Source: a virus | Virus record (IMG/VR): IMGVR_UViG_3300012009_000055 | Coordinates: 1-47,265 of that record | Length of the DNA: 47,265 nucleotides | Reading direction: 5' to 3' (one strand) | In this document: one piece after another, positions 1 to 47,265 of the stretch | Position numbering within the stretch: the first letter of the stretch is position 1 | How the letters are laid out: each line of letters begins with the position of its first letter | Made by a program: the position numbers and the translations under genes | The notes under the pieces: model-generated | Seen by the model: the letters and a program-made list of their open reading frames with translations, nothing else | Database searches by the model: none | What the model was told of the DNA's origin: nothing

Positions 1-38
1 AGGTTTAAAAAAAAAAAAAGAAGGAAATAAAAAACTAA
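1..38. repeat. Terminal direct repeat, left copy
   Basis: The first 38 bases (AGGTTT, a run of 13 A, then GAAGGAAATAAAAAACTAA) recur as the last 39 bases of the window. The only difference is one extra A in the homopolymer on the right. This is what an assembled circular or terminally redundant phage genome looks like. The one-base difference is compatible with homopolymer slippage. Confidence 0.9.
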
Positions 39-150
39 ATAAACTCTCTCTCTTCTCTCTAGAATAATTAGGTTAAAAAATCATCTAATAATTAAAGGTA
101 AATTGATTCATCTGATTCATTTGAGATCATCCGATGAAAAAGGCTCGAGT

Positions 151-195
151 GGTTCGGATGGTTCGGATGGTTCGTTTGATTCGGATGGTTCGGAT
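151..195 (+). repeat. Five tandem 9-bp GGTTCGGAT-type units
   Basis: Units are GGTTCGGAT (151-159), GGTTCGGAT (160-168), GGTTCGTTT (169-177), GATTCGGAT (178-186) and GGTTCGGAT (187-195). An inverted array of the same unit lies at 47105-47149. The 24 bases at 160-183 are the exact reverse complement of 47126-47149, so the two arrays form a large inverted repeat about 240 bases apart across the joined ends. Confidence 0.9.
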
Positions 196-210
196 GCAAT
201 TATCGTGCCA
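196..210 (+). repeat. 15-bp iteron GCAATTATCGTGCCA
   Basis: This 15-mer follows the 9-bp array directly. Near copies lie at 47009-47023 (GCAATTATCATGCCA) and 47063-47077 (GCAATAATCGTGCCA), all in the same orientation within about 415 bases across the junction. Direct repeats of this size are typical binding sites for a replication initiator or repressor. That role is inferred. Confidence 0.75.
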
Positions 211-271
211 AAGGGTTAAATTATTTATAAATCATTGATTTTATTGATGTTTGGAGGTGATTTTAAATCGT

Positions 272-300
272 TTGACAATCATTCATGAATCATATATAAT
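272..300 (+). promoter_or_regulatory. Consensus sigma-70 promoter for the left early genes
   Basis: TTGACA (272-277) and TATAAT (295-300) are separated by exactly 17 bases. Both boxes match the consensus perfectly. Transcription would start near 307 and run into the small-gene operon beginning at 411. A perfect promoter is typical of phage early genes read by the unmodified host polymerase. Confidence 0.88.
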
Positions 301-410
301 GATAATGAATGATTGAGATTGAATGAGGATCTCGAATTGATGGAAAGGAAGAGTATAAACTCTAAACGCCGAAGCCGATGAGGTGGAGGCAAAAAAGAAA
401 GGGTCAAAAA

Positions 411-632
411 ATGGAGAATTGGGAAATGCTAACGGAGAGAGCACTCATCAACGCAAGGGCGAAGGCAAGAGAGGAGGCTATCGACTCAGTAATTTGGGGA
501 GTATTGATTAGAGATAATGGTTATGGGGAGTTTGAGGCTGTCGTTTATGGTGGCACCAAAGAGCGTGAGTGGAAGGAGGCTCGAGGATTTAATGAGGGAG
601 TCCTGACGACATACAGAGCGAAGGACCTATAG
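411..632 (+). CDS. Small charged hypothetical protein, first gene after the early promoter
   Basis: This 73-residue protein is not recognised. It starts MENWEML and has an amphipathic, Arg/Lys/Glu-rich first half followed by a short strand-rich segment (IWGVLIRDNGYGEFEAVVYG). The frame is open back to an ATG at 378, but that ATG has no Shine-Dalgarno sequence. The ATG at 411 has a weak AAAGGG at about 7 bases, so I prefer it. Its place directly behind a perfect promoter suggests an early host-takeover role, which is inference. Confidence 0.6.
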   Translation: MENWEMLTERALINARAKAREEAIDSVIWGVLIRDNGYGEFEAVVYGGTKEREWKEARGFNEGVLTTYRAKDL

Positions 633-685
633 GATCTCGAAACGCTCCTCCCTCCATTGAGAGGAGAGGAAAAAGGAGATAAAAA

Positions 686-883
686 ATGAGGTACAGTAGC
701 ATACCGTATAAGAACACCGTAGTGGAAGAAAGGTGGGTCGACACCAGCGAGCCGATGAGATGTTGCGAGTGCCGAGATCATATCCCTATCGGCGACAGGG
801 TATGGTATACGCAGATAAGAACAGGGAAGGGTCTGGATATGTTCTGGACCTGTCCAAAATGTCGGTCCATCAGACTAGATTAA
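686..883 (+). CDS. Small zinc-ribbon protein
   Basis: This 65-residue protein has a pair of Cys pairs, CCEC near residues 26-29 and CPKC near 56-59, spaced as in a treble-clef or zinc-ribbon fold. The segment between them (IPIGDRVWY) is typical of short phage zinc-finger proteins that replace or modify host factors. The start has a strong site, AAAAGGAGATAAAAAATG. The zinc fold is read from the sequence; the partner is unknown. Confidence 0.75.
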   Translation: MRYSSIPYKNTVVEERWVDTSEPMRCCECRDHIPIGDRVWYTQIRTGKGLDMFWTCPKCRSIRLD

Positions 884-909
884 ATTTATTGAGGAGAGGA
901 GGTGAGATA

Positions 910-1098
910 ATGGCAAACTGGCAGATGATCTACGAGCTGAAACAGGCTCGTGGGATCTTAGGTTTCATCCCTGTCGACGAGAGGCCACGGCTTATAGCTC
1001 GTCTCCGACAGGCTAAAGAAGCAGGAGGGAATCTGAATGACCTCCTATATGTCCTAATTGAGGATGAAGGCAACGGCAGGAGTTGGGAAAAACCTTAA
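910..1098 (+). CDS. Small helical hypothetical protein
   Basis: This 62-residue protein (MANWQMIYELKQARG...) is mostly predicted helix, with a basic stretch RPRLIARLRQAKEAGG. I chose ATG 910 because GAGGAGAGGAGGTGAGATAATG gives an excellent ribosome site; upstream starts in this frame overlap the zinc-ribbon gene. A half-copy of the dispersed dyad (AAATTTATTG) sits just before the ribosome site. No family is recognised. Confidence 0.7.
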   Translation: MANWQMIYELKQARGILGFIPVDERPRLIARLRQAKEAGGNLNDLLYVLIEDEGNGRSWEKP

Positions 1099-1113
1099 AT
1101 GAATAAGAACCTC

Positions 1114-1170
1114 CCTCACCCTCTCCACACCAACCCAGTGTGCGGGCGTGCCCGATAAGAGAGGGTGAGG
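1114..1170 (+). ncRNA. Predicted structured RNA element, three-way-junction shape
   Basis: A perfect 12-bp stem pairs CCTCACCCTCTC (1114-1125) with GAGAGGGTGAGG (1159-1170). Inside it are two short hairpins: CACAC/GTGTG (1126-1130 with 1138-1142) and CGGG/CCCG (1143-1146 with 1151-1154), then an ATAA joiner. It lies between two early genes and has no T-tract, so it is not a simple terminator. It could be a cis-regulatory leader, a processing site or a small RNA; the function is not known. Confidence 0.5.
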
Positions 1171-1200
1171 CAATCTCAATCTCAATCTCAATCTCAATTA
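1171..1200 (+). repeat. Hexanucleotide tandem repeat (CAATCT)4
   Basis: Four perfect copies of CAATCT (1171-1194) are followed by CAATTA. The array sits between the structured RNA element and the ribosome site of the next gene (start 1214). Copy-number change would alter the leader length, so this is a candidate phase-variable spacer. Confidence 0.85.
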
Positions 1201-1213
1201 GAAGGAGATAAAG

Positions 1214-1450
1214 ATGTTTAATTATCCAAGTAACCTAAGTCGGAGTGACCTGCAAGATAGACGTAGGAATGTCCGAGTCAAATTCCGAGCAGGTGATCTC
1301 ATTAAGAACATCTACACAGGTGCGTAAAGTAGGGTGGTGGAAGTCGCCAATGTATGGGGAATAATTGTTTACGTGTTAGATAACGGAGTCAGGTTTAACA
1401 CTGACTACCAAAAATGTTGGAGAAAACTGGAGAGCGGAGATAAAGGATGA
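1214..1450 (+). pseudogene. Small hypothetical gene interrupted by an in-frame TAA
   Basis: ATG 1214 has a good site (AGAAGGAGATAAAGATG) and opens a frame that stops at TAA 1325-1327 after 37 codons. The same frame then stays open to TGA 1448-1450, encoding a strand-rich stretch including VVEVANVWGIIVYVLDNG and RFNTDYQKCWRKLE. Read through, the product is a 78-codon basic protein with one compact beta domain, AGDLIKNIYTG before the stop and SRVVEVANVWG after it. The downstream half has no start of its own. It is either a nonsense mutation, a sequencing error or a readthrough gene. Confidence 0.6.
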
Positions 1451-1626
1451 CTTCACAGAACAGAACCACAACAACAAGCACCGAACGAGAGAGGTTTGAT
1501 AAAGACCGGCGGGAAAAAGTGTTGAAAGAAGCCGCCTTTAGGCAGGTTAGATTATTTGGCTTCTTAGATGAAGTAGCTGAGTATATCGAGGAGCTTGCGA
1601 AGACTTTGGATGAGGAGGAGATATGA
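1447..1626 (+). CDS. Small highly charged helical protein
   Basis: This 59-residue protein begins MTSQNRTTTTSTERERFDKD and ends in an acidic helix (EELAKTLDEEE). The start overlaps the end of the preceding frame as ATGA, with GGAGATAAAGG just upstream, so it is probably translationally coupled. It is too short to appear as a prominent reading frame, but the ribosome site and tight spacing support it. No family is recognised. Confidence 0.6.
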   Translation: MTSQNRTTTTSTERERFDKDRREKVLKEAAFRQVRLFGFLDEVAEYIEELAKTLDEEEI

Positions 1627-1674
1627 CAGACCTCCTTAGCATCCTGAGAAACAGTGAGAGAGAGAGGAAAGCTG

Positions 1675-1890
1675 ATGTCTTGTTATCTGTATCCTAACCT
1701 TCCCTCGAAGGTCGCCTATAAGAGGGCGATCGAAGAGGGGAGGGAAGTTCTCGCCAAAAGGAACACTCCATGGGGACAGATCCTCGTGGAGGATGACACA
1801 GTCACATTCGAAGGACCTCATTTCCCTCAGCCTCATCGTTATTACGGACGAGCGGTAGTTAAGAATGGGAAAGTGGTTAAGGTAACTTAA
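1675..1890 (+). CDS. Small hypothetical protein with GKVVKV tail
   Basis: This 71-residue protein (MSCYLYPNLPSKVAYKRAIEEG...) has a helical first half and a beta-rich second half ending GRAVVKNGKVVKVT. I chose ATG 1675, which has AGGAAA upstream; a 24-codon frame (1623-1697) with its own AGGAGGAG site overlaps it and could be a leader peptide. A second copy of its C-terminus, GVAEVKEGRVIKVT, survives as a scar at 2156-2209. No family is recognised. Confidence 0.65.
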   Translation: MSCYLYPNLPSKVAYKRAIEEGREVLAKRNTPWGQILVEDDTVTFEGPHFPQPHRYYGRAVVKNGKVVKVT

Positions 1891-1907
1891 AAGGGAAGGA
1901 GACTGAG

Positions 1908-2144
1908 ATGGATATAAGATATGCGGTAGTGTTTGACTCGAAACGCGGGAACGGGCAAGTTCTCAAGGTCGACCGAGACAATCGGTGGACAGCGAATAAC
2001 CCAAATGGATGGATAGAGGAGGAGGTAGCACATAGCTTCTCGCCAAACGCCACATTCCAAGGGACCTACGAGTCAAGGGAAGAAGCAGAGAATCGCTTGG
2101 ATAATATAACGCTGTGGGAGCTCAGGATTTCACCTGTGCATTAA
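1908..2144 (+). CDS. Small hypothetical protein
   Basis: This 78-residue protein starts MDIRYAVVFDSKRGNGQVLK and is mixed alpha/beta, with a late helix (YESREEAENRLDN). The site GGGAAGGAGACTGAGATGG fits well. It follows the previous gene by 17 bases and is presumably in the same operon. The bases around its start are nearly repeated at 2145-2160, where they join a fragment of its neighbour. No family is recognised. Confidence 0.7.
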   Translation: MDIRYAVVFDSKRGNGQVLKVDRDNRWTANNPNGWIEEEVAHSFSPNATFQGTYESREEAENRLDNITLWELRISPVH

Positions 2145-2209
2145 GGAGACCGAGATGGATTTACGGCGTGGCGGAGGTGAAAGAAGGACGAGTGATTAAG
2201 GTAACCTAA
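2145..2209 (+). pseudogene. Deletion scar joining a duplicated start to a duplicated gene end
   Basis: The stretch begins with a near copy of the start region of the gene at 1908 (GGAGACCGAGATGGAT). It then encodes WIYGVAEVKEGRVIKVT with a stop at 2207-2209, in a frame one base off that ATG. This matches the C-terminus of the gene at 1675 (YYGRAVVKNGKVVKVT), including the same AAAAGGGAAGGAGA just downstream. The simplest reading is a tandem duplication of the two-gene cassette followed by an internal deletion. Confidence 0.6.
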
Positions 2210-2229
2210 AAAAGGGAAGGAGAATTAAG

Positions 2230-2457
2230 ATGAGAATGGGATTGAGAGACATTGATTGGAGTCAGGTCGGGGCTCAACTGGCCCAGAGCGGGTCGGATGA
2301 GCAGACTGAGTTCTTTAAGAGCTTCGTTAAGGAGTGCCTCACGTGGGGAACCAACCACCAGGTGGAGCAACAATTAGCGGCAGTCAACGTGGAACTTACG
2401 GTTGAGGAAAGACGGGTGTTGTCCATGCTGGGTTTTGACAGTAGGGGATTGGGATGA
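2230..2457 (+). CDS. Small acidic helical hypothetical protein
   Basis: This 75-residue protein (MRMGLRDIDWSQVGAQLAQ...) is almost entirely helical and carries a single Cys in FVKECLTWG. The site AAGGGAAGGAGAATTAAGATG supports the start. It ends four bases into the next gene (ATGA overlap), so the two are translationally coupled and may act together. No family is recognised. Confidence 0.72.
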   Translation: MRMGLRDIDWSQVGAQLAQSGSDEQTEFFKSFVKECLTWGTNHQVEQQLAAVNVELTVEERRVLSMLGFDSRGLG

Positions 2458-2675
2458 ACTTGGAGGAGAAGGAGGTGGAAAAACTCCACCACAAAGCCGA
2501 TAAGCTGAGAAAAGAACTGGCCTATTTCTCGGAGGAAATTCTTGAGGAGATGAGACTGCGAATTCACTTCACGGTCGGGACGGGAGGAGATTTAGACGAC
2601 ATTTTGCGGGTGTTTTCAGATGACTTAAGAGAATATGACGAGCTTATGAGCAAACGATTTGAGTCGATAAAATAA
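2454..2675 (+). CDS. Small helical hypothetical protein
   Basis: This 73-residue protein (MNLEEKEVEKLHHKADKLRK...) begins with a probable coiled coil, then a Gly-rich turn (TVGTGGDLDD) and a second acidic helix. Its start overlaps the preceding stop as ATGA. The first copy of the dispersed dyad begins ten bases before its stop codon (2665-2683), so the dyad overlaps the gene end. No family is recognised. Confidence 0.7.
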   Translation: MNLEEKEVEKLHHKADKLRKELAYFSEEILEEMRLRIHFTVGTGGDLDDILRVFSDDLREYDELMSKRFESIK

Positions 2676-2683
2676 TTTTATCG
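2665..2683. promoter_or_regulatory. Dispersed 19-bp dyad, site 1
   Basis: CGATAAAATAATTTTATCG is a perfect dyad of 8-base arms around TAA. It is one of eight CRATAAA-N5-TTTATYR sites in the genome. It overlaps the end of the gene at 2454 and lies 22 bases upstream of the gene at 2705. It is probably an operator-type protein-binding site; the binding protein is unknown. Confidence 0.65.
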
Positions 2684-2704
2684 CCTAAAGAGAGAGCGGA
2701 GATT

Positions 2705-2977
2705 ATGTTAAACGAATCGGTAACGGTTAAAATTGTGGAGATGAAAATTCCCATAAAAGTTACGCTTAGAACGTGGGCTCAAAATGGGCTGCCACAAAAG
2801 CTGTGGGATCCTCCCGAAGGGGAGGAGCTCACAGAGGCGGTTCGGTTGGAGATTAACGGAACTGTTTTGGACCTGGAGGAATATAGGATCCCAAATCACA
2901 TTAAGGCGATGTTTACAAACGTGATTATTGATGAGGTCAATGAGCAGGTTGAGAAAGGAGCTGAAAATGACGCTTAG
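2705..2977 (+). CDS. Hypothetical protein, paralogue of its downstream neighbour
   Basis: This 90-residue beta-rich protein (MLNESVTVKIVEMKIPIKVT...) contains LWDPPEGEELTE, then EINGTVLDLEEYRIP, then a C-terminal helix DEVNEQVEKG. The same order (MDPPEGVEVTE, EFDGSALDFELPQIP, EEVRGQVEG) occurs in the next gene, so the pair arose by tandem duplication. The site GAGCGGAGATTATG is good. The family is not recognised. Confidence 0.75.
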   Translation: MLNESVTVKIVEMKIPIKVTLRTWAQNGLPQKLWDPPEGEELTEAVRLEINGTVLDLEEYRIPNHIKAMFTNVIIDEVNEQVEKGAENDA

Positions 2978-3272
2978 GTATCCAGCAAAGAAGGGGCAGT
3001 TCACGGAAGAGGAAACCGTGGGGATTCAGGTAACTTTGAATGTCCGGATCAAAAAGACGACCAACATTACCTTCCAAGCATCACTCATGGACCCTCCCGA
3101 AGGCGTGGAAGTTACTGAACTGTCAGAGATTGAGTTTGACGGGAGTGCTTTAGATTTTGAGCTCCCACAGATTCCGGCTAGAAATGAAGACAGGGACAGG
3201 GATAAGCTCCAACTTATGGAGGCAATTATCGAAGAAGTAAGAGGACAAGTGGAGGGAGAAGACTTCATCTAA
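2967..3272 (+). CDS. Hypothetical protein, second member of a paralogous pair
   Basis: This 101-residue protein starts at ATG 2967 (MTLRYPAKKGQF), eleven bases inside its upstream paralogue, with GAAAGGAG as ribosome site. It keeps the DPPEG motif, the D/E-G-(T/S) strand motif and the C-terminal (E)EVxxQVE helix. Relative to its paralogue it has an inserted Arg/Asp run (NEDRDRDK). A strong terminator follows six bases after the stop, so it closes the first early operon. The function is unknown. Confidence 0.75.
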   Translation: MTLRYPAKKGQFTEEETVGIQVTLNVRIKKTTNITFQASLMDPPEGVEVTELSEIEFDGSALDFELPQIPARNEDRDRDKLQLMEAIIEEVRGQVEGEDFI

Positions 3273-3277
3273 GAACG

Positions 3278-3310
3278 AGAGGGCGGCTCGATTGGGTCGC
3301 CCTCTTTTTT
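3278..3310 (+). terminator. Rho-independent terminator
   Basis: AGAGGGCG (3278-3285) pairs with CGCCCTCT (3298-3305), with a 12-base loop, and the stem runs into six Ts. It sits six bases after the stop at 3272 and would end the first early transcript. Confidence 0.9.
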
Positions 3311-3321
3311 ATGGAGATCAA

Positions 3322-3393
3322 ATGGATCTGATTCCTGATTGGGTGTTGATTACGGTGCTAATTGTCACAATAATAATCGAGATAATAACATAG
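3322..3393 (+). CDS. Possible 23-residue membrane peptide
   Basis: ATG 3322 has GGAG at a short distance (GGAGATCAAATG) and opens a 23-codon frame: MDLIPDWVLITVLIVTIIIE then IIT. It is almost entirely hydrophobic and would span a membrane once. It sits alone between a terminator and the next gene. Small single-span peptides are common in phages, as lysis or exclusion factors, but nothing here fixes a role. Confidence 0.4.
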   Translation: MDLIPDWVLITVLIVTIIIEIIT

Positions 3394-3403
3394 GAGGGAG
3401 AAA

Positions 3404-3970
3404 ATGGCCGCAACCAATATGAGCAAGCTTTTCTATTCTTACCTAAGAGATTATGCAAATTTGAAGGGAGTCTCCGTCTCCGAGCTATGCCGGAGGGCGG
3501 TGATCCAACAATATAAGGATCAAACTCCCATCCCAATCCCCTCCGAGGATTGGATGAGAAAAACAAAAGGGGAGCGTCCCCACACGCTCAAATATAACCT
3601 AAGGGATGAGCATGAGATCCTCTTGTGGGCCGAGGGGGAGGGAATCCTCATCACTGAGCTAACGAGGAGGGGATTGTGGGCTCAGCTCCAGGGGGAGGAA
3701 TTTAATCCATCGAAATTTGAGAGAAAATACACCTCAAACGGATTATCTCGGGAAAGGGCGATCCCCTTCAAACTGAGGAAGAAGAAACGATTCTGTCGAG
3801 ACTGCGGGAAGGAGTTGAAGATCAATTATTTCTTCTGTGATGAGTGCTTTTACAGGAGGAATAATCTGGATGAAACGGAGTCCTCAATTATCGAAGTCTC
3901 CCCATTGGATGAACACGCTGTGGCTGAATGGTCAGTCCAGGGGGTCTCCATTGGGTCACTGTGGGGATAA
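3404..3970 (+). CDS. Putative regulator: two ribbon-helix-helix-like segments plus a zinc ribbon
   Basis: This 188-residue protein has an N-terminal segment LFYSYLRDYANLKGVSVSEL followed by CRRAVIQQY, the helix-helix pattern of RHH DNA-binding proteins. A second similar segment (LLWAEGEGILITELTRRGL) lies near residues 73-91. A zinc ribbon follows, CRDCGKELKINYFFCDEC at about 130-147, then an acidic tail. The site TAGGAGGGAGAAAATG is strong. It is the best candidate in the window for a sequence-specific regulator of the repeated dyads, which is inference. Confidence 0.6.
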   Translation: MAATNMSKLFYSYLRDYANLKGVSVSELCRRAVIQQYKDQTPIPIPSEDWMRKTKGERPHTLKYNLRDEHEILLWAEGEGILITELTRRGLWAQLQGEEFNPSKFERKYTSNGLSRERAIPFKLRKKKRFCRDCGKELKINYFFCDECFYRRNNLDETESSIIEVSPLDEHAVAEWSVQGVSIGSLWG

Positions 3971-3994
3971 AGGAGGGAGAAATGAGGTGCTTAT

Positions 3995-4495
3995 ATGTAT
4001 CCAAGGAAGAGGAAGAAACTTGTAATGTCAATCGCTGTCGGAGCATTGCTTGCCCTATCCGGATCAGGGTGCGGAATCAGCGGAATCAGAGGAAACGAAA
4101 TCCTCCTTCGGATGGAGGAGATCAAAGCGCAAGAGCGGTTAGAGACTCAGAAACTGGAGGTCTTAAGGGAGCTCAGGACATTAGTCATATCTCTCCCTAA
4201 TGAAGACGGGCCGATTGCTGAGATTGAAACTGACGAGATGGGGAAAACACACGTGAAGATTTTCCCTCAAAATCAGCGAGAGAAACAAATTGATCTCATT
4301 AAGAAATTCTTGACCCTTCAGCATGAGGGGATTCAGGTGGGATCGATTCAGATTGAAGAGAAGGAGGATCTTCGAGAGGAGGTGATAAACAAAGGTTACG
4401 AATTGGCCCGCTTTGGGATAGGCGGACTGTTGATGAGAGAAATCGTAGGCCTTATCGTCCATGGGCCACACTGGGAATGGAAAGGGATGGAGTAA
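3995..4495 (+). CDS. Putative lipoprotein with a coiled-coil body
   Basis: This 166-residue protein has a basic n-region (MYPRKRKK), a hydrophobic core (MSIAVGALLALSGSG) and Cys26 in SGSGC, a near-lipobox lacking the usual Leu at -3. A helical body (LLRMEEIKAQERLETQKLEV) and a C-terminal amphipathic segment follow. If lipidated, it would face the periplasm or cell surface, where superinfection exclusion or o-spanin roles are known for phage lipoproteins. A competing frame (3982-4200) has a better ribosome site, so the start is less certain than usual. Confidence 0.6.
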   Translation: MYPRKRKKLVMSIAVGALLALSGSGCGISGIRGNEILLRMEEIKAQERLETQKLEVLRELRTLVISLPNEDGPIAEIETDEMGKTHVKIFPQNQREKQIDLIKKFLTLQHEGIQVGSIQIEEKEDLREEVINKGYELARFGIGGLLMREIVGLIVHGPHWEWKGME

Positions 4496-4722
4496 TGTTG
4501 CGATTCTATGACTCGAAAGAGGTCAGCCCAGACCCTGAGGTCGTTGAGCAGTTCAACTCTCTTAAATTGATCTGGGTTTATATGGGAGACGGTGGAGTTC
4601 AGTCTATGAGACTGGAGATTGCGCTAAATCACTTCTCCCATTTCGCTTGGTCTTACCTGGAGGAGGCTGAGGTGAAGATGTTGTCTCAATTGGATCTCAA
4701 CTCTCCAGTGAGGGAGGATTAG
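4495..4722 (+). CDS. Small hypothetical protein
   Basis: This 75-residue protein (MLRFYDSKEVSPDPEVVEQF...) starts in a TAATG overlap with the lipoprotein gene, with GGGATGGAG upstream. It has a central hydrophobic strand (LKLIWVYMG) and a helix around HFSHFAWSYLEEAE. It ends directly before the FGE-fold gene, so the three genes look co-translated. No family is recognised. Confidence 0.65.
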   Translation: MLRFYDSKEVSPDPEVVEQFNSLKLIWVYMGDGGVQSMRLEIALNHFSHFAWSYLEEAEVKMLSQLDLNSPVRED

Positions 4723-5796
4723 ATGGAGAATCGAAGATCATTAAGAGGTGGGAGCTGGACTAGCCTTGATGGATACTGTCGATCAGAGTTCTGTGGTTGG
4801 GGCTCCGCTGGTAGCAGAATGACAAATCAGGGTTTCCGAGTGGCTAAGGATAAACTTTTGGGAAGAAAGGATTTTGACATGAGAATCATTCCAGAGGGAA
4901 TTCTTGAGAGAAATGGGGAGAAGATTGTGATCCCTACGTTTAAGATGTGTAAATATCCAGTGACGAATCGGGAATACGCCATGTTCCTTGGGGATAATCC
5001 CAAGCTGAAAGAGCCGAAACTTTGGAACCTCACCGCATTTAACCACCCAGATCAACCTGTCGTCGGAGTCTCCTGGTTTGAAGCCATGGCTTATGCTAAA
5101 TGGGCGGGTGGGCGATTGCCTACCTCGAATGAATGGGAATACGCTTGTCGAGCTGGGACGACAACTCGATTTTACACAGGGGATTCGGAGGCGGATCTCG
5201 ACCGGGCTGGATGGTTTGTAGGAAATTCAGATGGGAAACTTCATCAGGTCGGTCAAAAGGAGCCCAACGCTTGGGGTCTTTATGATATGCACGGTAATGT
5301 CTGGGAGTGGTGTGATGAAGAGAAGTCCTTCGATCCCATGATTGATTATGTAACCTGTCATGGCGGGAGTTTTCGGGAGTATAATAATTTCTGCCAATCT
5401 AACTCCAGTCATAATCTCGAAGCTGATGCCGACGATATGGGGATAGGTTTCCGGGTGGCTAAGGAGAATGAGGGATGGGGAAAATATCCAAAACCTATAG
5501 AGAATTTCCCACAAAGCGGTGATCTCCCAAAGAGATTCCGTCACGAATGTCCTGATTATTACAAGCTCCCACGTCTGGCTTGGGAGTTGAACGACGTAAT
5601 CTCAGGGCTGCCATATAACAGGGCTACGGCGATTGCGTATATCTTCAGGGCTGAAGCGAAAACTGATGAAACCACTGAGCGAGGGAGATTAGAAGATGGG
5701 ATTAAGGACCTTGAGAAAGCGATTAACCATCTCGAAATGGAGCTGGAGGAAATGCGTCTACGTCGCGACGATTTGCTTTGGAATCATCTGCGTTAA
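4723..5796 (+). CDS. FGE-fold protein with an extra N-terminal FGE tail module and a DUF3310-like C-terminus
   Basis: Residues about 52-247 are a formylglycine-generating-enzyme/sulfatase-modifying-factor domain: MCKYPVTNREY, VVGVSWFEAMAYAKW, GGRLPTSNEWEYACRAG, GLYDMHGNVWEWC, then HGGSF to GFRVAK. Residues 8-42 are a second copy of that last element (RGGSW to GFRVAK, same 35-residue spacing) placed at the N-terminus. Residues about 276-341 (CPDYY, LPYNRATAIAYIFRAEAK, LEDGIKDLEKAINHLE) resemble DUF3310, seen in phage proteins often labelled nucleotide kinase. One catalytic Cys of true FGE is missing in both copies (Ser or Glu instead), so ligand binding is more likely than oxidase activity. 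The site is GAGGGAGGATTAG. No reverse transcriptase is present. Confidence 0.8.
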   Translation: MENRRSLRGGSWTSLDGYCRSEFCGWGSAGSRMTNQGFRVAKDKLLGRKDFDMRIIPEGILERNGEKIVIPTFKMCKYPVTNREYAMFLGDNPKLKEPKLWNLTAFNHPDQPVVGVSWFEAMAYAKWAGGRLPTSNEWEYACRAGTTTRFYTGDSEADLDRAGWFVGNSDGKLHQVGQKEPNAWGLYDMHGNVWEWCDEEKSFDPMIDYVTCHGGSFREYNNFCQSNSSHNLEADADDMGIGFRVAKENEGWGKYPKPIENFPQSGDLPKRFRHECPDYYKLPRLAWELNDVISGLPYNRATAIAYIFRAEAKTDETTERGRLEDGIKDLEKAINHLEMELEEMRLRRDDLLWNHLR

Positions 5797-6007
5797 TTGG
5801 GAGTCTCCCTCACCCGATCTATGGACAGTCCAGGTCACGTCGGAGAGGGAGAATCTCCCTCCCTCAATCGAGGGATGGGTTGATGCGGATGGGGCGCAGT
5901 GTTTTAACTCCTCCCTGGATGAGGATCTATTCATCAACATTAGGTCTCAAGATCGGGTGGAGTTAAAGGATGCAATCGAGATCCTGAAAACACTAACCGA
6001 GGAATAA
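5696..6007 (+). CDS. Hypothetical protein overlapping the end of the FGE-fold gene
   Basis: The convincing part is the last ~65 residues (ESPSPDLWTVQVTSERENLP, SLDEDLFINIRSQDRVELKD), an acidic alpha/beta domain in sole frame after 5796. There is no ATG, GTG or TTG between 5797 and that segment. The nearest start is ATG 5696, which has GAGGGAGA at a good distance but overlaps the FGE gene by 101 bases and adds a basic, hydrophobic N-terminus. The start is therefore uncertain and the function unknown. Confidence 0.5.
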   Translation: MGLRTLRKRLTISKWSWRKCVYVATICFGIICVNWESPSPDLWTVQVTSERENLPPSIEGWVDADGAQCFNSSLDEDLFINIRSQDRVELKDAIEILKTLTEE

Positions 6008-6054
6008 CCACTAATGTCCTGAGCATGACGATAAACTGCTCGGAAAGGATGACG

Positions 6055-6231
6055 ATGGAAACCTTCATAATCATAACTCAATCCTTGGGGCTGCTCTTCC
6101 TCCTCCTCGCACTGCGGAGGAAAAGGATAATATTGACCAGATTAACCCGATATTCTCGGAATTATCTCCGCCACCCAACATCCGCTATTGCGCGGAGGGA
6201 ATTGATCGAGGTCCTCAGGGGGAGCTCATGA
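6055..6231 (+). CDS. Small single-pass membrane protein
   Basis: From ATG 6055 the 58-residue product starts METFIIITQSLGLLFLLLAL, a clear transmembrane segment. A strongly basic tail RRKRIILTRLTRYSRNYLRH follows, predicting a cytoplasmic C-terminus. GGAAAGG lies six bases upstream; starts at 6025 and 6049 are in the same frame but less well placed. It overlaps the next gene as ATGA. A holin-like or exclusion role is possible but not shown. Confidence 0.6.
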   Translation: METFIIITQSLGLLFLLLALRRKRIILTRLTRYSRNYLRHPTSAIARRELIEVLRGSS

Positions 6232-6536
6232 GAAGGGCCGTGACTGTGAGAGCTGAAATCAAACGGCTCGCAACCATCAAGTTATTTTTCGAGCGGGAGT
6301 TAGGGTATTATCCTGAGACAATGGCCAAACTCCACGCATCAGCTGTGGAAAAGTATGCTCAGGTGATTTTGGAGCATTACCCACAGTTCCGGGTGATTGA
6401 GGATGGGCAGGCCCTCAAGATTTTGAGCGAGGGACAGGCAGAGAAGAACATTGAAGTTCGAAGGGAGGATCTCAAAGAGTCTGAGGATAACCCAATGCTA
6501 AACGATGTCATCAGAGCTTTGGAGGAGGATGAATGA
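6228..6536 (+). CDS. Hypothetical helical protein
   Basis: This 102-residue protein (MRRAVTVRAEIKRLATIKLF...) has long amphipathic helices and an acidic C-terminal third. CAGGGGGAGCTC precedes the start, and ATGA overlaps link it to both neighbours, so 6055-6751 forms one translationally coupled trio. No family is recognised. Confidence 0.7.
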   Translation: MRRAVTVRAEIKRLATIKLFFERELGYYPETMAKLHASAVEKYAQVILEHYPQFRVIEDGQALKILSEGQAEKNIEVRREDLKESEDNPMLNDVIRALEEDE

Positions 6537-6751
6537 AGACTTGCACAATCACTGGATGCAAACAAGAGGCTCAGCTTTTTTGCGACCCAAAATCGGAGAC
6601 GGTTAAGTTTGAGATGCCAAATAGTCCATCGGAAACCTTCTCCTTTATGAAAGGGGTTAAGAGAGGAGACCTTTGTTATTACCACAATAAGTTTCCTCCT
6701 CGGACAAAGCCGACAAAGGAGACTTATAACCCTTTGGACCAGTTGTTTTAG
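6533..6751 (+). CDS. Small Cys/His-containing protein
   Basis: This 72-residue protein has CTITGC near its N-terminus, CDP at about 17 and LCYYHNKF at about 48. That gives a C-x4-C...C...C-x2-H set that could bind one zinc. The start overlaps the preceding stop as ATGA. It is the last gene before the promoter at 6766. The zinc site is inferred from residue spacing only. Confidence 0.65.
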   Translation: MKTCTITGCKQEAQLFCDPKSETVKFEMPNSPSETFSFMKGVKRGDLCYYHNKFPPRTKPTKETYNPLDQLF

Positions 6752-6765
6752 GGATGAAAAATCAT

Positions 6766-6794
6766 TTGACATAAACATACATAAATGATATTAT
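6766..6794 (+). promoter_or_regulatory. Near-consensus sigma-70 promoter for the DNA-metabolism block
   Basis: TTGACA (6766-6771) and TATTAT (6789-6794) have a 17-base spacer. Transcription would start near 6801, giving a ~110-base leader before the gene at 6909. The leader contains one of the dispersed dyads (6868-6886), well placed to act as an operator or roadblock. Confidence 0.85.
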
Positions 6795-6867
6795 TGATCT
6801 TGATGATGAATGAATGATGAAGGGAAAGGGGGTGATAAACTTAATTTGGTAAGAATGTAATCGGAGC

Positions 6868-6886
6868 GAATAAATTTATTTTATCG
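6868..6886. promoter_or_regulatory. Dispersed 19-bp dyad, site 2
   Basis: GAATAAATTTATTTTATCG matches the dyad consensus on the reverse strand (CGATAAAATAAATTTATTC). It lies about 70 bases downstream of the expected start of the 6766 promoter and 22 bases before ATG 6909, so a bound protein would block early elongation or initiation. Confidence 0.65.
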
Positions 6887-6908
6887 ACTTTTCAGGAGGG
6901 TTTTAATT

Positions 6909-7382
6909 ATGACTGACACAATCGAGACTGGCAACGAAGGCAATGGCAATGGTGTGATGACCGAGGACCTTGGGACGTTAGGGGAAGGCCCCGATCTGAT
7001 CAAGGCCAAGGCGACCATCAAGGACGACAATGACAACCCCATCGGCTACAAGAAGGTCGCGATCAAGATGGATCTCAACCAGGCCATCGAGAACTCAAAG
7101 CCGGAGACCAAGCAGGATGAGCTGCGGAAGAGAGCCGTCGTCCTGGTTCAGAACACGGCCCGTTACCTTATGGGCAACGACCGGGCCGAGGAGCTTAAAA
7201 CGCTTGGGAGCGAGTGGACCCTCGATCACTCCATCTCGCGGTCATCGAAGCCGCCGAACATCAAGGACTCTGCGGCACAGTATCGCAATCTGTCTCAGGA
7301 GGATCGGGAGGCCGTCCTTGCGCAAATGATGCCTCACATGAACGCGGCTCAGATCAAAAAGATGGCTGCTTCAGGCGCCTAA
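6909..7382 (+). CDS. Hypothetical early protein behind a strong promoter
   Basis: This 157-residue protein starts with a low-complexity acidic stretch (IETGNEGNGNGVMTEDLG), followed by a compact helical domain (ELRKRAVVLVQNTARYLMGN and later EDREAVLAQMMPHM). The site CAGGAGGGTTTTAATTATG is strong, and it has its own promoter and terminator, so it may be highly expressed as a single-gene unit. The base composition appears more GC-rich than its neighbours. No family is recognised. Confidence 0.75.
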   Translation: MTDTIETGNEGNGNGVMTEDLGTLGEGPDLIKAKATIKDDNDNPIGYKKVAIKMDLNQAIENSKPETKQDELRKRAVVLVQNTARYLMGNDRAEELKTLGSEWTLDHSISRSSKPPNIKDSAAQYRNLSQEDREAVLAQMMPHMNAAQIKKMAASGA

Positions 7383-7393
7383 ACCTTCTCAAC

Positions 7394-7424
7394 GGAGCCC
7401 TCATTCATTTGGGGGCTCCATTTT
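7394..7424 (+). terminator. Probable rho-independent terminator
   Basis: GGAGCCC (7394-7400) pairs with GGGCTCC (7413-7419) around a 12-base loop and is followed by ATTTT. The T-run is short, so termination may be partial, allowing read-through into the ligase operon. Confidence 0.65.
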
Positions 7425-7444
7425 AACCGATAAGAAAGGAGACA

Positions 7445-8317
7445 ATGATGCCTCGATGGATAGGGATAATGAAGGCTTATCCGTATGAAGAAAGAAGACT
7501 AATTGATAAGAAATTTAACTGGCAATGGCCAGTCATCATCCAACCAAAACTCGACGGAGAGCGATGCAGGGCTCTCAGAGATTCTGACTCCGGGGAGTGG
7601 GTCCTCTTATCCTCGGAACAGAATCAAATCTTGTCCGTCCCTCACATAAATCACCAGTTAAAGTCGCTCGACCTCGACCCAGAAATTCAAGAGCTTGATG
7701 GTGAGCTCTATTGTCATCGGATGCCGAGAGAGGAGATCCACTCAATCGTCTCACGGAAGAAAGCTCTCCATCGGAATTACTTATCGATAAGCTATGATAT
7801 CTTTGACCTCATCTCAGAGCACCATCAAACCCACAGGTTAGGAATACTTGAGAAGATTGTTGACGCCCCTGAGTACATGAATGTTTCTAACATCTTTGTC
7901 GTCACCTCAGCAATGGTCTATTCTCTTGAGGAGATTAAAAGACGTTATAAAACTCTTGTCGACTTGGGTTATGAGGGAATAATCATCCGTCATCCCCTCG
8001 CTTATTATGAGAGGAAGAGATCGAATAAGGTGATGAAATTCAAGCCCAAACAGGAAGACACCTACATCATCTGCGGGCTCAACGAAGCCATTGATAAGCA
8101 TGGAATTCCAAAGGCAACCCTCGGTGCTTTCATCGTTCATCCTGAATCGGACCCAGATGGAATCTTTTCCGTCGGCGCTGGGGAGTTGGATCATGCAGAG
8201 CGAAAGCGGCTCTGGGAGGAAGGTCCAGAAGTGATTGGGCGTAAGCTGAGGGTCAGATATCAAACCAAATCGAAAAAGGGGTGCCCCCTTTTCGCGATTG
8301 CAAAGGAGGTGATTTAG
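7445..8317 (+). CDS. ATP-dependent DNA ligase
   Basis: The 290-residue protein carries the nucleotidyltransferase motifs of ATP-dependent ligases in order: motif I KLDGER (residues 35-40, Lys35 as the AMP-accepting residue), motif III ELDGELY (83-89), IIIa SYDIFDL (116-122), IV EGIIIR (177-182) and V KVMKFK (195-200). A C-terminal OB-like segment follows. It is compact, shorter than T7 ligase (about 360 residues). It should seal nicks during replication or recombination in the infected cell. AAAGGAGACA precedes two adjacent ATGs (7445 and 7448). Confidence 0.9.
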   Translation: MMPRWIGIMKAYPYEERRLIDKKFNWQWPVIIQPKLDGERCRALRDSDSGEWVLLSSEQNQILSVPHINHQLKSLDLDPEIQELDGELYCHRMPREEIHSIVSRKKALHRNYLSISYDIFDLISEHHQTHRLGILEKIVDAPEYMNVSNIFVVTSAMVYSLEEIKRRYKTLVDLGYEGIIIRHPLAYYERKRSNKVMKFKPKQEDTYIICGLNEAIDKHGIPKATLGAFIVHPESDPDGIFSVGAGELDHAERKRLWEEGPEVIGRKLRVRYQTKSKKGCPLFAIAKEVI

Positions 8318-8632
8318 ATGGCTAACGTATGGATTCCTAACAAAGGTTTCCACAATTACGACGACGCCCAACGGTTTGGAAGATTGATCTACCTAACGCA
8401 TGGGTCGGTAAACCGGTTTAACACCGGAGGGATGTTGAGGCAATTCGTGGAGAAGATGTCCAACTCCACCAAGGAAGACTGGATATTAATGGGAGGGCTC
8501 CAGCAACTATGTGTGCTGGCCACGGCAATCCAAACAATGAAGTTTGGTCAAGCAAAGATTCTCCTTTATGACGCAAAGAAGGGAAAGTATTTGCCAAGAG
8601 AACTTGACCTAACGAGCCTAAGGGAGGAGTGA
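8318..8632 (+). CDS. Hypothetical protein between ligase and nuclease
   Basis: This 104-residue alpha/beta protein (MANVWIPNKGFHNYDDAQRF...) has a conserved-looking centre (NSTKEDWILMGGLQQLCVLA) and a C-terminal strand QAKILLYDAKKGKYLP. AAAGGAGGTGATTTAG gives a near-ideal ribosome site, and it directly abuts the ligase stop. Its place in the DNA-metabolism operon suggests a replication-linked role; I do not recognise the family. Confidence 0.75.
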   Translation: MANVWIPNKGFHNYDDAQRFGRLIYLTHGSVNRFNTGGMLRQFVEKMSNSTKEDWILMGGLQQLCVLATAIQTMKFGQAKILLYDAKKGKYLPRELDLTSLREE

Positions 8633-9714
8633 TGAGAATGAACCTGAAAATTGATAAGATCGACACCACGAAGATGCGAGCTTTCACCCAGTGCCCGAGG
8701 ATGTATTTTTACGAATACATTTTGGGGTGGAGGCGAAGTGGATCTGTCAACCATTTACATTTTGGAGATTGCTTTCACCAGGCCCTTGAGCACCTTATGC
8801 TTAACCCATGGGATAAGAATGTCATCCATGGAGGAGAGGTTATCTCCATGTTGATGAGCAAGGGGTATGAGTTGAAAGAAGCCACCCTGATCACTGTCGA
8901 GGCTTACCCAAGGGTCTATGAGGCGTTTAAGATCTTCGAGGAAGCCTATCGGACAGATGAATATCCCGAGCAGACGGATGAGATCTACGAGCCGAAGGTC
9001 CCATGGAGGGTAGCTTTGGCGCTGATTCATTACTGCGGGTCTTATAATGACCACAGCATATATAAGCCTGTCTTACATGAAGGCTCTCCGATGATTGAGG
9101 TGTCAGGGCGATGCCTCTTAACGAAGAGATTCTCCATCGCCTTCAGGATGGACGCTGTGGTCACGGACGGGAAACAAGTCTTCGCCCTCGAGCATAAAAC
9201 GGCTTCCTTCCCGTCCCAACCAAATAAATGGGTGCTGGATCTCCAGCCTGGGACTTATTCCCATGTCATCTACTCCCAATATGGGGAGAAGCGTTATGGT
9301 GGGGTGATTATCAACGAGATTTGTTTCTCAAAGCGGACCAAGCTTGACCAGAAAAAGGACATGAAAGATCCTTTCCGACACGTCAAGCTGACTCGGCATC
9401 TCATTCACAAAGAACCCTCCCGGATGAACGTGTGGTATTGGAATATGCGGAGGAAGGTGGAATTGTTGGAGGATGAATACGCCATCCTCCATCGGGAGAT
9501 CAAGAATCCTGGGAAGATTATGGGGTCTTTCCCTATGAGGGAGATCGACTGCCATAAATTCTTTGGGCGGGAGTGTCCCTACCTCAACCTATGCACCGCA
9601 TGGGAGAACCCGTTGGAGCACACTGATCACGTCCCAAGCGGGTTCAGCATTTTCCACTGGGACCCATTGGAGAAAGAATCGAGAGTTAATCTGGAATTGG
9701 GATTGGAGGATTAA
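8629..9714 (+). CDS. PD-(D/E)XK nuclease with a Cas4/AddB-type iron-sulfur site
   Basis: The 361-residue protein has the RecB-family nuclease signature: His50 in HFGDCFHQALEH, Asp175 in AFRMDAVV, Glu188-x-Lys190 in FALEHKTA, and LQPGTY near 205-210. Cys22 (TQCPRMYF) together with Cys308, Cys316 and Cys322 (CPYLNLC) matches the four-Cys 4Fe-4S arrangement of Cas4 and AddB nucleases. Next to a RecT-like gene, it is best read as the exonuclease of a phage recombination pair that makes 3' single strands. The start overlaps the preceding stop. Confidence 0.85.
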   Translation: MMRMNLKIDKIDTTKMRAFTQCPRMYFYEYILGWRRSGSVNHLHFGDCFHQALEHLMLNPWDKNVIHGGEVISMLMSKGYELKEATLITVEAYPRVYEAFKIFEEAYRTDEYPEQTDEIYEPKVPWRVALALIHYCGSYNDHSIYKPVLHEGSPMIEVSGRCLLTKRFSIAFRMDAVVTDGKQVFALEHKTASFPSQPNKWVLDLQPGTYSHVIYSQYGEKRYGGVIINEICFSKRTKLDQKKDMKDPFRHVKLTRHLIHKEPSRMNVWYWNMRRKVELLEDEYAILHREIKNPGKIMGSFPMREIDCHKFFGRECPYLNLCTAWENPLEHTDHVPSGFSIFHWDPLEKESRVNLELGLED

Positions 9715-9715
9715 G

Positions 9716-10276
9716 ATGGATATTCAGAAGACTGAAGAAGATATTGTCAAAACTTATGCCGTAGCCCCTACCACGGAAACACTGGCGGATCAATCAGCTC
9801 CCGAGGATTTGAGACGAATCTTTCTCATCGCAGACAGTCTTTATAAAGCAGGGAATTTCGACATTGGCAACGCTCACCAAGCAGTTGCCAAGATTCTCGC
9901 CGGGCAGTCTCTCGGGTTGTCGGAGTTCCAGTCAGTGAGTGCCGTCTATCTAGTCAAGGGCAAATTGGCTTTGGAGTCAACGGCGATCGGGGCTCTCATT
10001 CAGCAAAGTGGGAGATTCAAGTATCGAATCTTCACCCACGATGAAGAGAGCTGTGCAATCAATTTCTTCGAGAAGGAAGGAGGTGAGTGGGAGAACATTG
10101 GACAGAGCATATTCACTTTTAACGACGCAAAACAAGCGAACCTGCACAAGAAGGATGTCTGGGTCAAATACAGGCGGAATATGCTATTCGCCAGAGCGTT
10201 GACGAATGGCGCTCGTTGGTTTTGCCCCGCTGTGTTTGGCGGATCCGTTTACACAACAGAAGAGTTGGAGGGTTAA
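9716..10276 (+). CDS. RecT-like single-strand annealing protein
   Basis: This 186-residue protein has the pattern of phage RecT-type annealing proteins: AHQAVAKILAGQSLGLSEFQ, AVYLVKGKLALESTAIGALI, FTFNDAKQANLHKK, VWVKYRRNMLFARALTNGAR, then CPAVFGGSVYTTEEL. The start at ATG 9716 follows GGAGGATTAAG directly after the nuclease gene. It would coat single strands made by that nuclease and anneal them to complementary DNA. It is shorter than RecT itself (about 270 residues), so the exact subfamily is uncertain. Confidence 0.75.
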   Translation: MDIQKTEEDIVKTYAVAPTTETLADQSAPEDLRRIFLIADSLYKAGNFDIGNAHQAVAKILAGQSLGLSEFQSVSAVYLVKGKLALESTAIGALIQQSGRFKYRIFTHDEESCAINFFEKEGGEWENIGQSIFTFNDAKQANLHKKDVWVKYRRNMLFARALTNGARWFCPAVFGGSVYTTEELEG

Positions 10277-10279
10277 GAG

Positions 10280-10723
10280 ATGAGCGTATTTGAATTTGAG
10301 TTTAGTGAAGAAGAGCTAGAGGAGATTGAAGGTGCCGAGGAACTTAAGGCCCACCCTGCCGGAGAGGTTCTCCTCGAATTGACAGGTTTCGTTCTGGACG
10401 ACACGACAGGTGGCGTTGTGAGGAAGGATAAGAATGGCTTCCCCTACATCCTCCCACGGTTGGACATCAAGACAGAGGGGAATGCAGCCTATAATGACTT
10501 CACCATTTTTGTCCCTTTGCCTGCGAGTGGACGTGAAGCCAAGGCTCAGGCCAAAGCGCGGAAGGCATTTAAGGACCTGACCGACGCCTTTAATGTCACT
10601 AGAACGACCAAGTTCGATTTCCGTGACCTGATCGGAGAGACCGCGTGGGGAATTATCTCCATTGATGAAGATACAACCTATGGCCAGAGGAATCGGTTGG
10701 AGCACTGGGTAACCGGGAAGTAG
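10280..10723 (+). CDS. Probable single-stranded DNA-binding protein (SSB-like)
   Basis: This 147-residue protein has an acidic N-terminus (EFEFSEEELEEIEGAEEL) and a beta-rich core (VLLELTGFVLDD, YILPRLDIKTEG, DFTIFVPLP, GETAWGIISIDE). That arrangement resembles OB-fold, DUF669-like SSB proteins that follow RecT genes in phages. The position just after the annealing protein, with GGAGGGTTAAGAG as ribosome site and a terminator just downstream, supports a shared role. The fold is inferred from strand pattern and context only. Confidence 0.55.
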   Translation: MSVFEFEFSEEELEEIEGAEELKAHPAGEVLLELTGFVLDDTTGGVVRKDKNGFPYILPRLDIKTEGNAAYNDFTIFVPLPASGREAKAQAKARKAFKDLTDAFNVTRTTKFDFRDLIGETAWGIISIDEDTTYGQRNRLEHWVTGK

Positions 10724-10734
10724 CTGATTAACCT

Positions 10735-10770
10735 AAGGGTGGGGAGATATGATTTCTCCTCACCCTTTTT
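10735..10770 (+). terminator. Strong rho-independent terminator
   Basis: A 13-bp stem (10735-10747 with 10755-10767, one G-T pair) closes a 7-base loop and ends in five Ts. It ends the ligase-nuclease-annealing operon. Confidence 0.92.
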
Positions 10771-10774
10771 CAGT

Positions 10775-10793
10775 CGATAAAATAAATTTATTG
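10775..10793. promoter_or_regulatory. Dispersed 19-bp dyad, site 3
   Basis: CGATAAAATAAATTTATTG lies just after the terminator and 22 bases before ATG 10816. This is the same distance to a start codon as sites 1 and 2. No clear promoter is visible between terminator and gene, so a role in starting or blocking transcription here is possible. Confidence 0.65.
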
Positions 10794-10815
10794 AGATGGT
10801 TATTGGAGGTGCGAG

Positions 10816-11176
10816 ATGAGTAGCCGAAAGATCCTTAGAAAATATAGAAAAAAAGTCGGTTATCATTAAGGCTTCTCAATGGTTTAAGAATGGCGACCAT
10901 CCGGAAGATAACTCAGTATTGATACAAGATTGTGCAGACCAAGTATTTTATAGCGAGGGTCAGGTCGTTCGAAGGTTTCGTCATCCAAATATACCAGGTG
11001 ATACAATTTGTAACCAATGCGGCAACATGATAGACCGTCATGGATGGATCGACACACCGGAAGGCGGTCATCGAGTATGCCCTGGTGACTGGATTATAAC
11101 TAGTGTTAAAGGTGAGCGATATCCGTGCAAGCCAGATATTTTCAACAAGACTTATGAACCGGTGGAAGATGAATAG
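10816..11176 (+). pseudogene. PGDYII-family phage protein with a frame change in an A7 run
   Basis: ATG 10816 (site TTGGAGGTGCGAG) encodes MSSRKILRKYRKK, then reaches a stop at 10867. One base forward, the frame reads SVIIKASQWFKNGDHPEDN and continues to 11176 through TPEGGHRVCPGDWIITSVKG and YPCKPDIFNKTYEPV. Together they give the usual order of a widespread phage protein family: a basic RKYRKKPVV start, then EGG, PGDWI and YPCKPDIF. A Cys pair, CNQC, sits mid-way. The switch falls in seven As at 10848-10854. The cause is a homopolymer error, a real mutation or +1 frameshifting. The cellular function of the family is not known. Confidence 0.75.
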
Positions 11177-11185
11177 GAGGTGATT

Positions 11186-11365
11186 ATGTACCGGTTAAAC
11201 GTCGAGCTCAATGACGAGCAGGAAAAATTCCTGCGAAGATTAGATCATGGGATGAAGCGTCTCCTTATAAGTGTCTTGATTACGAAGGCCATGAAGAGGA
11301 TTGAGAATGGGGAATCAATTTTTGACATCGTGAAGGAGGGAGATAAAGATAAAGATGAAGGATAA
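11186..11365 (+). CDS. Small hypothetical protein
   Basis: This 59-residue protein (MYRLNVELNDEQEKFLRRLD...) begins with a short strand followed by two helices, and ends in a Lys/Asp-rich tail. That pattern resembles ribbon-helix-helix proteins, but no signature is clear. TAGGAGGTGATT is a strong site for ATG 11186. It overlaps the next gene by eleven bases. Confidence 0.65.
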   Translation: MYRLNVELNDEQEKFLRRLDHGMKRLLISVLITKAMKRIENGESIFDIVKEGDKDKDEG

Positions 11366-12038
11366 AAGCGAGTGCCCAAAACCAGAACGGTGGTTTGAAG
11401 AAGGTGGGCAATGCGGATGGGCACATGAGTGCAAGAATTGCTCAAACAATCCATTCAAGGCTAAGGAGGAGGGAGCTAAAATGACAGATAAAGAGGAATT
11501 GCTTACATTATGCCCTGTGTGTAGACGGTTGGTGCTTGAGTCTGAGCTTAAAGAACAGATCATGTGCCTCAACTGCCGACAACACGAAGCGAAAATAGAA
11601 CGTCTTGCGGAATATGCACATCGAGCCTGGAGTTCGTGGATGGAATACTTATTCTCCAAACGCATCCCCTATGCCCCAGATGGGTTCCAAGCTGAGACTG
11701 ACGCCTTAGTCATCCCTAAAGAGGAGGTTGAGCGATGGACCCGACAGATGATGACGGCCTACAAGAGTCTGTCTGAAAAAGAACGTTGGCTTGATCGGCA
11801 GGAAGCGAATAAGATTATAAGAGTAATTGGTTATGGAGGTGGCGAGGAAAAGCTGTCGGATGAAGCGAACAAATATGAACGCGTCATGGAGTCCGTGGCA
11901 GGATTACTTTTTCACACCCTGGAGGTTGAGGAAGATCCTGATCCGCCAGTTTATACCGTTGCAGCAGATGATATTATCCAATTGCGTGACGCCTATCAAG
12001 AGGCAGCGGGATGGGAGAAGGAGGATGAAAATGCTTGA
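11355..12038 (+). CDS. Phage protein with Cys-rich N-terminus and a conserved ERWxRQM domain
   Basis: The 227-residue frame has three parts. Residues 1-43 hold CPKPERWFEEGGQCGWAHEC and a further Cys. From about 50, CPVC and CLNC suggest a zinc ribbon. Residues about 90-150 carry WSSWMEYLFSK, EVERWTRQMMTAY and LSEKERWLDRQEANKII, the core of a widespread phage family of unknown function. A strong internal site (GGAGGAGGGAGCTAAA) precedes ATG 11481, so a shorter form starting MTDKEELL may be the main product, with the first 42 codons a fused small gene. The C-terminal ~70 residues are unrecognised. Confidence 0.7.
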   Translation: MKDKSECPKPERWFEEGGQCGWAHECKNCSNNPFKAKEEGAKMTDKEELLTLCPVCRRLVLESELKEQIMCLNCRQHEAKIERLAEYAHRAWSSWMEYLFSKRIPYAPDGFQAETDALVIPKEEVERWTRQMMTAYKSLSEKERWLDRQEANKIIRVIGYGGGEEKLSDEANKYERVMESVAGLLFHTLEVEEDPDPPVYTVAADDIIQLRDAYQEAAGWEKEDENA

Positions 12039-12306
12039 AATCTCAATAGCTGAGTATAAAAACCTTTCCCCCAATGAGCAGGCGGAAATCGCTAATGGGG
12101 ATGATGATTTGTATCTTCGTGTCAGACATAACCACGTAACAATACTACTTGAATCCGACTATTTTGAGCCGGAAGATGTATCATTTAGTCGTGACTTGAG
12201 TTGGGTACCTAAGATAATTCGTAAAGTTTATAATCTTGGCAGGTTAGATGAAAAGCTTAGAATAATACTGAGTGATTACAAAGAGGGAGATGAAAATGCG
12301 TCTTGA
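12031..12306 (+). CDS. Small acidic hypothetical protein
   Basis: This 91-residue protein (MLEISIAEYKNLSPNEQAEI...) starts at ATG 12031 with GGAGGATGAAA upstream and overlaps both neighbours by a few bases. It is rich in Asp and Glu and ends SDYKEGDENAS. I do not recognise a family; it is probably co-translated with the gene before it. Confidence 0.65.
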   Translation: MLEISIAEYKNLSPNEQAEIANGDDDLYLRVRHNHVTILLESDYFEPEDVSFSRDLSWVPKIIRKVYNLGRLDEKLRIILSDYKEGDENAS

Positions 12307-12529
12307 AGCTCTGAAACCTTTATTCATAAACTGCTCCGAAAAGGAGGTGATTGGGATAATCTTATCCAATCGCAACTCCCGATTTAAGATTATGGATGCC
12401 GTGGCGCCTAAGAATAAGGTTAAAAAAGCCCCGGCCAAAAAGAAGAAGACGAAACAAGATAAGTTGGCTAATATTGCTGCAGGGTTGAATCCCGAAGATT
12501 TTCTTAAACTTCTAGATGGAGATGAATAG
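12296..12529 (+). CDS. Small basic-linker protein
   Basis: This 77-residue protein (MRLEALKPLFINCSEKEVIG...) has a Lys/Pro-rich middle, APKNKVKKAPAKKKKTKQDK, of the kind that binds nucleic acid nonspecifically. An acidic tail (NPEDFLKLLDGDE) follows. The site GAGGGAGATGAAA supports ATG 12296. The gene precedes the ParB-methyltransferase, which suggests a DNA-related role, but this is inference. Confidence 0.6.
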   Translation: MRLEALKPLFINCSEKEVIGIILSNRNSRFKIMDAVAPKNKVKKAPAKKKKTKQDKLANIAAGLNPEDFLKLLDGDE

Positions 12530-12538
12530 GAGACGATT

Positions 12539-13891
12539 ATGGCTATGAAATTTGAGCGCATTGCATTGGATAAGATAGACATGGCAGAACGTTTCAGATC
12601 CGACCTGGGCGATTTGACCGCCTTAACCGATGCATATAAGAAGGGGAAGATCCTCCAGCCTCCTGGGGTTAAACCCGTGGAGAATGGATACGAGATAGTC
12701 TTTGGCGGTCGTCGGTATGAGGCGGCAAAGCTCGCTGGTAGGGAGGAGATAACCTGTCGTGTCCTCGATGGGATGGATGCTTATGAGACGAGAATGGTGG
12801 AGCTGGCTGAGAATATTGACCGAAAACAGATGACTCCACTGGAGAAGATGAAACTTCAGGCAGAAATTCATCGCCTTTACCAGATAAAGTTTGGCTCGGG
12901 AGACGCGAACACACCTGGGCACACAATTAAGGACACGGCGAAAACGTTGGGGAGGACCCCGGCTTCCATTGGGAATGACCTTAAGATCTATGAGAAGGTG
13001 TCTCAACTCCCTGAGGGGATCCAAGCGACCCTGAACACCGTTGAGAAGAAGAGTGACATAGAGAAGTTTTTGCGCGACGCTGAGAGAGACGCCAAGCGCC
13101 AGATTGGGATTGACAAGGCGCGACAGGATCTCACAGCCGAGGGTCCTGGGGTCAAACAAAGATTGATTGACTCTTATCGGGTGGAGGATTTTGGAGAGGC
13201 TGAGATTGAAGGGCCTTTTCAAATTGTCGAGTTCGATCCACCTTATGCGATTGACATTATTGAGTTGAGGAAACAGAGCAGAACCTCGACATCAATCGGT
13301 GACAATTTTTACACCGACCTTGATGCTCAAACATACATAGATTGGATGCTGGAGAAACTCCACAAAATCTGGACTCTGATGGATAACGACGGATGGCTCA
13401 TCTTGTGGCAATCTCAGGAGTGGATGCCAATCTTCTTCGGCTTCAACCCTGGGAATATAGACGCCCCCAAAAAGACGGTTAAGAGATTAAAAGGTGGGCT
13501 CCTCCGGGAGGTCGGATTCAAGGTTCCTCAAACAATGGGGATGTGGGATAAGGCCAAGGGTCAGACCACCAATCCTAACTTTGTCCTCGGCTCCTCCTAT
13601 GAGTGTTTCATTTACGCTCGGAAGGGGAAGGCTGAAATCCAAAGACACGTCAACAATGTCTTCCGCCACACAGGTGGGGAAAAACTCCACACAGCTCAGC
13701 GCCCCTTGTCACTGATCCAGGATATCTTAACCGTTTTCGGCCATGAGGGTCAACGTGTCCTCTGTCCCTGCGCTGGATCAGGGATAACAATTATTGCCGC
13801 ACATCTTTGTCAGATGTCATGTGAGGCCTTCGACATTGTCCCAGAGTTTAAGGATAATTTCCATTACCTCGTTCAGAAGTATATCCAATAG
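12539..13891 (+). CDS. ParB-like domain fused to a DNA methyltransferase
   Basis: Residues 1-100 are a ParB/Srx-type N-terminal domain (FGGRRYEAAKLAGREEITCR, then ENIDRKQMTPLEK). Residues about 125-165 form a helix-turn-helix (IKDTAKTLGRTPASIGNDLK). The C-terminal half is an amino-methyltransferase: motif IV DPPY at 233-236 comes before the SAM-binding motif I PCAGSGIT at about 410-417, the order of beta-class N6-adenine or N4-cytosine enzymes. It may modify phage DNA against host restriction, with the ParB part directing it. TAGGAGACGATT is the ribosome site. Confidence 0.85.
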   Translation: MAMKFERIALDKIDMAERFRSDLGDLTALTDAYKKGKILQPPGVKPVENGYEIVFGGRRYEAAKLAGREEITCRVLDGMDAYETRMVELAENIDRKQMTPLEKMKLQAEIHRLYQIKFGSGDANTPGHTIKDTAKTLGRTPASIGNDLKIYEKVSQLPEGIQATLNTVEKKSDIEKFLRDAERDAKRQIGIDKARQDLTAEGPGVKQRLIDSYRVEDFGEAEIEGPFQIVEFDPPYAIDIIELRKQSRTSTSIGDNFYTDLDAQTYIDWMLEKLHKIWTLMDNDGWLILWQSQEWMPIFFGFNPGNIDAPKKTVKRLKGGLLREVGFKVPQTMGMWDKAKGQTTNPNFVLGSSYECFIYARKGKAEIQRHVNNVFRHTGGEKLHTAQRPLSLIQDILTVFGHEGQRVLCPCAGSGITIIAAHLCQMSCEAFDIVPEFKDNFHYLVQKYIQ

Positions 13892-13897
13892 GAGAAG

Positions 13898-14083
13898 ATG
13901 ATGGACTACAGTTTGTGTGTAAATCATTTCTGCCCATTAAGGGAGACGTGTGCAAGAGGGATACCCTCAAACCATCCTCGGCAATCTTATAATAATTTTG
14001 TCCCATCCTGGAATGGTCATTGTGAACACTGGATAAGACGGGAGGAAAAAGATGACTTACGTTCACCCGAAGGGGAGCGCTAA
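13898..14083 (+). CDS. Small Cys-rich protein
   Basis: This 61-residue protein has CVNHFCPLRETC at residues 7-18 and a further Cys in GHCEHWI, spaced for one metal ion. Similar CxxxxCPxxxxC proteins occur in many phages without a known role. AGGAGAAG precedes two consecutive ATGs. Its last 32 bases overlap the start of the polymerase gene. Confidence 0.7.
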   Translation: MMDYSLCVNHFCPLRETCARGIPSNHPRQSYNNFVPSWNGHCEHWIRREEKDDLRSPEGER

Positions 14084-16517
14084 AAAATATATAATCGTCG
14101 CCGAGCAGCCTGGTCGACAGGAGGTGAAATTTGGAGAACCTCTCGTCGGCCCTGCCGGGATGGAGCTTTGGCAGAATTGCTCCGTCGCGGGGATCAATCG
14201 GACAGATTGTTATGTCACGAATGTTGTTAAGGAATGGGGCAATCCTGTTGAGACTTACCTTAAGAACAAGAAGCTAACCCAGGAGGGGATTAAATGGCAG
14301 GGGAAGTTAAGAGATGAATTATCTCCCCTCAATCCCGACGCCATCATCATTGCCCTCGGTGGGTTGGCGTTAAAGATTTTGACTGGGAGAGATGGGATCG
14401 ACGCTTGGGCTGGGTCGTATTTAGATTCTCTCATCTCCCCACACAAGGTCATCCCGTCGATCCACCCAGCTCGGATCATCCCTCCCAAGAATCAGTATCC
14501 GTTGAAATGGGTTTTGACCCATGACCTCAAGAGAGCGAGGATGATTCAGGAGGGGACGATAGATTGGGACCAGTATGAGATCATAACCCAACCCACTTAT
14601 AAGATGATTATTGATTTCTTGGATTATGCCAAAACCGTCAACCGTTTCGCTTATGACCTCGAAGTTGCCGGCCAAGGGCTTGATAAACAAATCTCTTGCT
14701 TCTCAATCTCAATCGACCACAGTGGAATGTCGATCCCCTTAATCGAGCCAGATAAGCATGGGGGATATAATCATTATCTAACCCCGCCTCAAGAGAGCGA
14801 AGTCTTTTGTCGCGTCGCTGATTTGTTTGAGAATGTGAAAATCGAGAAGGTCGGGCAGAACCTATGCTTCGACAACCACTTCATGTTCAGACGTTATGGG
14901 ATTAGGGTCAGAAATATCCTCGACACAATGGTCGCCCAACAGATGCTTATGGGGGACCTGCCGAAGGGCTTGGATATGATCACCCATCTCTGGACAACCC
15001 TCAATTATTATAAGGGAGATGGGAAAGAGTTCATAACGGGGAAGTCTGGGAATTGGGAGAGCTTCTGGGCTTATAACGCCCTCGACTCAATCGTATGTGA
15101 GATCGCCATTGTGGGGATGGAGGAGCAGTTAGATAAGATGGATATGTGGCCTCACTATAAGGCTGTCTGCGAATCCATCGAGCCCTTGACGTTTATGCAG
15201 GAATATGGGATAAAAATTGATCTCCCTCGGATGATGACGATGGAGAAGGAGAAGAAGGAAGAGGTTAATCAATTAACCAATGAGCTTCTCTCCCACGTCA
15301 AGGAGAAAACAACAAACCCTCTCTTCAACGCCAAACTTCCCAACTCCCCAAAACAGATGCAGGAGTATTTCTGGAATGTATTGGGGGCGAAAAAATATAA
15401 GGGGAAGTCAGGGAAATTTTCCACTGATGATGATGCGCTTAAACGATATATAGCCAAAGGTTACCCAGAAGCCGGGTTGGTTAGGGATATAAGAGGCGCG
15501 AGGAAGATAGCTTCCAATTATCTAAACCCTGACAAAGTCGATCCTGACGGACGCATCCGATGCTTCTACAACCCAGCGGGGACGAGATTTTCTCGCTTAT
15601 CCTCAAGCAAGACGATATTTGGGACAGGGATGAACCTTCAAAATTGGCCTATCCCCTTACGATCCGTGATGGTCCCTGATGAAGGGTGCGTCTTTATCTC
15701 ACTCGATCTCTCTCAGGTTGAGAACAGGATCGTCGCTTATGTGGCGAGAGAGAGTAAGATGATTGAGGCCTTCGAGAATGGGCTGGATGTCCACGCCTTG
15801 ACAGGAGCCCTCATCTCTGGGAAGTCTTATGAGAAGATTAAGGAAGAAGCTGACGATGAGATCTGTGCTTCAATGGGTCATGGAAATAAGACCTGGAGAG
15901 CATGGGGGAAAAACACCAACCACGGGCTTAACTATGGATTAGGGTATAAGAAGGCAGCGATGTATTGGGAGATCATGGAGCGTGACGCAAAAATTCTGGT
16001 GGAAAAATACCACACTGTTTATCCCGGCGTCCGAATGGTCTTTCATGGATACGTTCAGCAACAACTGCGAAAGACAAGGACCATCAAGGACCTCCTGGGC
16101 CGCACCTACACCTATTTCGGCAAGCTGGATACTTATGGCTTCCAAGATATGTACCCAGCCATCTCCCAGGGGACTGTCGGGACCTTAATGACTGAAGTCC
16201 TAAACCGATGTTACGCAAATGAGCAGTTGATGGATGTCTGCAACATCTCAACCCAAACCCATGACGACCTTGCCTTCCAGTTTTTCCTGAACCGTGGGTG
16301 GGAGGCTATTGCCAAGGGTATCCTAACGATCAGATCGTATATGGAGAAGGAATTAACAACTCCCCACGGGTTGAGCTTCCAAGTCCCGGCTGATATGATC
16401 ATAGGCTTAACGTATGGGAAGAAGGATGGGATTGAGTTGAAAGGGCCTGAGTTTCCATATGACCGAAAAACGTTAGCGATGAAACTCGAAGATGTCTATT
16501 CACAACTGAAGAAGTAG
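14052..16517 (+). CDS. Family A DNA polymerase with N-terminal uracil-glycosylase-like domain
   Basis: Residues 1-165 match the uracil-DNA-glycosylase superfamily (AEQPGRQEVKFGEPLVGPAG, INRTDCYVTNVVK, ALGGLAL, SIHPAR). A DEDDy proofreading exonuclease follows: D202/E204 in YDLEV, D274 in NLCFDNH, and Y341/D345 in YNALD. The polymerase has motif A D552-x4-E557 (LDLSQVENRI), motif B K620 to YG 628-629 (GKNTNHGLNYG) and motif C HDD 737-739. There is no 5' nuclease. SPO1 polymerase is a known example of a glycosylase-like N-terminus. This is the replicative polymerase. GACGGGAGGAAAAAG precedes the start. Confidence 0.95.
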   Translation: MTYVHPKGSAKKYIIVAEQPGRQEVKFGEPLVGPAGMELWQNCSVAGINRTDCYVTNVVKEWGNPVETYLKNKKLTQEGIKWQGKLRDELSPLNPDAIIIALGGLALKILTGRDGIDAWAGSYLDSLISPHKVIPSIHPARIIPPKNQYPLKWVLTHDLKRARMIQEGTIDWDQYEIITQPTYKMIIDFLDYAKTVNRFAYDLEVAGQGLDKQISCFSISIDHSGMSIPLIEPDKHGGYNHYLTPPQESEVFCRVADLFENVKIEKVGQNLCFDNHFMFRRYGIRVRNILDTMVAQQMLMGDLPKGLDMITHLWTTLNYYKGDGKEFITGKSGNWESFWAYNALDSIVCEIAIVGMEEQLDKMDMWPHYKAVCESIEPLTFMQEYGIKIDLPRMMTMEKEKKEEVNQLTNELLSHVKEKTTNPLFNAKLPNSPKQMQEYFWNVLGAKKYKGKSGKFSTDDDALKRYIAKGYPEAGLVRDIRGARKIASNYLNPDKVDPDGRIRCFYNPAGTRFSRLSSSKTIFGTGMNLQNWPIPLRSVMVPDEGCVFISLDLSQVENRIVAYVARESKMIEAFENGLDVHALTGALISGKSYEKIKEEADDEICASMGHGNKTWRAWGKNTNHGLNYGLGYKKAAMYWEIMERDAKILVEKYHTVYPGVRMVFHGYVQQQLRKTRTIKDLLGRTYTYFGKLDTYGFQDMYPAISQGTVGTLMTEVLNRCYANEQLMDVCNISTQTHDDLAFQFFLNRGWEAIAKGILTIRSYMEKELTTPHGLSFQVPADMIIGLTYGKKDGIELKGPEFPYDRKTLAMKLEDVYSQLKK

Positions 16518-16526
16518 GGAGGCGTT

Positions 16527-17708
16527 ATGGATAGGCATTTATCAGATTGGATCGAAGGTTATCTGGAATATAATAAAGACTCTGAGCCACCAGAATCCTT
16601 CCTCGTATGGTCAGCTGTCTCGGCGATTGCAGCTGCCCTACAGAGGAAAACATATTTCCAATTAGGCCAATTAACCTTCTACCCAAATCTCTACATAATC
16701 TTATGCTCCCCTCCTGGACAGGCTCGGAAGGGGACAGCGATGAAACCGGCGGGACAATTATTAAACGAGCTTCAAATCCCTATGTCCGCTGAGTCAATCA
16801 CCAGAGCGAGATTGATTAACCGACTGAAAGAATGTACGGACGTTATCACCCATGAGGAGGGGACGATTGAGGAACATTGCTCAATTACCATCTTCTCGAA
16901 AGAGTTTACTGTCTTTTTGGGACAGGATAATGCCCAGTTAATGGCGGATCTGACCGATTGGTTTGACTGCCACAACGAATGGTCGTATGAGACGAAAACA
17001 TCGGGGATGGATCGATTGAGAGGCGTCTATGTAAACCTGATTGGAGCGACAACACCGGATCTTATCCAATCATCCCTCCCTTTAGACGCCATTGGTGGGG
17101 GTCTCACCTCCAGGATGTTGATTATTTATGAGCAATGGGCGAGGTTCAAATCTATCCCTATCTTCGCTCTAACCGAAGAGGGGCAAGGTGTTTATCAAAA
17201 CCTCCTCCACGACCTCCACCAAATCTTGATGCTCCGGGGGCAGTTTAAGATGACGAAGGAGACGCTGGAGATTTATTATGACTGGTATCTTAATCAGCCT
17301 GAGCGCTGTCCCTTCAACACACAGAGATTCTCAGGCTACTGGTCGCGACGACAGACGCATTTGATCAAGCTAATGATGATCATAAGCGCGGCTAAGTCGA
17401 ATGACTTGATCCTCACCCTCGAGGACTTTAACTCAGCCAAGTCGTTATTGACGAAGGCTGAGAGGAAGATGGAACAGGCATTCTCGGGTGTTGGGAGGGA
17501 TCGGTCGGCAAGGATCATCCCACAGATCATCAAGTATATCGCTGAACATGGAGAGGTGACTTATGCGAAGTTATTAAATTACTTCATCTCCGACACCAAC
17601 GACTGGGAACTCCAAAATATCGTCCGCGCCCTACGAAAGGTGGGGGTGATTGACGTAACGGAAACCATGGATGGGGAGGTGATTAAATATGTTAAAGAGA
17701 CATGCTGA
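16527..17708 (+). CDS. DUF3987-like ATPase, probable replication helicase-type protein
   Basis: The 393-residue protein follows the DUF3987 pattern: PPESFLVWSAVSAIAAALQR, then FYPNLYIILCSPPGQARKGT with a variant Walker A at about 61-72 (normally a GPPG-x-KS-T core). Later come SKEF and NLIGATTP, then GGGLTSRMLIIYE, a possible arginine-finger segment. A winged-helix-like C-terminus follows (YIAEHGEVTYAKLLNYF). The Lys in the P-loop is kept (RKGT), but spacing is odd, so ATPase activity is likely rather than certain. Position after the polymerase suggests loading or unwinding. Confidence 0.7.
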   Translation: MDRHLSDWIEGYLEYNKDSEPPESFLVWSAVSAIAAALQRKTYFQLGQLTFYPNLYIILCSPPGQARKGTAMKPAGQLLNELQIPMSAESITRARLINRLKECTDVITHEEGTIEEHCSITIFSKEFTVFLGQDNAQLMADLTDWFDCHNEWSYETKTSGMDRLRGVYVNLIGATTPDLIQSSLPLDAIGGGLTSRMLIIYEQWARFKSIPIFALTEEGQGVYQNLLHDLHQILMLRGQFKMTKETLEIYYDWYLNQPERCPFNTQRFSGYWSRRQTHLIKLMMIISAAKSNDLILTLEDFNSAKSLLTKAERKMEQAFSGVGRDRSARIIPQIIKYIAEHGEVTYAKLLNYFISDTNDWELQNIVRALRKVGVIDVTETMDGEVIKYVKETC

Positions 17709-17982
17709 ATTACTCCACCTCCTCTTCTGTGACCGCCCTCATGCAGATGATCCCATTTTACTCACTAAAAAAAATTTATCGAGTAAATGTCTTTACTGGC
17801 TGGAGGAGTCACTGGCGGATACTTGGGAACAGGAGGAACACGCAAAATGGCTGGCCCTCGCCGAAGCTGTCGATAAATTAGCTAAAGAGAAAGGGCAGAA
17901 TATCTATAGCATAATGATCAAGCTAAAAGATTACGCTGCCCTTCGGTACATGTTGGAGGATTATCTATCCATTATCGAATAG
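17689..17982 (+). CDS. Hypothetical helical protein, last gene of the plus arm
   Basis: This 97-residue protein (MLKRHAELLHLLFCDRPHAD...) is mainly helical. GAGGTGATTAAAT upstream of ATG 17689 lies inside the previous gene, with a 20-base overlap. Site 4 of the dispersed dyad lies within it. It ends inside the 3' end of the convergent virion arm with no terminator between. No family is recognised. Confidence 0.7.
   Translation: MLKRHAELLHLLFCDRPHADDPILLTKKNLSSKCLYWLEESLADTWEQEEHAKWLALAEAVDKLAKEKGQNIYSIMIKLKDYAALRYMLEDYLSIIE
17763..17781. promoter_or_regulatory. Dispersed 19-bp dyad, site 4 (one mismatch)
   Basis: CACTAAAAAAAATTTATCG has a perfect right half (TTTATCG) and one mismatch in the left half. 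It lies inside the last plus-arm gene, about 200 bases before the point where the two arms converge. Confidence 0.45.
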
Positions 17983-20900
17983 TATATCCATCTCCTCCTT
18001 TGCCTCGCCGCCCGCCATAATAACCTTCATAATCACTGGCGTCCTCTCCAGTGAAAACATTCCACCAATCCTTCCCCTTCAGATATTGTCCGTAAGATTT
18101 CTCGAGCTGATTGATCCCAACAAATCCTCCCAGGGTGAGTGCGGCCTCACTCTGGGGGTTTGTAATGATCGCCTCAAGCGCCGCAGCTGGATCGGGGGAC
18201 TCAATAATCTCACGGATTATATTCTCCTTCTCCGGGGACATCAGCTTCTGGACATTATCTAAGAGCGCACCTGCCACACTGCTCCCATATCGGACAGACG
18301 CGAGGATTGGGAGGAGGCTGGCAAACTCAACCCCAAACTCCTCAAATGTCGTGAGCCACTCTCCAGTCTCCTGATACGCCTCAACGGCTTTCCCGACAGG
18401 ATCAGGGATTGGGTCATTCATTCCTAAGATATCGCTGAAGACCCGATTCATATAATACATTCCGATCCCATATTTTATCGGTTTTGTCAAAGCCTTAACC
18501 CTCTCAGCTTTGGTCATTCCCTCCTTAAACGGTGCGCCCACAATGTCGCGGAGGAGAAAATTGGAGTGGGCAATGGCGAAAGTCTGGAAGAGGGTGAGCG
18601 TCTTCCCTCCCACACTCTGTTGAATCGGGGCTCGTGCATATCTCTCTCCTGATCCCTGGGTCCGCTCGACAATCTGGTCAACCCGCTCCCACACCTCATG
18701 CTTATTTAACTGAGGGAGTTTCCCCTTCCTCATCTGTTTGTGGATATAATGATAAGCCGACCGAGCGGCTATCCAAGATGACATATAATCCACGACCGCG
18801 ATATGGGACATAGCGAGTTTTCCTATCTGTCGTTGAGCATTTAATGCCCTATTTGCATAGCCCTCCTCAAAAGACATCATAGCTGCGTCATAACTCGGCT
18901 TCCGCAGTTTCAATTGCTCCGAGTTCCTAATGGTCGACTCCCAGGCTTGAGGGTTGAAAACATCCCACGCACCTAACGCCACGGCATCAGCGTCGAGATA
19001 GGAGAAGGTGCTCAAGAGCTGAAAAGGTTGGAGCATCATTGTCCTAATCGACCCACCCATAATCGCCGAGACCACATTTTGATTGAGATATTTTATCGCC
19101 TTATCCGTCCGCGGCCCAAAAGTTTCTCGGTCGCGATTAAAGGATATATCCTCAAGATATTTTGACAACCACGCATGGGCTTCAGGGCTGTGATCTGAGA
19201 TTGACCACATCGTCTCAATCGGTTTCCCCTTCTTACTCAACGTGGGCTTGGTCGGTATCGGAAGTGTGCTTCCCTTAAACTGCCCCAATAACTGGTTGAG
19301 CTGGGCCACAACGGGAGTTATGTGGATATAATGGAGAGCCTTCTCAATATACATATCCGCGATTCGCTGGGAATCCGTCGCCACATTATGCGCACTCCCC
19401 GTCCGACGGCGGACAAAGGCAGGTCGCGTTAATTTCGCCTGCTTAACCGACGCCATCGGGTCAGGGTCAATCGTAAGCTTCAACGGGGAAAGATCCTTCA
19501 TGACAATCTTAAACTGGTTCTCATTCAATTTAAGGGCGTCGATCATGAAGGGGAAATAATCCTCCAATAATTTAATCGGCTCAAGGCCGGATGGGATTCG
19601 GGCATCCTCGTTGAGTCTCGGTCCCAACTCGTCGAAGATCTTCCTCAATTCCGTGTATGCCGTCTGCTCCTTTGGGCTCAAGTCTTCCCATTTTGGAGGC
19701 CTATCGACTCCCTGTTTGGCGAGGATCTCGGAACCTCTCTTCTGGACAGAGATCGCATAAGCACCTACACGTTGACGCGCTTTCGCTTTCAACTCCTTAT
19801 GGATCCGTTTGGTCCGAGCTTTAAGCATCTGGCCTTCAATCGTCTCAGCCGCTCTGGCGTGTCGGACAGGGACGGTGATTAACTCAGGCCCCTTCTTCCC
19901 AAAGAAGGTCTCCGCATTTCGCTCGTTGGGAGTGAAGTTTCGGACGATCCCTCTAACGACACTCTCTCTTTTCCCCTTCCATTTTTTGGTGCCGTTAAAA
20001 ATGACATCGAGCATAGATTTTTTTACGTCAGGTTTCGGATTGTCGGCATTCTTAACCACCTCGCCTTTCCACCGCTCAAACCCAGCTGCATGAACCGTCT
20101 CTCCCGTTTCAGTCTTATATCGTCCAAGTAGGGCCTTGATCTCCCGCTCAGTCTTAATCGCCTGCTGGCGGGTGACATCTCTCTGCATCAAGAGTTTCCG
20201 AATCGAGATCCCTTGACTCTCAGCATCCTTAGCTACAGCCTCGAAGAGTTTGAGATTTCCGAGATTGGATCCGAGGGCATTGGGGTCAGATTTGAGGAGA
20301 TCAATGAGAGGCTTGAGGTTTTTCGAGAAGACCGAAGACAGCTTCCGCATCTTATCCGTTACGGGGACAGAGAGTTTATAGGCAAGCTCATTAACCTCAA
20401 CATCAAATTGATCTAACACTGTGTCAAGTTCTGTAAGATCAAAAATTTCATCTATAGTCTCTGCGAGAATCTCAGCCTCTGGGGTCTTCTCCACCTTCGG
20501 CTTCTGATTAAATTCCTTCTTGAAAAACTTGGCTATTACACCCTTCTCACCATAATAGTGTTCAGCTACAGCTTTAGGGACACCACGTTTCATCTGGACT
20601 CCCGGCCCAGCCCAAGCAATTTCCTTAATCTCCGGGTCCTTCACGGCCCGCTGGACAAAATCACGGAGCATGATGTCCGTGTGTTGTTTCTGGTAAGGAG
20701 GTTTAGGGACAGGTTTGCCGGCCCTAACCTCCTCATACCATTTAGGTTGAAGCTCTTCGAGGAAAGCGGTTCGCGTATTTGAGGTTGGGTCTTTCTTTTT
20801 ATCCCACCGAATATGTCCCGCAACGTTCTCTCCTGTTGAAGAAGATCTTACCCAATGCTCCTCACGGTAAGGCCTAAGATCTCTAATCTTATTATCAATT

Positions 20901-23458
20901 TCACTCATCCGATGGTGGAGTCTTAAATTCTCCTCGAGTAGCCGCCCATGCTCACTATACTTTTCAGGACTATCTCCTAACTGATCCCTAAGTTCCTCCA
21001 ATCTATCTAATATCGGACGCCTACGCTCTTGTAAAGCTTCTAACTCTTTAGTTAAACTATCACGTCTCATACCTCCGATGGGCTCAACCTGATAAAGATT
21101 CTCCCTATAACTCCCAGGGATCATATCTTCTGAAACAGTCCAATTAGAGAAAGAGGAATTCGGGCCATAAACCGGCGAGACTTCTCCCTTCTCCCCCAAC
21201 CTCTCGGGCCTAACATCTAAACTCCCTCGCCCTACCTCCCACAACGCCTCAACATCCACCAACTCATTCTGCTTAGCCGCCTCGAGAATCCCTTCCCACC
21301 CTGTCGCCTCCAACACATCCTTTGGGATTCCAGCTTTGCGCAGGCGAGATAAAAGAGTTTTAGCTTTAGGCTGTTTGCCCAATCCGAGAGAGCGAAAGAA
21401 ATCCTCAAACCGCTTGGTGATTTCGATATTCCCACCAAGGGAGCCTAAGGTGTTGGGGTCAGATTTGAGGAGATCGCCCAAAGCCTCCAAGGTTGAAGCT
21501 TTTTTCTTCGGCACCTCAAACCCAGCCTTCTCAATCATCGCCTTCACCTGGGGCTTATCTACATAATCCGGAGTTTCCTGCATTATCTTTTCAAGGTAAG
21601 GATAATCATTAGGATGAACCTGAGATTGCTCCATAACCTTCCGTCGGTGCTCTGGATTCGAGATGTCAAAAACATTTCCCTCGACCGGGGCGGCCCCGAC
21701 TGGTTCAGGGGTAGGCTCGACAGCCTCTTCGACAACATCTGGCCTCACGGGTTCCTCGATAGGTTTAGGCTCATCAATGGGGGCGTCAGGGAGATCTTCC
21801 TTTTGCGCCTTTTTCCAGGCCCGCTCAGCTTTAACAATCACGCCTTTTTCAGCCGCAAATTTCTTCCCATCAATCACAAGCCAGTCAATATCCGGATCGG
21901 CTTTGGCCTCTCTCGCCAGCTGAGCGACATCCTTTTTCGTGTGCGCTTTCGTCAATTCTAACTCAATCGTCCGTGCTTTGACACGTTGACGTTGTGCCTC
22001 AATTCGCTCCCTATATGCCTCAAGCTCAGGCCGAGAAGTATCTTGTGGGATGGAGGTCTCTTGTGGTTTGGGTTGAGCCCGTTGGCGTCGAGCTGCTGAT
22101 TGTTGTCTAATCTCATCAGGCGTCTGTCCAGGCCGATAATCTTTGCTTGGGTCATACCAGTGGTCCGCATCAGCCGCCCAAGCCTCTGGACCTTTTAAGG
22201 GCTCAGTTTCTCGCTTAACAGCGGTCATCGCCTGCTCGACATCCATCTCCCCAAAGATATCTTCAAACTTGACACCCATCGCATCGAGACTCTCTTGCAT
22301 CGCCGCGTGAGGGTCCTTCCCTTCCTTTATCTTCCCACGGAAGCGCCTGATGTATTGCCTAATCTTCCCATGGTATAGGTCTGGATTCTCTTTAAGTGCT
22401 CGCCTCGCATTTTCGGCAGCTCGTCGAAAGTGAGGTTCAATCTTACGTCTCTCTTGTTGGAGCTCCTGAATCAACTTTTCAGCTCTTTTTGGATTCTTAG
22501 TATTCTTACGAAGAGTTCTGATTCGTTTATCTATACTTCTAAGGCGTTTGCTTTGCCGATAAATCGAGCCGAAATGTTTGCTTTTTGTCCCTACTGTCCC
22601 TGTCTTAGCTGCCTTCCCAGCTTTCCCCATTAACGCACCGGCAAAAATCTCCCCGCCAATCTCAGCCATGAATTTTGCGTTAGGGGAATCAGGGAAATAA
22701 AATTCAGCTGCTGTCCGGATAGGTCCCGAGATATTCTTATCCCAAAGCTCCCCGAAATCATGAGTCAGCTCTTGACCAGCTTTTGTTTTGGGGGTATAAA
22801 AATTAAAATCTTGGATCAACATCTCCTGTCGATCCCGAGCAAGTTTCGCCAATCCCTCTGGAGACATCTCCTTCATCTCAATTTTATTCTGAGTCTCAAG
22901 ATCACGACCTAACCGCTGATACCACTTATCGACAGGAAGTGCGGAAAGAGGAACTTTTGGCGCAACCTCATCATATGCACGTTGGCTTCGTAATTCCTCA
23001 TCCGTTTTAGGAACTGCTTGTAGGGTCTCGTAAGTCAGATCTTTTTTCCCGCCCTCACGAGGCTCAACCGGAATCCCAGCTCCAGCCGCCAACCCATCCA
23101 TCGCGTCATCATAAGCCGTCGACTTTGATGTCTGAGGGCCATACGTCGGAGCCATCCCAGCCGTCCCAAGAATCCACGCAAGAGATGCACTCCCAATCCC
23201 ACCCGCAGCATCGGCAAGTTCCATCGGGCCAAGGCGATCCTTGGGGATATCAGTCAACCAATTGTTGAAGATGGGAGATTGTCGAGCCCATTTATCCAAC
23301 CGATAACCCCAATCCTGTCGCTCTGGGAAGTTGAATCCCGATTGAGATCCTGGTTTGGATTTATTCGCATTTAGATAATTCGCGACAGGATCCGAGGTAT
23401 CAGCTTTAGGCTGAGCACTTTGTTTTGTCTTCAACCATTCGGCTACTGGGTCGCTCAT
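17972..23458 (-). CDS. Giant polyvalent virion (ejection) protein, 1828 residues
   Basis: The N-terminus repeats SDPVAEWL/SDPVANYL. Residues about 285-350 are a basic coiled coil (RQSKRLRSIDKRIRTLRK). Around 865-960 lies a large-polyvalent-protein segment: NVAGHIRWDKKKD, TAFLEELQPKW, DFVQRAVKDPEIKEIAWAGP. Residues about 1440-1660 resemble the C-terminal helical region of such proteins (SAIMGGSIRTMMLQPFQLLS, RVDQIVERTQGSGERYARAP, LFQTFAIAHSNFLLRDI). A DLLKSDPN(T/A)LGS motif occurs twice, encoded by an identical 23-base stretch (21453-21475 and 20280-20302). Giant proteins of this kind are injected with the DNA. No lysozyme motif is obvious. It is the last gene of the late arm. Confidence 0.75.
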   Translation of the reverse strand: MSDPVAEWLKTKQSAQPKADTSDPVANYLNANKSKPGSQSGFNFPERQDWGYRLDKWARQSPIFNNWLTDIPKDRLGPMELADAAGGIGSASLAWILGTAGMAPTYGPQTSKSTAYDDAMDGLAAGAGIPVEPREGGKKDLTYETLQAVPKTDEELRSQRAYDEVAPKVPLSALPVDKWYQRLGRDLETQNKIEMKEMSPEGLAKLARDRQEMLIQDFNFYTPKTKAGQELTHDFGELWDKNISGPIRTAAEFYFPDSPNAKFMAEIGGEIFAGALMGKAGKAAKTGTVGTKSKHFGSIYRQSKRLRSIDKRIRTLRKNTKNPKRAEKLIQELQQERRKIEPHFRRAAENARRALKENPDLYHGKIRQYIRRFRGKIKEGKDPHAAMQESLDAMGVKFEDIFGEMDVEQAMTAVKRETEPLKGPEAWAADADHWYDPSKDYRPGQTPDEIRQQSAARRQRAQPKPQETSIPQDTSRPELEAYRERIEAQRQRVKARTIELELTKAHTKKDVAQLAREAKADPDIDWLVIDGKKFAAEKGVIVKAERAWKKAQKEDLPDAPIDEPKPIEEPVRPDVVEEAVEPTPEPVGAAPVEGNVFDISNPEHRRKVMEQSQVHPNDYPYLEKIMQETPDYVDKPQVKAMIEKAGFEVPKKKASTLEALGDLLKSDPNTLGSLGGNIEITKRFEDFFRSLGLGKQPKAKTLLSRLRKAGIPKDVLEATGWEGILEAAKQNELVDVEALWEVGRGSLDVRPERLGEKGEVSPVYGPNSSFSNWTVSEDMIPGSYRENLYQVEPIGGMRRDSLTKELEALQERRRPILDRLEELRDQLGDSPEKYSEHGRLLEENLRLHHRMSEIDNKIRDLRPYREEHWVRSSSTGENVAGHIRWDKKKDPTSNTRTAFLEELQPKWYEEVRAGKPVPKPPYQKQHTDIMLRDFVQRAVKDPEIKEIAWAGPGVQMKRGVPKAVAEHYYGEKGVIAKFFKKEFNQKPKVEKTPEAEILAETIDEIFDLTELDTVLDQFDVEVNELAYKLSVPVTDKMRKLSSVFSKNLKPLIDLLKSDPNALGSNLGNLKLFEAVAKDAESQGISIRKLLMQRDVTRQQAIKTEREIKALLGRYKTETGETVHAAGFERWKGEVVKNADNPKPDVKKSMLDVIFNGTKKWKGKRESVVRGIVRNFTPNERNAETFFGKKGPELITVPVRHARAAETIEGQMLKARTKRIHKELKAKARQRVGAYAISVQKRGSEILAKQGVDRPPKWEDLSPKEQTAYTELRKIFDELGPRLNEDARIPSGLEPIKLLEDYFPFMIDALKLNENQFKIVMKDLSPLKLTIDPDPMASVKQAKLTRPAFVRRRTGSAHNVATDSQRIADMYIEKALHYIHITPVVAQLNQLLGQFKGSTLPIPTKPTLSKKGKPIETMWSISDHSPEAHAWLSKYLEDISFNRDRETFGPRTDKAIKYLNQNVVSAIMGGSIRTMMLQPFQLLSTFSYLDADAVALGAWDVFNPQAWESTIRNSEQLKLRKPSYDAAMMSFEEGYANRALNAQRQIGKLAMSHIAVVDYMSSWIAARSAYHYIHKQMRKGKLPQLNKHEVWERVDQIVERTQGSGERYARAPIQQSVGGKTLTLFQTFAIAHSNFLLRDIVGAPFKEGMTKAERVKALTKPIKYGIGMYYMNRVFSDILGMNDPIPDPVGKAVEAYQETGEWLTTFEEFGVEFASLLPILASVRYGSSVAGALLDNVQKLMSPEKENIIREIIESPDPAAALEAIITNPQSEAALTLGGFVGINQLEKSYGQYLKGKDWWNVFTGEDASDYEGYYGGRRGKGGDGYTIR

Positions 23459-24264
23459 TCAATCTCCTTCAAAGGAACTCCAGCATTATTAAGAGTTTCC
23501 AAAACCTTATTGATTGTCGCTGGTGACACCTTCCCATGTTGGGCAAGTGCCGATTTGCGTATATCATTACTGGTTAGTGTGTGAGGTAAATTCATCTTAA
23601 AATACCGATCACTCCCCGGGTCATAGATATACATAACACTTGAATTTGGTGCAGTCTGATTAAACGTATTAACATGTTCAGGTGTACGATCAACCCTATT
23701 CATTCCACGACCTAATCGACCTTCTTCGAGAAGTCGCTTGAGTTTTCCCGCGTCTGCAACCGCCTCATTATAACGGTTTTCCCCCGCGTCCATTGAATTC
23801 CAAGGTCTCTCAACCTCACCTGATCCACCAGCTCCACCACCTGCCATCTGGTCATATCCGAGAAATCGCTCTTGCGCAGGAGTTAACTCCTTCCCCTCAA
23901 GATACTGCTGGAGAAGCTTTTGTCTCATTCGGGCTTCTTGATTATCAAGCTGTTGTCCCTGAGCTGATAAATTATATTTATTGGCTGCGGCGTCCCGGTT
24001 TCTCTCATAAGCTCTGGCTCTCATCTCATCAAGTCCGAACTTCTTTTTCGCCATCGCCTGTTCCGCCTCAGCCTTGTCCCTCAGTCTCTCCTCTTTCGCT
24101 TGCTCCTCAAACGCCCCAATGAGTTGCTCAATCCACCATCTCTGCTGTTCCGTCTGCGCCTCTTCCCTTGCCACGAGGAGCTCATTCAGCTTATCCTGTC
24201 TCTTCATCTCATTCTGGTGCAGCTGTAATGCAAGTGCCGTGTCTGCATTATCCTCTTGGCCCAA
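23455..24264 (-). CDS. Coiled-coil virion protein, start unclear
   Basis: The product is a long Gln/Glu/Arg-rich coiled coil (LQLHQNEMKRQDKLNELLVA to about residue 130). A Gly-rich hinge (MAGGGAGGSGE) and a C-terminal domain with VMYIYDPGSDRYFKMNLPHT follow. The only usual start is TTG 24264, without a proper ribosome site. The frame is open 30 codons further (to 24354), encoding a plausible LTGLPPEDQYKLAG segment but with no ATG, GTG or TTG. It may be made by -1 frameshifting from the preceding gene. Its place suggests an internal virion protein. It overlaps the giant gene by four bases. Confidence 0.65.
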   Translation of the reverse strand: MGQEDNADTALALQLHQNEMKRQDKLNELLVAREEAQTEQQRWWIEQLIGAFEEQAKEERLRDKAEAEQAMAKKKFGLDEMRARAYERNRDAAANKYNLSAQGQQLDNQEARMRQKLLQQYLEGKELTPAQERFLGYDQMAGGGAGGSGEVERPWNSMDAGENRYNEAVADAGKLKRLLEEGRLGRGMNRVDRTPEHVNTFNQTAPNSSVMYIYDPGSDRYFKMNLPHTLTSNDIRKSALAQHGKVSPATINKVLETLNNAGVPLKEIE

Positions 24265-24338
24265 AACCCCCGCAAGTTTATATTGATCTTCCGGAGGGAG
24301 CCCAGTCAGATTGAGCCAATCGTCTCCTGACTGGGCGG

Positions 24339-24809
24339 TTAAGGGCGGAAAAGATCAGGAGTTGTTTTTGTCTTTGGGGCAAAAGAACCTTTGCGATTTA
24401 TCTTATAACTTCCGTCACCACCAAGAGAAAATGTTAAATCATCATCACCGTCGGCGTCTCCTGGGGTGGGGATATCATTATCTCCCAGGGCCTGAGATAA
24501 ATATTTCAACAGCTGCTCTTTCCGAGAGGCTCTTTGATTAGAGGCCTTCTCAAGCGCTTTATTCACCTGTCTCGATCGTCCCCAATCTGCCGCACCGGCT
24601 CCCACGGCGCTAAGGGGATGGTCAGGACCGAGGATTTGAGCTCCCATCCGACCGGCAATTTGGGCGAAACCTTCAGGATTTTCCCTTAACCCGCCCAAGA
24701 TATTCCCAAGCCACCCCTGTCCCTGTCCTTGAGGAACCTGTTGTGGAAGATTTATATCACTAATAGTCTTACCACTGGCGCCAGGCCAGTTAAATCCAAA
24801 TTCCGACAT
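24339..24809 (-). CDS. Hypothetical virion protein
   Basis: This 156-residue protein begins MSEFGFNWPGASGKTISD and has a Gly/Gln-rich segment (QQVPQGQGQGWLGNILGG), then a helix and an acidic low-complexity stretch (PTPGDADGDDD). AGAGGAGGAATGGATA is a strong ribosome site. It sits among the putative ejection proteins. It stops at CCT TAA, where a -1 slip (CCC TTA) would continue into the next frame. No family is recognised. Confidence 0.65.
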   Translation of the reverse strand: MSEFGFNWPGASGKTISDINLPQQVPQGQGQGWLGNILGGLRENPEGFAQIAGRMGAQILGPDHPLSAVGAGAADWGRSRQVNKALEKASNQRASRKEQLLKYLSQALGDNDIPTPGDADGDDDLTFSLGGDGSYKINRKGSFAPKTKTTPDLFRP

Positions 24810-24824
24810 TATCCATTCCTCCTC

Positions 24825-25625
24825 TTAAGCAGATAAATATCCAGCAACTCCACCGACGACTGCGCCAATCGCAGCTGCTGGGACAGCATAAGGCCCACCA
24901 ACCATTGCACCTGTCGCCGCACCACTCAAGGCCCCACCTAATGCCCCAGCCGCTTTACTCGTCTTCTTCATGGGGACAGGACTCGTCCCACCCCCACCAG
25001 CACCGAGGACATTGACGCCATACTGATAGACTTCGAGAGGCCAACGCATTCTCGACTCTTTCCACTCCATCCACTCTTCATAATGTTGGGTCTCAAATAA
25101 ATACCATATCCTCGAGAAATCCGCCCTAACCTTCCTCGAGTCCTGATATAACTGCTGGTGCATCTTATGCAGCTCGATGGTCAGATTCTGTCGAAACTGC
25201 TCAACCTGAGCCTGTCGATAATTCTCAATCACAGCCCTCCCCACGGTGAAGGCTGAGCTGTTAACCATATTCATATCTCTCATCCCCGTCTCAAACCGGG
25301 GGAACACTGAGGATTCGAGATCAATGTCGACCAGATCGGCGAAGGCATTAACGGCAGGAGATATGTAATCCTCCGTCATCATCCAATTTATCTGAGCTTC
25401 CATCTCATCAAGTGCCGTGAGAGCGTACTCGACTTGGAGGAGAGGGGATTTAGGCGGCTCCCCGTGGAAAGGATTTCCATCCGGAAGTAACGCTTCACGC
25501 ATTTTAACCATTAGCGAATATTGTGCAGGTAAATAGTCACGACCAAAATCATCTAACCATGATTGATATGCGTGCGCTCCGTCGCCTAAAATTCCTGTAG
25601 CCCCACCCCCACCAGATCCGCCCAT
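24825..25625 (-). CDS. Putative internal virion protein with glycine-zipper tail
   Basis: The 266-residue product starts at ATG 25625 (MGGSGGGGATGILGDG) with GTGAGGGTTTAGCC upstream; the frame extends further up but only over the neighbour. The middle is a long helical region (FRQNLTIELHKMHQQLYQD). Residues about 225-266 are Gly/Ala repeats (GALGGALSGAATGAMVGG, AAAIGAVVGGVAGYL), a glycine zipper that can insert into membranes. This fits a DNA-ejection pore protein of podoviruses; the role is inferred. Confidence 0.65.
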   Translation of the reverse strand: MGGSGGGGATGILGDGAHAYQSWLDDFGRDYLPAQYSLMVKMREALLPDGNPFHGEPPKSPLLQVEYALTALDEMEAQINWMMTEDYISPAVNAFADLVDIDLESSVFPRFETGMRDMNMVNSSAFTVGRAVIENYRQAQVEQFRQNLTIELHKMHQQLYQDSRKVRADFSRIWYLFETQHYEEWMEWKESRMRWPLEVYQYGVNVLGAGGGGTSPVPMKKTSKAAGALGGALSGAATGAMVGGPYAVPAAAIGAVVGGVAGYLSA

Positions 25626-25627
25626 GG

Positions 25628-26752
25628 CTAAACCCTCACAATCTGATAAAAATTTAGTGTGCAAAAATTTAACGTTCCACTTATTAGTGATCGTAAACAC
25701 ATCGCCAACCAAATCCTAAAGTCATTAGTTTGATTCGCTACGTCTGCAGAGGGATCACGAGAATCCACATGGAAGACTCGGCTAAAATGCTTTCGTAAAT
25801 AAAATTGCTCTTCCGCAGTAAAGGGCGAGCCAACAGCATCATAATAGGTTACAGTTGTCGTTCGATTAGCGTCCCAAAATTCTAAGAGCATATCCACTTT
25901 TACTCTTATTTTATACATAGGATTGTGACCATATAAGGATAGATAATCACGAAACACATTTTCAATAGCGTCAGTCATCGCAACTCTGGAACCATAGTTG
26001 GCAATATGCCCTTCCCATTGATACTCATCGACCGTCACCCTCGGAAACGGAGGGACACAATAAGAATGCGTTATGCAAGACGCATCAAAAGGATTAGGAT
26101 ATGTGGGTGGATCATCCGGATCCGGGGGATCTGGGTCATCCGGTGGATCAGGTGGAGGATCCGGCACAGGCTCTGTATAATCAATCCATAACACGGGAGC
26201 TTTATCTGAGGGCGGGTCATAAGTTTTTATAAACTTGTCATCATATCCTTCAAAACTCTCCCATTCAGTTTTACTCGGAGCAGTGTTCCTGAAAATAAAA
26301 GTCAACAACCCAGAGCCTGACCAGGACGGAGAGTTTACAGCTTGATTGATTAAACTTTTTATGTCTGGAGTTTGAAAAGTTTCCCCTGCTGTCCGACCAT
26401 GAAACTCATCCGTGAGGTCCCAAGATAATTTCACCAACAAATCACGGTAGCGAAGAGATGCAATAGTTAAGGGCATAGATTCATTCCAGCTATCAGACAA
26501 ACCTAAATCGGTGACAGCCGGGATAAATGGCCCCGTAACGCTGGTGTGGCTTTGATAATGAGTAAAGGTAATCCTTGCCGAATTTATAACCGAACCTTTA
26601 GGAATTGCTACTTCCCAAGCAACCCAGCCACAAAAAGGTTCGCACACAATGACAGCTTCATAATCACCGCCTAAAACTATCTCATCACTCGACGGATATT
26701 TTACACCCCCACCATAATCATCCCGCGTCATTCGCTCATTTATTATTGGCAT
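25628..26752 (-). CDS. Two-domain virion protein with beta-sandwich and Pro/Asp linker
   Basis: Residues 1-195 form a DNRLRE-like beta sandwich (VAWEVAIPKGSVINSARITF, then LINQAVNSPSW and PVLWIDYTEP), a fold used for carbohydrate or surface contact. A 30-residue linker of alternating Pro and Asp follows (PDPPPDPPDDPDPPDPDDPP). The C-terminal half is helical (MTDAIENVFRDYLSLYGHNP). It overlaps the GNAT-like gene by ten bases. Its site among tail and ejection genes suggests a tail-associated structural protein. Confidence 0.6.
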   Translation of the reverse strand: MPIINERMTRDDYGGGVKYPSSDEIVLGGDYEAVIVCEPFCGWVAWEVAIPKGSVINSARITFTHYQSHTSVTGPFIPAVTDLGLSDSWNESMPLTIASLRYRDLLVKLSWDLTDEFHGRTAGETFQTPDIKSLINQAVNSPSWSGSGLLTFIFRNTAPSKTEWESFEGYDDKFIKTYDPPSDKAPVLWIDYTEPVPDPPPDPPDDPDPPDPDDPPTYPNPFDASCITHSYCVPPFPRVTVDEYQWEGHIANYGSRVAMTDAIENVFRDYLSLYGHNPMYKIRVKVDMLLEFWDANRTTTVTYYDAVGSPFTAEEQFYLRKHFSRVFHVDSRDPSADVANQTNDFRIWLAMCLRSLISGTLNFCTLNFYQIVRV

Positions 26753-27162
26753 GGAATTATCCCATAATACAACACCTGCCCACCCGCAGCCTCCACGAGG
26801 CCGGCAAGTTTAGGTTTGTTCATAAAGGTAACAATTTGACTCGCACCTTTCTTCTTTGCATACGCCGACAACACTGCTAGGCCTTTGGTCCAATAATCAT
26901 CTGCCACCTGCGCCCCAGTCACGGTGTAGATTAAAATGGACTTATTCCCCATGAGATCATCAATCACCGTTGTCGTCACCAGTCCAACAACGGTGTCTTC
27001 ATTCTTCCCCACCCACACTCGGAGATCGCCTTGCTCGATGAGATCCCACAATTTCCCATCATCCTGTTCGGTTATGGGAAGCGCCTTTTTAACCGCGGTT
27101 AAAATATCCCTCTTCCTCAACCGCAGCTTAGCGATGTCGTTAATTTGTTCAAGCGTAAACAT
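26743..27162 (-). CDS. GNAT-like acetyltransferase-fold protein
   Basis: This 139-residue protein has the GNAT outline: an N-terminal helix pair, strands DLRVWVGKNEDTVVGLVTTT and SILIYTVTGAQVADDYWTKG, and helix LAVLSAYAKKKGASQIVTFM before the last strands. The acetyl-CoA Q/R-x2-G-x-G/A loop is not clear, so catalysis is doubtful. GNAT-fold proteins occur near nozzle and ejection genes of several podoviruses. It starts in a TAATG overlap with its neighbour. Confidence 0.6.
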   Translation of the reverse strand: MFTLEQINDIAKLRLRKRDILTAVKKALPITEQDDGKLWDLIEQGDLRVWVGKNEDTVVGLVTTTVIDDLMGNKSILIYTVTGAQVADDYWTKGLAVLSAYAKKKGASQIVTFMNKPKLAGLVEAAGGQVLYYGIIPCQ

Positions 27163-27461
27163 TATTCTGTGTACTCCAAGGTTAAGGTGAATGAAGTTGT
27201 CTTCACCACACCGTCGATAATCCCACCGAAGAAAGCTGTAACCTGCGCCTTAAGCGTTGTGTTATCCACCGCACTTGTGTTACAAGTGAAGGTATGTGTT
27301 GCCATCCCAACCGTCACCTGTACAGTGGTGTTCAACGCGACCTGGGAGTGACCAGCTGAAACCGTCCCCCACAATGCGTCGATTAGATCATTGATGGTTG
27401 TTCCCAAAGAGGGGCAATCGGCACCCACCAACCCATCAGCTGATGTTAATGTCTGATTCAT
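27162..27461 (-). CDS. Small beta-rich virion protein A
   Basis: This 99-residue protein starts at ATG 27461 (MNQTLTSADGLVGADCPSLG), where TAGGAGATGAA is the ribosome site. It is rich in Thr and Val strands (VALNTTVQVTVGMATHTFTC, TTSFTLTLEYTE). Together with the next gene, which shares its size, Asn/Thr content and final strand pattern, it may be a duplicated tail-associated or decoration protein. No family is recognised. Confidence 0.6.
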   Translation of the reverse strand: MNQTLTSADGLVGADCPSLGTTINDLIDALWGTVSAGHSQVALNTTVQVTVGMATHTFTCNTSAVDNTTLKAQVTAFFGGIIDGVVKTTSFTLTLEYTE

Positions 27462-27469
27462 TTCATCTC

Positions 27470-27736
27470 CTATGCGTAAGTGTAAATCATTGTCAGTGTC
27501 CCGGTTAGCGACACACATGGGATCGCATTGACATAAGTGGATAAATTACCCTTTAATGTCGTTGCGTCATCGGAATTAACTGTAGCGTAAAAGGTGTCAT
27601 TGCACGCCTCAATGCAGAGGATCACGATATAATCCCCATCCCCGAGAGTTGCCAATTCATCCACACTCTCGTTGATTAGCGTGATTAGGTCACTCTTCGT
27701 CAGATTGAACGGGGTTTCCACTCTCTGTTGTGGCAT
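27470..27736 (-). CDS. Small beta-rich virion protein B
   Basis: This 88-residue protein (MPQQRVETPFNLTKSDLITL...) resembles its downstream neighbour: a helical start (LITLINESVDELATLG versus TINDLIDALWG), a central strand pair, then TLKGNLSTYVNAI versus TLKAQVTAFFGGI, ending in a strand (TLTMIYTYA versus TLTLEYTE). CGAGGTATGT precedes the start, which lies inside the nozzle gene. The pair is probably structural. Confidence 0.6.
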   Translation of the reverse strand: MPQQRVETPFNLTKSDLITLINESVDELATLGDGDYIVILCIEACNDTFYATVNSDDATTLKGNLSTYVNAIPCVSLTGTLTMIYTYA

Positions 27737-29096
27737 ACATACCTCGGATCATTCTTCTATCAGTTAGTTTAACTCGGGTGATTATGTAATCGAGATTATC
27801 CACCAGCTCATAATCTGTCCCATAAAAGGATATCCTGAAATCCATCCCCGACGTGGGGAGGGTTAGAATTCCCTGTGGATTCAATCTCTTAAATGGCCTC
27901 TGTTTGAAATAATCTTGACCCACTCGATAAGTATCTTGCCATTTGAGACGAGCCATAATGTTTCCGGAATAATTCCCAGCAAATTCCATCACCATTATGG
28001 TTTTTAAAGATCTTTGGTTGAAGTCGAATGTGTCTGTCTCAACACTGAACGAGTGGTCATAATTGTCGATAAAAGTCCCATAGCTTACACCGTCCACCAC
28101 AGCAATCGAGGTTGGGTATTGGTGAACAGAACACAAGCCATAATCATTAAGGAGATAACATTTATAATCTATCTCCTCACACCTAACCACCTGCTCTCGA
28201 CACCACACGTCACAAATGTAGAATTCTCTCAAGCGGGAGTCATATGAGACAACAGTCCAGTCAAGATTTAACCGGCTAATCCACTCTCGATATCCAAGTC
28301 GCTCAATCTTAAGATCAGGATGAATCTTATATAACGTCCCATCATCGGAGACCATAAGATGCTGGGTCTCATCCCCGTCAACATTAGCCTTCCACTTAAT
28401 CCCCCGGTTAAACAAATGGGTTAGTTTGAGGTTAGTCGTCTCAGGAGAGACGGCATAAACACCAGTGGTCCCATAGTAGATAACGTGATTCCCAAGAACC
28501 ATGCAGCGCAGGATGTTCCCAACCGTCGGGAGTCGAATGAAACCACTCTCATTGTCATGGTTGATCGTGAAATCCACTCGCCCAATTCTCGACCAGATTG
28601 CGGAGTTCTCATCCTTCTCATACCAATCTGTCTTAACCCCGCCACCAAATAATTGCCCTCGATAATTACACAAAGTCAGACAACGAGGAATTGTTTCGGT
28701 TAAGACAAATGCCTCGAGATTCCCATCGGGGTCAATCTGCACCACCTGAAGGCCATTAACCATTATGAAATAGTCCCCAAAGTCGGCGAAACACCAGCGG
28801 TCTCCAGGGATAACAGTGATTGATTGTTTGAGATTTAAAAAATGGTCGTAAACGTAAACGTCTTTCCCACAGGCGTAGACGAAGAACTTAGCCCCAGCGA
28901 AGAATTGGACATAAGGCCAGCACGCCTCAGTGTGCCCTGTTGGGTCAGCCTCCAAAGGCTCAAAGGGAACCAAGCCAAACCGATGAGGTTTAAGATTATA
29001 ACACTCCACAAGGCTCTCATTATAACGAGGGTTATTCGCCTCCACCCTAAGCCCTTTAAGGAGCCCTTCTCTAAACCTGGCTTCGAACTCACGCAT
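27690..29096 (-). CDS. Tail nozzle/hub-like beta-propeller protein
   Basis: The 468-residue protein is nearly all beta, with repeated strand-turn units such as GKDVYVYDHFLNLKQSITVI, DYFIMVNGLQVVQIDPDGNL, VIYYGTTGVYAVSPE and MVSDDGTLYKIHPDLKIERL. That is the pattern of a beta-propeller, as in podovirus nozzle proteins (P22 gp10, T7 gp12). It sits directly after the adaptor gene with a TAATG overlap, in the usual capsid-adaptor-nozzle order. Confidence 0.65.
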   Translation of the reverse strand: MREFEARFREGLLKGLRVEANNPRYNESLVECYNLKPHRFGLVPFEPLEADPTGHTEACWPYVQFFAGAKFFVYACGKDVYVYDHFLNLKQSITVIPGDRWCFADFGDYFIMVNGLQVVQIDPDGNLEAFVLTETIPRCLTLCNYRGQLFGGGVKTDWYEKDENSAIWSRIGRVDFTINHDNESGFIRLPTVGNILRCMVLGNHVIYYGTTGVYAVSPETTNLKLTHLFNRGIKWKANVDGDETQHLMVSDDGTLYKIHPDLKIERLGYREWISRLNLDWTVVSYDSRLREFYICDVWCREQVVRCEEIDYKCYLLNDYGLCSVHQYPTSIAVVDGVSYGTFIDNYDHSFSVETDTFDFNQRSLKTIMVMEFAGNYSGNIMARLKWQDTYRVGQDYFKQRPFKRLNPQGILTLPTSGMDFRISFYGTDYELVDNLDYIITRVKLTDRRMIRGMYATTESGNPVQSDEE

Positions 29097-29812
29097 TATG
29101 GATAATCCCTAATGTGGACAATCTCATGCACCAATTCTTCAACGCCATCCTTATCAATCTCAAACAATTCCTGTTTAATCGCAGCTGTCCAATCATTCAC
29201 TCCGGCGGTGTTTCGATATGCAACCTCTATCGACCGACAGGTGGCCCAAACCAAAATCTCCGGGTGCTCTCGGCTCCAATACGACTCGCTCGAATCATCG
29301 CTGAGCTCGCCATAAAAGTCGCCATGCAACTCGATGATATAATGGTTATCTGCCGCCGGGGCAAATACAATAACTCCATCAACTCCGTTAGGGTCGAAAC
29401 CATCAAAATAACTCCCGAATGATGAGGGTGGGATTATGTACTCCAGTTTCGGAGTCGGCATAGCATAGAACGCCGGTTTTCCTCTGTCATAAGCCGACGT
29501 AACCGACGCAAACTTTGTGATGAACATCTCCCAATCATAAAGAATCAATTGAGTCTTATCACCGTTGTTAGCGTGACAGAAGACGTCTTTGATCGCACGT
29601 TTCCGAGGGAAGGTGAAATAAGACGACCCAGGCGTGACGGGATAATAAAGCCGACTCGACCCGTCACGCTCCGGAGAGAGTCTATCCAAATATCTCTGCG
29701 CGGCGAAGATATAATCATTCATCCCCTCATCATCAAAGCTGGTCTCATCGGTGATTAAGTCATACCGACCAGATAACGCAACCGCTCGTCGTCTTATTTC
29801 ACCAAGGTTCAT
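29096..29812 (-). CDS. Head-tail adaptor (T7 gp11-like)
   Basis: The 238-residue protein starts at ATG 29812 in a TAATG overlap with the capsid gene (MNLGEIRRRAVALSGRYDLI). The N-terminal helix-turn (DEGMNDYIFAAQRYLDRLSP), a beta insertion and a C-terminal helical half (WATCRSIEVAYRNTAGVNDW) follow the pattern of podovirus adaptor proteins that ring the portal. The position between capsid and nozzle supports the call. The ATG at 29851 in the same frame lies inside the capsid gene and is less likely. Confidence 0.7.
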   Translation of the reverse strand: MNLGEIRRRAVALSGRYDLITDETSFDDEGMNDYIFAAQRYLDRLSPERDGSSRLYYPVTPGSSYFTFPRKRAIKDVFCHANNGDKTQLILYDWEMFITKFASVTSAYDRGKPAFYAMPTPKLEYIIPPSSFGSYFDGFDPNGVDGVIVFAPAADNHYIIELHGDFYGELSDDSSESYWSREHPEILVWATCRSIEVAYRNTAGVNDWTAAIKQELFEIDKDGVEELVHEIVHIRDYP

Positions 29813-31146
29813 TATGGTCTGTCCAATCCAAAGTTGATAAGCATGGCACATTTTTGGGGGAAATGAAATTCCAACCCGGCCTCGGTTAGATATTCCTCCT
29901 TCTTGCCGTCGATCCGACCATGACCAGTATTCTGTTTGGTCTGCTCTGGGAAGAAGTCCGTATCGTGAATATACCGATAACGAAGGTCTGTCGGATCGAA
30001 GACAATCATTGTCCGCGCATTCGTCGGCTCATAAGACAGAAGCGGATGGGTGATCAGGTCCACAGACCCAAAGGGAGTGACCCACTCGTGGACGTTAAAC
30101 CCAAAAGCTTTCGTCTTTGTCGTAATCTCAAACCGTGTGGTGGGAGAGTTCTTGACGAGCTGGTTGATAGCCAACAGCGTCAGATACCCAACAAACCCCA
30201 CACGGGAGTCTTTCCCATACCGGAAGACCTGAGCCAGCCACCAATCCAACCATTCCCCACCCAGGTCTTCCCAATCACCGGTGGCAGGGAGGCCCACAGC
30301 AGTGTCCGTCAGAAAATCCGAGATGTTATTCGAATAGCTTCGGATAAAGGGGACAAGCCCGCCAGTAGTCCGTTCAGGATTCCCATTCGTCCCAATCCGT
30401 CGCGATCTGACGCTCCACAGGTAATTCTTCTCCTGCTCAACAGAGTGCATCTCCAGGGCCTCCCTCTTTGCCTCAGCATACGCCTGAGGCCCACGCATCC
30501 GCGTCTCAAGCGCCGTCCGAGTCAACTCCAAGGGAGTGCGGAAGATCTGAGTGTAATTCCAAAACTCCGTCGGATCATACGCCAACGCCGCAGGCATTGC
30601 CCCGCCTTCAGGATTGACGTTCCCATTGATGAGGATCCGATCAGCATCCGAAAGATCCCCAGTCACACCATTATCATCTGCCTCGAGCAGGAGGACACCA
30701 ATCACGGAATTAGCACCAGATGTGACAACACTTGTGACCTTCGCGTTCACATCCACCAAGACATCCGTGGTGGAGCGGAGGAGACACTGATGTCCAGCTC
30801 GAAAATGTGCAGCTGTCTCCTGATCCACATTCACATAAAGGGGTGTTTCAAAGACCCCACCACCAGCATAAGGTGTGGTCATTGCCGGATCCACATAAAT
30901 GTTGGTGATGGGCCCAGCCTGTGTCGGCAGGGATTTCGTCCACCAATGAAACCGAGGATCATCAACCGCCTCCGACTTCATCATGGACATCATAGCGGTT
31001 AGGGGAGCATCTCCATTCGGATACATATAGAGATACATCTCCCTCCAGTTCATGGGCCGTAAAGTCCCAGTCCCAGATACCCAAGTTGCGGTATCAGGAT
31101 CGTACTTCATCCAGTCTTGTGTCGATCTACTTCCCAAAAATGGCAT
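29812..31146 (-). CDS. Major capsid protein, HK97 fold
   Basis: The 444-residue protein has an N-arm (residues 1-50), an E-loop-like region with Pro/Gly turns, and a spine helix pattern RTPLELTRTALETRMRGPQA followed by EAKREALEMHSVEQEKNYLW, typical of DUF5309-type and related HK97-fold capsid proteins. The C-terminal part (TKTKAFGFNVHEWVTPFGSV, then ATLEFHFPQ-type strands) resembles the A-domain. GAGGAGAATTTGTT precedes the start, and a dispersed dyad lies just upstream. It should be the most abundant late protein. Confidence 0.8.
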   Translation of the reverse strand: MPFLGSRSTQDWMKYDPDTATWVSGTGTLRPMNWREMYLYMYPNGDAPLTAMMSMMKSEAVDDPRFHWWTKSLPTQAGPITNIYVDPAMTTPYAGGGVFETPLYVNVDQETAAHFRAGHQCLLRSTTDVLVDVNAKVTSVVTSGANSVIGVLLLEADDNGVTGDLSDADRILINGNVNPEGGAMPAALAYDPTEFWNYTQIFRTPLELTRTALETRMRGPQAYAEAKREALEMHSVEQEKNYLWSVRSRRIGTNGNPERTTGGLVPFIRSYSNNISDFLTDTAVGLPATGDWEDLGGEWLDWWLAQVFRYGKDSRVGFVGYLTLLAINQLVKNSPTTRFEITTKTKAFGFNVHEWVTPFGSVDLITHPLLSYEPTNARTMIVFDPTDLRYRYIHDTDFFPEQTKQNTGHGRIDGKKEEYLTEAGLEFHFPQKCAMLINFGLDRP

Positions 31147-31159
31147 AACAAATTCTCCT

Positions 31160-31178
31160 CAATAAAATAATTTTATCA
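31160..31178. promoter_or_regulatory. Dispersed 19-bp dyad, site 5, upstream of the capsid gene
   Basis: CAATAAAATAATTTTATCA fills the short gap between the stop of the small head gene (31180) and the capsid start (31146). It is the only dyad of the late arm in an intergenic position, 13 bases from the capsid ATG, and would be ideal for controlling capsid expression. Confidence 0.65.
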
Positions 31179-31179
31179 G

Positions 31180-31527
31180 CTATATGGCCAGGGTCGAATT
31201 GATTTCGTACCAATGCAACCCGTCACAATAAATAGCCAGATGATCCGAAGCCACATCCATCGTAAACAGCGTTGTCTCAGTCTCTGCGTCAATAACCTCC
31301 AGGTCATTCCCTGTGGTGCGAAGGGTGAGAAAATACCATCTCCCTGCGGCCTCGGAAATCATCGGCAGTTTGGCCGTCCCCGCTGCAGTGTCGGTGTAAA
31401 TGTGGAGAACTTCATCTCCAGGTTTCATATTATAATTAGCCGCACCAGCAATCGGCGTAAAGATTGTTGCTCTCGCCGTGTGCATTAGGTGCGAATCATT
31501 TACCCAGTCCTCTCGGCGTCCACCCAT
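31180..31527 (-). CDS. Small head protein, paralogue 1 (decoration candidate)
   Basis: This 115-residue beta-rich protein starts MGGRREDWVNDSHLMHTARA and shares with its neighbour the MGxRRED start, ATxFT, the xMxPGDxxLxxxT segment, AAGxWYxx and the closing Y-CDG-H/F-DW. AGGGAGGACTT is the ribosome site. Sitting between scaffold and capsid, such a protein is usually a capsid decoration or head-fibre protein; that is inferred. Confidence 0.65.
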   Translation of the reverse strand: MGGRREDWVNDSHLMHTARATIFTPIAGAANYNMKPGDEVLHIYTDTAAGTAKLPMISEAAGRWYFLTLRTTGNDLEVIDAETETTLFTMDVASDHLAIYCDGLHWYEINSTLAI

Positions 31528-31536
31528 AAGTCCTCC

Positions 31537-31932
31537 CTATTCAGGTACGTTATAACCCTCGAAAGCTCCAGTGATCGGATTAAATCTCCACCAATCAAAA
31601 CCATTACAATAAAACATAACTGAGACACTGCGAAAGCGAGCAGAATATGTTATACTCCAACCACTTATAATACCCGCGCGGTCTCCACCATGCACAATCA
31701 GTTCGTAATTCTCCTCAGGATCAGCATAGACAATGTTATACCATTGCCCCGCGGCTTCTCTGGTTGGAGGGAGATAAATTCTCGCTATTGCTTCGACAGG
31801 CTTTACATACAGCAGGTTATCCCCAGGCTGCATATGATAAGTATCATTATCAAGTGTTGCCGTGAAGACAGTTGCCCCTGCACAACCATATAACCCATCG
31901 GCATTTAACCGATCTTCTCGTCTCTCACCCAT
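31537..31932 (-). CDS. Small head protein, paralogue 2 (decoration candidate)
   Basis: This 131-residue protein (MGERREDRLNADGLYGCAGA...) aligns with its downstream neighbour over nearly its whole length (YHMQPGDNLLYVKP versus YNMKPGDEVLHIYT, EAAGQWYNIVY versus EAAGRWYFLTL, MFYCNGFDWWRFN versus AIYCDGLHWYEIN). It has an extra loop (GGDRAGIISGWS). It begins in a TAATG overlap with the scaffold gene. The two copies point to a two-component head decoration. Confidence 0.65.
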   Translation of the reverse strand: MGERREDRLNADGLYGCAGATVFTATLDNDTYHMQPGDNLLYVKPVEAIARIYLPPTREAAGQWYNIVYADPEENYELIVHGGDRAGIISGWSITYSARFRSVSVMFYCNGFDWWRFNPITGAFEGYNVPE

Positions 31933-32840
31933 TACAGTATCCCCTGCAAAATCTGGTCAATCTCACGAGGTTCAGCTTTTGTGGTTATCCCTCCGCTTGA
32001 ACGAGATGACCCTCTCCCACTCGCGAGAGAAGATTTAGGATCCGATGTCCGCCCAGGTCGAGGTTTGCTTACATTAAAAAGCTCTCTCGCCTCATCTCCA
32101 ACGCGGTCCAAAATATCTTGGATTGGGCTGTTTGGATTTTGACTGTGCATCTCATCTGCAAGACTCATCATAATCTTGCGTTTCTGCTGACCTGCCCGAT
32201 CCTCAGCATTGCGGAAATCAAGATCCTTATTCCGGCTGTACCAATCCTCCACCTGTCTCTCGAGGGACTGGGTCATCCGCATCCGCTCCTGGACTTCCCC
32301 AGGGACACTCTGGACCCCTTGCTCCAACTGGTCAATGCGCGAGAGCACAGGGGCCAGCACTGCCTGAACACGTTCGTTAACCACTTCCTCAAAGAGCTGT
32401 GGATCAGTCACCACGTCATCGATGTCTCTCCCACCCAGCGGCTCGGGTTCAGAAGTCTCAGACTTAGGACCTTGTGCTTTAAGGTCCTCAACCATCTTCT
32501 TCAGGTTCTCGACTTCCTTCTGCTGCTGTTCCATCTGAGATTGATAATAGCGCTCTCGCCAATCTACAACATTATCTTCACCTTTTTCAGGCTCCTCCGG
32601 GGATTCGATTCGATTCTCGGCATTCGTGGTGTCCTCCGGCGCATCAACTTCTTCCCCTTCCTTCGGAACAGTGTAAGGATCGACACCTGTGTGAACAGTT
32701 CCTTTCGTGTCGAATCTCGGCTCCTCAAGCTGGGGATCGCCATAATTTTTCTCCCCAAGTTCCGCTTCTTCCGACTCTTCCGATGGCGGGGGCGTAAAGG
32801 CCTGCTCAGGATCCATCGGTTTTCTCTCCGTTTCACTCAT
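31932..32840 (-). CDS. Scaffolding protein
   Basis: The 302-residue protein is acidic and Pro/Glu-rich in its first third and has a central coiled coil (YYQSQMEQQQKEVENLKKMV). It ends in a helical tail with a Ser/Gly/Arg-rich spacer (SSLASGRGSSRSSGG) before EIDQILQGIL. That composition, and the place just before the capsid genes, is typical of podovirus scaffolds. GGGAGGATACTGAAG precedes the start, which overlaps the previous gene by eight bases. Confidence 0.75.
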   Translation of the reverse strand: MSETERKPMDPEQAFTPPPSEESEEAELGEKNYGDPQLEEPRFDTKGTVHTGVDPYTVPKEGEEVDAPEDTTNAENRIESPEEPEKGEDNVVDWRERYYQSQMEQQQKEVENLKKMVEDLKAQGPKSETSEPEPLGGRDIDDVVTDPQLFEEVVNERVQAVLAPVLSRIDQLEQGVQSVPGEVQERMRMTQSLERQVEDWYSRNKDLDFRNAEDRAGQQKRKIMMSLADEMHSQNPNSPIQDILDRVGDEARELFNVSKPRPGRTSDPKSSLASGRGSSRSSGGITTKAEPREIDQILQGIL

Positions 32841-33096
32841 CTTCAGTATCCTCCCATGTTAAAATCGTGTCAAGTTGAGATATTTGTTGAAGGGCTCTGA
32901 TCGACCCTCCGATTGAATACACTTCAGACATTGTGACAAAAGGGTTGGAGAAATCTCCAGTCGACCCCATCATATCATTCTTAGCATCCTCGATATATTG
33001 CTCAAGAATATTCTTAATCTCTTGCCATCCCTCACTCTTAAAGAATTCCTTCCATCGCTCCCTCGATAGATTGGTTTTCAACAGCTCCTTGGCCAT
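32833..33096 (-). CDS. Small hypothetical protein between portal and scaffold
   Basis: The 87-residue product starts at ATG 33096 (MAKELLKTNLSRERWKEFFK) with a strong GGAGGAGGCG site. It overlaps the end of the portal gene by 59 bases in another frame. It has an N-terminal basic helix and a C-terminal acidic end (SQLDTILTWEDTEDE). Small genes in this position are common in podoviruses; no specific family is recognised. Confidence 0.6.
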   Translation of the reverse strand: MAKELLKTNLSRERWKEFFKSEGWQEIKNILEQYIEDAKNDMMGSTGDFSNPFVTMSEVYSIGGSIRALQQISQLDTILTWEDTEDE

Positions 33097-35005
33097 CGCC
33101 TCCTCCTTCTTGCATGGGAAATAGATTACCTTTATCAGCTTCCTTCGCCACCTGCTCGTCATTCATGACACGGAGAAAATACTCTGAGTTTTTCGCCCCG
33201 CCTTCACGAAGCAACTGTAATCCAATTCTCGTGATGTCAAATCTCTGACTCAATTCAGGATGTTCTGCAAGCATCCCAAACATGTGCATTAAAATATCTG
33301 ACCCACCGCCACCAGGGATTGATCCGTCTTTCATCACGAGATCATAATTAACGTTGAGTTGGGAGGGATCGACAGACATCCGCATTTGTTTCGCGTCCAA
33401 CCCGTATTCCTTCACCAAAACATCTCGCCATCTCCCAGTAGTCTGGATAAACGCTTCCTGCGTCATAAACTGAATGGCGTGCTCAGCAAACATCTCTCCA
33501 AGATCGGTGAACATTTGTTCAGAGATGATCATCGCCATTCGTTCCAGTCTAGCCAAAGCCCCTGTCCTTGTGCCCTGAAATTCCGTTTTGGTCAATCTCT
33601 CCGGCCCGCTCTGTCGAAGCGAACCCATTGCAGAGGAATCCGTCCCAGATACCTTCTGCATCCAGTCCACAATCCATTGACTATCAGCAATATGTTGTCG
33701 GGTTACATCAGAAATCCCAAGCTGTTGCACCACATCCTTAACCCCCTTCCCCCAGGCAGGTCGTCTTAGGCGAATCACCCCACCGCCCTTCGACTTGGGT
33801 CTGACGATATCGTCTATATTAACCTGGAAAGGATCGACAACCAATGAAATGTTAACTGCCCGCCGAACGTTTGCAATGTGAGCGTTGAACAGCCAGTCAA
33901 GGATTCCCTGAAGTCCCGAGAGAACCTCCATCCTCGACAACGGAGTCTGCGAGTGCCCGTCAAACTCCGGAGCGACAGCCGCCAAAGGATACATATTATG
34001 GTTGAGATCCAACGGCTGGGCCTGGATGATTAAGTTATCTGAGGCCATCATGAACTTCCACTTCTCTGGATAATCACCATGCCCCAGTTGCCACTCACTC
34101 GGGATCAGGTCAACATACATAACAATGGTGTCGACCGGATCGGAGTAGTTGACCACATCCAGTTTCTTCCCACCACCTTTCTTCTCCTCCCGATCCGATT
34201 GGTCAATGGCGAAGACTGATCGCATCCCTCTCATATGTCTGAGATACTTACAATTAAACAATCCCTCAGACTGTTCCCGTCGGAGGAGAGATGTTAAGCC
34301 AATCGTCTCAACCCACCCCACATATTCCATATCCTGGATTCGCTCGATGGAGACTGCGGGATCGGGGAGGAAATGATATGGGTCGATTGCTCGGAGGGAA
34401 TTTCCCTCAGCCTTGACATATTCGACTCTCCCGTCAACCCCATCATTTCGCTTTCCCCATTGCGTCTCCCACCCAGCAGCAACCACGCCAAACCCATAGG
34501 CGAGGGAATCTCTTAAGGCAGTATGTAGGTCGAGACTTACCTTAAAATTCCTCGCGTGTTGCTCCACCACCTTCTCAATCATTATCGCTCCGAGGAGGTC
34601 ATTCGGATCAGGAGTCGACCCCTCGTACATAAAGATAGGGTGGATGAGGAAAGCTGTCGTTAGGTAAGATAAAATCGTATCCATCACAGCAAAGGAATAT
34701 GGGAAAACTATTGTCGATGGAAGCTTCTCGTCAAACGCTTTCATCGTTTGTTCTTCTGGGTTGAGAGTGGTGTAAGTGGTCAGGATCCGATCCATCTCTC
34801 GGAAAGCGTCGAATCTTTTCTGTATATTATTCCTCGCCTCATGCGCACGCTCAGACAATCGGCTAACCAAATCTCTATGTAACGGGGTGTCAGGACGAAG
34901 GTCAAGCCCATTGGGATAATCATAATCATAATTATATTGCGCCGCTAATTGAGCTGGCGATGAGCGCTCTTTCGAGCGCCCTGAAGGGTCGTGAGCGATA
35001 TACAT
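33038..35005 (-). CDS. Portal protein
   Basis: The 655-residue protein has the podovirus portal pattern: N-terminal helices (VSRLSERAHEARNNIQKRFD), a crown-proximal strand region (YHFLPDPAVSIERIQDMEYV), then the conserved core LSGLQGILDWLFNAHIANVR, the wing/stem (DVTRQHIADSQWIVDWMQKV) and a Gly-rich C-terminus. It forms the dodecameric ring through which terminase packages DNA. It starts at TAAATG directly after the TM/coiled-coil gene. Confidence 0.85.
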   Translation of the reverse strand: MYIAHDPSGRSKERSSPAQLAAQYNYDYDYPNGLDLRPDTPLHRDLVSRLSERAHEARNNIQKRFDAFREMDRILTTYTTLNPEEQTMKAFDEKLPSTIVFPYSFAVMDTILSYLTTAFLIHPIFMYEGSTPDPNDLLGAIMIEKVVEQHARNFKVSLDLHTALRDSLAYGFGVVAAGWETQWGKRNDGVDGRVEYVKAEGNSLRAIDPYHFLPDPAVSIERIQDMEYVGWVETIGLTSLLRREQSEGLFNCKYLRHMRGMRSVFAIDQSDREEKKGGGKKLDVVNYSDPVDTIVMYVDLIPSEWQLGHGDYPEKWKFMMASDNLIIQAQPLDLNHNMYPLAAVAPEFDGHSQTPLSRMEVLSGLQGILDWLFNAHIANVRRAVNISLVVDPFQVNIDDIVRPKSKGGGVIRLRRPAWGKGVKDVVQQLGISDVTRQHIADSQWIVDWMQKVSGTDSSAMGSLRQSGPERLTKTEFQGTRTGALARLERMAMIISEQMFTDLGEMFAEHAIQFMTQEAFIQTTGRWRDVLVKEYGLDAKQMRMSVDPSQLNVNYDLVMKDGSIPGGGGSDILMHMFGMLAEHPELSQRFDITRIGLQLLREGGAKNSEYFLRVMNDEQVAKEADKGNLFPMQEGGGDGQGAVENQSIEGAMEGIL

Positions 35006-35479
35006 TTAGTTAGAACCTTTATGTTGATGTTTGCAGAACTGTTCTGCTTCAGTCATCCTTGCCTCGAGTTTTCCAATTCTCTCTCGCTGTTCTTTACGTT
35101 CACGCGCAGCAGTTGCATAGTATTTCTCAATCGTTCCGGTGAGCCCCGTGACAAGAGATTTCGTCAACTCCCTCGTCTCCATTGCAGTAGAAGTTAATAC
35201 GTTTTCAAATTTTCTTAACTCATCCACGTCCATAAAGTTCGCTTTTCCCCGGGAGTCGAAAATTTTATTCTCCAAAGACTGGACACGATTATCCACCCTG
35301 GTCAGGCCAGAACGATAGCCATCTTCAACTTCCTCAATCTCCTCCCGTGCCCATTGTTTTATCTCCATATGCTTCTCGGCTAACGCCGTGACTTCCTGAC
35401 GAATCTTTCCCCATAAGGCTCCGAGACCTAAGAGATTTACTATGACTACAGCGATTAGGGAATAAAAATCAGCGCTCAT
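35006..35479 (-). CDS. N-terminal TM protein with long coiled coil
   Basis: The 157-residue protein begins with one transmembrane span (FYSLIAVVIVNLLGLGALW). A long charged coiled coil follows (EVTALAEKHMEIKQWAREEI through about residue 145) and ends EQFCKHQHKGSN. The topology and length match an inner-membrane spanin (lambda Rz is 153 residues), but position upstream of the portal is unusual for one. No adjacent outer-membrane partner is seen. AAAGGTGATTAA precedes the start. Confidence 0.6.
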   Translation of the reverse strand: MSADFYSLIAVVIVNLLGLGALWGKIRQEVTALAEKHMEIKQWAREEIEEVEDGYRSGLTRVDNRVQSLENKIFDSRGKANFMDVDELRKFENVLTSTAMETRELTKSLVTGLTGTIEKYYATAARERKEQRERIGKLEARMTEAEQFCKHQHKGSN

Positions 35480-35490
35480 TTAATCACCTT

Positions 35491-36708
35491 TTACGTTGTC
35501 GCGGTCACGGTCCATCCCCGGACATTTCTGAGATTGTCCAACGCCGCCAAACCATCAATGCCTGTCACTGTCCCATCAGTAGGCGCTTCGTTATTGCCTG
35601 AGATATCGAGGATTCCATCCTCAACGCCAGTTTCGTTTAGGTCGTGCAGGAAGGTATCGACTGTCAATGCGATCCAAGATAGGTCGTAAATTCGATTGTC
35701 GCCATCATTCCAGAATGTCATTGTGTTTGTGTAAGATACCGAAGTGTTGTACAAGTACAAAATCGTTAGGCGCGTCAATGCGCTAAATCCAGAAATATCA
35801 CCAGATATCGAAGTATTATACGAATTCAAGCGCGATAGGCTCGTCAATGCGCTAAATCCAGAAATATCACCTGAGACCGAAGTGTCTCCCAAGTACAATC
35901 GAGTTAGGCTCGTCAGGGCGCTAAATCCAGAAATATCACCTGAGACCGAAGTATTGTCCAAGCGCAAGTACGTTAGATTTGTCAATGCGCTAAATCCAGA
36001 AATATCACCTGAGACCGAAGTATTGTGCAAGTACAAGACCGTCAGGCTCGTCAAAGCACTGAATCCAAAAATATCACCTGAGACCGAAGTGTTGTGCAAG
36101 TGCAAGTGCGTCAGGCTCGTCAAAGCACTGAATCCAGAGACGTCACCAGATATCGAAGTGTCTCCCAAGTACAATCGAATTAGGCTCATCAAAGCACTGA
36201 ATCCAGAAATATCACCAGTTACAGATGTGTTGTACAAGCGCAAAACCGTCAGGCTCGTCAAAGCACTAAATTCAGAGATGTCACCTGAAACCGATGTGTT
36301 GTGCAAGTACAATCGAGTTAGGCTCGTCAGGGCGCTAAATCCAGAAATATCACCTGAGACCGAAGTATTGTGCAAGTACAATCGAATTAGGCTCATCAAA
36401 GCACTAAATTCAGAGATGTCACCTGAAACCGATGTGTTGTGCAAGTGCAAGACCGTTAGGCTCATCAATGCCGCCAGATCCGTACAATCGCCATCTATGC
36501 TAACGTCTTCGTTAAGATCAATTTCCGTAACATGCTCATCGCTAACCGTGATGCCATCCATCGCCCCAGCAGTATCGCCGAAATCCCAGGTGTAGTTTGC
36601 CCAGTTCGGGCCGTCAGTAGCTTCCCAGAAGGCAAGTAAGGCATCGGCTTCGTCTTTAGGGATGTCCGTCGGTGTCCATATGGATTTGCTACAATTCCTC
36701 CAAAACAT
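35491..36708 (-). CDS. Leucine-rich-repeat tail/adhesion protein
   Basis: The 405-residue protein has an LRR N-cap like that of bacterial and plant LRR proteins (EADALLAFWEATDGPNWANY, then VTEIDLNED at 60-68). Residues 81-310 are ten full 23-residue repeats of the form LTSLTRLYLHNTSVSGDISG + FSA, with a partial eleventh. A C-terminal cap ends ALDNLRNVRGWTV. At DNA level the repeats are nearly identical 69-base units, prone to gain and loss. LRR solenoids bind proteins or glycans. In a fibre cluster this is a strong candidate receptor-binding or surface-display protein. AAGGGTGATTAA precedes the start. Confidence 0.8.
   Translation of the reverse strand: MFWRNCSKSIWTPTDIPKDEADALLAFWEATDGPNWANYTWDFGDTAGAMDGITVSDEHVTEIDLNEDVSIDGDCTDLAALMSLTVLHLHNTSVSGDISEFSALMSLIRLYLHNTSVSGDISGFSALTSLTRLYLHNTSVSGDISEFSALTSLTVLRLYNTSVTGDISGFSALMSLIRLYLGDTSISGDVSGFSALTSLTHLHLHNTSVSGDIFGFSALTSLTVLYLHNTSVSGDISGFSALTNLTYLRLDNTSVSGDISGFSALTSLTRLYLGDTSVSGDISGFSALTSLSRLNSYNTSISGDISGFSALTRLTILYLYNTSVSYTNTMTFWNDGDNRIYDLSWIALTVDTFLHDLNETGVEDGILDISGNNEAPTDGTVTGIDGLAALDNLRNVRGWTVTATT
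35779..36468 (-). repeat. Ten tandem 69-bp coding repeats (LRR array)
   Basis: Ten consecutive 69-base units encode the LRR repeats, with a partial eleventh down to about 35725. Differences fall mainly at the solvent-exposed x positions (for example HN, YN, GD, DN before TSV). Such an array can expand or contract by recombination and reassort specificity. Confidence 0.85.
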
Positions 36709-36712
36709 TTAA

Positions 36713-37186
36713 TCACCCTTGAATGTTTAAGAAGTTGACCCATTCATCAAGTCCTGATGTAATCTCGGGCAGATAAATAGTTTTGATAGGCACCCAGTCG
36801 GAATCCAAAGCGGTATCTGATACTTCAACAACCATTTCCCGGGGATGATGATTAGTAGGATTGAGATATAATCGAAAAGAACCTACTGTAACCGCAGACC
36901 CGAAATAAGCCCTCCACCATTGCGGCCTGGTGCCGGACAGAGACAACCAAAAAGTAGTTAGATCATCATCAATCGCATTTTCTGTATAATGTGGAGGAGT
37001 AACACGACTGGCTGATGCAGAAGAAACTGGAATTTTTGTACCAGATAAATCAGAAGACTCGAAAAATTCAGCCTCATAAATTAAGACTTTATACAAACCG
37101 GCATACGAGAGATCCGTCGCCCGCAGTCTCAAATATGATCCTGACCCATCTGAAACAACCTCCTTCTTACACCACTTCCACAACAT
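36713..37186 (-). CDS. Discoidin (F5/8 type C)-like carbohydrate-binding protein
   Basis: The 157-residue protein is one galactose-binding-like domain: YAGLYKVLIYEAEFFES, SSASASRVTPPHYTENAIDD, then TTFWLSLSGTRPQWWRAYFG (the usual D-x-xTxW-x-S element and WxxxxFG strand) and SFRLYLNPTNHHPREMVVEV. The fold commonly binds sugars or lipid head groups. Its start overlaps the DUF4376-like gene stop by one base, and its stop lies five bases before the LRR start, so the products may form one tail-tip assembly. Confidence 0.75.
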   Translation of the reverse strand: MLWKWCKKEVVSDGSGSYLRLRATDLSYAGLYKVLIYEAEFFESSDLSGTKIPVSSASASRVTPPHYTENAIDDDLTTFWLSLSGTRPQWWRAYFGSAVTVGSFRLYLNPTNHHPREMVVEVSDTALDSDWVPIKTIYLPEITSGLDEWVNFLNIQG

Positions 37187-37770
37187 TAGAAGCCCTCCTT
37201 CAGATAAAGCGCATGACTCCGAAGCTCATCCACCGTCTGCATCTCCTCCAGGAGAGCTGTGAAATTCCAGTAATTCTCCATCACCCCATACCAATACTCA
37301 TAAACCGCCAGGTGATATTCCTCAACCTTCGTCCCAGAGACGTGATAATTGCGGTTATCCCTGGATCTCAATAAATAAATTTTATCAGGTTTTGCGGCTA
37401 TAGATGCCCCAGTCAACCTGGAGAGAGATTCGTCATCTGTGGCCAGGCGGATATCGTCCACCACAACCCCCTGATCCAACGCCCTTCTCATCTCCCGTCG
37501 GGCGTCTTCCCAAAGCTTAACCTTAATCTCCTCAATCGGGAGATCCACCGCCGGCCTTACGACATAAATTCCGTCGATATAAGCCTCTCCATGACGCTGA
37601 AACATCTCAAGTTCCTCGTCTCGAACCTCATAAATCCCATACTTCGACATCAGTTCAGCCCGGGATCCATGAGGATTCGACACTTTAAGCCCATTAGCCA
37701 ACGTAATGGCCCTCGGCAGTGTCGCATAAAATCGTTGGACAAACCCATTTACCACATGTGCATATCTCAT
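37186..37770 (-). CDS. DUF4376-like tail protein
   Basis: The 194-residue protein has a short fibre-like N-terminus (MRYAHVVNGFVQRFYATLP), a linker, and a C-terminal domain resembling DUF4376: IEEIKVKLWEDARREMRRAL, GVVVDDIRLATDDESLSRLT, and a long final helix (TALLEEMQTVDELRSHALYL). Such proteins are usually fibre-associated or assembly factors in phages. A dispersed dyad (site 6) lies inside the gene. It follows the fibre gene at 37771 without a gap. Confidence 0.65.
   Translation of the reverse strand: MRYAHVVNGFVQRFYATLPRAITLANGLKVSNPHGSRAELMSKYGIYEVRDEELEMFQRHGEAYIDGIYVVRPAVDLPIEEIKVKLWEDARREMRRALDQGVVVDDIRLATDDESLSRLTGASIAAKPDKIYLLRSRDNRNYHVSGTKVEEYHLAVYEYWYGVMENYWNFTALLEEMQTVDELRSHALYLKEGF
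37369..37387. promoter_or_regulatory. Dispersed 19-bp dyad, site 6
   Basis: CAATAAATAAATTTTATCA lies inside the DUF4376-like gene, about 180 bases upstream of the discoidin-like gene start. Its match to the consensus inside a coding frame, where it encodes DKIYLLR, suggests the site is maintained for binding. Confidence 0.55.
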
Positions 37771-38187
37771 TTATACATACCTCGCCCAATAGACTTTTGT
37801 CCCCGAGTCAATGGAGACGAAAGTTAGGATGTGAACCGCATCGACACTCAGATCAGGTGCGTCTCCCTCCAACGCCGCAGGCCATGTGACTGAGCACGTC
37901 CCGTCGGTTGTGATCACCAACGCAAACGAATGGAGCCCAGATGAGAAGTTCGAAAAGGCAAACGTAATCGAACCACTCGATGGGAGAGAGACCTCAAAGG
38001 CATTAGCCGCATCTGTCGACAGGTCAATCGTCACCGTCGATCCGGTTGTGGGAGACCCCTTATCCACCAAAGTCTCCCTGAACCTCGCAATCTCCAGATT
38101 CGACACCTTATTCCCGCCGCAGGCAAGATCTCCTCCCAACGTCGGGGAGGTGTCATCCGAGACTTCATTGAAGGTGAAATGTGTCAT
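37771..38187 (-). CDS. Fibre-type tail protein
   Basis: The 138-residue protein has a fibre start (NEVSDDTSPTLGGDLACGGN), as seen where collar repeats begin in phage fibres. A beta domain follows (SLPSSGSITFAFSNFSSGLH, TDGTCSVTWPAALEGDAP, HILTFVSIDSGTKVYW). A similar TxxWPAA-x-APD-(I/L) unit occurs in the protein at 39262. It overlaps the end of the gene before it by four bases (ATGA). Confidence 0.65.
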   Translation of the reverse strand: MTHFTFNEVSDDTSPTLGGDLACGGNKVSNLEIARFRETLVDKGSPTTGSTVTIDLSTDAANAFEVSLPSSGSITFAFSNFSSGLHSFALVITTDGTCSVTWPAALEGDAPDLSVDAVHILTFVSIDSGTKVYWARYV

Positions 38188-39056
38188 ACGGCACCAAATT
38201 CAGTTGCATGTGTCCCACTCGAATCTTTCCAGATCAAATATCGATCGCCAGAGGCGCCAATCCCAATTCCCAAAGAGTCATTATCCCACGCTGAGACATC
38301 ACTTGCCGCAGGAGCGTCACCAGTGCAGGTCACGATTCCCGCAAAACCAAAACCTCCAAACGACGGTGCGGCATTCCCATTCCCAACAAGAGGCTTCTTC
38401 CCCGAGGCGAGGGTTAATTCCTGAACCTCCCCAGAGCCGTCGGAATAAAATAGCTTATAATTCCCAGCCGAATGATCCGACGTTGATGTCATAGCGTGTT
38501 GGCGGGAGTGATCAGTCGATCCTCGATCAACCCACGCCCCACCGTCGGTCTCAAAATACCAGTCGTGATCCGTCAGCTTACCATATCTGACCTCTTGAGT
38601 CACAGGGAGATACCCGGAGTCCCACGTCACCTCAGCCCCAGTTCCCGACCCACTCGTCACCGTGTAAACTTTTTCATCTGTCGTGTTGACAACTATATCC
38701 CCGGTGGACAAAGCTGGCCCACCAGACCCTCCATCTCCAACAGCCGCCGAGGTGTGGTCGGCAACGAAAGAATGGGCAGGTGCCTTCCAAACACCCTCGT
38801 CAATCAGTGCCACAACCTGAGACTTCGCCAGCACCTCATCATCATCCTGCCCACCCTCTGGGACTGCAATGTGCCCATCCACAGCCCGGCGGACAACCCG
38901 ATCACTCGTCGACGCCTCACCCGCTGGCTCCAAGGTGATTTCAACCAGAGCCCCAGCGTCTCCAGTCCCCACGAGATTGACTTCTCCCGCAGCAGGTGTC
39001 GTCCCAGGGAGATGATCGACCCCGTTAAAATCATGATCTCTTTCATGAATAGGCAT
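38184..39056 (-). CDS. Fibre-type tail protein
   Basis: The 290-residue protein is Gly/Ser/Asp-rich and beta-structured. It starts MPIHERDHDFNGVDHLPGT and has DIVVNTTDEKVYTVTSGSGT, DWYFETDGGAWVDRG and a C-terminal module GIGIGASGDRYLIWKDSSGT. This composition is typical of trimeric fibre or collar proteins. It starts in a TAATG overlap with the gene at 39056 and probably belongs to the same assembly as its neighbours. Confidence 0.65.
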   Translation of the reverse strand: MPIHERDHDFNGVDHLPGTTPAAGEVNLVGTGDAGALVEITLEPAGEASTSDRVVRRAVDGHIAVPEGGQDDDEVLAKSQVVALIDEGVWKAPAHSFVADHTSAAVGDGGSGGPALSTGDIVVNTTDEKVYTVTSGSGTGAEVTWDSGYLPVTQEVRYGKLTDHDWYFETDGGAWVDRGSTDHSRQHAMTSTSDHSAGNYKLFYSDGSGEVQELTLASGKKPLVGNGNAAPSFGGFGFAGIVTCTGDAPAASDVSAWDNDSLGIGIGASGDRYLIWKDSSGTHATEFGAV

Positions 39057-39262
39057 TATGTCAACTCCACAAGTCGGTAATCAGCCGCTCCGAGACGATA
39101 AACCAGGAAAAGCTGATCGGTAGATATTTTATGCCAAAATTTGGCCTGACCAATTTCGAGAGTATTCGCTCCCGTCCCCGGGAAGTCGTTCCCCGCATGG
39201 GCAACGGTAAACACCAACAGCTCAGCCAGGCCATTAACCTGATTGATGTTTAGATCAGCCAT
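39056..39262 (-). CDS. Short fibre-type protein with MADLNxNQV tag
   Basis: The 68-residue protein starts MADLNINQVNGLAELLVFTV and ends in strands (KISTDQLFLVYRLGAADYRL). Its first ten residues resemble those of the next three upstream genes (MADLNLNQV, MADVSCRQI, MADISARQI), which suggests a shared docking peptide. It overlaps both neighbours as TAATG. Confidence 0.65.
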   Translation of the reverse strand: MADLNINQVNGLAELLVFTVAHAGNDFPGTGANTLEIGQAKFWHKISTDQLFLVYRLGAADYRLVELT

Positions 39263-39615
39263 TAGTAAGCCCCATAAAGGTTGGCAATAATATCTGTTCC
39301 CTGATTGGGAGTCGTCAAGACCACGATATAATTGCCTGCCGCATCAATGTCTGGTGCGTTGTGGACTGCCGCTGGCCAAGCGACGGTGTAACCACCATTC
39401 ACCACGAAGAGAATGAGAGATTGAAACACCCCAGACTCTGAGTGCCAGCCGGTGAAATTTAGTGTCAAATTCCCAGCCACCTGAATCTGGTGAATGTTAT
39501 ACCCTGTAATGTCAAGAGTATGCGTCCCAGAGACACTTCCATTAGTCTTATACGGCTCGAGATAATCATTCACCCTTAATGGCCGCATAACCTGATTAAG
39601 ATTAAGATCAGCCAT
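39262..39615 (-). CDS. Fibre-type protein with MADLNLNQV tag
   Basis: The 117-residue protein has the shared N-terminal tag and a single beta domain: TNGSVSGTHTLDITGYNIHQ, NLTLNFTGWHSESGVFQSLI, YTVAWPAAVHNAPDIDAAGN. The last part matches the WPAA module of the protein at 37771. It is probably a tail-tip component; the partner is unknown. Confidence 0.65.
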   Translation of the reverse strand: MADLNLNQVMRPLRVNDYLEPYKTNGSVSGTHTLDITGYNIHQIQVAGNLTLNFTGWHSESGVFQSLILFVVNGGYTVAWPAAVHNAPDIDAAGNYIVVLTTPNQGTDIIANLYGAY

Positions 39616-40838
39616 TATGTCACCTCAACGGTAAATGTAATGGAAGGCCCCAATTTGAAATCTTCATCCATCGTCATCAATCTAACAGTAAACGTGATAG
39701 CTGCGGTGGGAGTCCCAGAAAGCACCAACGGGAAGGTTGAGCTATGCTGAGCTGAAGGTCCTGCAGCTGTACTTGACAACCATGCAGGAGTCGGCGAGAA
39801 ATAATCAGAACACCAAAAGGCCTCTCCCCCATAATCAAACAGCGCTGCCGGGATAGATAACGACCAGGGAGTTCCCACGGTCGCTTGAAGATCTGCCGCC
39901 TCAGGAAAATAACTGGCATCCAAGACAGCAGCCGAAGTTTCCTCCTCAAACCGCGTCACCTCGAAATTCTCATCCACGGATAGCGGGTCGATAAAGTGAA
40001 AACTGTCAGCCGAATCCCAGATAACATCCACACCCTTCCGCTGTTTCGCCCCGTTCCGCCAAACCTCAAGTTTTGAATCTCCATTAAATTCGACTGCCGA
40101 AGCGCCGATGGTGATGACTGAGCCGATAAGAGAAGCCGTCCCCGAGACAGCTCCTGCCCCAGTGGATAACGTAATCACCTCATTCGGGGCGAAGTTCCCG
40201 GTGACCGTATAAAGAAGAGAACTGATAACAAAACTCTTCGCCCCATCCGCCCCAATCACGAGCAGATCCTCAGCCGCATTCCCAATCATCTGAATCTCCG
40301 GCCTTCGTCCCTCAAGGAGAACCTTATTCACCGTAAACTCCACAGTCTCGGTGATTGAGACCAGGGAGATTGAGTCATAAGCGTCGATGGTCACGAAGGT
40401 GATTTGAAGATTCTCACTTGCCGCAGCCCCAATCGCATCCCCATCAGTGACAGAAGCCGAACATTGGAGGAGGCCGAAAACCTGAGCATCCCCCACCATA
40501 ACAGCTTCGTTAGTGTCCGGGATGCGAATTTCGATCAGATTTAGAACATTCCCAACATCATCAGTCTCATAAAGCAACGACGACGACCCAACCGCTCCAA
40601 TCAATGGAGAGGCATAAATTCCATCATGTTCTGTTGTGGTTTGTCCTTTAGCAATACTCCCGGCCACCATGGAGCTGTCCACCAGGACAAACTCAGCCCC
40701 GGCAACTGTAACCTCTTGCCCATCCACATAAGGAGTAGGAAAAACCACCCGTCGATCCATATAGCCATTGAGATCAGAGAATGTCCGAAGAGGATCCGGA
40801 CGATCCAAATTGATTTGTCTACAAGATACGTCAGCCAT
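39615..40838 (-). CDS. Fibre protein with C-terminal He_PIG-like Ig domain, paralogue of the next gene
   Basis: Of 407 residues, the first ~300 align with the gene at 40852 (start MADVSCRQINLDRPDPLRTF, middle VLLEGRRPEIQMIG, WRNGAKQRKGVDVIW and FIDPLSVDENFEVTRF). The C-terminal ~95 residues are an added putative-Ig domain (TVGTPWSLSIPAALFDYGGE, PAWLSSTAAG, LSGTPTAAITFTVRL). The duplication with a new tip domain is a common way to change receptor range. AGGAGGCATAA precedes the start of this gene. Confidence 0.7.
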   Translation of the reverse strand: MADVSCRQINLDRPDPLRTFSDLNGYMDRRVVFPTPYVDGQEVTVAGAEFVLVDSSMVAGSIAKGQTTTEHDGIYASPLIGAVGSSSLLYETDDVGNVLNLIEIRIPDTNEAVMVGDAQVFGLLQCSASVTDGDAIGAAASENLQITFVTIDAYDSISLVSITETVEFTVNKVLLEGRRPEIQMIGNAAEDLLVIGADGAKSFVISSLLYTVTGNFAPNEVITLSTGAGAVSGTASLIGSVITIGASAVEFNGDSKLEVWRNGAKQRKGVDVIWDSADSFHFIDPLSVDENFEVTRFEEETSAAVLDASYFPEAADLQATVGTPWSLSIPAALFDYGGEAFWCSDYFSPTPAWLSSTAAGPSAQHSSTFPLVLSGTPTAAITFTVRLMTMDEDFKLGPSITFTVEVT

Positions 40839-40851
40839 TTATGCCTCCTGA

Positions 40852-41757
40852 TTAGATTACCTGAAAAATATATCGTTGAATCGTGACATCTTCACCAATT
40901 TCCAGCGGGTCTGTGAAACTCAAATGTGTGTCATCCACCCAATTTACGTCAACACCCTTCCTCTGCTTGAGCCCTCCGCGGAAGATTCTCAACATATTGT
41001 CGTTATTAAACATTGACTCTGTCGTGCCGAGGGAAACGGTGTCACCATCGAAAGAGCAGGTCCCTGCTGTTGCCCCTGTCCCATCGGTGACATCGATATT
41101 CTCATCCGCAATGAAGTCTCCAGTGACAGAGTAATAACCCTGATCAATGGTCACCGTCTTCTCCTCAGCACCCTCGAAAGAATTTAGATCCTCCACACCT
41201 CCCAATAATTGAATTGCTGGGCGACGACCTTCCAGATAAAGTCGATTCACCGTAAACTGCACATCAGTAGCCACAGTCGCTGAGACCAGAACGTGAGAAT
41301 TCCAGGTTACGAAAGAGATTTGAAGATTCTCAGCCCCACTGGCCCCAATCGGATCTCCATCATTAACGGTAAATGGGCAGTGGATCAGCCCGTAGACAGT
41401 CATCCCGCCATCCGTGATTGCTTCTTTTGTGTCGTTATCTCGGAGCTCGACCAGGTTGAGAATGTTCCCGAGGTCATCGGCAAAGATTGTGTCGTAAAAT
41501 TGAAGGCCATATTTAAGAACCTTAACCGCACAGACCCCAGAGTGAGAACTCGGGAGTGGAGTTGGAAGAGGAGCGATCACACCAGGGACCTGAGCGCTTG
41601 AGATCTTCACAAACGTCCCCGACACGGTTACCACAGATCCATCCAGATAGGGACAAGGCCGAACAATTCTCCGATCCATAAAGTCATTGAGATCGTTAAA
41701 TGTTCGTAGAGGATCTGGCCTCTCCAAGTTAATCTGTCTTGCCGAAATATCAGCCAT
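40852..41757 (-). CDS. Fibre protein, paralogue without the Ig domain
   Basis: The 301-residue protein starts MADISARQINLERPDPLRTF and has LYLEGRRPAIQLLG, FRGGLKQRKGVDVNWVDDTH and FTDPLEIGEDVTIQRYIF. It lacks the C-terminal Ig domain of its sister and is about 100 residues shorter. AAGGAGGATTT precedes the start. The KQRKGVDVxW segment is typical of short fibre-like baseplate or stem proteins. It is structural by context. Confidence 0.7.
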   Translation of the reverse strand: MADISARQINLERPDPLRTFNDLNDFMDRRIVRPCPYLDGSVVTVSGTFVKISSAQVPGVIAPLPTPLPSSHSGVCAVKVLKYGLQFYDTIFADDLGNILNLVELRDNDTKEAITDGGMTVYGLIHCPFTVNDGDPIGASGAENLQISFVTWNSHVLVSATVATDVQFTVNRLYLEGRRPAIQLLGGVEDLNSFEGAEEKTVTIDQGYYSVTGDFIADENIDVTDGTGATAGTCSFDGDTVSLGTTESMFNNDNMLRIFRGGLKQRKGVDVNWVDDTHLSFTDPLEIGEDVTIQRYIFQVI

Positions 41758-41766
41758 AAATCCTCC

Positions 41767-42768
41767 TTAAGAGATTACGATAATTTCATCCCCCGGATCA
41801 CAGACGTGATCGGTGAGGGAGAAAGTTGTGGATGAAAGCCGAGTCACCTCAGTGGTCTTGTTCAGATAAACCCCGTTAAGATAAATCTTATATTTCGGAT
41901 CCGATGTGAAATCAGACCCATCGCCAAGATCCCCAGGATCTCCAGAATAATTCCACTTAACCCCGCTCGCATTTGTTTGGATCACATTCCCAGGGTTAAT
42001 CGTTCCGGTGATATCGAGATAGGTTGTCGAAGCTTCGCTCTCAGTCTGAAGCTCCTCCCAATACACTGGGCTGACATCAGGCTGACGATTTGTGGACGGT
42101 GCAATGGCCTTGTAAATCGACCCTCCATAAGCCACCATCTTATTAACGACATAAGATTTGGTCGAATCCCATTCAGCAAGAAACCAATCCTCATCCTCAA
42201 TGGGAGCCCATTGAGTCGGTGAAGATGATGGGGTGTTTCCAGTCGTTGCCGTCAGGGCAGTGTAAACCATCCCATCATAAGAGACTTGATCATCGGGGGC
42301 ATAAGTGTAACTCGCATCCCACTGCGCAAGTTTAGGTGCAGGATAAACATCCCACACTCCAGGGTTGGTGTCAGGGGGATTATTTAGATTCCCACCTGTG
42401 GTGGAGACATACATATAACCATTATATGACACCACCTGGCCGGAGTCATAAGAGATTGTCGAATCCCATTCGGCGTGAAGATCATAGTTATAGATGATGG
42501 TCGTCCCACCAGCACCTCCAACCAGTTTCTCCCACTTTGTCGGATTCGTCGGAGGCCAAAACCCAGCGTTCTCATCGACGAGAGAGCGATAAAAATCTGC
42601 CTCCATGGTTGCCGGGTCGAGACAAAGGACGACACTCTGACTCCGATACTCCAGATCTCCACGGTACACCCCTAACTGAAGGCGAAAATGGGTGTCATAA
42701 AGTGTCGTCCGCTGTCTTGTGTCATGACCCTCATCCGAGGCATCGTGAATGAATCTTGCGTTAGACAT
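41767..42768 (-). CDS. Tail protein with three CBM5/12-like modules
   Basis: The 333-residue protein has an N-terminal anchor and then three consecutive ~45-residue modules of the chitin-binding CBM5/12 type: EWDSTISYDSGQVVSYNGYM, QWDASYTYAPDDQVSYDGMV and EWDSTKSYVVNKMVAYGGSI, each ending P-x3-P-x-W. The C-terminal ~85 residues form a strand-rich domain (KYKIYLNGVYLNKTTEVTRL). The modules bind polysaccharides, so this is likely to attach to the host surface. It overlaps the previous gene as TAATG. Confidence 0.75.
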   Translation of the reverse strand: MSNARFIHDASDEGHDTRQRTTLYDTHFRLQLGVYRGDLEYRSQSVVLCLDPATMEADFYRSLVDENAGFWPPTNPTKWEKLVGGAGGTTIIYNYDLHAEWDSTISYDSGQVVSYNGYMYVSTTGGNLNNPPDTNPGVWDVYPAPKLAQWDASYTYAPDDQVSYDGMVYTALTATTGNTPSSSPTQWAPIEDEDWFLAEWDSTKSYVVNKMVAYGGSIYKAIAPSTNRQPDVSPVYWEELQTESEASTTYLDITGTINPGNVIQTNASGVKWNYSGDPGDLGDGSDFTSDPKYKIYLNGVYLNKTTEVTRLSSTTFSLTDHVCDPGDEIIVIS

Positions 42769-43157
42769 TAGTCTTCCTCCGATTCTTCATAAAGCTCAGC
42801 TACAGGATTTTCCAGCACTCGTTGCCAACCGACAACCTGAGGCTTAAGTTGATCCCAGGGGATGATCTGCTCACCTCGGACACTGACCCCATTTCGCTCA
42901 TAAGGCATGGTAATCAGATGCACACCAAATTCATCAGCTTCCCCAATGTACATAAATGCTCGACCGGTTGCCGTTGGGACGGAAATCAACTCCCCATGAT
43001 TATAAGGCGTCATCCGTCGATACCACTGGCGGCCGAGGAATTTCTTGATCGCGTTAAGGAAATAAAGGGCGATTCCAATAGCCAAAATCTGGATGCCCAA
43101 TGCGACGAAGTTTTCCCACGATGGATCCGTCAACATCCCAACAATTTGTCCTTCCAT
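42768..43157 (-). CDS. Single-span membrane protein with C-terminal SH3-like domain
   Basis: The 129-residue protein has one transmembrane segment (NFVALGIQILAIGIALYFLN), a basic stop-transfer (KKFLGRQWYRR) and a beta domain (GELISVPTATGRAFMYIGEA, then RGEQIIPWDQLKP). It lies directly after the large terminase. Holin, exclusion or mechanosensitive-channel-like roles are conceivable; none is shown. AAGGAGGATTT precedes the start. Confidence 0.6.
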   Translation of the reverse strand: MEGQIVGMLTDPSWENFVALGIQILAIGIALYFLNAIKKFLGRQWYRRMTPYNHGELISVPTATGRAFMYIGEADEFGVHLITMPYERNGVSVRGEQIIPWDQLKPQVVGWQRVLENPVAELYEESEED

Positions 43158-43170
43158 AAATCCTCCTTAA

Positions 43171-44823
43171 TTAGATTAGATAATGTTGCTCAGGATAACT
43201 CTCATTCTTCAACATGGCAAAGTCATCCTCATCGTCCATAAAGACATCAGACACGGGCTCGAAGTTTATCCCCGAACTATCCATGACATAAATAACCTGG
43301 GATAAGGCATCGATGACGTCAACGAGAGCTCCATTTGGGAAGGTCATCAATTGGCTCTCAAGTTTCGCCGAATTATTCGGGTTGTGATAGAAATAACCTT
43401 GGTGATAGAGAGGGGAGAGTTGGAGGATCCGATCCTCCTTATTCCCTCTCGCATGAACCTCGAGCAATCGAACGTTCATGTTGAATCGCCGAGCTAAGGC
43501 CTCGATGGGACCTTTGATGTACTCGTGGAGAGAGGTAGTCTCATAAGCCACGAGGTTTGCCTTAAATTGTGTTGCTGAGAAAAAGGCCCGTCTTAGGAAT
43601 TCATCAGGTTTAAACTTCCCAGCAATCACATCCCGGACAAAGATTTTGTGAGCTTTCGTGTGAACCGAAACGCAAACAGCTGCCGAGTCATCAGCCGTCT
43701 CTTTCGTCGTTTTCGCCGGATCCAACAAAACCATGGTGAAAAGCTCGGAGACTGGGATGACAGGAGCTGGGTTGGAGGGCTCAATTCCCGTGAGATTCAC
43801 CTCACGTCTCTCGGAGACATCTTGCCTTTTCCTAACCGCTAAAGTCTCCTTCGCCCGAGGGGAGAGATAAAAGGGTCTTAAATGCGAGCCCTCTTCAGCG
43901 AAATAGTTGAAAGATTCGGGAGGAAAAGGTTGCCCTTCTGTCGACATGGGGAGGTTTCGATACTCACGGAAGAAGGTGTCTAATTGCCCAGCAGATTTAT
44001 GAGCCTCATATTCCTTCTTTATCTCCTCTGCGTCCATATATTCAGGGGCGGTTGGTTGAAGATTGTCATCACAGGCTTCGAGGGTGACCGACATCCAATC
44101 CTCTGAATCCATATTCCGACGAAGGAGAGAGTCTTCGTGTTTCAAGGTGTCGATATACACCATGCGATAATCTTTCTCATACCGGGAGATGCATTTTGTC
44201 GGCTCCGAGAAAAACCACGTCCGAATCTGCTCCCTCTGTTCCTTCGACCGGAGGAGCTTTCGATCCTCAAGATCGTCGAAAATGATAAGATCGGGACGTC
44301 TTGAACGCCATAAGATCCCTCTGACCTGCTGGCCATATCCACGAGGGAGGACAAGGGTGTTTCCAAAAGCTACCCAAGCGGAGCGGGAGAATTCATCATC
44401 CAACCCCGTTAGCTCCTTCGTGTCGATATCCCCGACGCGGATCGACCCAAACACCTTCCTCACCATGGTGTTGGCGAGGAGCTCACGTTTTAACGACTCG
44501 GTCTGAAGCTCAGCGTGAGTGGAACTGTAAGAGATGAAGACGACAAATCGGGTCTCACGGAAGAGAATCTTCCTGGCGAGATATCCATAAAGGACGATTG
44601 AGGTTTTCCCAAATCCTCGAGGGGCTGCGATATTAACTTTCTTAGCGAGGGAGTCGAGAGCGGTGCAGACTTTGAGATGAAGATTAGGAGAGAATGGGGC
44701 AGGGAAGATTTCAGGGAAAAAGACTTTCGCCATAACATCCGAGCGAATCATGGATAATGAGATGAGGCGATCAAGTTCCGCATCCCCACTCAATAAATTA
44801 TTTTTATCGAGATTATCCCTCAT
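43171..44823 (-). CDS. Terminase large subunit
   Basis: The 550-residue packaging motor has Walker A APRGFGKTS at residues 67-75 and Walker B DLIIFDDLED at 178-187, with acidic residues at the end. A C-terminal RNase H-like nuclease follows: D368 in VLLDPAKTT, an acidic pair (DDSA) about ten residues on, E in AYETTSLHEY and D near 508 in VDVIDAL. It cuts and translocates phage DNA through the portal. It overlaps the small subunit gene by eleven bases. Confidence 0.92.
   Translation of the reverse strand: MRDNLDKNNLLSGDAELDRLISLSMIRSDVMAKVFFPEIFPAPFSPNLHLKVCTALDSLAKKVNIAAPRGFGKTSIVLYGYLARKILFRETRFVVFISYSSTHAELQTESLKRELLANTMVRKVFGSIRVGDIDTKELTGLDDEFSRSAWVAFGNTLVLPRGYGQQVRGILWRSRRPDLIIFDDLEDRKLLRSKEQREQIRTWFFSEPTKCISRYEKDYRMVYIDTLKHEDSLLRRNMDSEDWMSVTLEACDDNLQPTAPEYMDAEEIKKEYEAHKSAGQLDTFFREYRNLPMSTEGQPFPPESFNYFAEEGSHLRPFYLSPRAKETLAVRKRQDVSERREVNLTGIEPSNPAPVIPVSELFTMVLLDPAKTTKETADDSAAVCVSVHTKAHKIFVRDVIAGKFKPDEFLRRAFFSATQFKANLVAYETTSLHEYIKGPIEALARRFNMNVRLLEVHARGNKEDRILQLSPLYHQGYFYHNPNNSAKLESQLMTFPNGALVDVIDALSQVIYVMDSSGINFEPVSDVFMDDEDDFAMLKNESYPEQHYLI
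44791..44809. promoter_or_regulatory. Dispersed 19-bp dyad, site 7
   Basis: CAATAAATTATTTTTATCG lies within the first codons of the large terminase gene, where it encodes LDKNNLL. The site could regulate late transcription or be a packaging-linked signal. Only its similarity to the other sites is seen. Confidence 0.55.
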
Positions 44824-45229
44824 CGACTACAAACCCCGCAGCCACAGCATTCGCCTTTAATTTCATAATGTCATCTCCGGTCAAGATTGCGTGTCGGCCC
44901 CTGACATTAACATTACTGTTTTGCCCATAACCTCCCACACTCAAGAGCCCAAATGCCGTCCTGGCTCGCTGAGAACTCGGACAATCCTCATCATCCAAAT
45001 TCTCCTCCAAAACATCGAGGGCCTTTGGGAGGAGATCCGTCACCCGCTTCATGACATCATAGGTTTCGAGATCATCTTTCCCCTGAAGCACCTGGACATG
45101 CCGCTGGACAACCGGCGAGTTCCGAACATTCGAGACCTGCTGGGCTGAAATCCCTAGGGCCTCCCCAATGCCCTTATTCGACATCCCAAAGGTGACGAGT
45201 CGGGCAATTTGCTGATGCCGATCCCACAT
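44813..45229 (-). CDS. Terminase small subunit
   Basis: The 138-residue product starts at ATG 45229 (MWDRHQQIARLVTFGMSNKG) with a strong GGGAGGTGACGGAG site. Residues 5-45 form a helix-turn-helix (ARLVTFGMSNKGIGEALGIS, then QQVSNVRNSPVVQ). A helical oligomerisation region and a tail (GQNSNVNVRGRHAIL) follow. It recognises the packaging site and hands DNA to the large subunit. An upstream ATG at 45277 would be exactly at the promoter start and leaderless, so it is less likely. Confidence 0.8.
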   Translation of the reverse strand: MWDRHQQIARLVTFGMSNKGIGEALGISAQQVSNVRNSPVVQRHVQVLQGKDDLETYDVMKRVTDLLPKALDVLEENLDDEDCPSSQRARTAFGLLSVGGYGQNSNVNVRGRHAILTGDDIMKLKANAVAAGFVVDEG

Positions 45230-45283
45230 CTCCGTCACCTCCCATCGTCCCTTATCGTTTTTCCGTCTCCCATCCATAATCTC

Positions 45284-45312
45284 ATAATATCATAAATGTA
45301 CGAGAATGTCAA
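45284..45312 (-). promoter_or_regulatory. Sigma-70 promoter for the virion (late) arm
   Basis: On the minus strand, TTGACA (45312-45307) and TATTAT (45289-45284) have a 17-base spacer. The start would fall near 45277, giving a 48-base leader before the terminase start chosen at 45229. The three GAGTAAATTT units lie directly upstream of the -35 box. Confidence 0.85.
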
Positions 45313-45313
45313 T

Positions 45314-45343
45314 GAGTAAATTTGAGTAAATTTGAGTAAATGA
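45314..45343 (+). repeat. Three 10-bp GAGTAAATTT units upstream of the late promoter
   Basis: Units are 45314-45323, 45324-45333 and 45334-45343 (the last GAGTAAATGA). The 10-base period puts each on the same face of the helix. The same motif forms a perfect 22-base palindrome at 47187-47208. It is likely an activator or repressor array for the late promoter. Confidence 0.75.
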
Positions 45344-45658
45344 AAAAAATTTGCTCGCAATCTGCGCCCGGGTTAGTCAATAATTAAAACTCGCGCTCCC
45401 CCCTATCGGGTCTCCCTCAGTCGATCAGCTCAATTTGTAACTATTTGATTTTATTGAGTTATTGTTTTTCCACTCGATTATGTCGGAACCATAATAAAAA
45501 CGAGTTTTGAGAAAATGTAATCTTTTATAACTCATTGGATTTATGGTGATTAAAATTTTTTGGCCTTTTGGCACCGGGCTTGCATGACAAATAAATGAAG
45601 TTCGAGCGATACATTATTAACAGCCTTTTGAGGCGCCCCTCTTATCAAGGGGTAAGGA

Positions 45659-45686
45659 TTGACAACACAATACCAATTATTATTTA
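45659..45686 (+). promoter_or_regulatory. Probable promoter for the plus-arm genes at 45817
   Basis: TTGACA (45659-45664) is followed after 16 bases by TATTTA (45681-45686). The -10 box matches only partly. Transcription starting near 45693 would give a ~120-base leader. Confidence 0.6.
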
Positions 45687-45705
45687 TTGGGAGGGATTAA
45701 AGGCC

Positions 45706-45762
45706 ACCTCGAAAAGGTCTAGTTCACCGTATCTGTAAGATAGCGAAGGTGAGCGTTCAGCT
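45706..45762 (+). ncRNA. Possible structured 5' leader
   Basis: Short nested hairpins follow one another: ACCT/AGGT (45706-45718), TCACC/GGTGA (45724-45752) enclosing ATCT/AGAT, and GAGC/GCTC (45751-45762). The last two compete for GA. It precedes the gene at 45817. A switch-like leader is possible, but the stems are short. Confidence 0.3.
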
Positions 45763-45816
45763 CCTTTTCATTGGGGAGGGTTATCATTCAACTCGAACCG
45801 ATGAAAGGATATAGCG

Positions 45817-46422
45817 ATGAAAATCACATCAACGGCTAAAGATATGAAGGGCTTTATCTGTGAGGTTACGGACCTTACGGACGAGGCAGAGCATTGGGAA
45901 AGCGACCGTGACATTATAGTCGAGGCTCTTCACGGGGCATCGGCAAAATCGCTTACAATGACCCTCACGGGCACGGCGATATCGGTTCTCCTGCGAAAGC
46001 CCAAAATGGACAAGTTTCAGGGAACCTTGGAGGAGGCTCTGGCCCAATACTTCACAGCAACCGTGAAAGACACTAAGGCGATTGAGGCAAAGGCCGCTGA
46101 GAAGGCCGAAAAGAGATCCAGACTCAATCACCTGCGATCCATTCAGTCCTTGCTGGGGAAGTCTGACAAGGCCGGGAAGAAGACGGCACTCACGGCTTTC
46201 AGCATCGCATCTGAGAAGGCGCTTAAGGAGGAGATCGAGACCTTAGCAGCCGAGATCGAGCCGAAGGAGGAGACTGTCTCAAAGTCTATCGGGGAAATGG
46301 TCAATTATTTGTCCAATCTCCATCCTGAGAAGCAGTCAGATTACTTGAAAATGTCCTCGACTCAATTGAGGGAACTGGTCGAGGCCGAGACCAAAAACGA
46401 CGAGACCAAAAACGAGGCATAG
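45817..46422 (+). CDS. Hypothetical early protein with charged coiled coil
   Basis: The 201-residue protein begins with a compact alpha/beta part (MKITSTAKDMKGFICEVTDL, then SLTMTLTGTAISVLLRKPKM). A Lys/Glu/Ala-rich coiled coil (AKAAEKAEKRSRLNHLRSIQ) and an acidic tail with TKND/TKNE repeats follow. ATGAAAGGATATAGC precedes the start. It is the first gene of the plus arm after its own promoter. The function is unknown. Confidence 0.7.
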   Translation: MKITSTAKDMKGFICEVTDLTDEAEHWESDRDIIVEALHGASAKSLTMTLTGTAISVLLRKPKMDKFQGTLEEALAQYFTATVKDTKAIEAKAAEKAEKRSRLNHLRSIQSLLGKSDKAGKKTALTAFSIASEKALKEEIETLAAEIEPKEETVSKSIGEMVNYLSNLHPEKQSDYLKMSSTQLRELVEAETKNDETKNEA

Positions 46423-46445
46423 AATTTTAATCTAATAAGAACGAC

Positions 46446-46502
46446 CCTCTCCAATGAAAAGGGGCTGATTTAAGGAAAGATTTCCCTCCTTCATTGGGGA
46501 GG
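46446..46502 (+). promoter_or_regulatory. Long leader hairpin before the gene at 46521
   Basis: The arm at 46446-46464 pairs with 46484-46502 over 19 positions with about four mismatches (core CCAATGAA with TTCATTGG). The same core recurs at 45768-45779 and 46760-46779. The ribosome site of the next gene lies just outside the stem, so it may set translation or RNA processing. Confidence 0.55.
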
Positions 46503-46520
46503 CTCCCGAGGGAGGAGATT

Positions 46521-46736
46521 ATGCGGTTAAGATTTATCCTAAACGAGCTTGAGACCTTGGATGATAATGCGCTTAAAGTCTTAAGACTCCGTATTGAGAA
46601 AATCGAACGAGAAAGATTAAATGAGACTTCAGAGGAGACGGCTAAGAAAAGAGTGGAGGAACTTGCGAAAAGATTAAGGAGATTGAATCCTTCGTTGGTC
46701 CCGTTCCTCAAGGAGATTCCAGACGATAACAATTAA
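46521..46736 (+). CDS. Small helical hypothetical protein
   Basis: The 71-residue protein (MRLRFILNELETLDDNALKV...) is nearly all charged helix (LRIEKIERERLNETSEETAK) with a short Pro-containing end. GAGGGAGGAGATT gives an excellent site for ATG 46521. It lies in the plus arm upstream of the junction and is probably early. No family is recognised. Confidence 0.7.
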   Translation: MRLRFILNELETLDDNALKVLRLRIEKIERERLNETSEETAKKRVEELAKRLRRLNPSLVPFLKEIPDDNN

Positions 46737-46860
46737 GATAACCTTTTAACGAAGGGGAGCCTTCTCAATGAAAGAGGGGAAATCGGATCCGAAGGGGTCA
46801 ATTCTCGGTTGCGGAACTATAAAGCGAGGCGCTCGGAGGGTTCCTTAAAAATGGATGAGA

Positions 46861-46879
46861 CAATAAATTTATTTTATTG
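46861..46879. promoter_or_regulatory. Dispersed 19-bp dyad, site 8
   Basis: CAATAAATTTATTTTATTG matches the consensus in both halves and is nearly a perfect palindrome. It lies in non-coding DNA between the last plus-arm gene before the junction and the iterons. Confidence 0.65.
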
Positions 46880-47008
46880 ACTTGATTCATTTAAGGTTAA
46901 TCATTTGGTCTCCTCTTTGAGGAATGGGATTTGGTCTCGGATGAGTCAATTATTTAAGGAAATAAAGCCTTAATCGGATGAGCAATCAATCGTTTTAGCA
47001 TAAGGTAT

Positions 47009-47077
47009 GCAATTATCATGCCATTGTGATAAATGATTGAATTTATTGATGTTTTTGGATATGCAATAATCGTGCCA
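47009..47077 (+). repeat. Two further copies of the 15-bp iteron
   Basis: GCAATTATCATGCCA (47009-47023) and GCAATAATCGTGCCA (47063-47077) lie 54 bases apart and have the same orientation as the copy at 196-210. TTATTGATGTTT (47043-47054) lies between them and is repeated at 241-252. Confidence 0.75.
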
Positions 47078-47104
47078 TAATGATTGAATAAAATCAATAT
47101 GTTA

Positions 47105-47149
47105 TGGCGAACCATCCGCATTGAACGAATCAAACGAACCATCCGAACC
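47105..47149 (-). repeat. Inverted array of 9-bp GGTTCGGAT-type units
   Basis: Read on the minus strand from 47149, the units are GGTTCGGAT, GGTTCGTTT, GATTCGTTC, AATGCGGAT and GGTTCGCCA. The first 24 bases (47126-47149) are the exact reverse complement of 160-183. The arrays could pair as a large stem in single-stranded DNA. Confidence 0.85.
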
Positions 47150-47186
47150 AGGGGGTCCTTTGGTTTTGTTTGATTCATTTGAGTAG

Positions 47187-47208
47187 AAATGAGTAAATTT
47201 ACTCATTT
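47187..47208. promoter_or_regulatory. Perfect 22-bp palindrome built on GAGTAAATTT
   Basis: The arms AAATGAGTAAA and TTTACTCATTT form a perfect 22-base palindrome close to the terminal repeat. Its centre is the unit found three times upstream of the late promoter (45314-45343), so one protein may bind both places. Confidence 0.75.
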
Positions 47209-47226
47209 GTTTACCTGTTTATTTAT

Positions 47227-47265
47227 AGGTTTAAAAAAAAAAAAAAGAAGGAAATAAAAAACTAA
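47227..47265. repeat. Terminal direct repeat, right copy
   Basis: These 39 bases match the first 38 of the window apart from one extra A in the poly-A run (14 versus 13). They close the genome on itself or mark terminal redundancy. Confidence 0.9.

What the first reader, a model, noticed from the sequence alone, without database searches (positions are those of the whole stretch)
2665..46879. Eight dispersed 19-bp dyads, CRATAAA-N5-TTTATYR: a possible genome-wide operator or stoperator set
Sites at 2665, 6868, 10775, 17763 (one mismatch), 31160, 37369, 44791 and 46861 share two 7-base half sites in mirror order. Three (2665, 6868, 10775) end exactly 22 bases before a start codon, one fills the gap before the capsid gene, and one lies just downstream of a promoter. 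The spread over both arms resembles mycobacteriophage L5 stoperators, where one repressor silences the whole genome, but no known repressor gene is visible here.
Basis: partly seen in the sequence, partly recalled or inferred. Interest (0 to 1): 0.76.

Follow-up and report, generated by a model that had tools for sequence, protein, structure and literature searches.

The report
Phage-wide docking sites for ParB-methyltransferase
The nine scattered mirror-image DNA sites in this virus of bacteria are almost certainly docking sites for one of its own proteins, a chromosome-partition-type (ParB-like) DNA-binding protein fused to a DNA-methylating enzyme, and its relatives carry the same arrangement with different but matching site sequences, so the unknown job of these fused proteins can now be tested.

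Summary
The stoperator reading is not supported. All 29 examined genomes with a close homolog of the window's ParB-like/HTH/N6-N4-methyltransferase fusion (12539-13891) carry their own odd-centred dyad at 7-21 evenly spaced places; G008, the one of 28 long relatives without the fusion, has none. Three distant phages with diverged fusions show no odd-centred set. The site follows the fusion's recognition helix: residue 141 predicts base -6 (His G, Gln A, others T) in 29 of 29 training genomes and 31 of 35 later loci; two of the four misfits are Arg with G, as in ParB. On a methyltransferase-domain tree 11 of 11 base changes coincide with residue-class changes, 0 of 2000 shuffles. Residue 141 corresponds to ParB/Noc residue 173, where Arg reads G and Gln reads A. 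So these are parS-like sites for the ParB-methyltransferase. Likely role, inferred: loading points for a nucleotide-gated clamp carrying the methyltransferase along the genome. Rivals: KorB-like silencing; genome organisation.

The parts
12539..13891 (+). ParB-like / HTH / N6-N4 DNA methyltransferase fusion (450 aa): inferred binder of all the dyads
   Evidence: Pfam ParB_N residues 22-93, N6_N4_Mtase 228-438; PHROG ParB-like and DNA methyltransferase; homolog in 27 of 28 long relatives
12602..12817 (+). ParB_N nucleotide-binding module, residues 22-93, with the GGRR box (56-59) and ENxxR box (91-95)
   Evidence: R58, R59, E91, N92, R95 invariant in 63 of 63 aligned proteins
12923..13003 (+). 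helix-turn-helix, residues 129-155; recognition helix 141-155, specificity residue P141 at 12959-12961
   Evidence: AlphaFold2 model m8d43cc104bac, helices 130-137 and 141-155, block pLDDT 90 or more; covariation with base -6
13220..13852 (+). N6/N4 DNA methyltransferase domain, residues 228-438, DPPY and GSG motifs
   Evidence: D233 and G413-S414-G415 in 63 of 63; best solved relative N4-cytosine methyltransferase 8s9n/8s9o
2665..2683 (.). dyad site 1 (centre 2674)
6868..6886 (.). dyad site 2 (centre 6877), 73 bases after the -10 box of a promoter-like match 6766-6794
10775..10793 (.). dyad site 3 (centre 10784)
17763..17781 (.). dyad site 4 (centre 17772), near the meeting point of the two convergent arms
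31160..31178 (.). dyad site 6 (centre 31169), in the gap before the capsid gene 29812-31146 (-)
37369..37387 (.). dyad site 7 (centre 37378), inside ORF 37186-37770
44791..44809 (.). dyad site 8 (centre 44800), at the terminase small/large subunit gene junction
46861..46879 (.). dyad site 9 (centre 46870)
869..895 (.). weak possible tenth site (centre 882, score 19.9 against 27.5-32.7 for the others), before the ATG at 910

Best explanation
The dyads are parS/NBS-like recognition sites for the phage's own ParB-like/HTH/DNA-methyltransferase fusion (12539-13891). SHOWN by sequence: each of the 29 examined genomes with a close homolog of this protein has its own evenly spaced set of odd-centred dyads, and the dyad base at position -6 changes when residue 141 at the start of the recognition helix changes, by the code measured for ParB/Noc residue 173. 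INFERRED: a dimer lands on a dyad; with bound nucleotide (CTP or ATP) the ParB-type module closes into a clamp and slides onto neighbouring DNA; sites at mean spacings of 2.4-6.9 kb let clamps cover the whole genome; the fused methyltransferase is thereby concentrated on phage DNA and methylates it, marking or protecting it. Sub-confidences: the fusion binds the dyads 0.93; sites are clamp-loading points rather than static operators 0.6; the purpose is genome-wide methylation 0.4.
For: Own odd-centred dyad family in 29 of 29 genomes with a close homolog (motif score 117-492) against 51-93 in 9 others and at most 66 in Markov nulls, 3 per genome; G008, the only one of 28 long relatives without the fusion, scores 78 (absence confirmed by profile search). 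Residue 141 against base -6: training His to G 7 of 7, Gln to A 2 of 2, other to T 19 of 19, the single Arg T 0.68/G 0.27; later loci His to G 5 of 6, Gln to A 3 of 3, Arg to G 2 of 2, other to T 23 of 24. With L222's residue supplied, 11 of 11 base changes fall on branches with a residue-class change, 0 of 2000 shuffles. Experimental code R173-G1, Q173-A1 (PMC7383237, passages). The HTH segment has the highest correlation with motif distance of 12 protein segments, 0.615, partial 0.48. Even spacing and nucleotide-binding residues invariant in 63 of 63 favour loading over static binding. Catalytic residues conserved. Site-bearing gaps show no promoter enrichment, 0.35 against 0.31.
Against: No binding, sliding or methylation was measured. 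Misfits: L232 (His with T), L190 (Pro, mixed A/G/T), G014 (Arg with T 0.68); below the motif cut L189 (His with T) is also against. In the column scan over ten proteins DNA polymerase column 23 (12 residue types) fits base -6 slightly better, adjR2 0.94 against 0.92, and capsid distance follows motif distance almost as well as the HTH, 0.577. Three distant phages with diverged full-length fusions have no odd-centred set: L084, L088, and L085, which has an even-centred one. G008 is one case and may be incomplete (no end repeat). Sites peak 20-35 bp before start codons, which operators could also do; by my crude ORF caller 5 of the window's 10 sites are inside genes.
Confidence: 0.82

Rival explanations
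1. KorB-like global transcription control: the same protein binds the same dyads, but its purpose is to silence or time phage transcription, as static operators/roadblocks or by sliding to promoters; the methyltransferase is secondary.
For: KorB of RK2 is a ParB-family CTP clamp that acts from operators up to more than 1 kb from promoters (PMC11790492, passages). Sites cluster 20-35 bp before start codons (140 of 277 co-directional sites). One window site lies 73 bases after a promoter-like match.
Against: Two of the three best promoter-like matches in the parts scanned (272-300 and 45312-45284) have no strong site within about 450 bp. No sigma-70 enrichment at site gaps. 48 of 417 sites are in convergent gaps and 74 inside genes by a crude ORF caller. 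Spacing is more even than random.
Confidence: 0.27
2. Genome organisation: the dispersed sites let the ParB module bridge, condense, segregate or package phage DNA (Noc- or centromere-like), with methylation as a side activity.
For: Even coverage of the genome; the first 200 residues match Noc best among solved structures; Noc nucleates at sites scattered over a chromosome (PMC8429893, passages).
Against: No ParA over cut-off in 30 of 30 genomes. The usual C-terminal dimerisation domain is replaced by a methyltransferase whose catalytic residues are conserved. No integrase in 30 of 30.
Confidence: 0.18
3. L5-type stoperators/operators for a lysogeny repressor, possibly the RHH/Zn-ribbon protein 3404-3970.
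For: Number, dispersal and co-variation of sites with a phage protein resemble cluster A stoperators (PMC6550527, passages).
Against: Symmetric sites; no integrase; a repressor-type HTH_3 passes cut-off in 1 of 30 genomes; 3404-3970 has no tblastn relative in 37 genomes; covariation points to the ParB-methyltransferase.
Confidence: 0.02
4. Sites for a host regulator, or AT-rich chance palindromes.
For: In the window alone the core is AT-rich.
Against: Relatives of 34-52% GC have different dyads tied to a phage-encoded helix; chance excluded.
Confidence: 0.01

Closest known systems
Noc / NBS sites (Bacillus nucleoid occlusion)
   Same: ParB-type nucleotide-binding module plus HTH; best solved relative of the first 200 residues; scattered palindromic sites; Gln at the specificity position reads A (passages)
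   Different: Here a DNA methyltransferase follows the HTH; sites are odd-centred, 23-27 bp rather than 16 bp, and the protein is phage-encoded
KorB / OB operators of plasmid RK2
   Same: ParB-family protein with operators near and far from promoters on a mobile element, acting as a CTP sliding clamp (PMC11790492, passages)
   Different: KorB works with KorA at promoters; no promoter association found here; that KorB has no methyltransferase is recalled
ParB-CTPase/N6-N4 methyltransferase fusions of phages (PMC12704722)
   Same: Same domain pair, reported as frequent in phages; role open, anti-defence suggested; bacterial SAM-methyltransferase fusions bound ATP (passages)
   Different: The passages read mention no cognate DNA site for the methyltransferase fusions; here a genome-wide site set and its recognition residue are identified
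Mycobacteriophage L5 stoperators
   Same: Dispersed sites whose sequence differs between relatives together with the binding protein (PMC6550527, passages)
   Different: Oriented with transcription and bound by a lysogeny repressor, asymmetric (PMC9283540, title only); not so here

Membership tests
ParB/Noc nucleotide-clamp family | ParB_N fold with GxRR (box II) and ENxxR (box III) | tested here: met
   Pfam PF02195 over cut-off; R58, R59, E91, N92, R95 in 63 of 63
ParB/Noc nucleotide-clamp family | HTH reading a palindromic site with the position-173 code | tested here: met
   covariation only, no binding assay; the 141-to-173 correspondence is by the G-K-S-x motif, aligned by eye
ParB/Noc nucleotide-clamp family | C-terminal dimerisation domain | tested here: not met
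   residues 228-438 are a methyltransferase and end near the C terminus
ParB/Noc nucleotide-clamp family | CTP (or other NTP) binding and sliding | not testable with these tools
   needs biochemistry
ParABS partition system | ParA ATPase partner | tested here: not met
   PF13614 over cut-off in 0 of 30 genomes; one sub-threshold fragment in G010
KorB-type global regulator | operators associated with promoters | tested here: inconclusive
   sigma-70-like score in site gaps 0.35 against 0.31 without site; other promoter types not covered, and KorB also acts at a distance
KorB-type global regulator | co-repressor such as KorA | not tested
   no search made
L5 stoperators | asymmetric site oriented with transcription | tested here: not met
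   dyads are palindromic
L5 stoperators | temperate phage with immunity repressor | tested here: not met
   integrase PF00589 0 of 30; HTH_3 over cut-off in 1 of 30; other integrase or repressor types not searched
N6/N4 DNA methyltransferase | DPPY and SAM-binding motifs | tested here: met
   PF01555 over cut-off; D233 and G413-S414-G415 in 63 of 63, P234 60, P235 61 and Y236 62 of 63

The most novel reading that the evidence does not exclude
A DNA methyltransferase targeted by genome identity rather than by a short recognition sequence alone: a ParB-type clamp is loaded at 7-21 evenly spaced phage-specific sites and carries the methylase along the phage genome, marking phage but not host DNA. 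The docking code diversifies between related phages, so each phage would mark only its own genome.
Probability: 0.35. Interest if true: 0.93.

Novelty: new variant of a known kind. Interest (0 to 1): 0.8.

Why it matters
ParB-methyltransferase fusions are reported as frequent in phages with no settled function (PMC12704722, passages). Here one family gets a defined DNA target set, a recognition residue and a natural specificity code, so binding, nucleotide use and methylation can each be tested directly. It also provides tens of natural protein-site pairs for studying how ParB-type specificity evolves, and shows that a dispersed palindrome set in a phage need not be a repressor's stoperators.

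Tried and rejected
L5-type stoperators, the RHH/Zn-ribbon protein as binder, host regulator and chance: rejected as given under rivals.

Terminase small subunit (44813-45277, sub-threshold LuxR-type HTH) as binder: no tblastn relative in L001, G001, G002 or G012, which have dyads.

Promoter operators: no sigma-70 enrichment and no conserved flanking element except purine-rich positions where a ribosome-binding site would be.

Unfiltered column scan over ten proteins: too few genomes; many columns of other proteins track the tree, and for most base positions the top column is not in ParB (ParB residue 146 is top for base -7, level with a portal column at 0.75). I therefore rely on the later loci and the tree test.

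First TerL and polymerase scans of viral contigs confirmed no relatives; megablast of 24 kb against the phages collection found none. Rfam: none at gathering threshold. A search for N15-type centromeres listed one unrelated paper; a Noc search none.

Post-hoc choices: the motif-score cut of 60 was set. It dropped 19 of 50 non-redundant loci; among these L189 (His, T) is against the rule and L243, L197 (His, G) are for it, while Arg loci L194, L187 have G. Seeds for G004, G014 and the window were chosen by hand; one search recovered the same motifs without hand seeds. L222's residue was missed by my ORF caller, read by eye and entered by script. By the rule fixed on the training set (His G, Gln A, all else T) 31 of 35 later loci fit; Arg to G is the published ParB code, which I read only after seeing the test output, and counting it gives 33 of 35 but makes G014 a training misfit. 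The 28 long relatives are all but one (L027, 64 kb) of the contigs of at least 42 kb among the best 80 of 166 capsid matches; some are close kin (G020 and G025 have identical HTHs). Two small window ORFs (909-1098, 12035-12306) were entered out of frame in the protein file, so searches did not test them. The combined spacing p-value treats related genomes as independent.
Full report
WHAT IS THERE. The window is a whole virus record of 47,265 bases whose ends share an approximate direct repeat. Two convergent arms meet near 17.9 kb: early/replication genes on +, structural genes on -. Nine dyads RATAAA-N5-TTTATY (one with a mismatch) lie at 2665, 6868, 10775, 17763, 23965, 31160, 37369, 44791 and 46861. 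The eight exact cores compare with a mean of 0.04 in 300 second-order Markov sequences.

THE SAME ARCHITECTURE WITH OTHER SEQUENCES. The closest named relative found, Desulfofustis phage LS06-2018-MD01 (OP947158.1, L001), is colinear: TerL 38%, capsid 44%, polymerase 36% identity. It lacks this motif but has nine copies of its own dyad around TGTCCCAA-N-TTGGGACA. I took 28 relatives of 43-51 kb from viral contigs by their capsid gene and searched each de novo. They are long contigs, not all proven complete: 12 of 28 have an exact end repeat of 20 bases or more. Of the 28, 27 encode a homolog of the window's ParB-methyltransferase. With the window and L001 this makes 29 genomes with a close homolog, and all 29 have a dispersed odd-centred dyad family: summed motif score 117-492, against 51-93 for nine other genomes and at most 66 in Markov nulls. 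Of those nine, G008 and five distant phages have no fusion by profile search, and three distant ones (L084, L085, L088) have a diverged full-length one. G008, the only one of the 28 without the gene, scores 78; it also lacks the PD-(D/E)XK nuclease gene and has no end repeat, so it could be incomplete. Aligned on the centre, the half-sites are variants of one form, for example CTATGTCCCAA (L001), tgyTaTGGTTAAA (G011), AGATCGTTTAAT (G021), AGTTCGATCmAw (G023) and AsyCrATAAAwT (window).

WHICH PROTEIN READS THEM. Among the window genes with relatives in these genomes, the ParB-methyltransferase is the early one found wherever the odd-centred dyads are and that has a sequence-reading HTH. It consists of ParB_N (residues 22-93), an HTH and an N6/N4 methyltransferase (228-438). 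AlphaFold2 (26-row alignment, mean pLDDT 86, pTM 0.61) places helices at 130-137 and 141-155, with residue 141 opening the recognition helix. In the 29 genomes residue 141 follows dyad base -6: His with G in 7 of 7, Gln with A in 2 of 2, other residues with T in 19 of 19; the one Arg genome, G014, has T 0.68 and G 0.27. I then took 80 further ParB-methyltransferase loci (best 80 of 547), kept 50 that were non-redundant and at most 85% identical to the first set, found motifs without using residue 141, and added phage-sized contigs binned into metagenome-assembled genomes. Of the 35 loci with a clear motif (31 of 50, plus 4 of the 6 such contigs scanned), His gave G in 5 of 6, Gln gave A in 3 of 3 (including L222), Arg gave G in 2 of 2 and others T in 23 of 24. 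By the rule fixed on the training set 31 of 35 fit; with the published Arg rule 33. The two that fit neither are L232 and L190. On a tree of the methyltransferase domain alone, base -6 changes 11 times. In the first run 10 of these fell on branches where the residue class changes; with L222's residue supplied it is 11 of 11, reached by 0 of 2000 shuffles. One of the eleven, L190, is a mixed site and does not follow the code's direction. The ParB/Noc literature gives the same code: in the motif G170-K171-S172-R173, Arg173 bonds guanine 1 of parS and Gln173 reads adenine 1 of NBS (PMC7383237, passages). The window reads G138-R139-T140-P141; the correspondence is by motif and eye, because the HMMER alignment to Noc is out of register there.

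LIMITS OF THAT INFERENCE. With 29 genomes many columns of other proteins also correlate with motif columns; for base -6 ParB residue 141 ranks second (adjR2 0.92, 0 of 20,000 permutations) behind a polymerase column with 12 residue types. Over whole distances the HTH segment correlates best with motif distance (0.615, partial 0.48 given core proteins), but the capsid protein is close (0.577, 0.43), and the methyltransferase domain has none left (partial -0.06).

HOW THE SITES ARE PLACED. In the 29 genomes, 414 sites (7-21 per genome) are more evenly spaced than random: gap CV 0.33-0.82 against a random mean of 0.83-0.94. Taken singly, 24 of 29 genomes have p below 0.05 against uniform placement; the other five are G001 0.16, G003 0.11, G006 0.19, G011 0.09 and G017 0.34. 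The combined p of 2e-29 treats genomes as independent, which they are not. 319 of 414 lie outside gene interiors, which make up 88% of these genomes by a crude ORF caller; in the window it is 5 of 10. Of 417 sites 277 are between co-directional genes, 48 in convergent and 18 in divergent gaps, and 74 inside genes. Gaps with a site have median 54 bp, those without 3 bp, so the site is largely the reason for the gap. There is no sigma-70 enrichment (0.35 against 0.31 of gaps) and no strongly conserved flank beyond purine-rich positions before the start codon. In the window the promoter-like matches at 272-300 and 45312-45284 have no strong dyad within about 450 bp; 6766-6794 has one 73 bases downstream.

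HOW IT MOST LIKELY WORKS. Shown: a conserved, evenly spaced dyad set tied by natural covariation to the HTH of the ParB-methyltransferase. Supported: the nucleotide-binding residues (R58, R59, E91, N92, R95) and catalytic residues (D233, G413-S414-G415) are invariant in 63 of 63 proteins, so both activities appear to be under selection. Inferred from ParB, Noc and KorB (PMC8429893, PMC11790492; passages): nucleotide-gated clamp closure and sliding from each dyad. Inferred further: even coverage serves to deliver the methyltransferase along the genome. Which nucleotide is used is open; in PMC12704722 bacterial SAM-methyltransferase fusions bound ATP (passages). The pink-berry study that described MD01 predicts strictly lytic life cycles for its phages, notes orphan N4/N6 methyltransferases and suggests restriction evasion (PMC10370329, passages); a term search of its main text found 'ParB' 0 times.

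AGAINST LYSOGENY. Integrase PF00589 0 of 30; ParA PF13614 over cut-off 0 of 30; HTH_3 over cut-off 1 of 30 (7 of 30 at E 0.001), with the 14 control genomes positive; records may be fragments. In genome contigs 9 loci matched: four are phage-sized contigs (45.6-49.7 kb), four are shorter contigs, and the one on a chromosome (L261) covers residues 183-439 only, mostly the methyltransferase.

BREADTH. The diverged fusion of Vibrio phage VS-ABTNL-3 (L085) goes with a different, even-centred dyad AATTRYRYAATT at eight places (Markov mean 0.05, largest 1; an after-the-fact pattern). L084 and L088 show no clear odd-centred set, nor does L264, 41 kb of a Streptococcus phage whose fusion has no HTH evident by eye.

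NOVELTY. Searches 'ParB methyltransferase phage parS CTP', 'phage ParB-like methyltransferase inverted repeats dispersed' and 'parS-like phage genome ParB methylase' (open-licence PMC only; listings of 6, 15 of 29 and 10 of 33 papers) showed no title or abstract start describing dispersed sites for such a fusion. The parts (ParB clamp, dispersed sites, methyltransferase fusion) are known; their combination and the natural code in phages appear new.

Noticed in passing
window 1-38 and the last ~39 bases: Approximate terminal direct repeat (poly-A length differs by one), suggesting a circular or terminally redundant complete genome.
   Followed up: partly
window 133-195: Five overlapping copies of a GGTTCGGAT-type 9-bp repeat about 80 bp before a perfect TTGACA-17-TATAAT promoter-like match (272-300); looks like an origin or early control region.
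   Followed up: no
window 4723-5796: Protein with an FGE-sulfatase (formylglycine-generating enzyme type) domain in the early arm.
   Followed up: no
window 35491-36708: Leucine-rich-repeat protein in the late arm.
   Followed up: no
L085 positions 28, 3160, 3183, 23224, 32157, 36989, 39923, 42204: Vibrio phage VS-ABTNL-3 has its own even-centred dispersed dyads AATTRYRYAATT and a diverged ParB-methyltransferase.
   Followed up: partly
G014 (pieces L130-L132): Its sites mix two half-site types, TTTGTCAATT and TTTGGTTATT, sometimes in one dyad; possibly a specificity switch under way.
   Followed up: no
G007:C1:36911-37360: A second ParB-like match in a frame of 254 aa, about 6.5 kb from the full ParB-methyltransferase.
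   Followed up: no

Follow-up and report, generated by a model that had tools for sequence, protein, structure and literature searches.

Architecture of the gene at 4723-5796

The window, that is the whole 47,265-nt stretch of viral DNA analyzed here, carries on its forward strand an open reading frame (4723-5796) for a 357-residue protein, in which an FGE C-terminal module is followed by a complete FGE-fold domain and a DUF3310-like tail. PF03781 detects a complete FGE-sulfatase domain between residues 66 and 247 (E=6e-45; 154.2 bits against a curated cut-off of 23.3, which makes the protein a member of the family); taken together with the AlphaFold model, the FGE-fold domain spans aa 52-250 (4876-5472). 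The supernumerary module (aa 3-42, 4729-4848) was delineated by profiles and alignment. Taken alone, the N-terminal piece matches positions 213-255 of PF03781 (E=4e-4), with FGE homology traceable back to residue ~3 (RRSLRGGSW, a feature seen likewise in locus L146). The second module stands in its native place (aa 213-247, 5359-5463), according to both the alignment and the AlphaFold model, where it is seated in the fold. A module HMM built in this analysis gives 42.9 bits for the N-terminal copy and 36.5 bits for the C-terminal one, and residues 8-42 and 213-247 align without a gap, with 12 of 35 residues identical. The ungapped alignment and the profiles thus confirm the first-pass annotation on the presence, in one reading frame, of two FGE C-terminal modules with identical internal spacing, and the three-part order that it described holds as well. 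The protein is neither a circularly permuted FGE, the module being present at both ends, nor a tandem fusion of two complete domains, the first copy being only about 40 residues long.

Catalytic FGE has two active-site cysteines, Cys336 and Cys341 in the human enzyme. The Cys341 equivalent is kept in both modules, while the Cys336 equivalent is absent from both, its position being occupied by a serine in the N-terminal module (alignment) and by a glutamate in the C-terminal one (register read from the sequence). The protein therefore lacks the cysteine pair of a catalytic FGE, and the earlier statement that one catalytic cysteine is missing from each copy is borne out.

The last part of the protein (aa 277-348, 5551-5766) is helical in the AlphaFold model and had been likened to DUF3310. 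The tail alone matches PHROG 'nucleotide kinase' families (2.6e-5), and its pairwise score against a genuine DUF3310 protein, from the L006 phage (see below), is 75, the maximum reached by shuffled sequences being 53.5 (n=2000). By contrast, the Pfam model PF11753 finds nothing in the tail, even at E=10, and its curated cut-off is not reached. As judged from these comparisons, the tail is DUF3310-like but too divergent for the Pfam model.

Translation start

An assembly or annotation artefact could have placed the N-terminal module in the protein wrongly, a reading for which one can cite the presence of an internal methionine, Met53, directly ahead of the FGE domain. However, the Shine-Dalgarno sequence of Met1 (GGGAGG, 4712-4717) has a duplex energy of -11.4 kcal/mol, similar to that of other genes of the same phage and stronger than all background positions in the gene, whereas Met53 has a ribosome-binding energy of -5.4, which is the background level. 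A strong site at Met1 together with a background-level one at Met53 indicates that the N-terminal piece is very likely a genuine part of the 357-residue protein. Upstream, an 81-residue open reading frame in the same frame (4477-4722, forward strand) ends with a TAG that abuts Met1. Read-through of this codon into Met1 was considered and rejected, as TAG is an ordinary stop in this phage, used by 9 of its 27 forward genes, and this also speaks against the artefact, which I regard as highly improbable. A second reason against read-through is that the 81-residue frame has no match to FGE or to any other family, and on the same grounds this frame was rejected as an FGE remnant.

Relationship between the two modules

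The local alignment score of the two modules is 47, compared with 20.4 ± 4.0 (maximum 39, n=2000) for shuffled sequences. At the DNA level the two 105-base segments (4744-4848 and 5359-5463) are 48% identical overall, and the similarity between the modules is mostly confined to the last six codons: their 3' ends (4831-4853 and 5446-5468) are nearly the same DNA (GGTTTCCGaGTGGCTAAGGa, 21 of 23 bases identical), and five of the six GFRVAK codons are identical between the copies (P ~0.016 by codon usage). This ending was found in none of the other viral FGE reading frames tabulated. The near-identity of the 3' DNA and the common GFRVAK suggest that the copies have a recent common history at that end. 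When the N-terminal module was compared with 134 other FGE ends, the mean score was 56 and the best 102, in contrast to the value of 47 obtained with its own partner. These alignments show the N-terminal module to be a canonical FGE end and place the drift in its C-terminal partner, which stands in the native position (HGGSF for RGGSW, CQS for CRS). The description of the N-terminal piece as a spare copy of the protein's own C-terminus is hence correct as to its being an FGE end, but not as to its closest resemblance, which is to other FGEs. A recent origin of the N-terminal module from a cyanophage FGE, considered on account of a common CRSEFC, is unsupported: the codons of that stretch mostly differ, although the base-by-base comparison was offset by one codon.

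Genome context

Synteny links the window to Desulfofustis phage LS06-2018-MD01, with homologous genes for ligase, nuclease, ParB-like protein, PolA, primase and terminase. Two composite proteins of the window have homologues in the Desulfofustis phage: a ParB-like/DNA-methyltransferase fusion (12539-13891, forward strand) and a DNA polymerase of family A that starts with a uracil-DNA-glycosylase domain (14052-16517, forward strand). The early region to the left of the ligase is unrelated between the two, and no FGE gene was found in the Desulfofustis phage; since this syntenic phage is devoid of it, the FGE gene is variable accessory cargo. The gene at 4723-5796 is an early gene and belongs to the accessory set of a tailed phage, whose host I infer to be desulfobacterial. 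Among 258 genomes of the class to which Desulfoprunum belongs, there were three strong FGE matches and none with the N-terminal module.

Other features of the window deserve mention. The virion gene region contains a leucine-rich-repeat protein (LRR_4, 1e-36) encoded by ten head-to-tail 69-base repeats (35666-36586, reverse strand), and the gene at 41767-42768 (reverse strand) encodes a tail-fibre-like protein in which three carbohydrate-binding modules of type CBM5/12 were detected. An AT-rich near-palindrome, AATAAA..TTTATTTTAT, recurs at 2658-2687, 6864-6890, 10768-10791, 44787-44813 and 46854-46883 and may serve the phage as a regulatory site. The two ends of the window carry direct repeats of 35 bases that are almost the same (4-38 and 47231-47265), which suggests that the genome is nearly complete.

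Relatives of the gene and FGE arrays elsewhere

To assess how common the arrangement is, 190 FGE reading frames that contain both a core and a module were inspected; their sources were phages, viral contigs and 80 bacterial loci. A lone module ahead of the core occurs in one of them, namely 4723-5796, in keeping with the rarity claimed at the outset. A tree built from the cores places the protein with the phage FGEs L007, L008 and L016, near that of L006 (IMG/VR 3300037508_001223), its best-scoring viral relative. Within positions 3448-3753 of L006 three C-terminal modules follow one another in tandem, with two 30-base junctions that differ at one base at most and divergent interiors; a scan of viral contigs for this tandem-module DNA pattern returned only L006/L089 and unrelated proteins. 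Because L006 has three of them, modules of this group do multiply.

FGE genes also occur in arrays, and Microcystis phages carry such arrays of short FGE genes. Two to five FGE reading frames are present in 26 of 83 loci, and some bacteria have whole FGE domains fused in frame (four modules in L158, two in L156). FGE ends without a core of their own are found close to intact FGE genes in Ma-LMM01 and in L045, L061 and L063. A search for the same order elsewhere had been suggested, and it was answered in part: tblastn against MaMV-DL02 gives one match that runs from the end of 46L through all of 45L, so that Microcystis phages do show an FGE end followed by a whole FGE, but from two neighboring genes. 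No near DNA relative was found in the phage collection. Single-protein scans of viral contigs, with the product of 4723-5796, the terminase or the polymerase as query, returned no match and hence no orthologous locus for comparison.

Structure prediction

The full-length AlphaFold model was computed from a 55-row alignment in which the N-terminal piece is covered by no row. In this model pLDDT is mostly >90 over aa 52-250, aa 213-247 sit in the native slot (pLDDT ~94), the helical tail has values of 84-89, and aa 1-47 are unstructured (pLDDT <50). The disorder of aa 1-47 is weak evidence, since alignment rows are absent there. The nearest solved structures to the predicted fold are formylglycine-generating enzymes. 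A second model, restricted to aa 1-212 so that aa 213-247 were removed, was computed from an alignment that includes natural tandem FGE proteins. Here the N-terminal module gains a native-like strand-helix-strand (E5-8, H16-19, E36-38), with pLDDT of ~53-60 for aa 1-30 and 72-79 for aa 31-50, and the best model has a pTM of 0.80. One of the five models of this run stood out; its alignment differs from that of the full-length run, so that the two do not form a controlled pair, and docking was judged from pLDDT and secondary structure alone. The proposal that the first module docks in place of the second is thus not borne out by the full-length model, but the native-like elements seen once aa 213-247 are removed leave room for it. 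The two outcomes that the first-pass annotation had named as counting against its reading were each observed in part: disorder of the first module in the full-length model, and an FGE end supplied by a separate upstream gene in Microcystis phages. The modeling raises the possibility that the N-terminal module may fill the empty slot when the C-terminal one is absent.

Origin and role of the N-terminal module

How did the protein acquire a second FGE end? I consider it probable, though by no means assured, that the N-terminal module descends from the 3' end of an FGE gene, since vanished, that lay upstream and became joined in frame to the present one, and that the product is probably a non-catalytic binding protein. 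According to this scenario, a second FGE gene would once have stood upstream; an inferred deletion would have taken most of it and joined its last ~40 codons in frame to the survivor, the fusion would have gained a new strong start, and the module would serve at most as an accessory or alternative tip. This origin is the likeliest by analogy, because FGE gene arrays and leftover FGE ends exist in other phages. What argues against it is that conservation is higher in the N-terminal module than in the C-terminal one, contrary to what one expects of a decaying remnant. The recent history that the copies seem to have in common at their 3' ends also weighs against it. The ancestor with a full upstream gene has not been seen, as no close relative of the gene or of the phage was found. 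Alternatively, a segmental duplication within the gene may have set a copy of the C-terminal module at the N-terminus, after which the interiors diverged and the ends stayed alike. The ungapped spacing, the 3' identity of 21 bases in 23 with GFRVAK in both copies, and the L006 tandem, whose junctions and interiors show just this contrast, speak for such an event. On the other hand, the N-terminal module is closer to other FGE ends than to its partner, the L006 copies are in tandem at the C-terminus with none at the N-terminus, and no further viral contig fitted the tandem pattern, so that I hold duplication to be rather unlikely. Whichever way it arose, the arrangement is rare, while its component parts are already known.

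The first-pass annotation pointed to a binding protein with two alternative tips. Taken as a working device, this would mean that both modules are functional and compete for one slot, the protein switching between its normal form and a circular permutation that offers another binding surface. In favor of this, diversity-generating retroelements (DGRs) vary the C-terminal FGE module, which makes the ligand contacts in proteins of this fold, the N-terminal copy is the closer of the two to the family consensus, and it adopts native-like elements upon in silico deletion of the C-terminal module. Against this, the full-length model seats the C-terminal module and leaves the N-terminal one disordered, and the favorable result comes from the best of five aa 1-212 models, with an alignment unlike the full-length one. 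A working alternative tip is accordingly a distinctly doubtful reading. Equally doubtful is its extension, in which two interchangeable tips would share one FGE core, either being presentable, and the protein would form with L006 a class that multiplies the tip as a cassette; if true, it would provide a built-in alternative to DGR-type diversification. The multiplication of the module within one chain, at the N-terminus of 4723-5796 and threefold at the C-terminus of L006, does suggest that phages treat this ligand-contact segment as a movable cassette.

The question of a DGR signature here and in Microcystis phages

The fact that the module corresponds to the DGR variable segment also raises the question of whether a reverse transcriptase rewrites, or once rewrote, the two copies as variable regions. 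C or T is slightly more frequent as the last base of module codons than of codons elsewhere in the gene (34/50, p=0.014). However, no PF00078 reverse transcriptase match and, in any of the six frames, no other module-like sequence are found in the window, and the adenine signature is weak in 4723-5796 while it is clear in Microcystis phages. Although a reverse transcriptase encoded elsewhere in the host is conceivable, the gene is most improbably a DGR target. A literal DGR template, TGGAACAACAATCCNAATAACTG, was found in no viral contig.

The Microcystis-phage genes provide a separate observation, and a stronger one than that on 4723-5796. Among those with core DNA of 90-97% identity, module interiors average 67% and go down to 48%, and module 3' ends are ~88% identical on average; in the most frequent length class, the third base is a fixed C or T in most of the variable codons. 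A DGR with its reverse transcriptase, two FGE targets and a template repeat lies in L207, a part of one Microcystis genome (G291:C2:18000-36000, reverse strand); in the reverse complement, the template repeat occupies 9084-9178. Variable regions that match this template were located in phage FGE genes at L018:3436, L038:754, L037:3475, L206:3391 (MaMV-DC) and L002:2504 and 3119 (MaMV-DL02). Over 26 distinct phage variable regions, 56% of the template adenines and 15% of the other bases differ (odds ratio 7.5; p=5e-83, a nominal value since the regions are partly non-independent), and in the best regions 16 of 28 adenines but 0-1 of 47 other bases are changed. RVT_1 was detected in none of ten phage-side records besides the window, among which the complete genome of MaMV-DL02 was the one isolate covered. 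A reverse transcriptase of Microcystis genome G272 was set aside, as it looks like that of a group II intron. Comparison of these sequences makes it probable that the phage FGE genes are targets of a host DGR in trans or were captured after diversification. Remote DGR targets within cyanobacterial genomes are known (PMC7517822), and keyword searches of one paper library found no phage-borne target of a host DGR. The result bears on whether phages let a host DGR diversify phage genes.

Function and comparison with known systems

Phage FGE genes are little understood and are often labeled 'kinase'. Because the Cys336 equivalent is missing, a binding role is preferred to catalysis, and the product of 4723-5796 is probably a non-catalytic binding protein with an FGE fold, of the C-type-lectin type. 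The earlier prediction of a binding protein instead of an enzyme is upheld to this extent. The central domain has in common with the PF03781/SUMF1 formylglycine-generating enzyme its profile and predicted fold; it differs in the Cys336 position, and the phage protein has in addition the N-terminal module and the DUF3310-like tail. That tail, which is helical, follows the motif order of DUF3310 and PHROG 236 'nucleotide kinase', PD(H/Y)Y...YI.RA..K...DL.KA...LE; it differs in that it escapes PF11753 and is joined to an FGE domain.

A parallel is found in L006, which likewise has supernumerary C-terminal modules within one reading frame, alike at their ends and divergent in their interiors. Its extra modules, however, trail the domain, whereas that of 4723-5796 precedes it, and L006 has no DUF3310-like tail. 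The tandem FGEs of Microcystis phages (MaMV-DL02 45L-47L, Ma-LMM01 gp037; PHROG 18508) are short, minimal-length phage FGE proteins that present along the DNA an FGE end, a core and an end, in the same order as 4723-5796. There, by contrast, the pieces belong to separate complete genes, and the modules bear a DGR signature that those of 4723-5796 lack.

The highest-scoring match in the bacterial genome scan was a NACHT-FGE protein (44%). The likeliest task of the phage protein would be to bind a host protein early in infection, and one may speculate that it does so as a decoy or inhibitor of host FGE-type sensor domains; if phage FGEs do act on such sensors, a new connection would be added to the conflict between phage and host. 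FGE domains of STAND and VMAP conflict systems are proposed C-type-lectin sensors (PMC10907252, PMC7159879), and these proteins, NACHT-FGE included, share their fold with the phage protein; they are, however, multi-domain conflict proteins of the host, whereas in the phage protein the fold is accompanied by neither an NTPase nor an effector domain.
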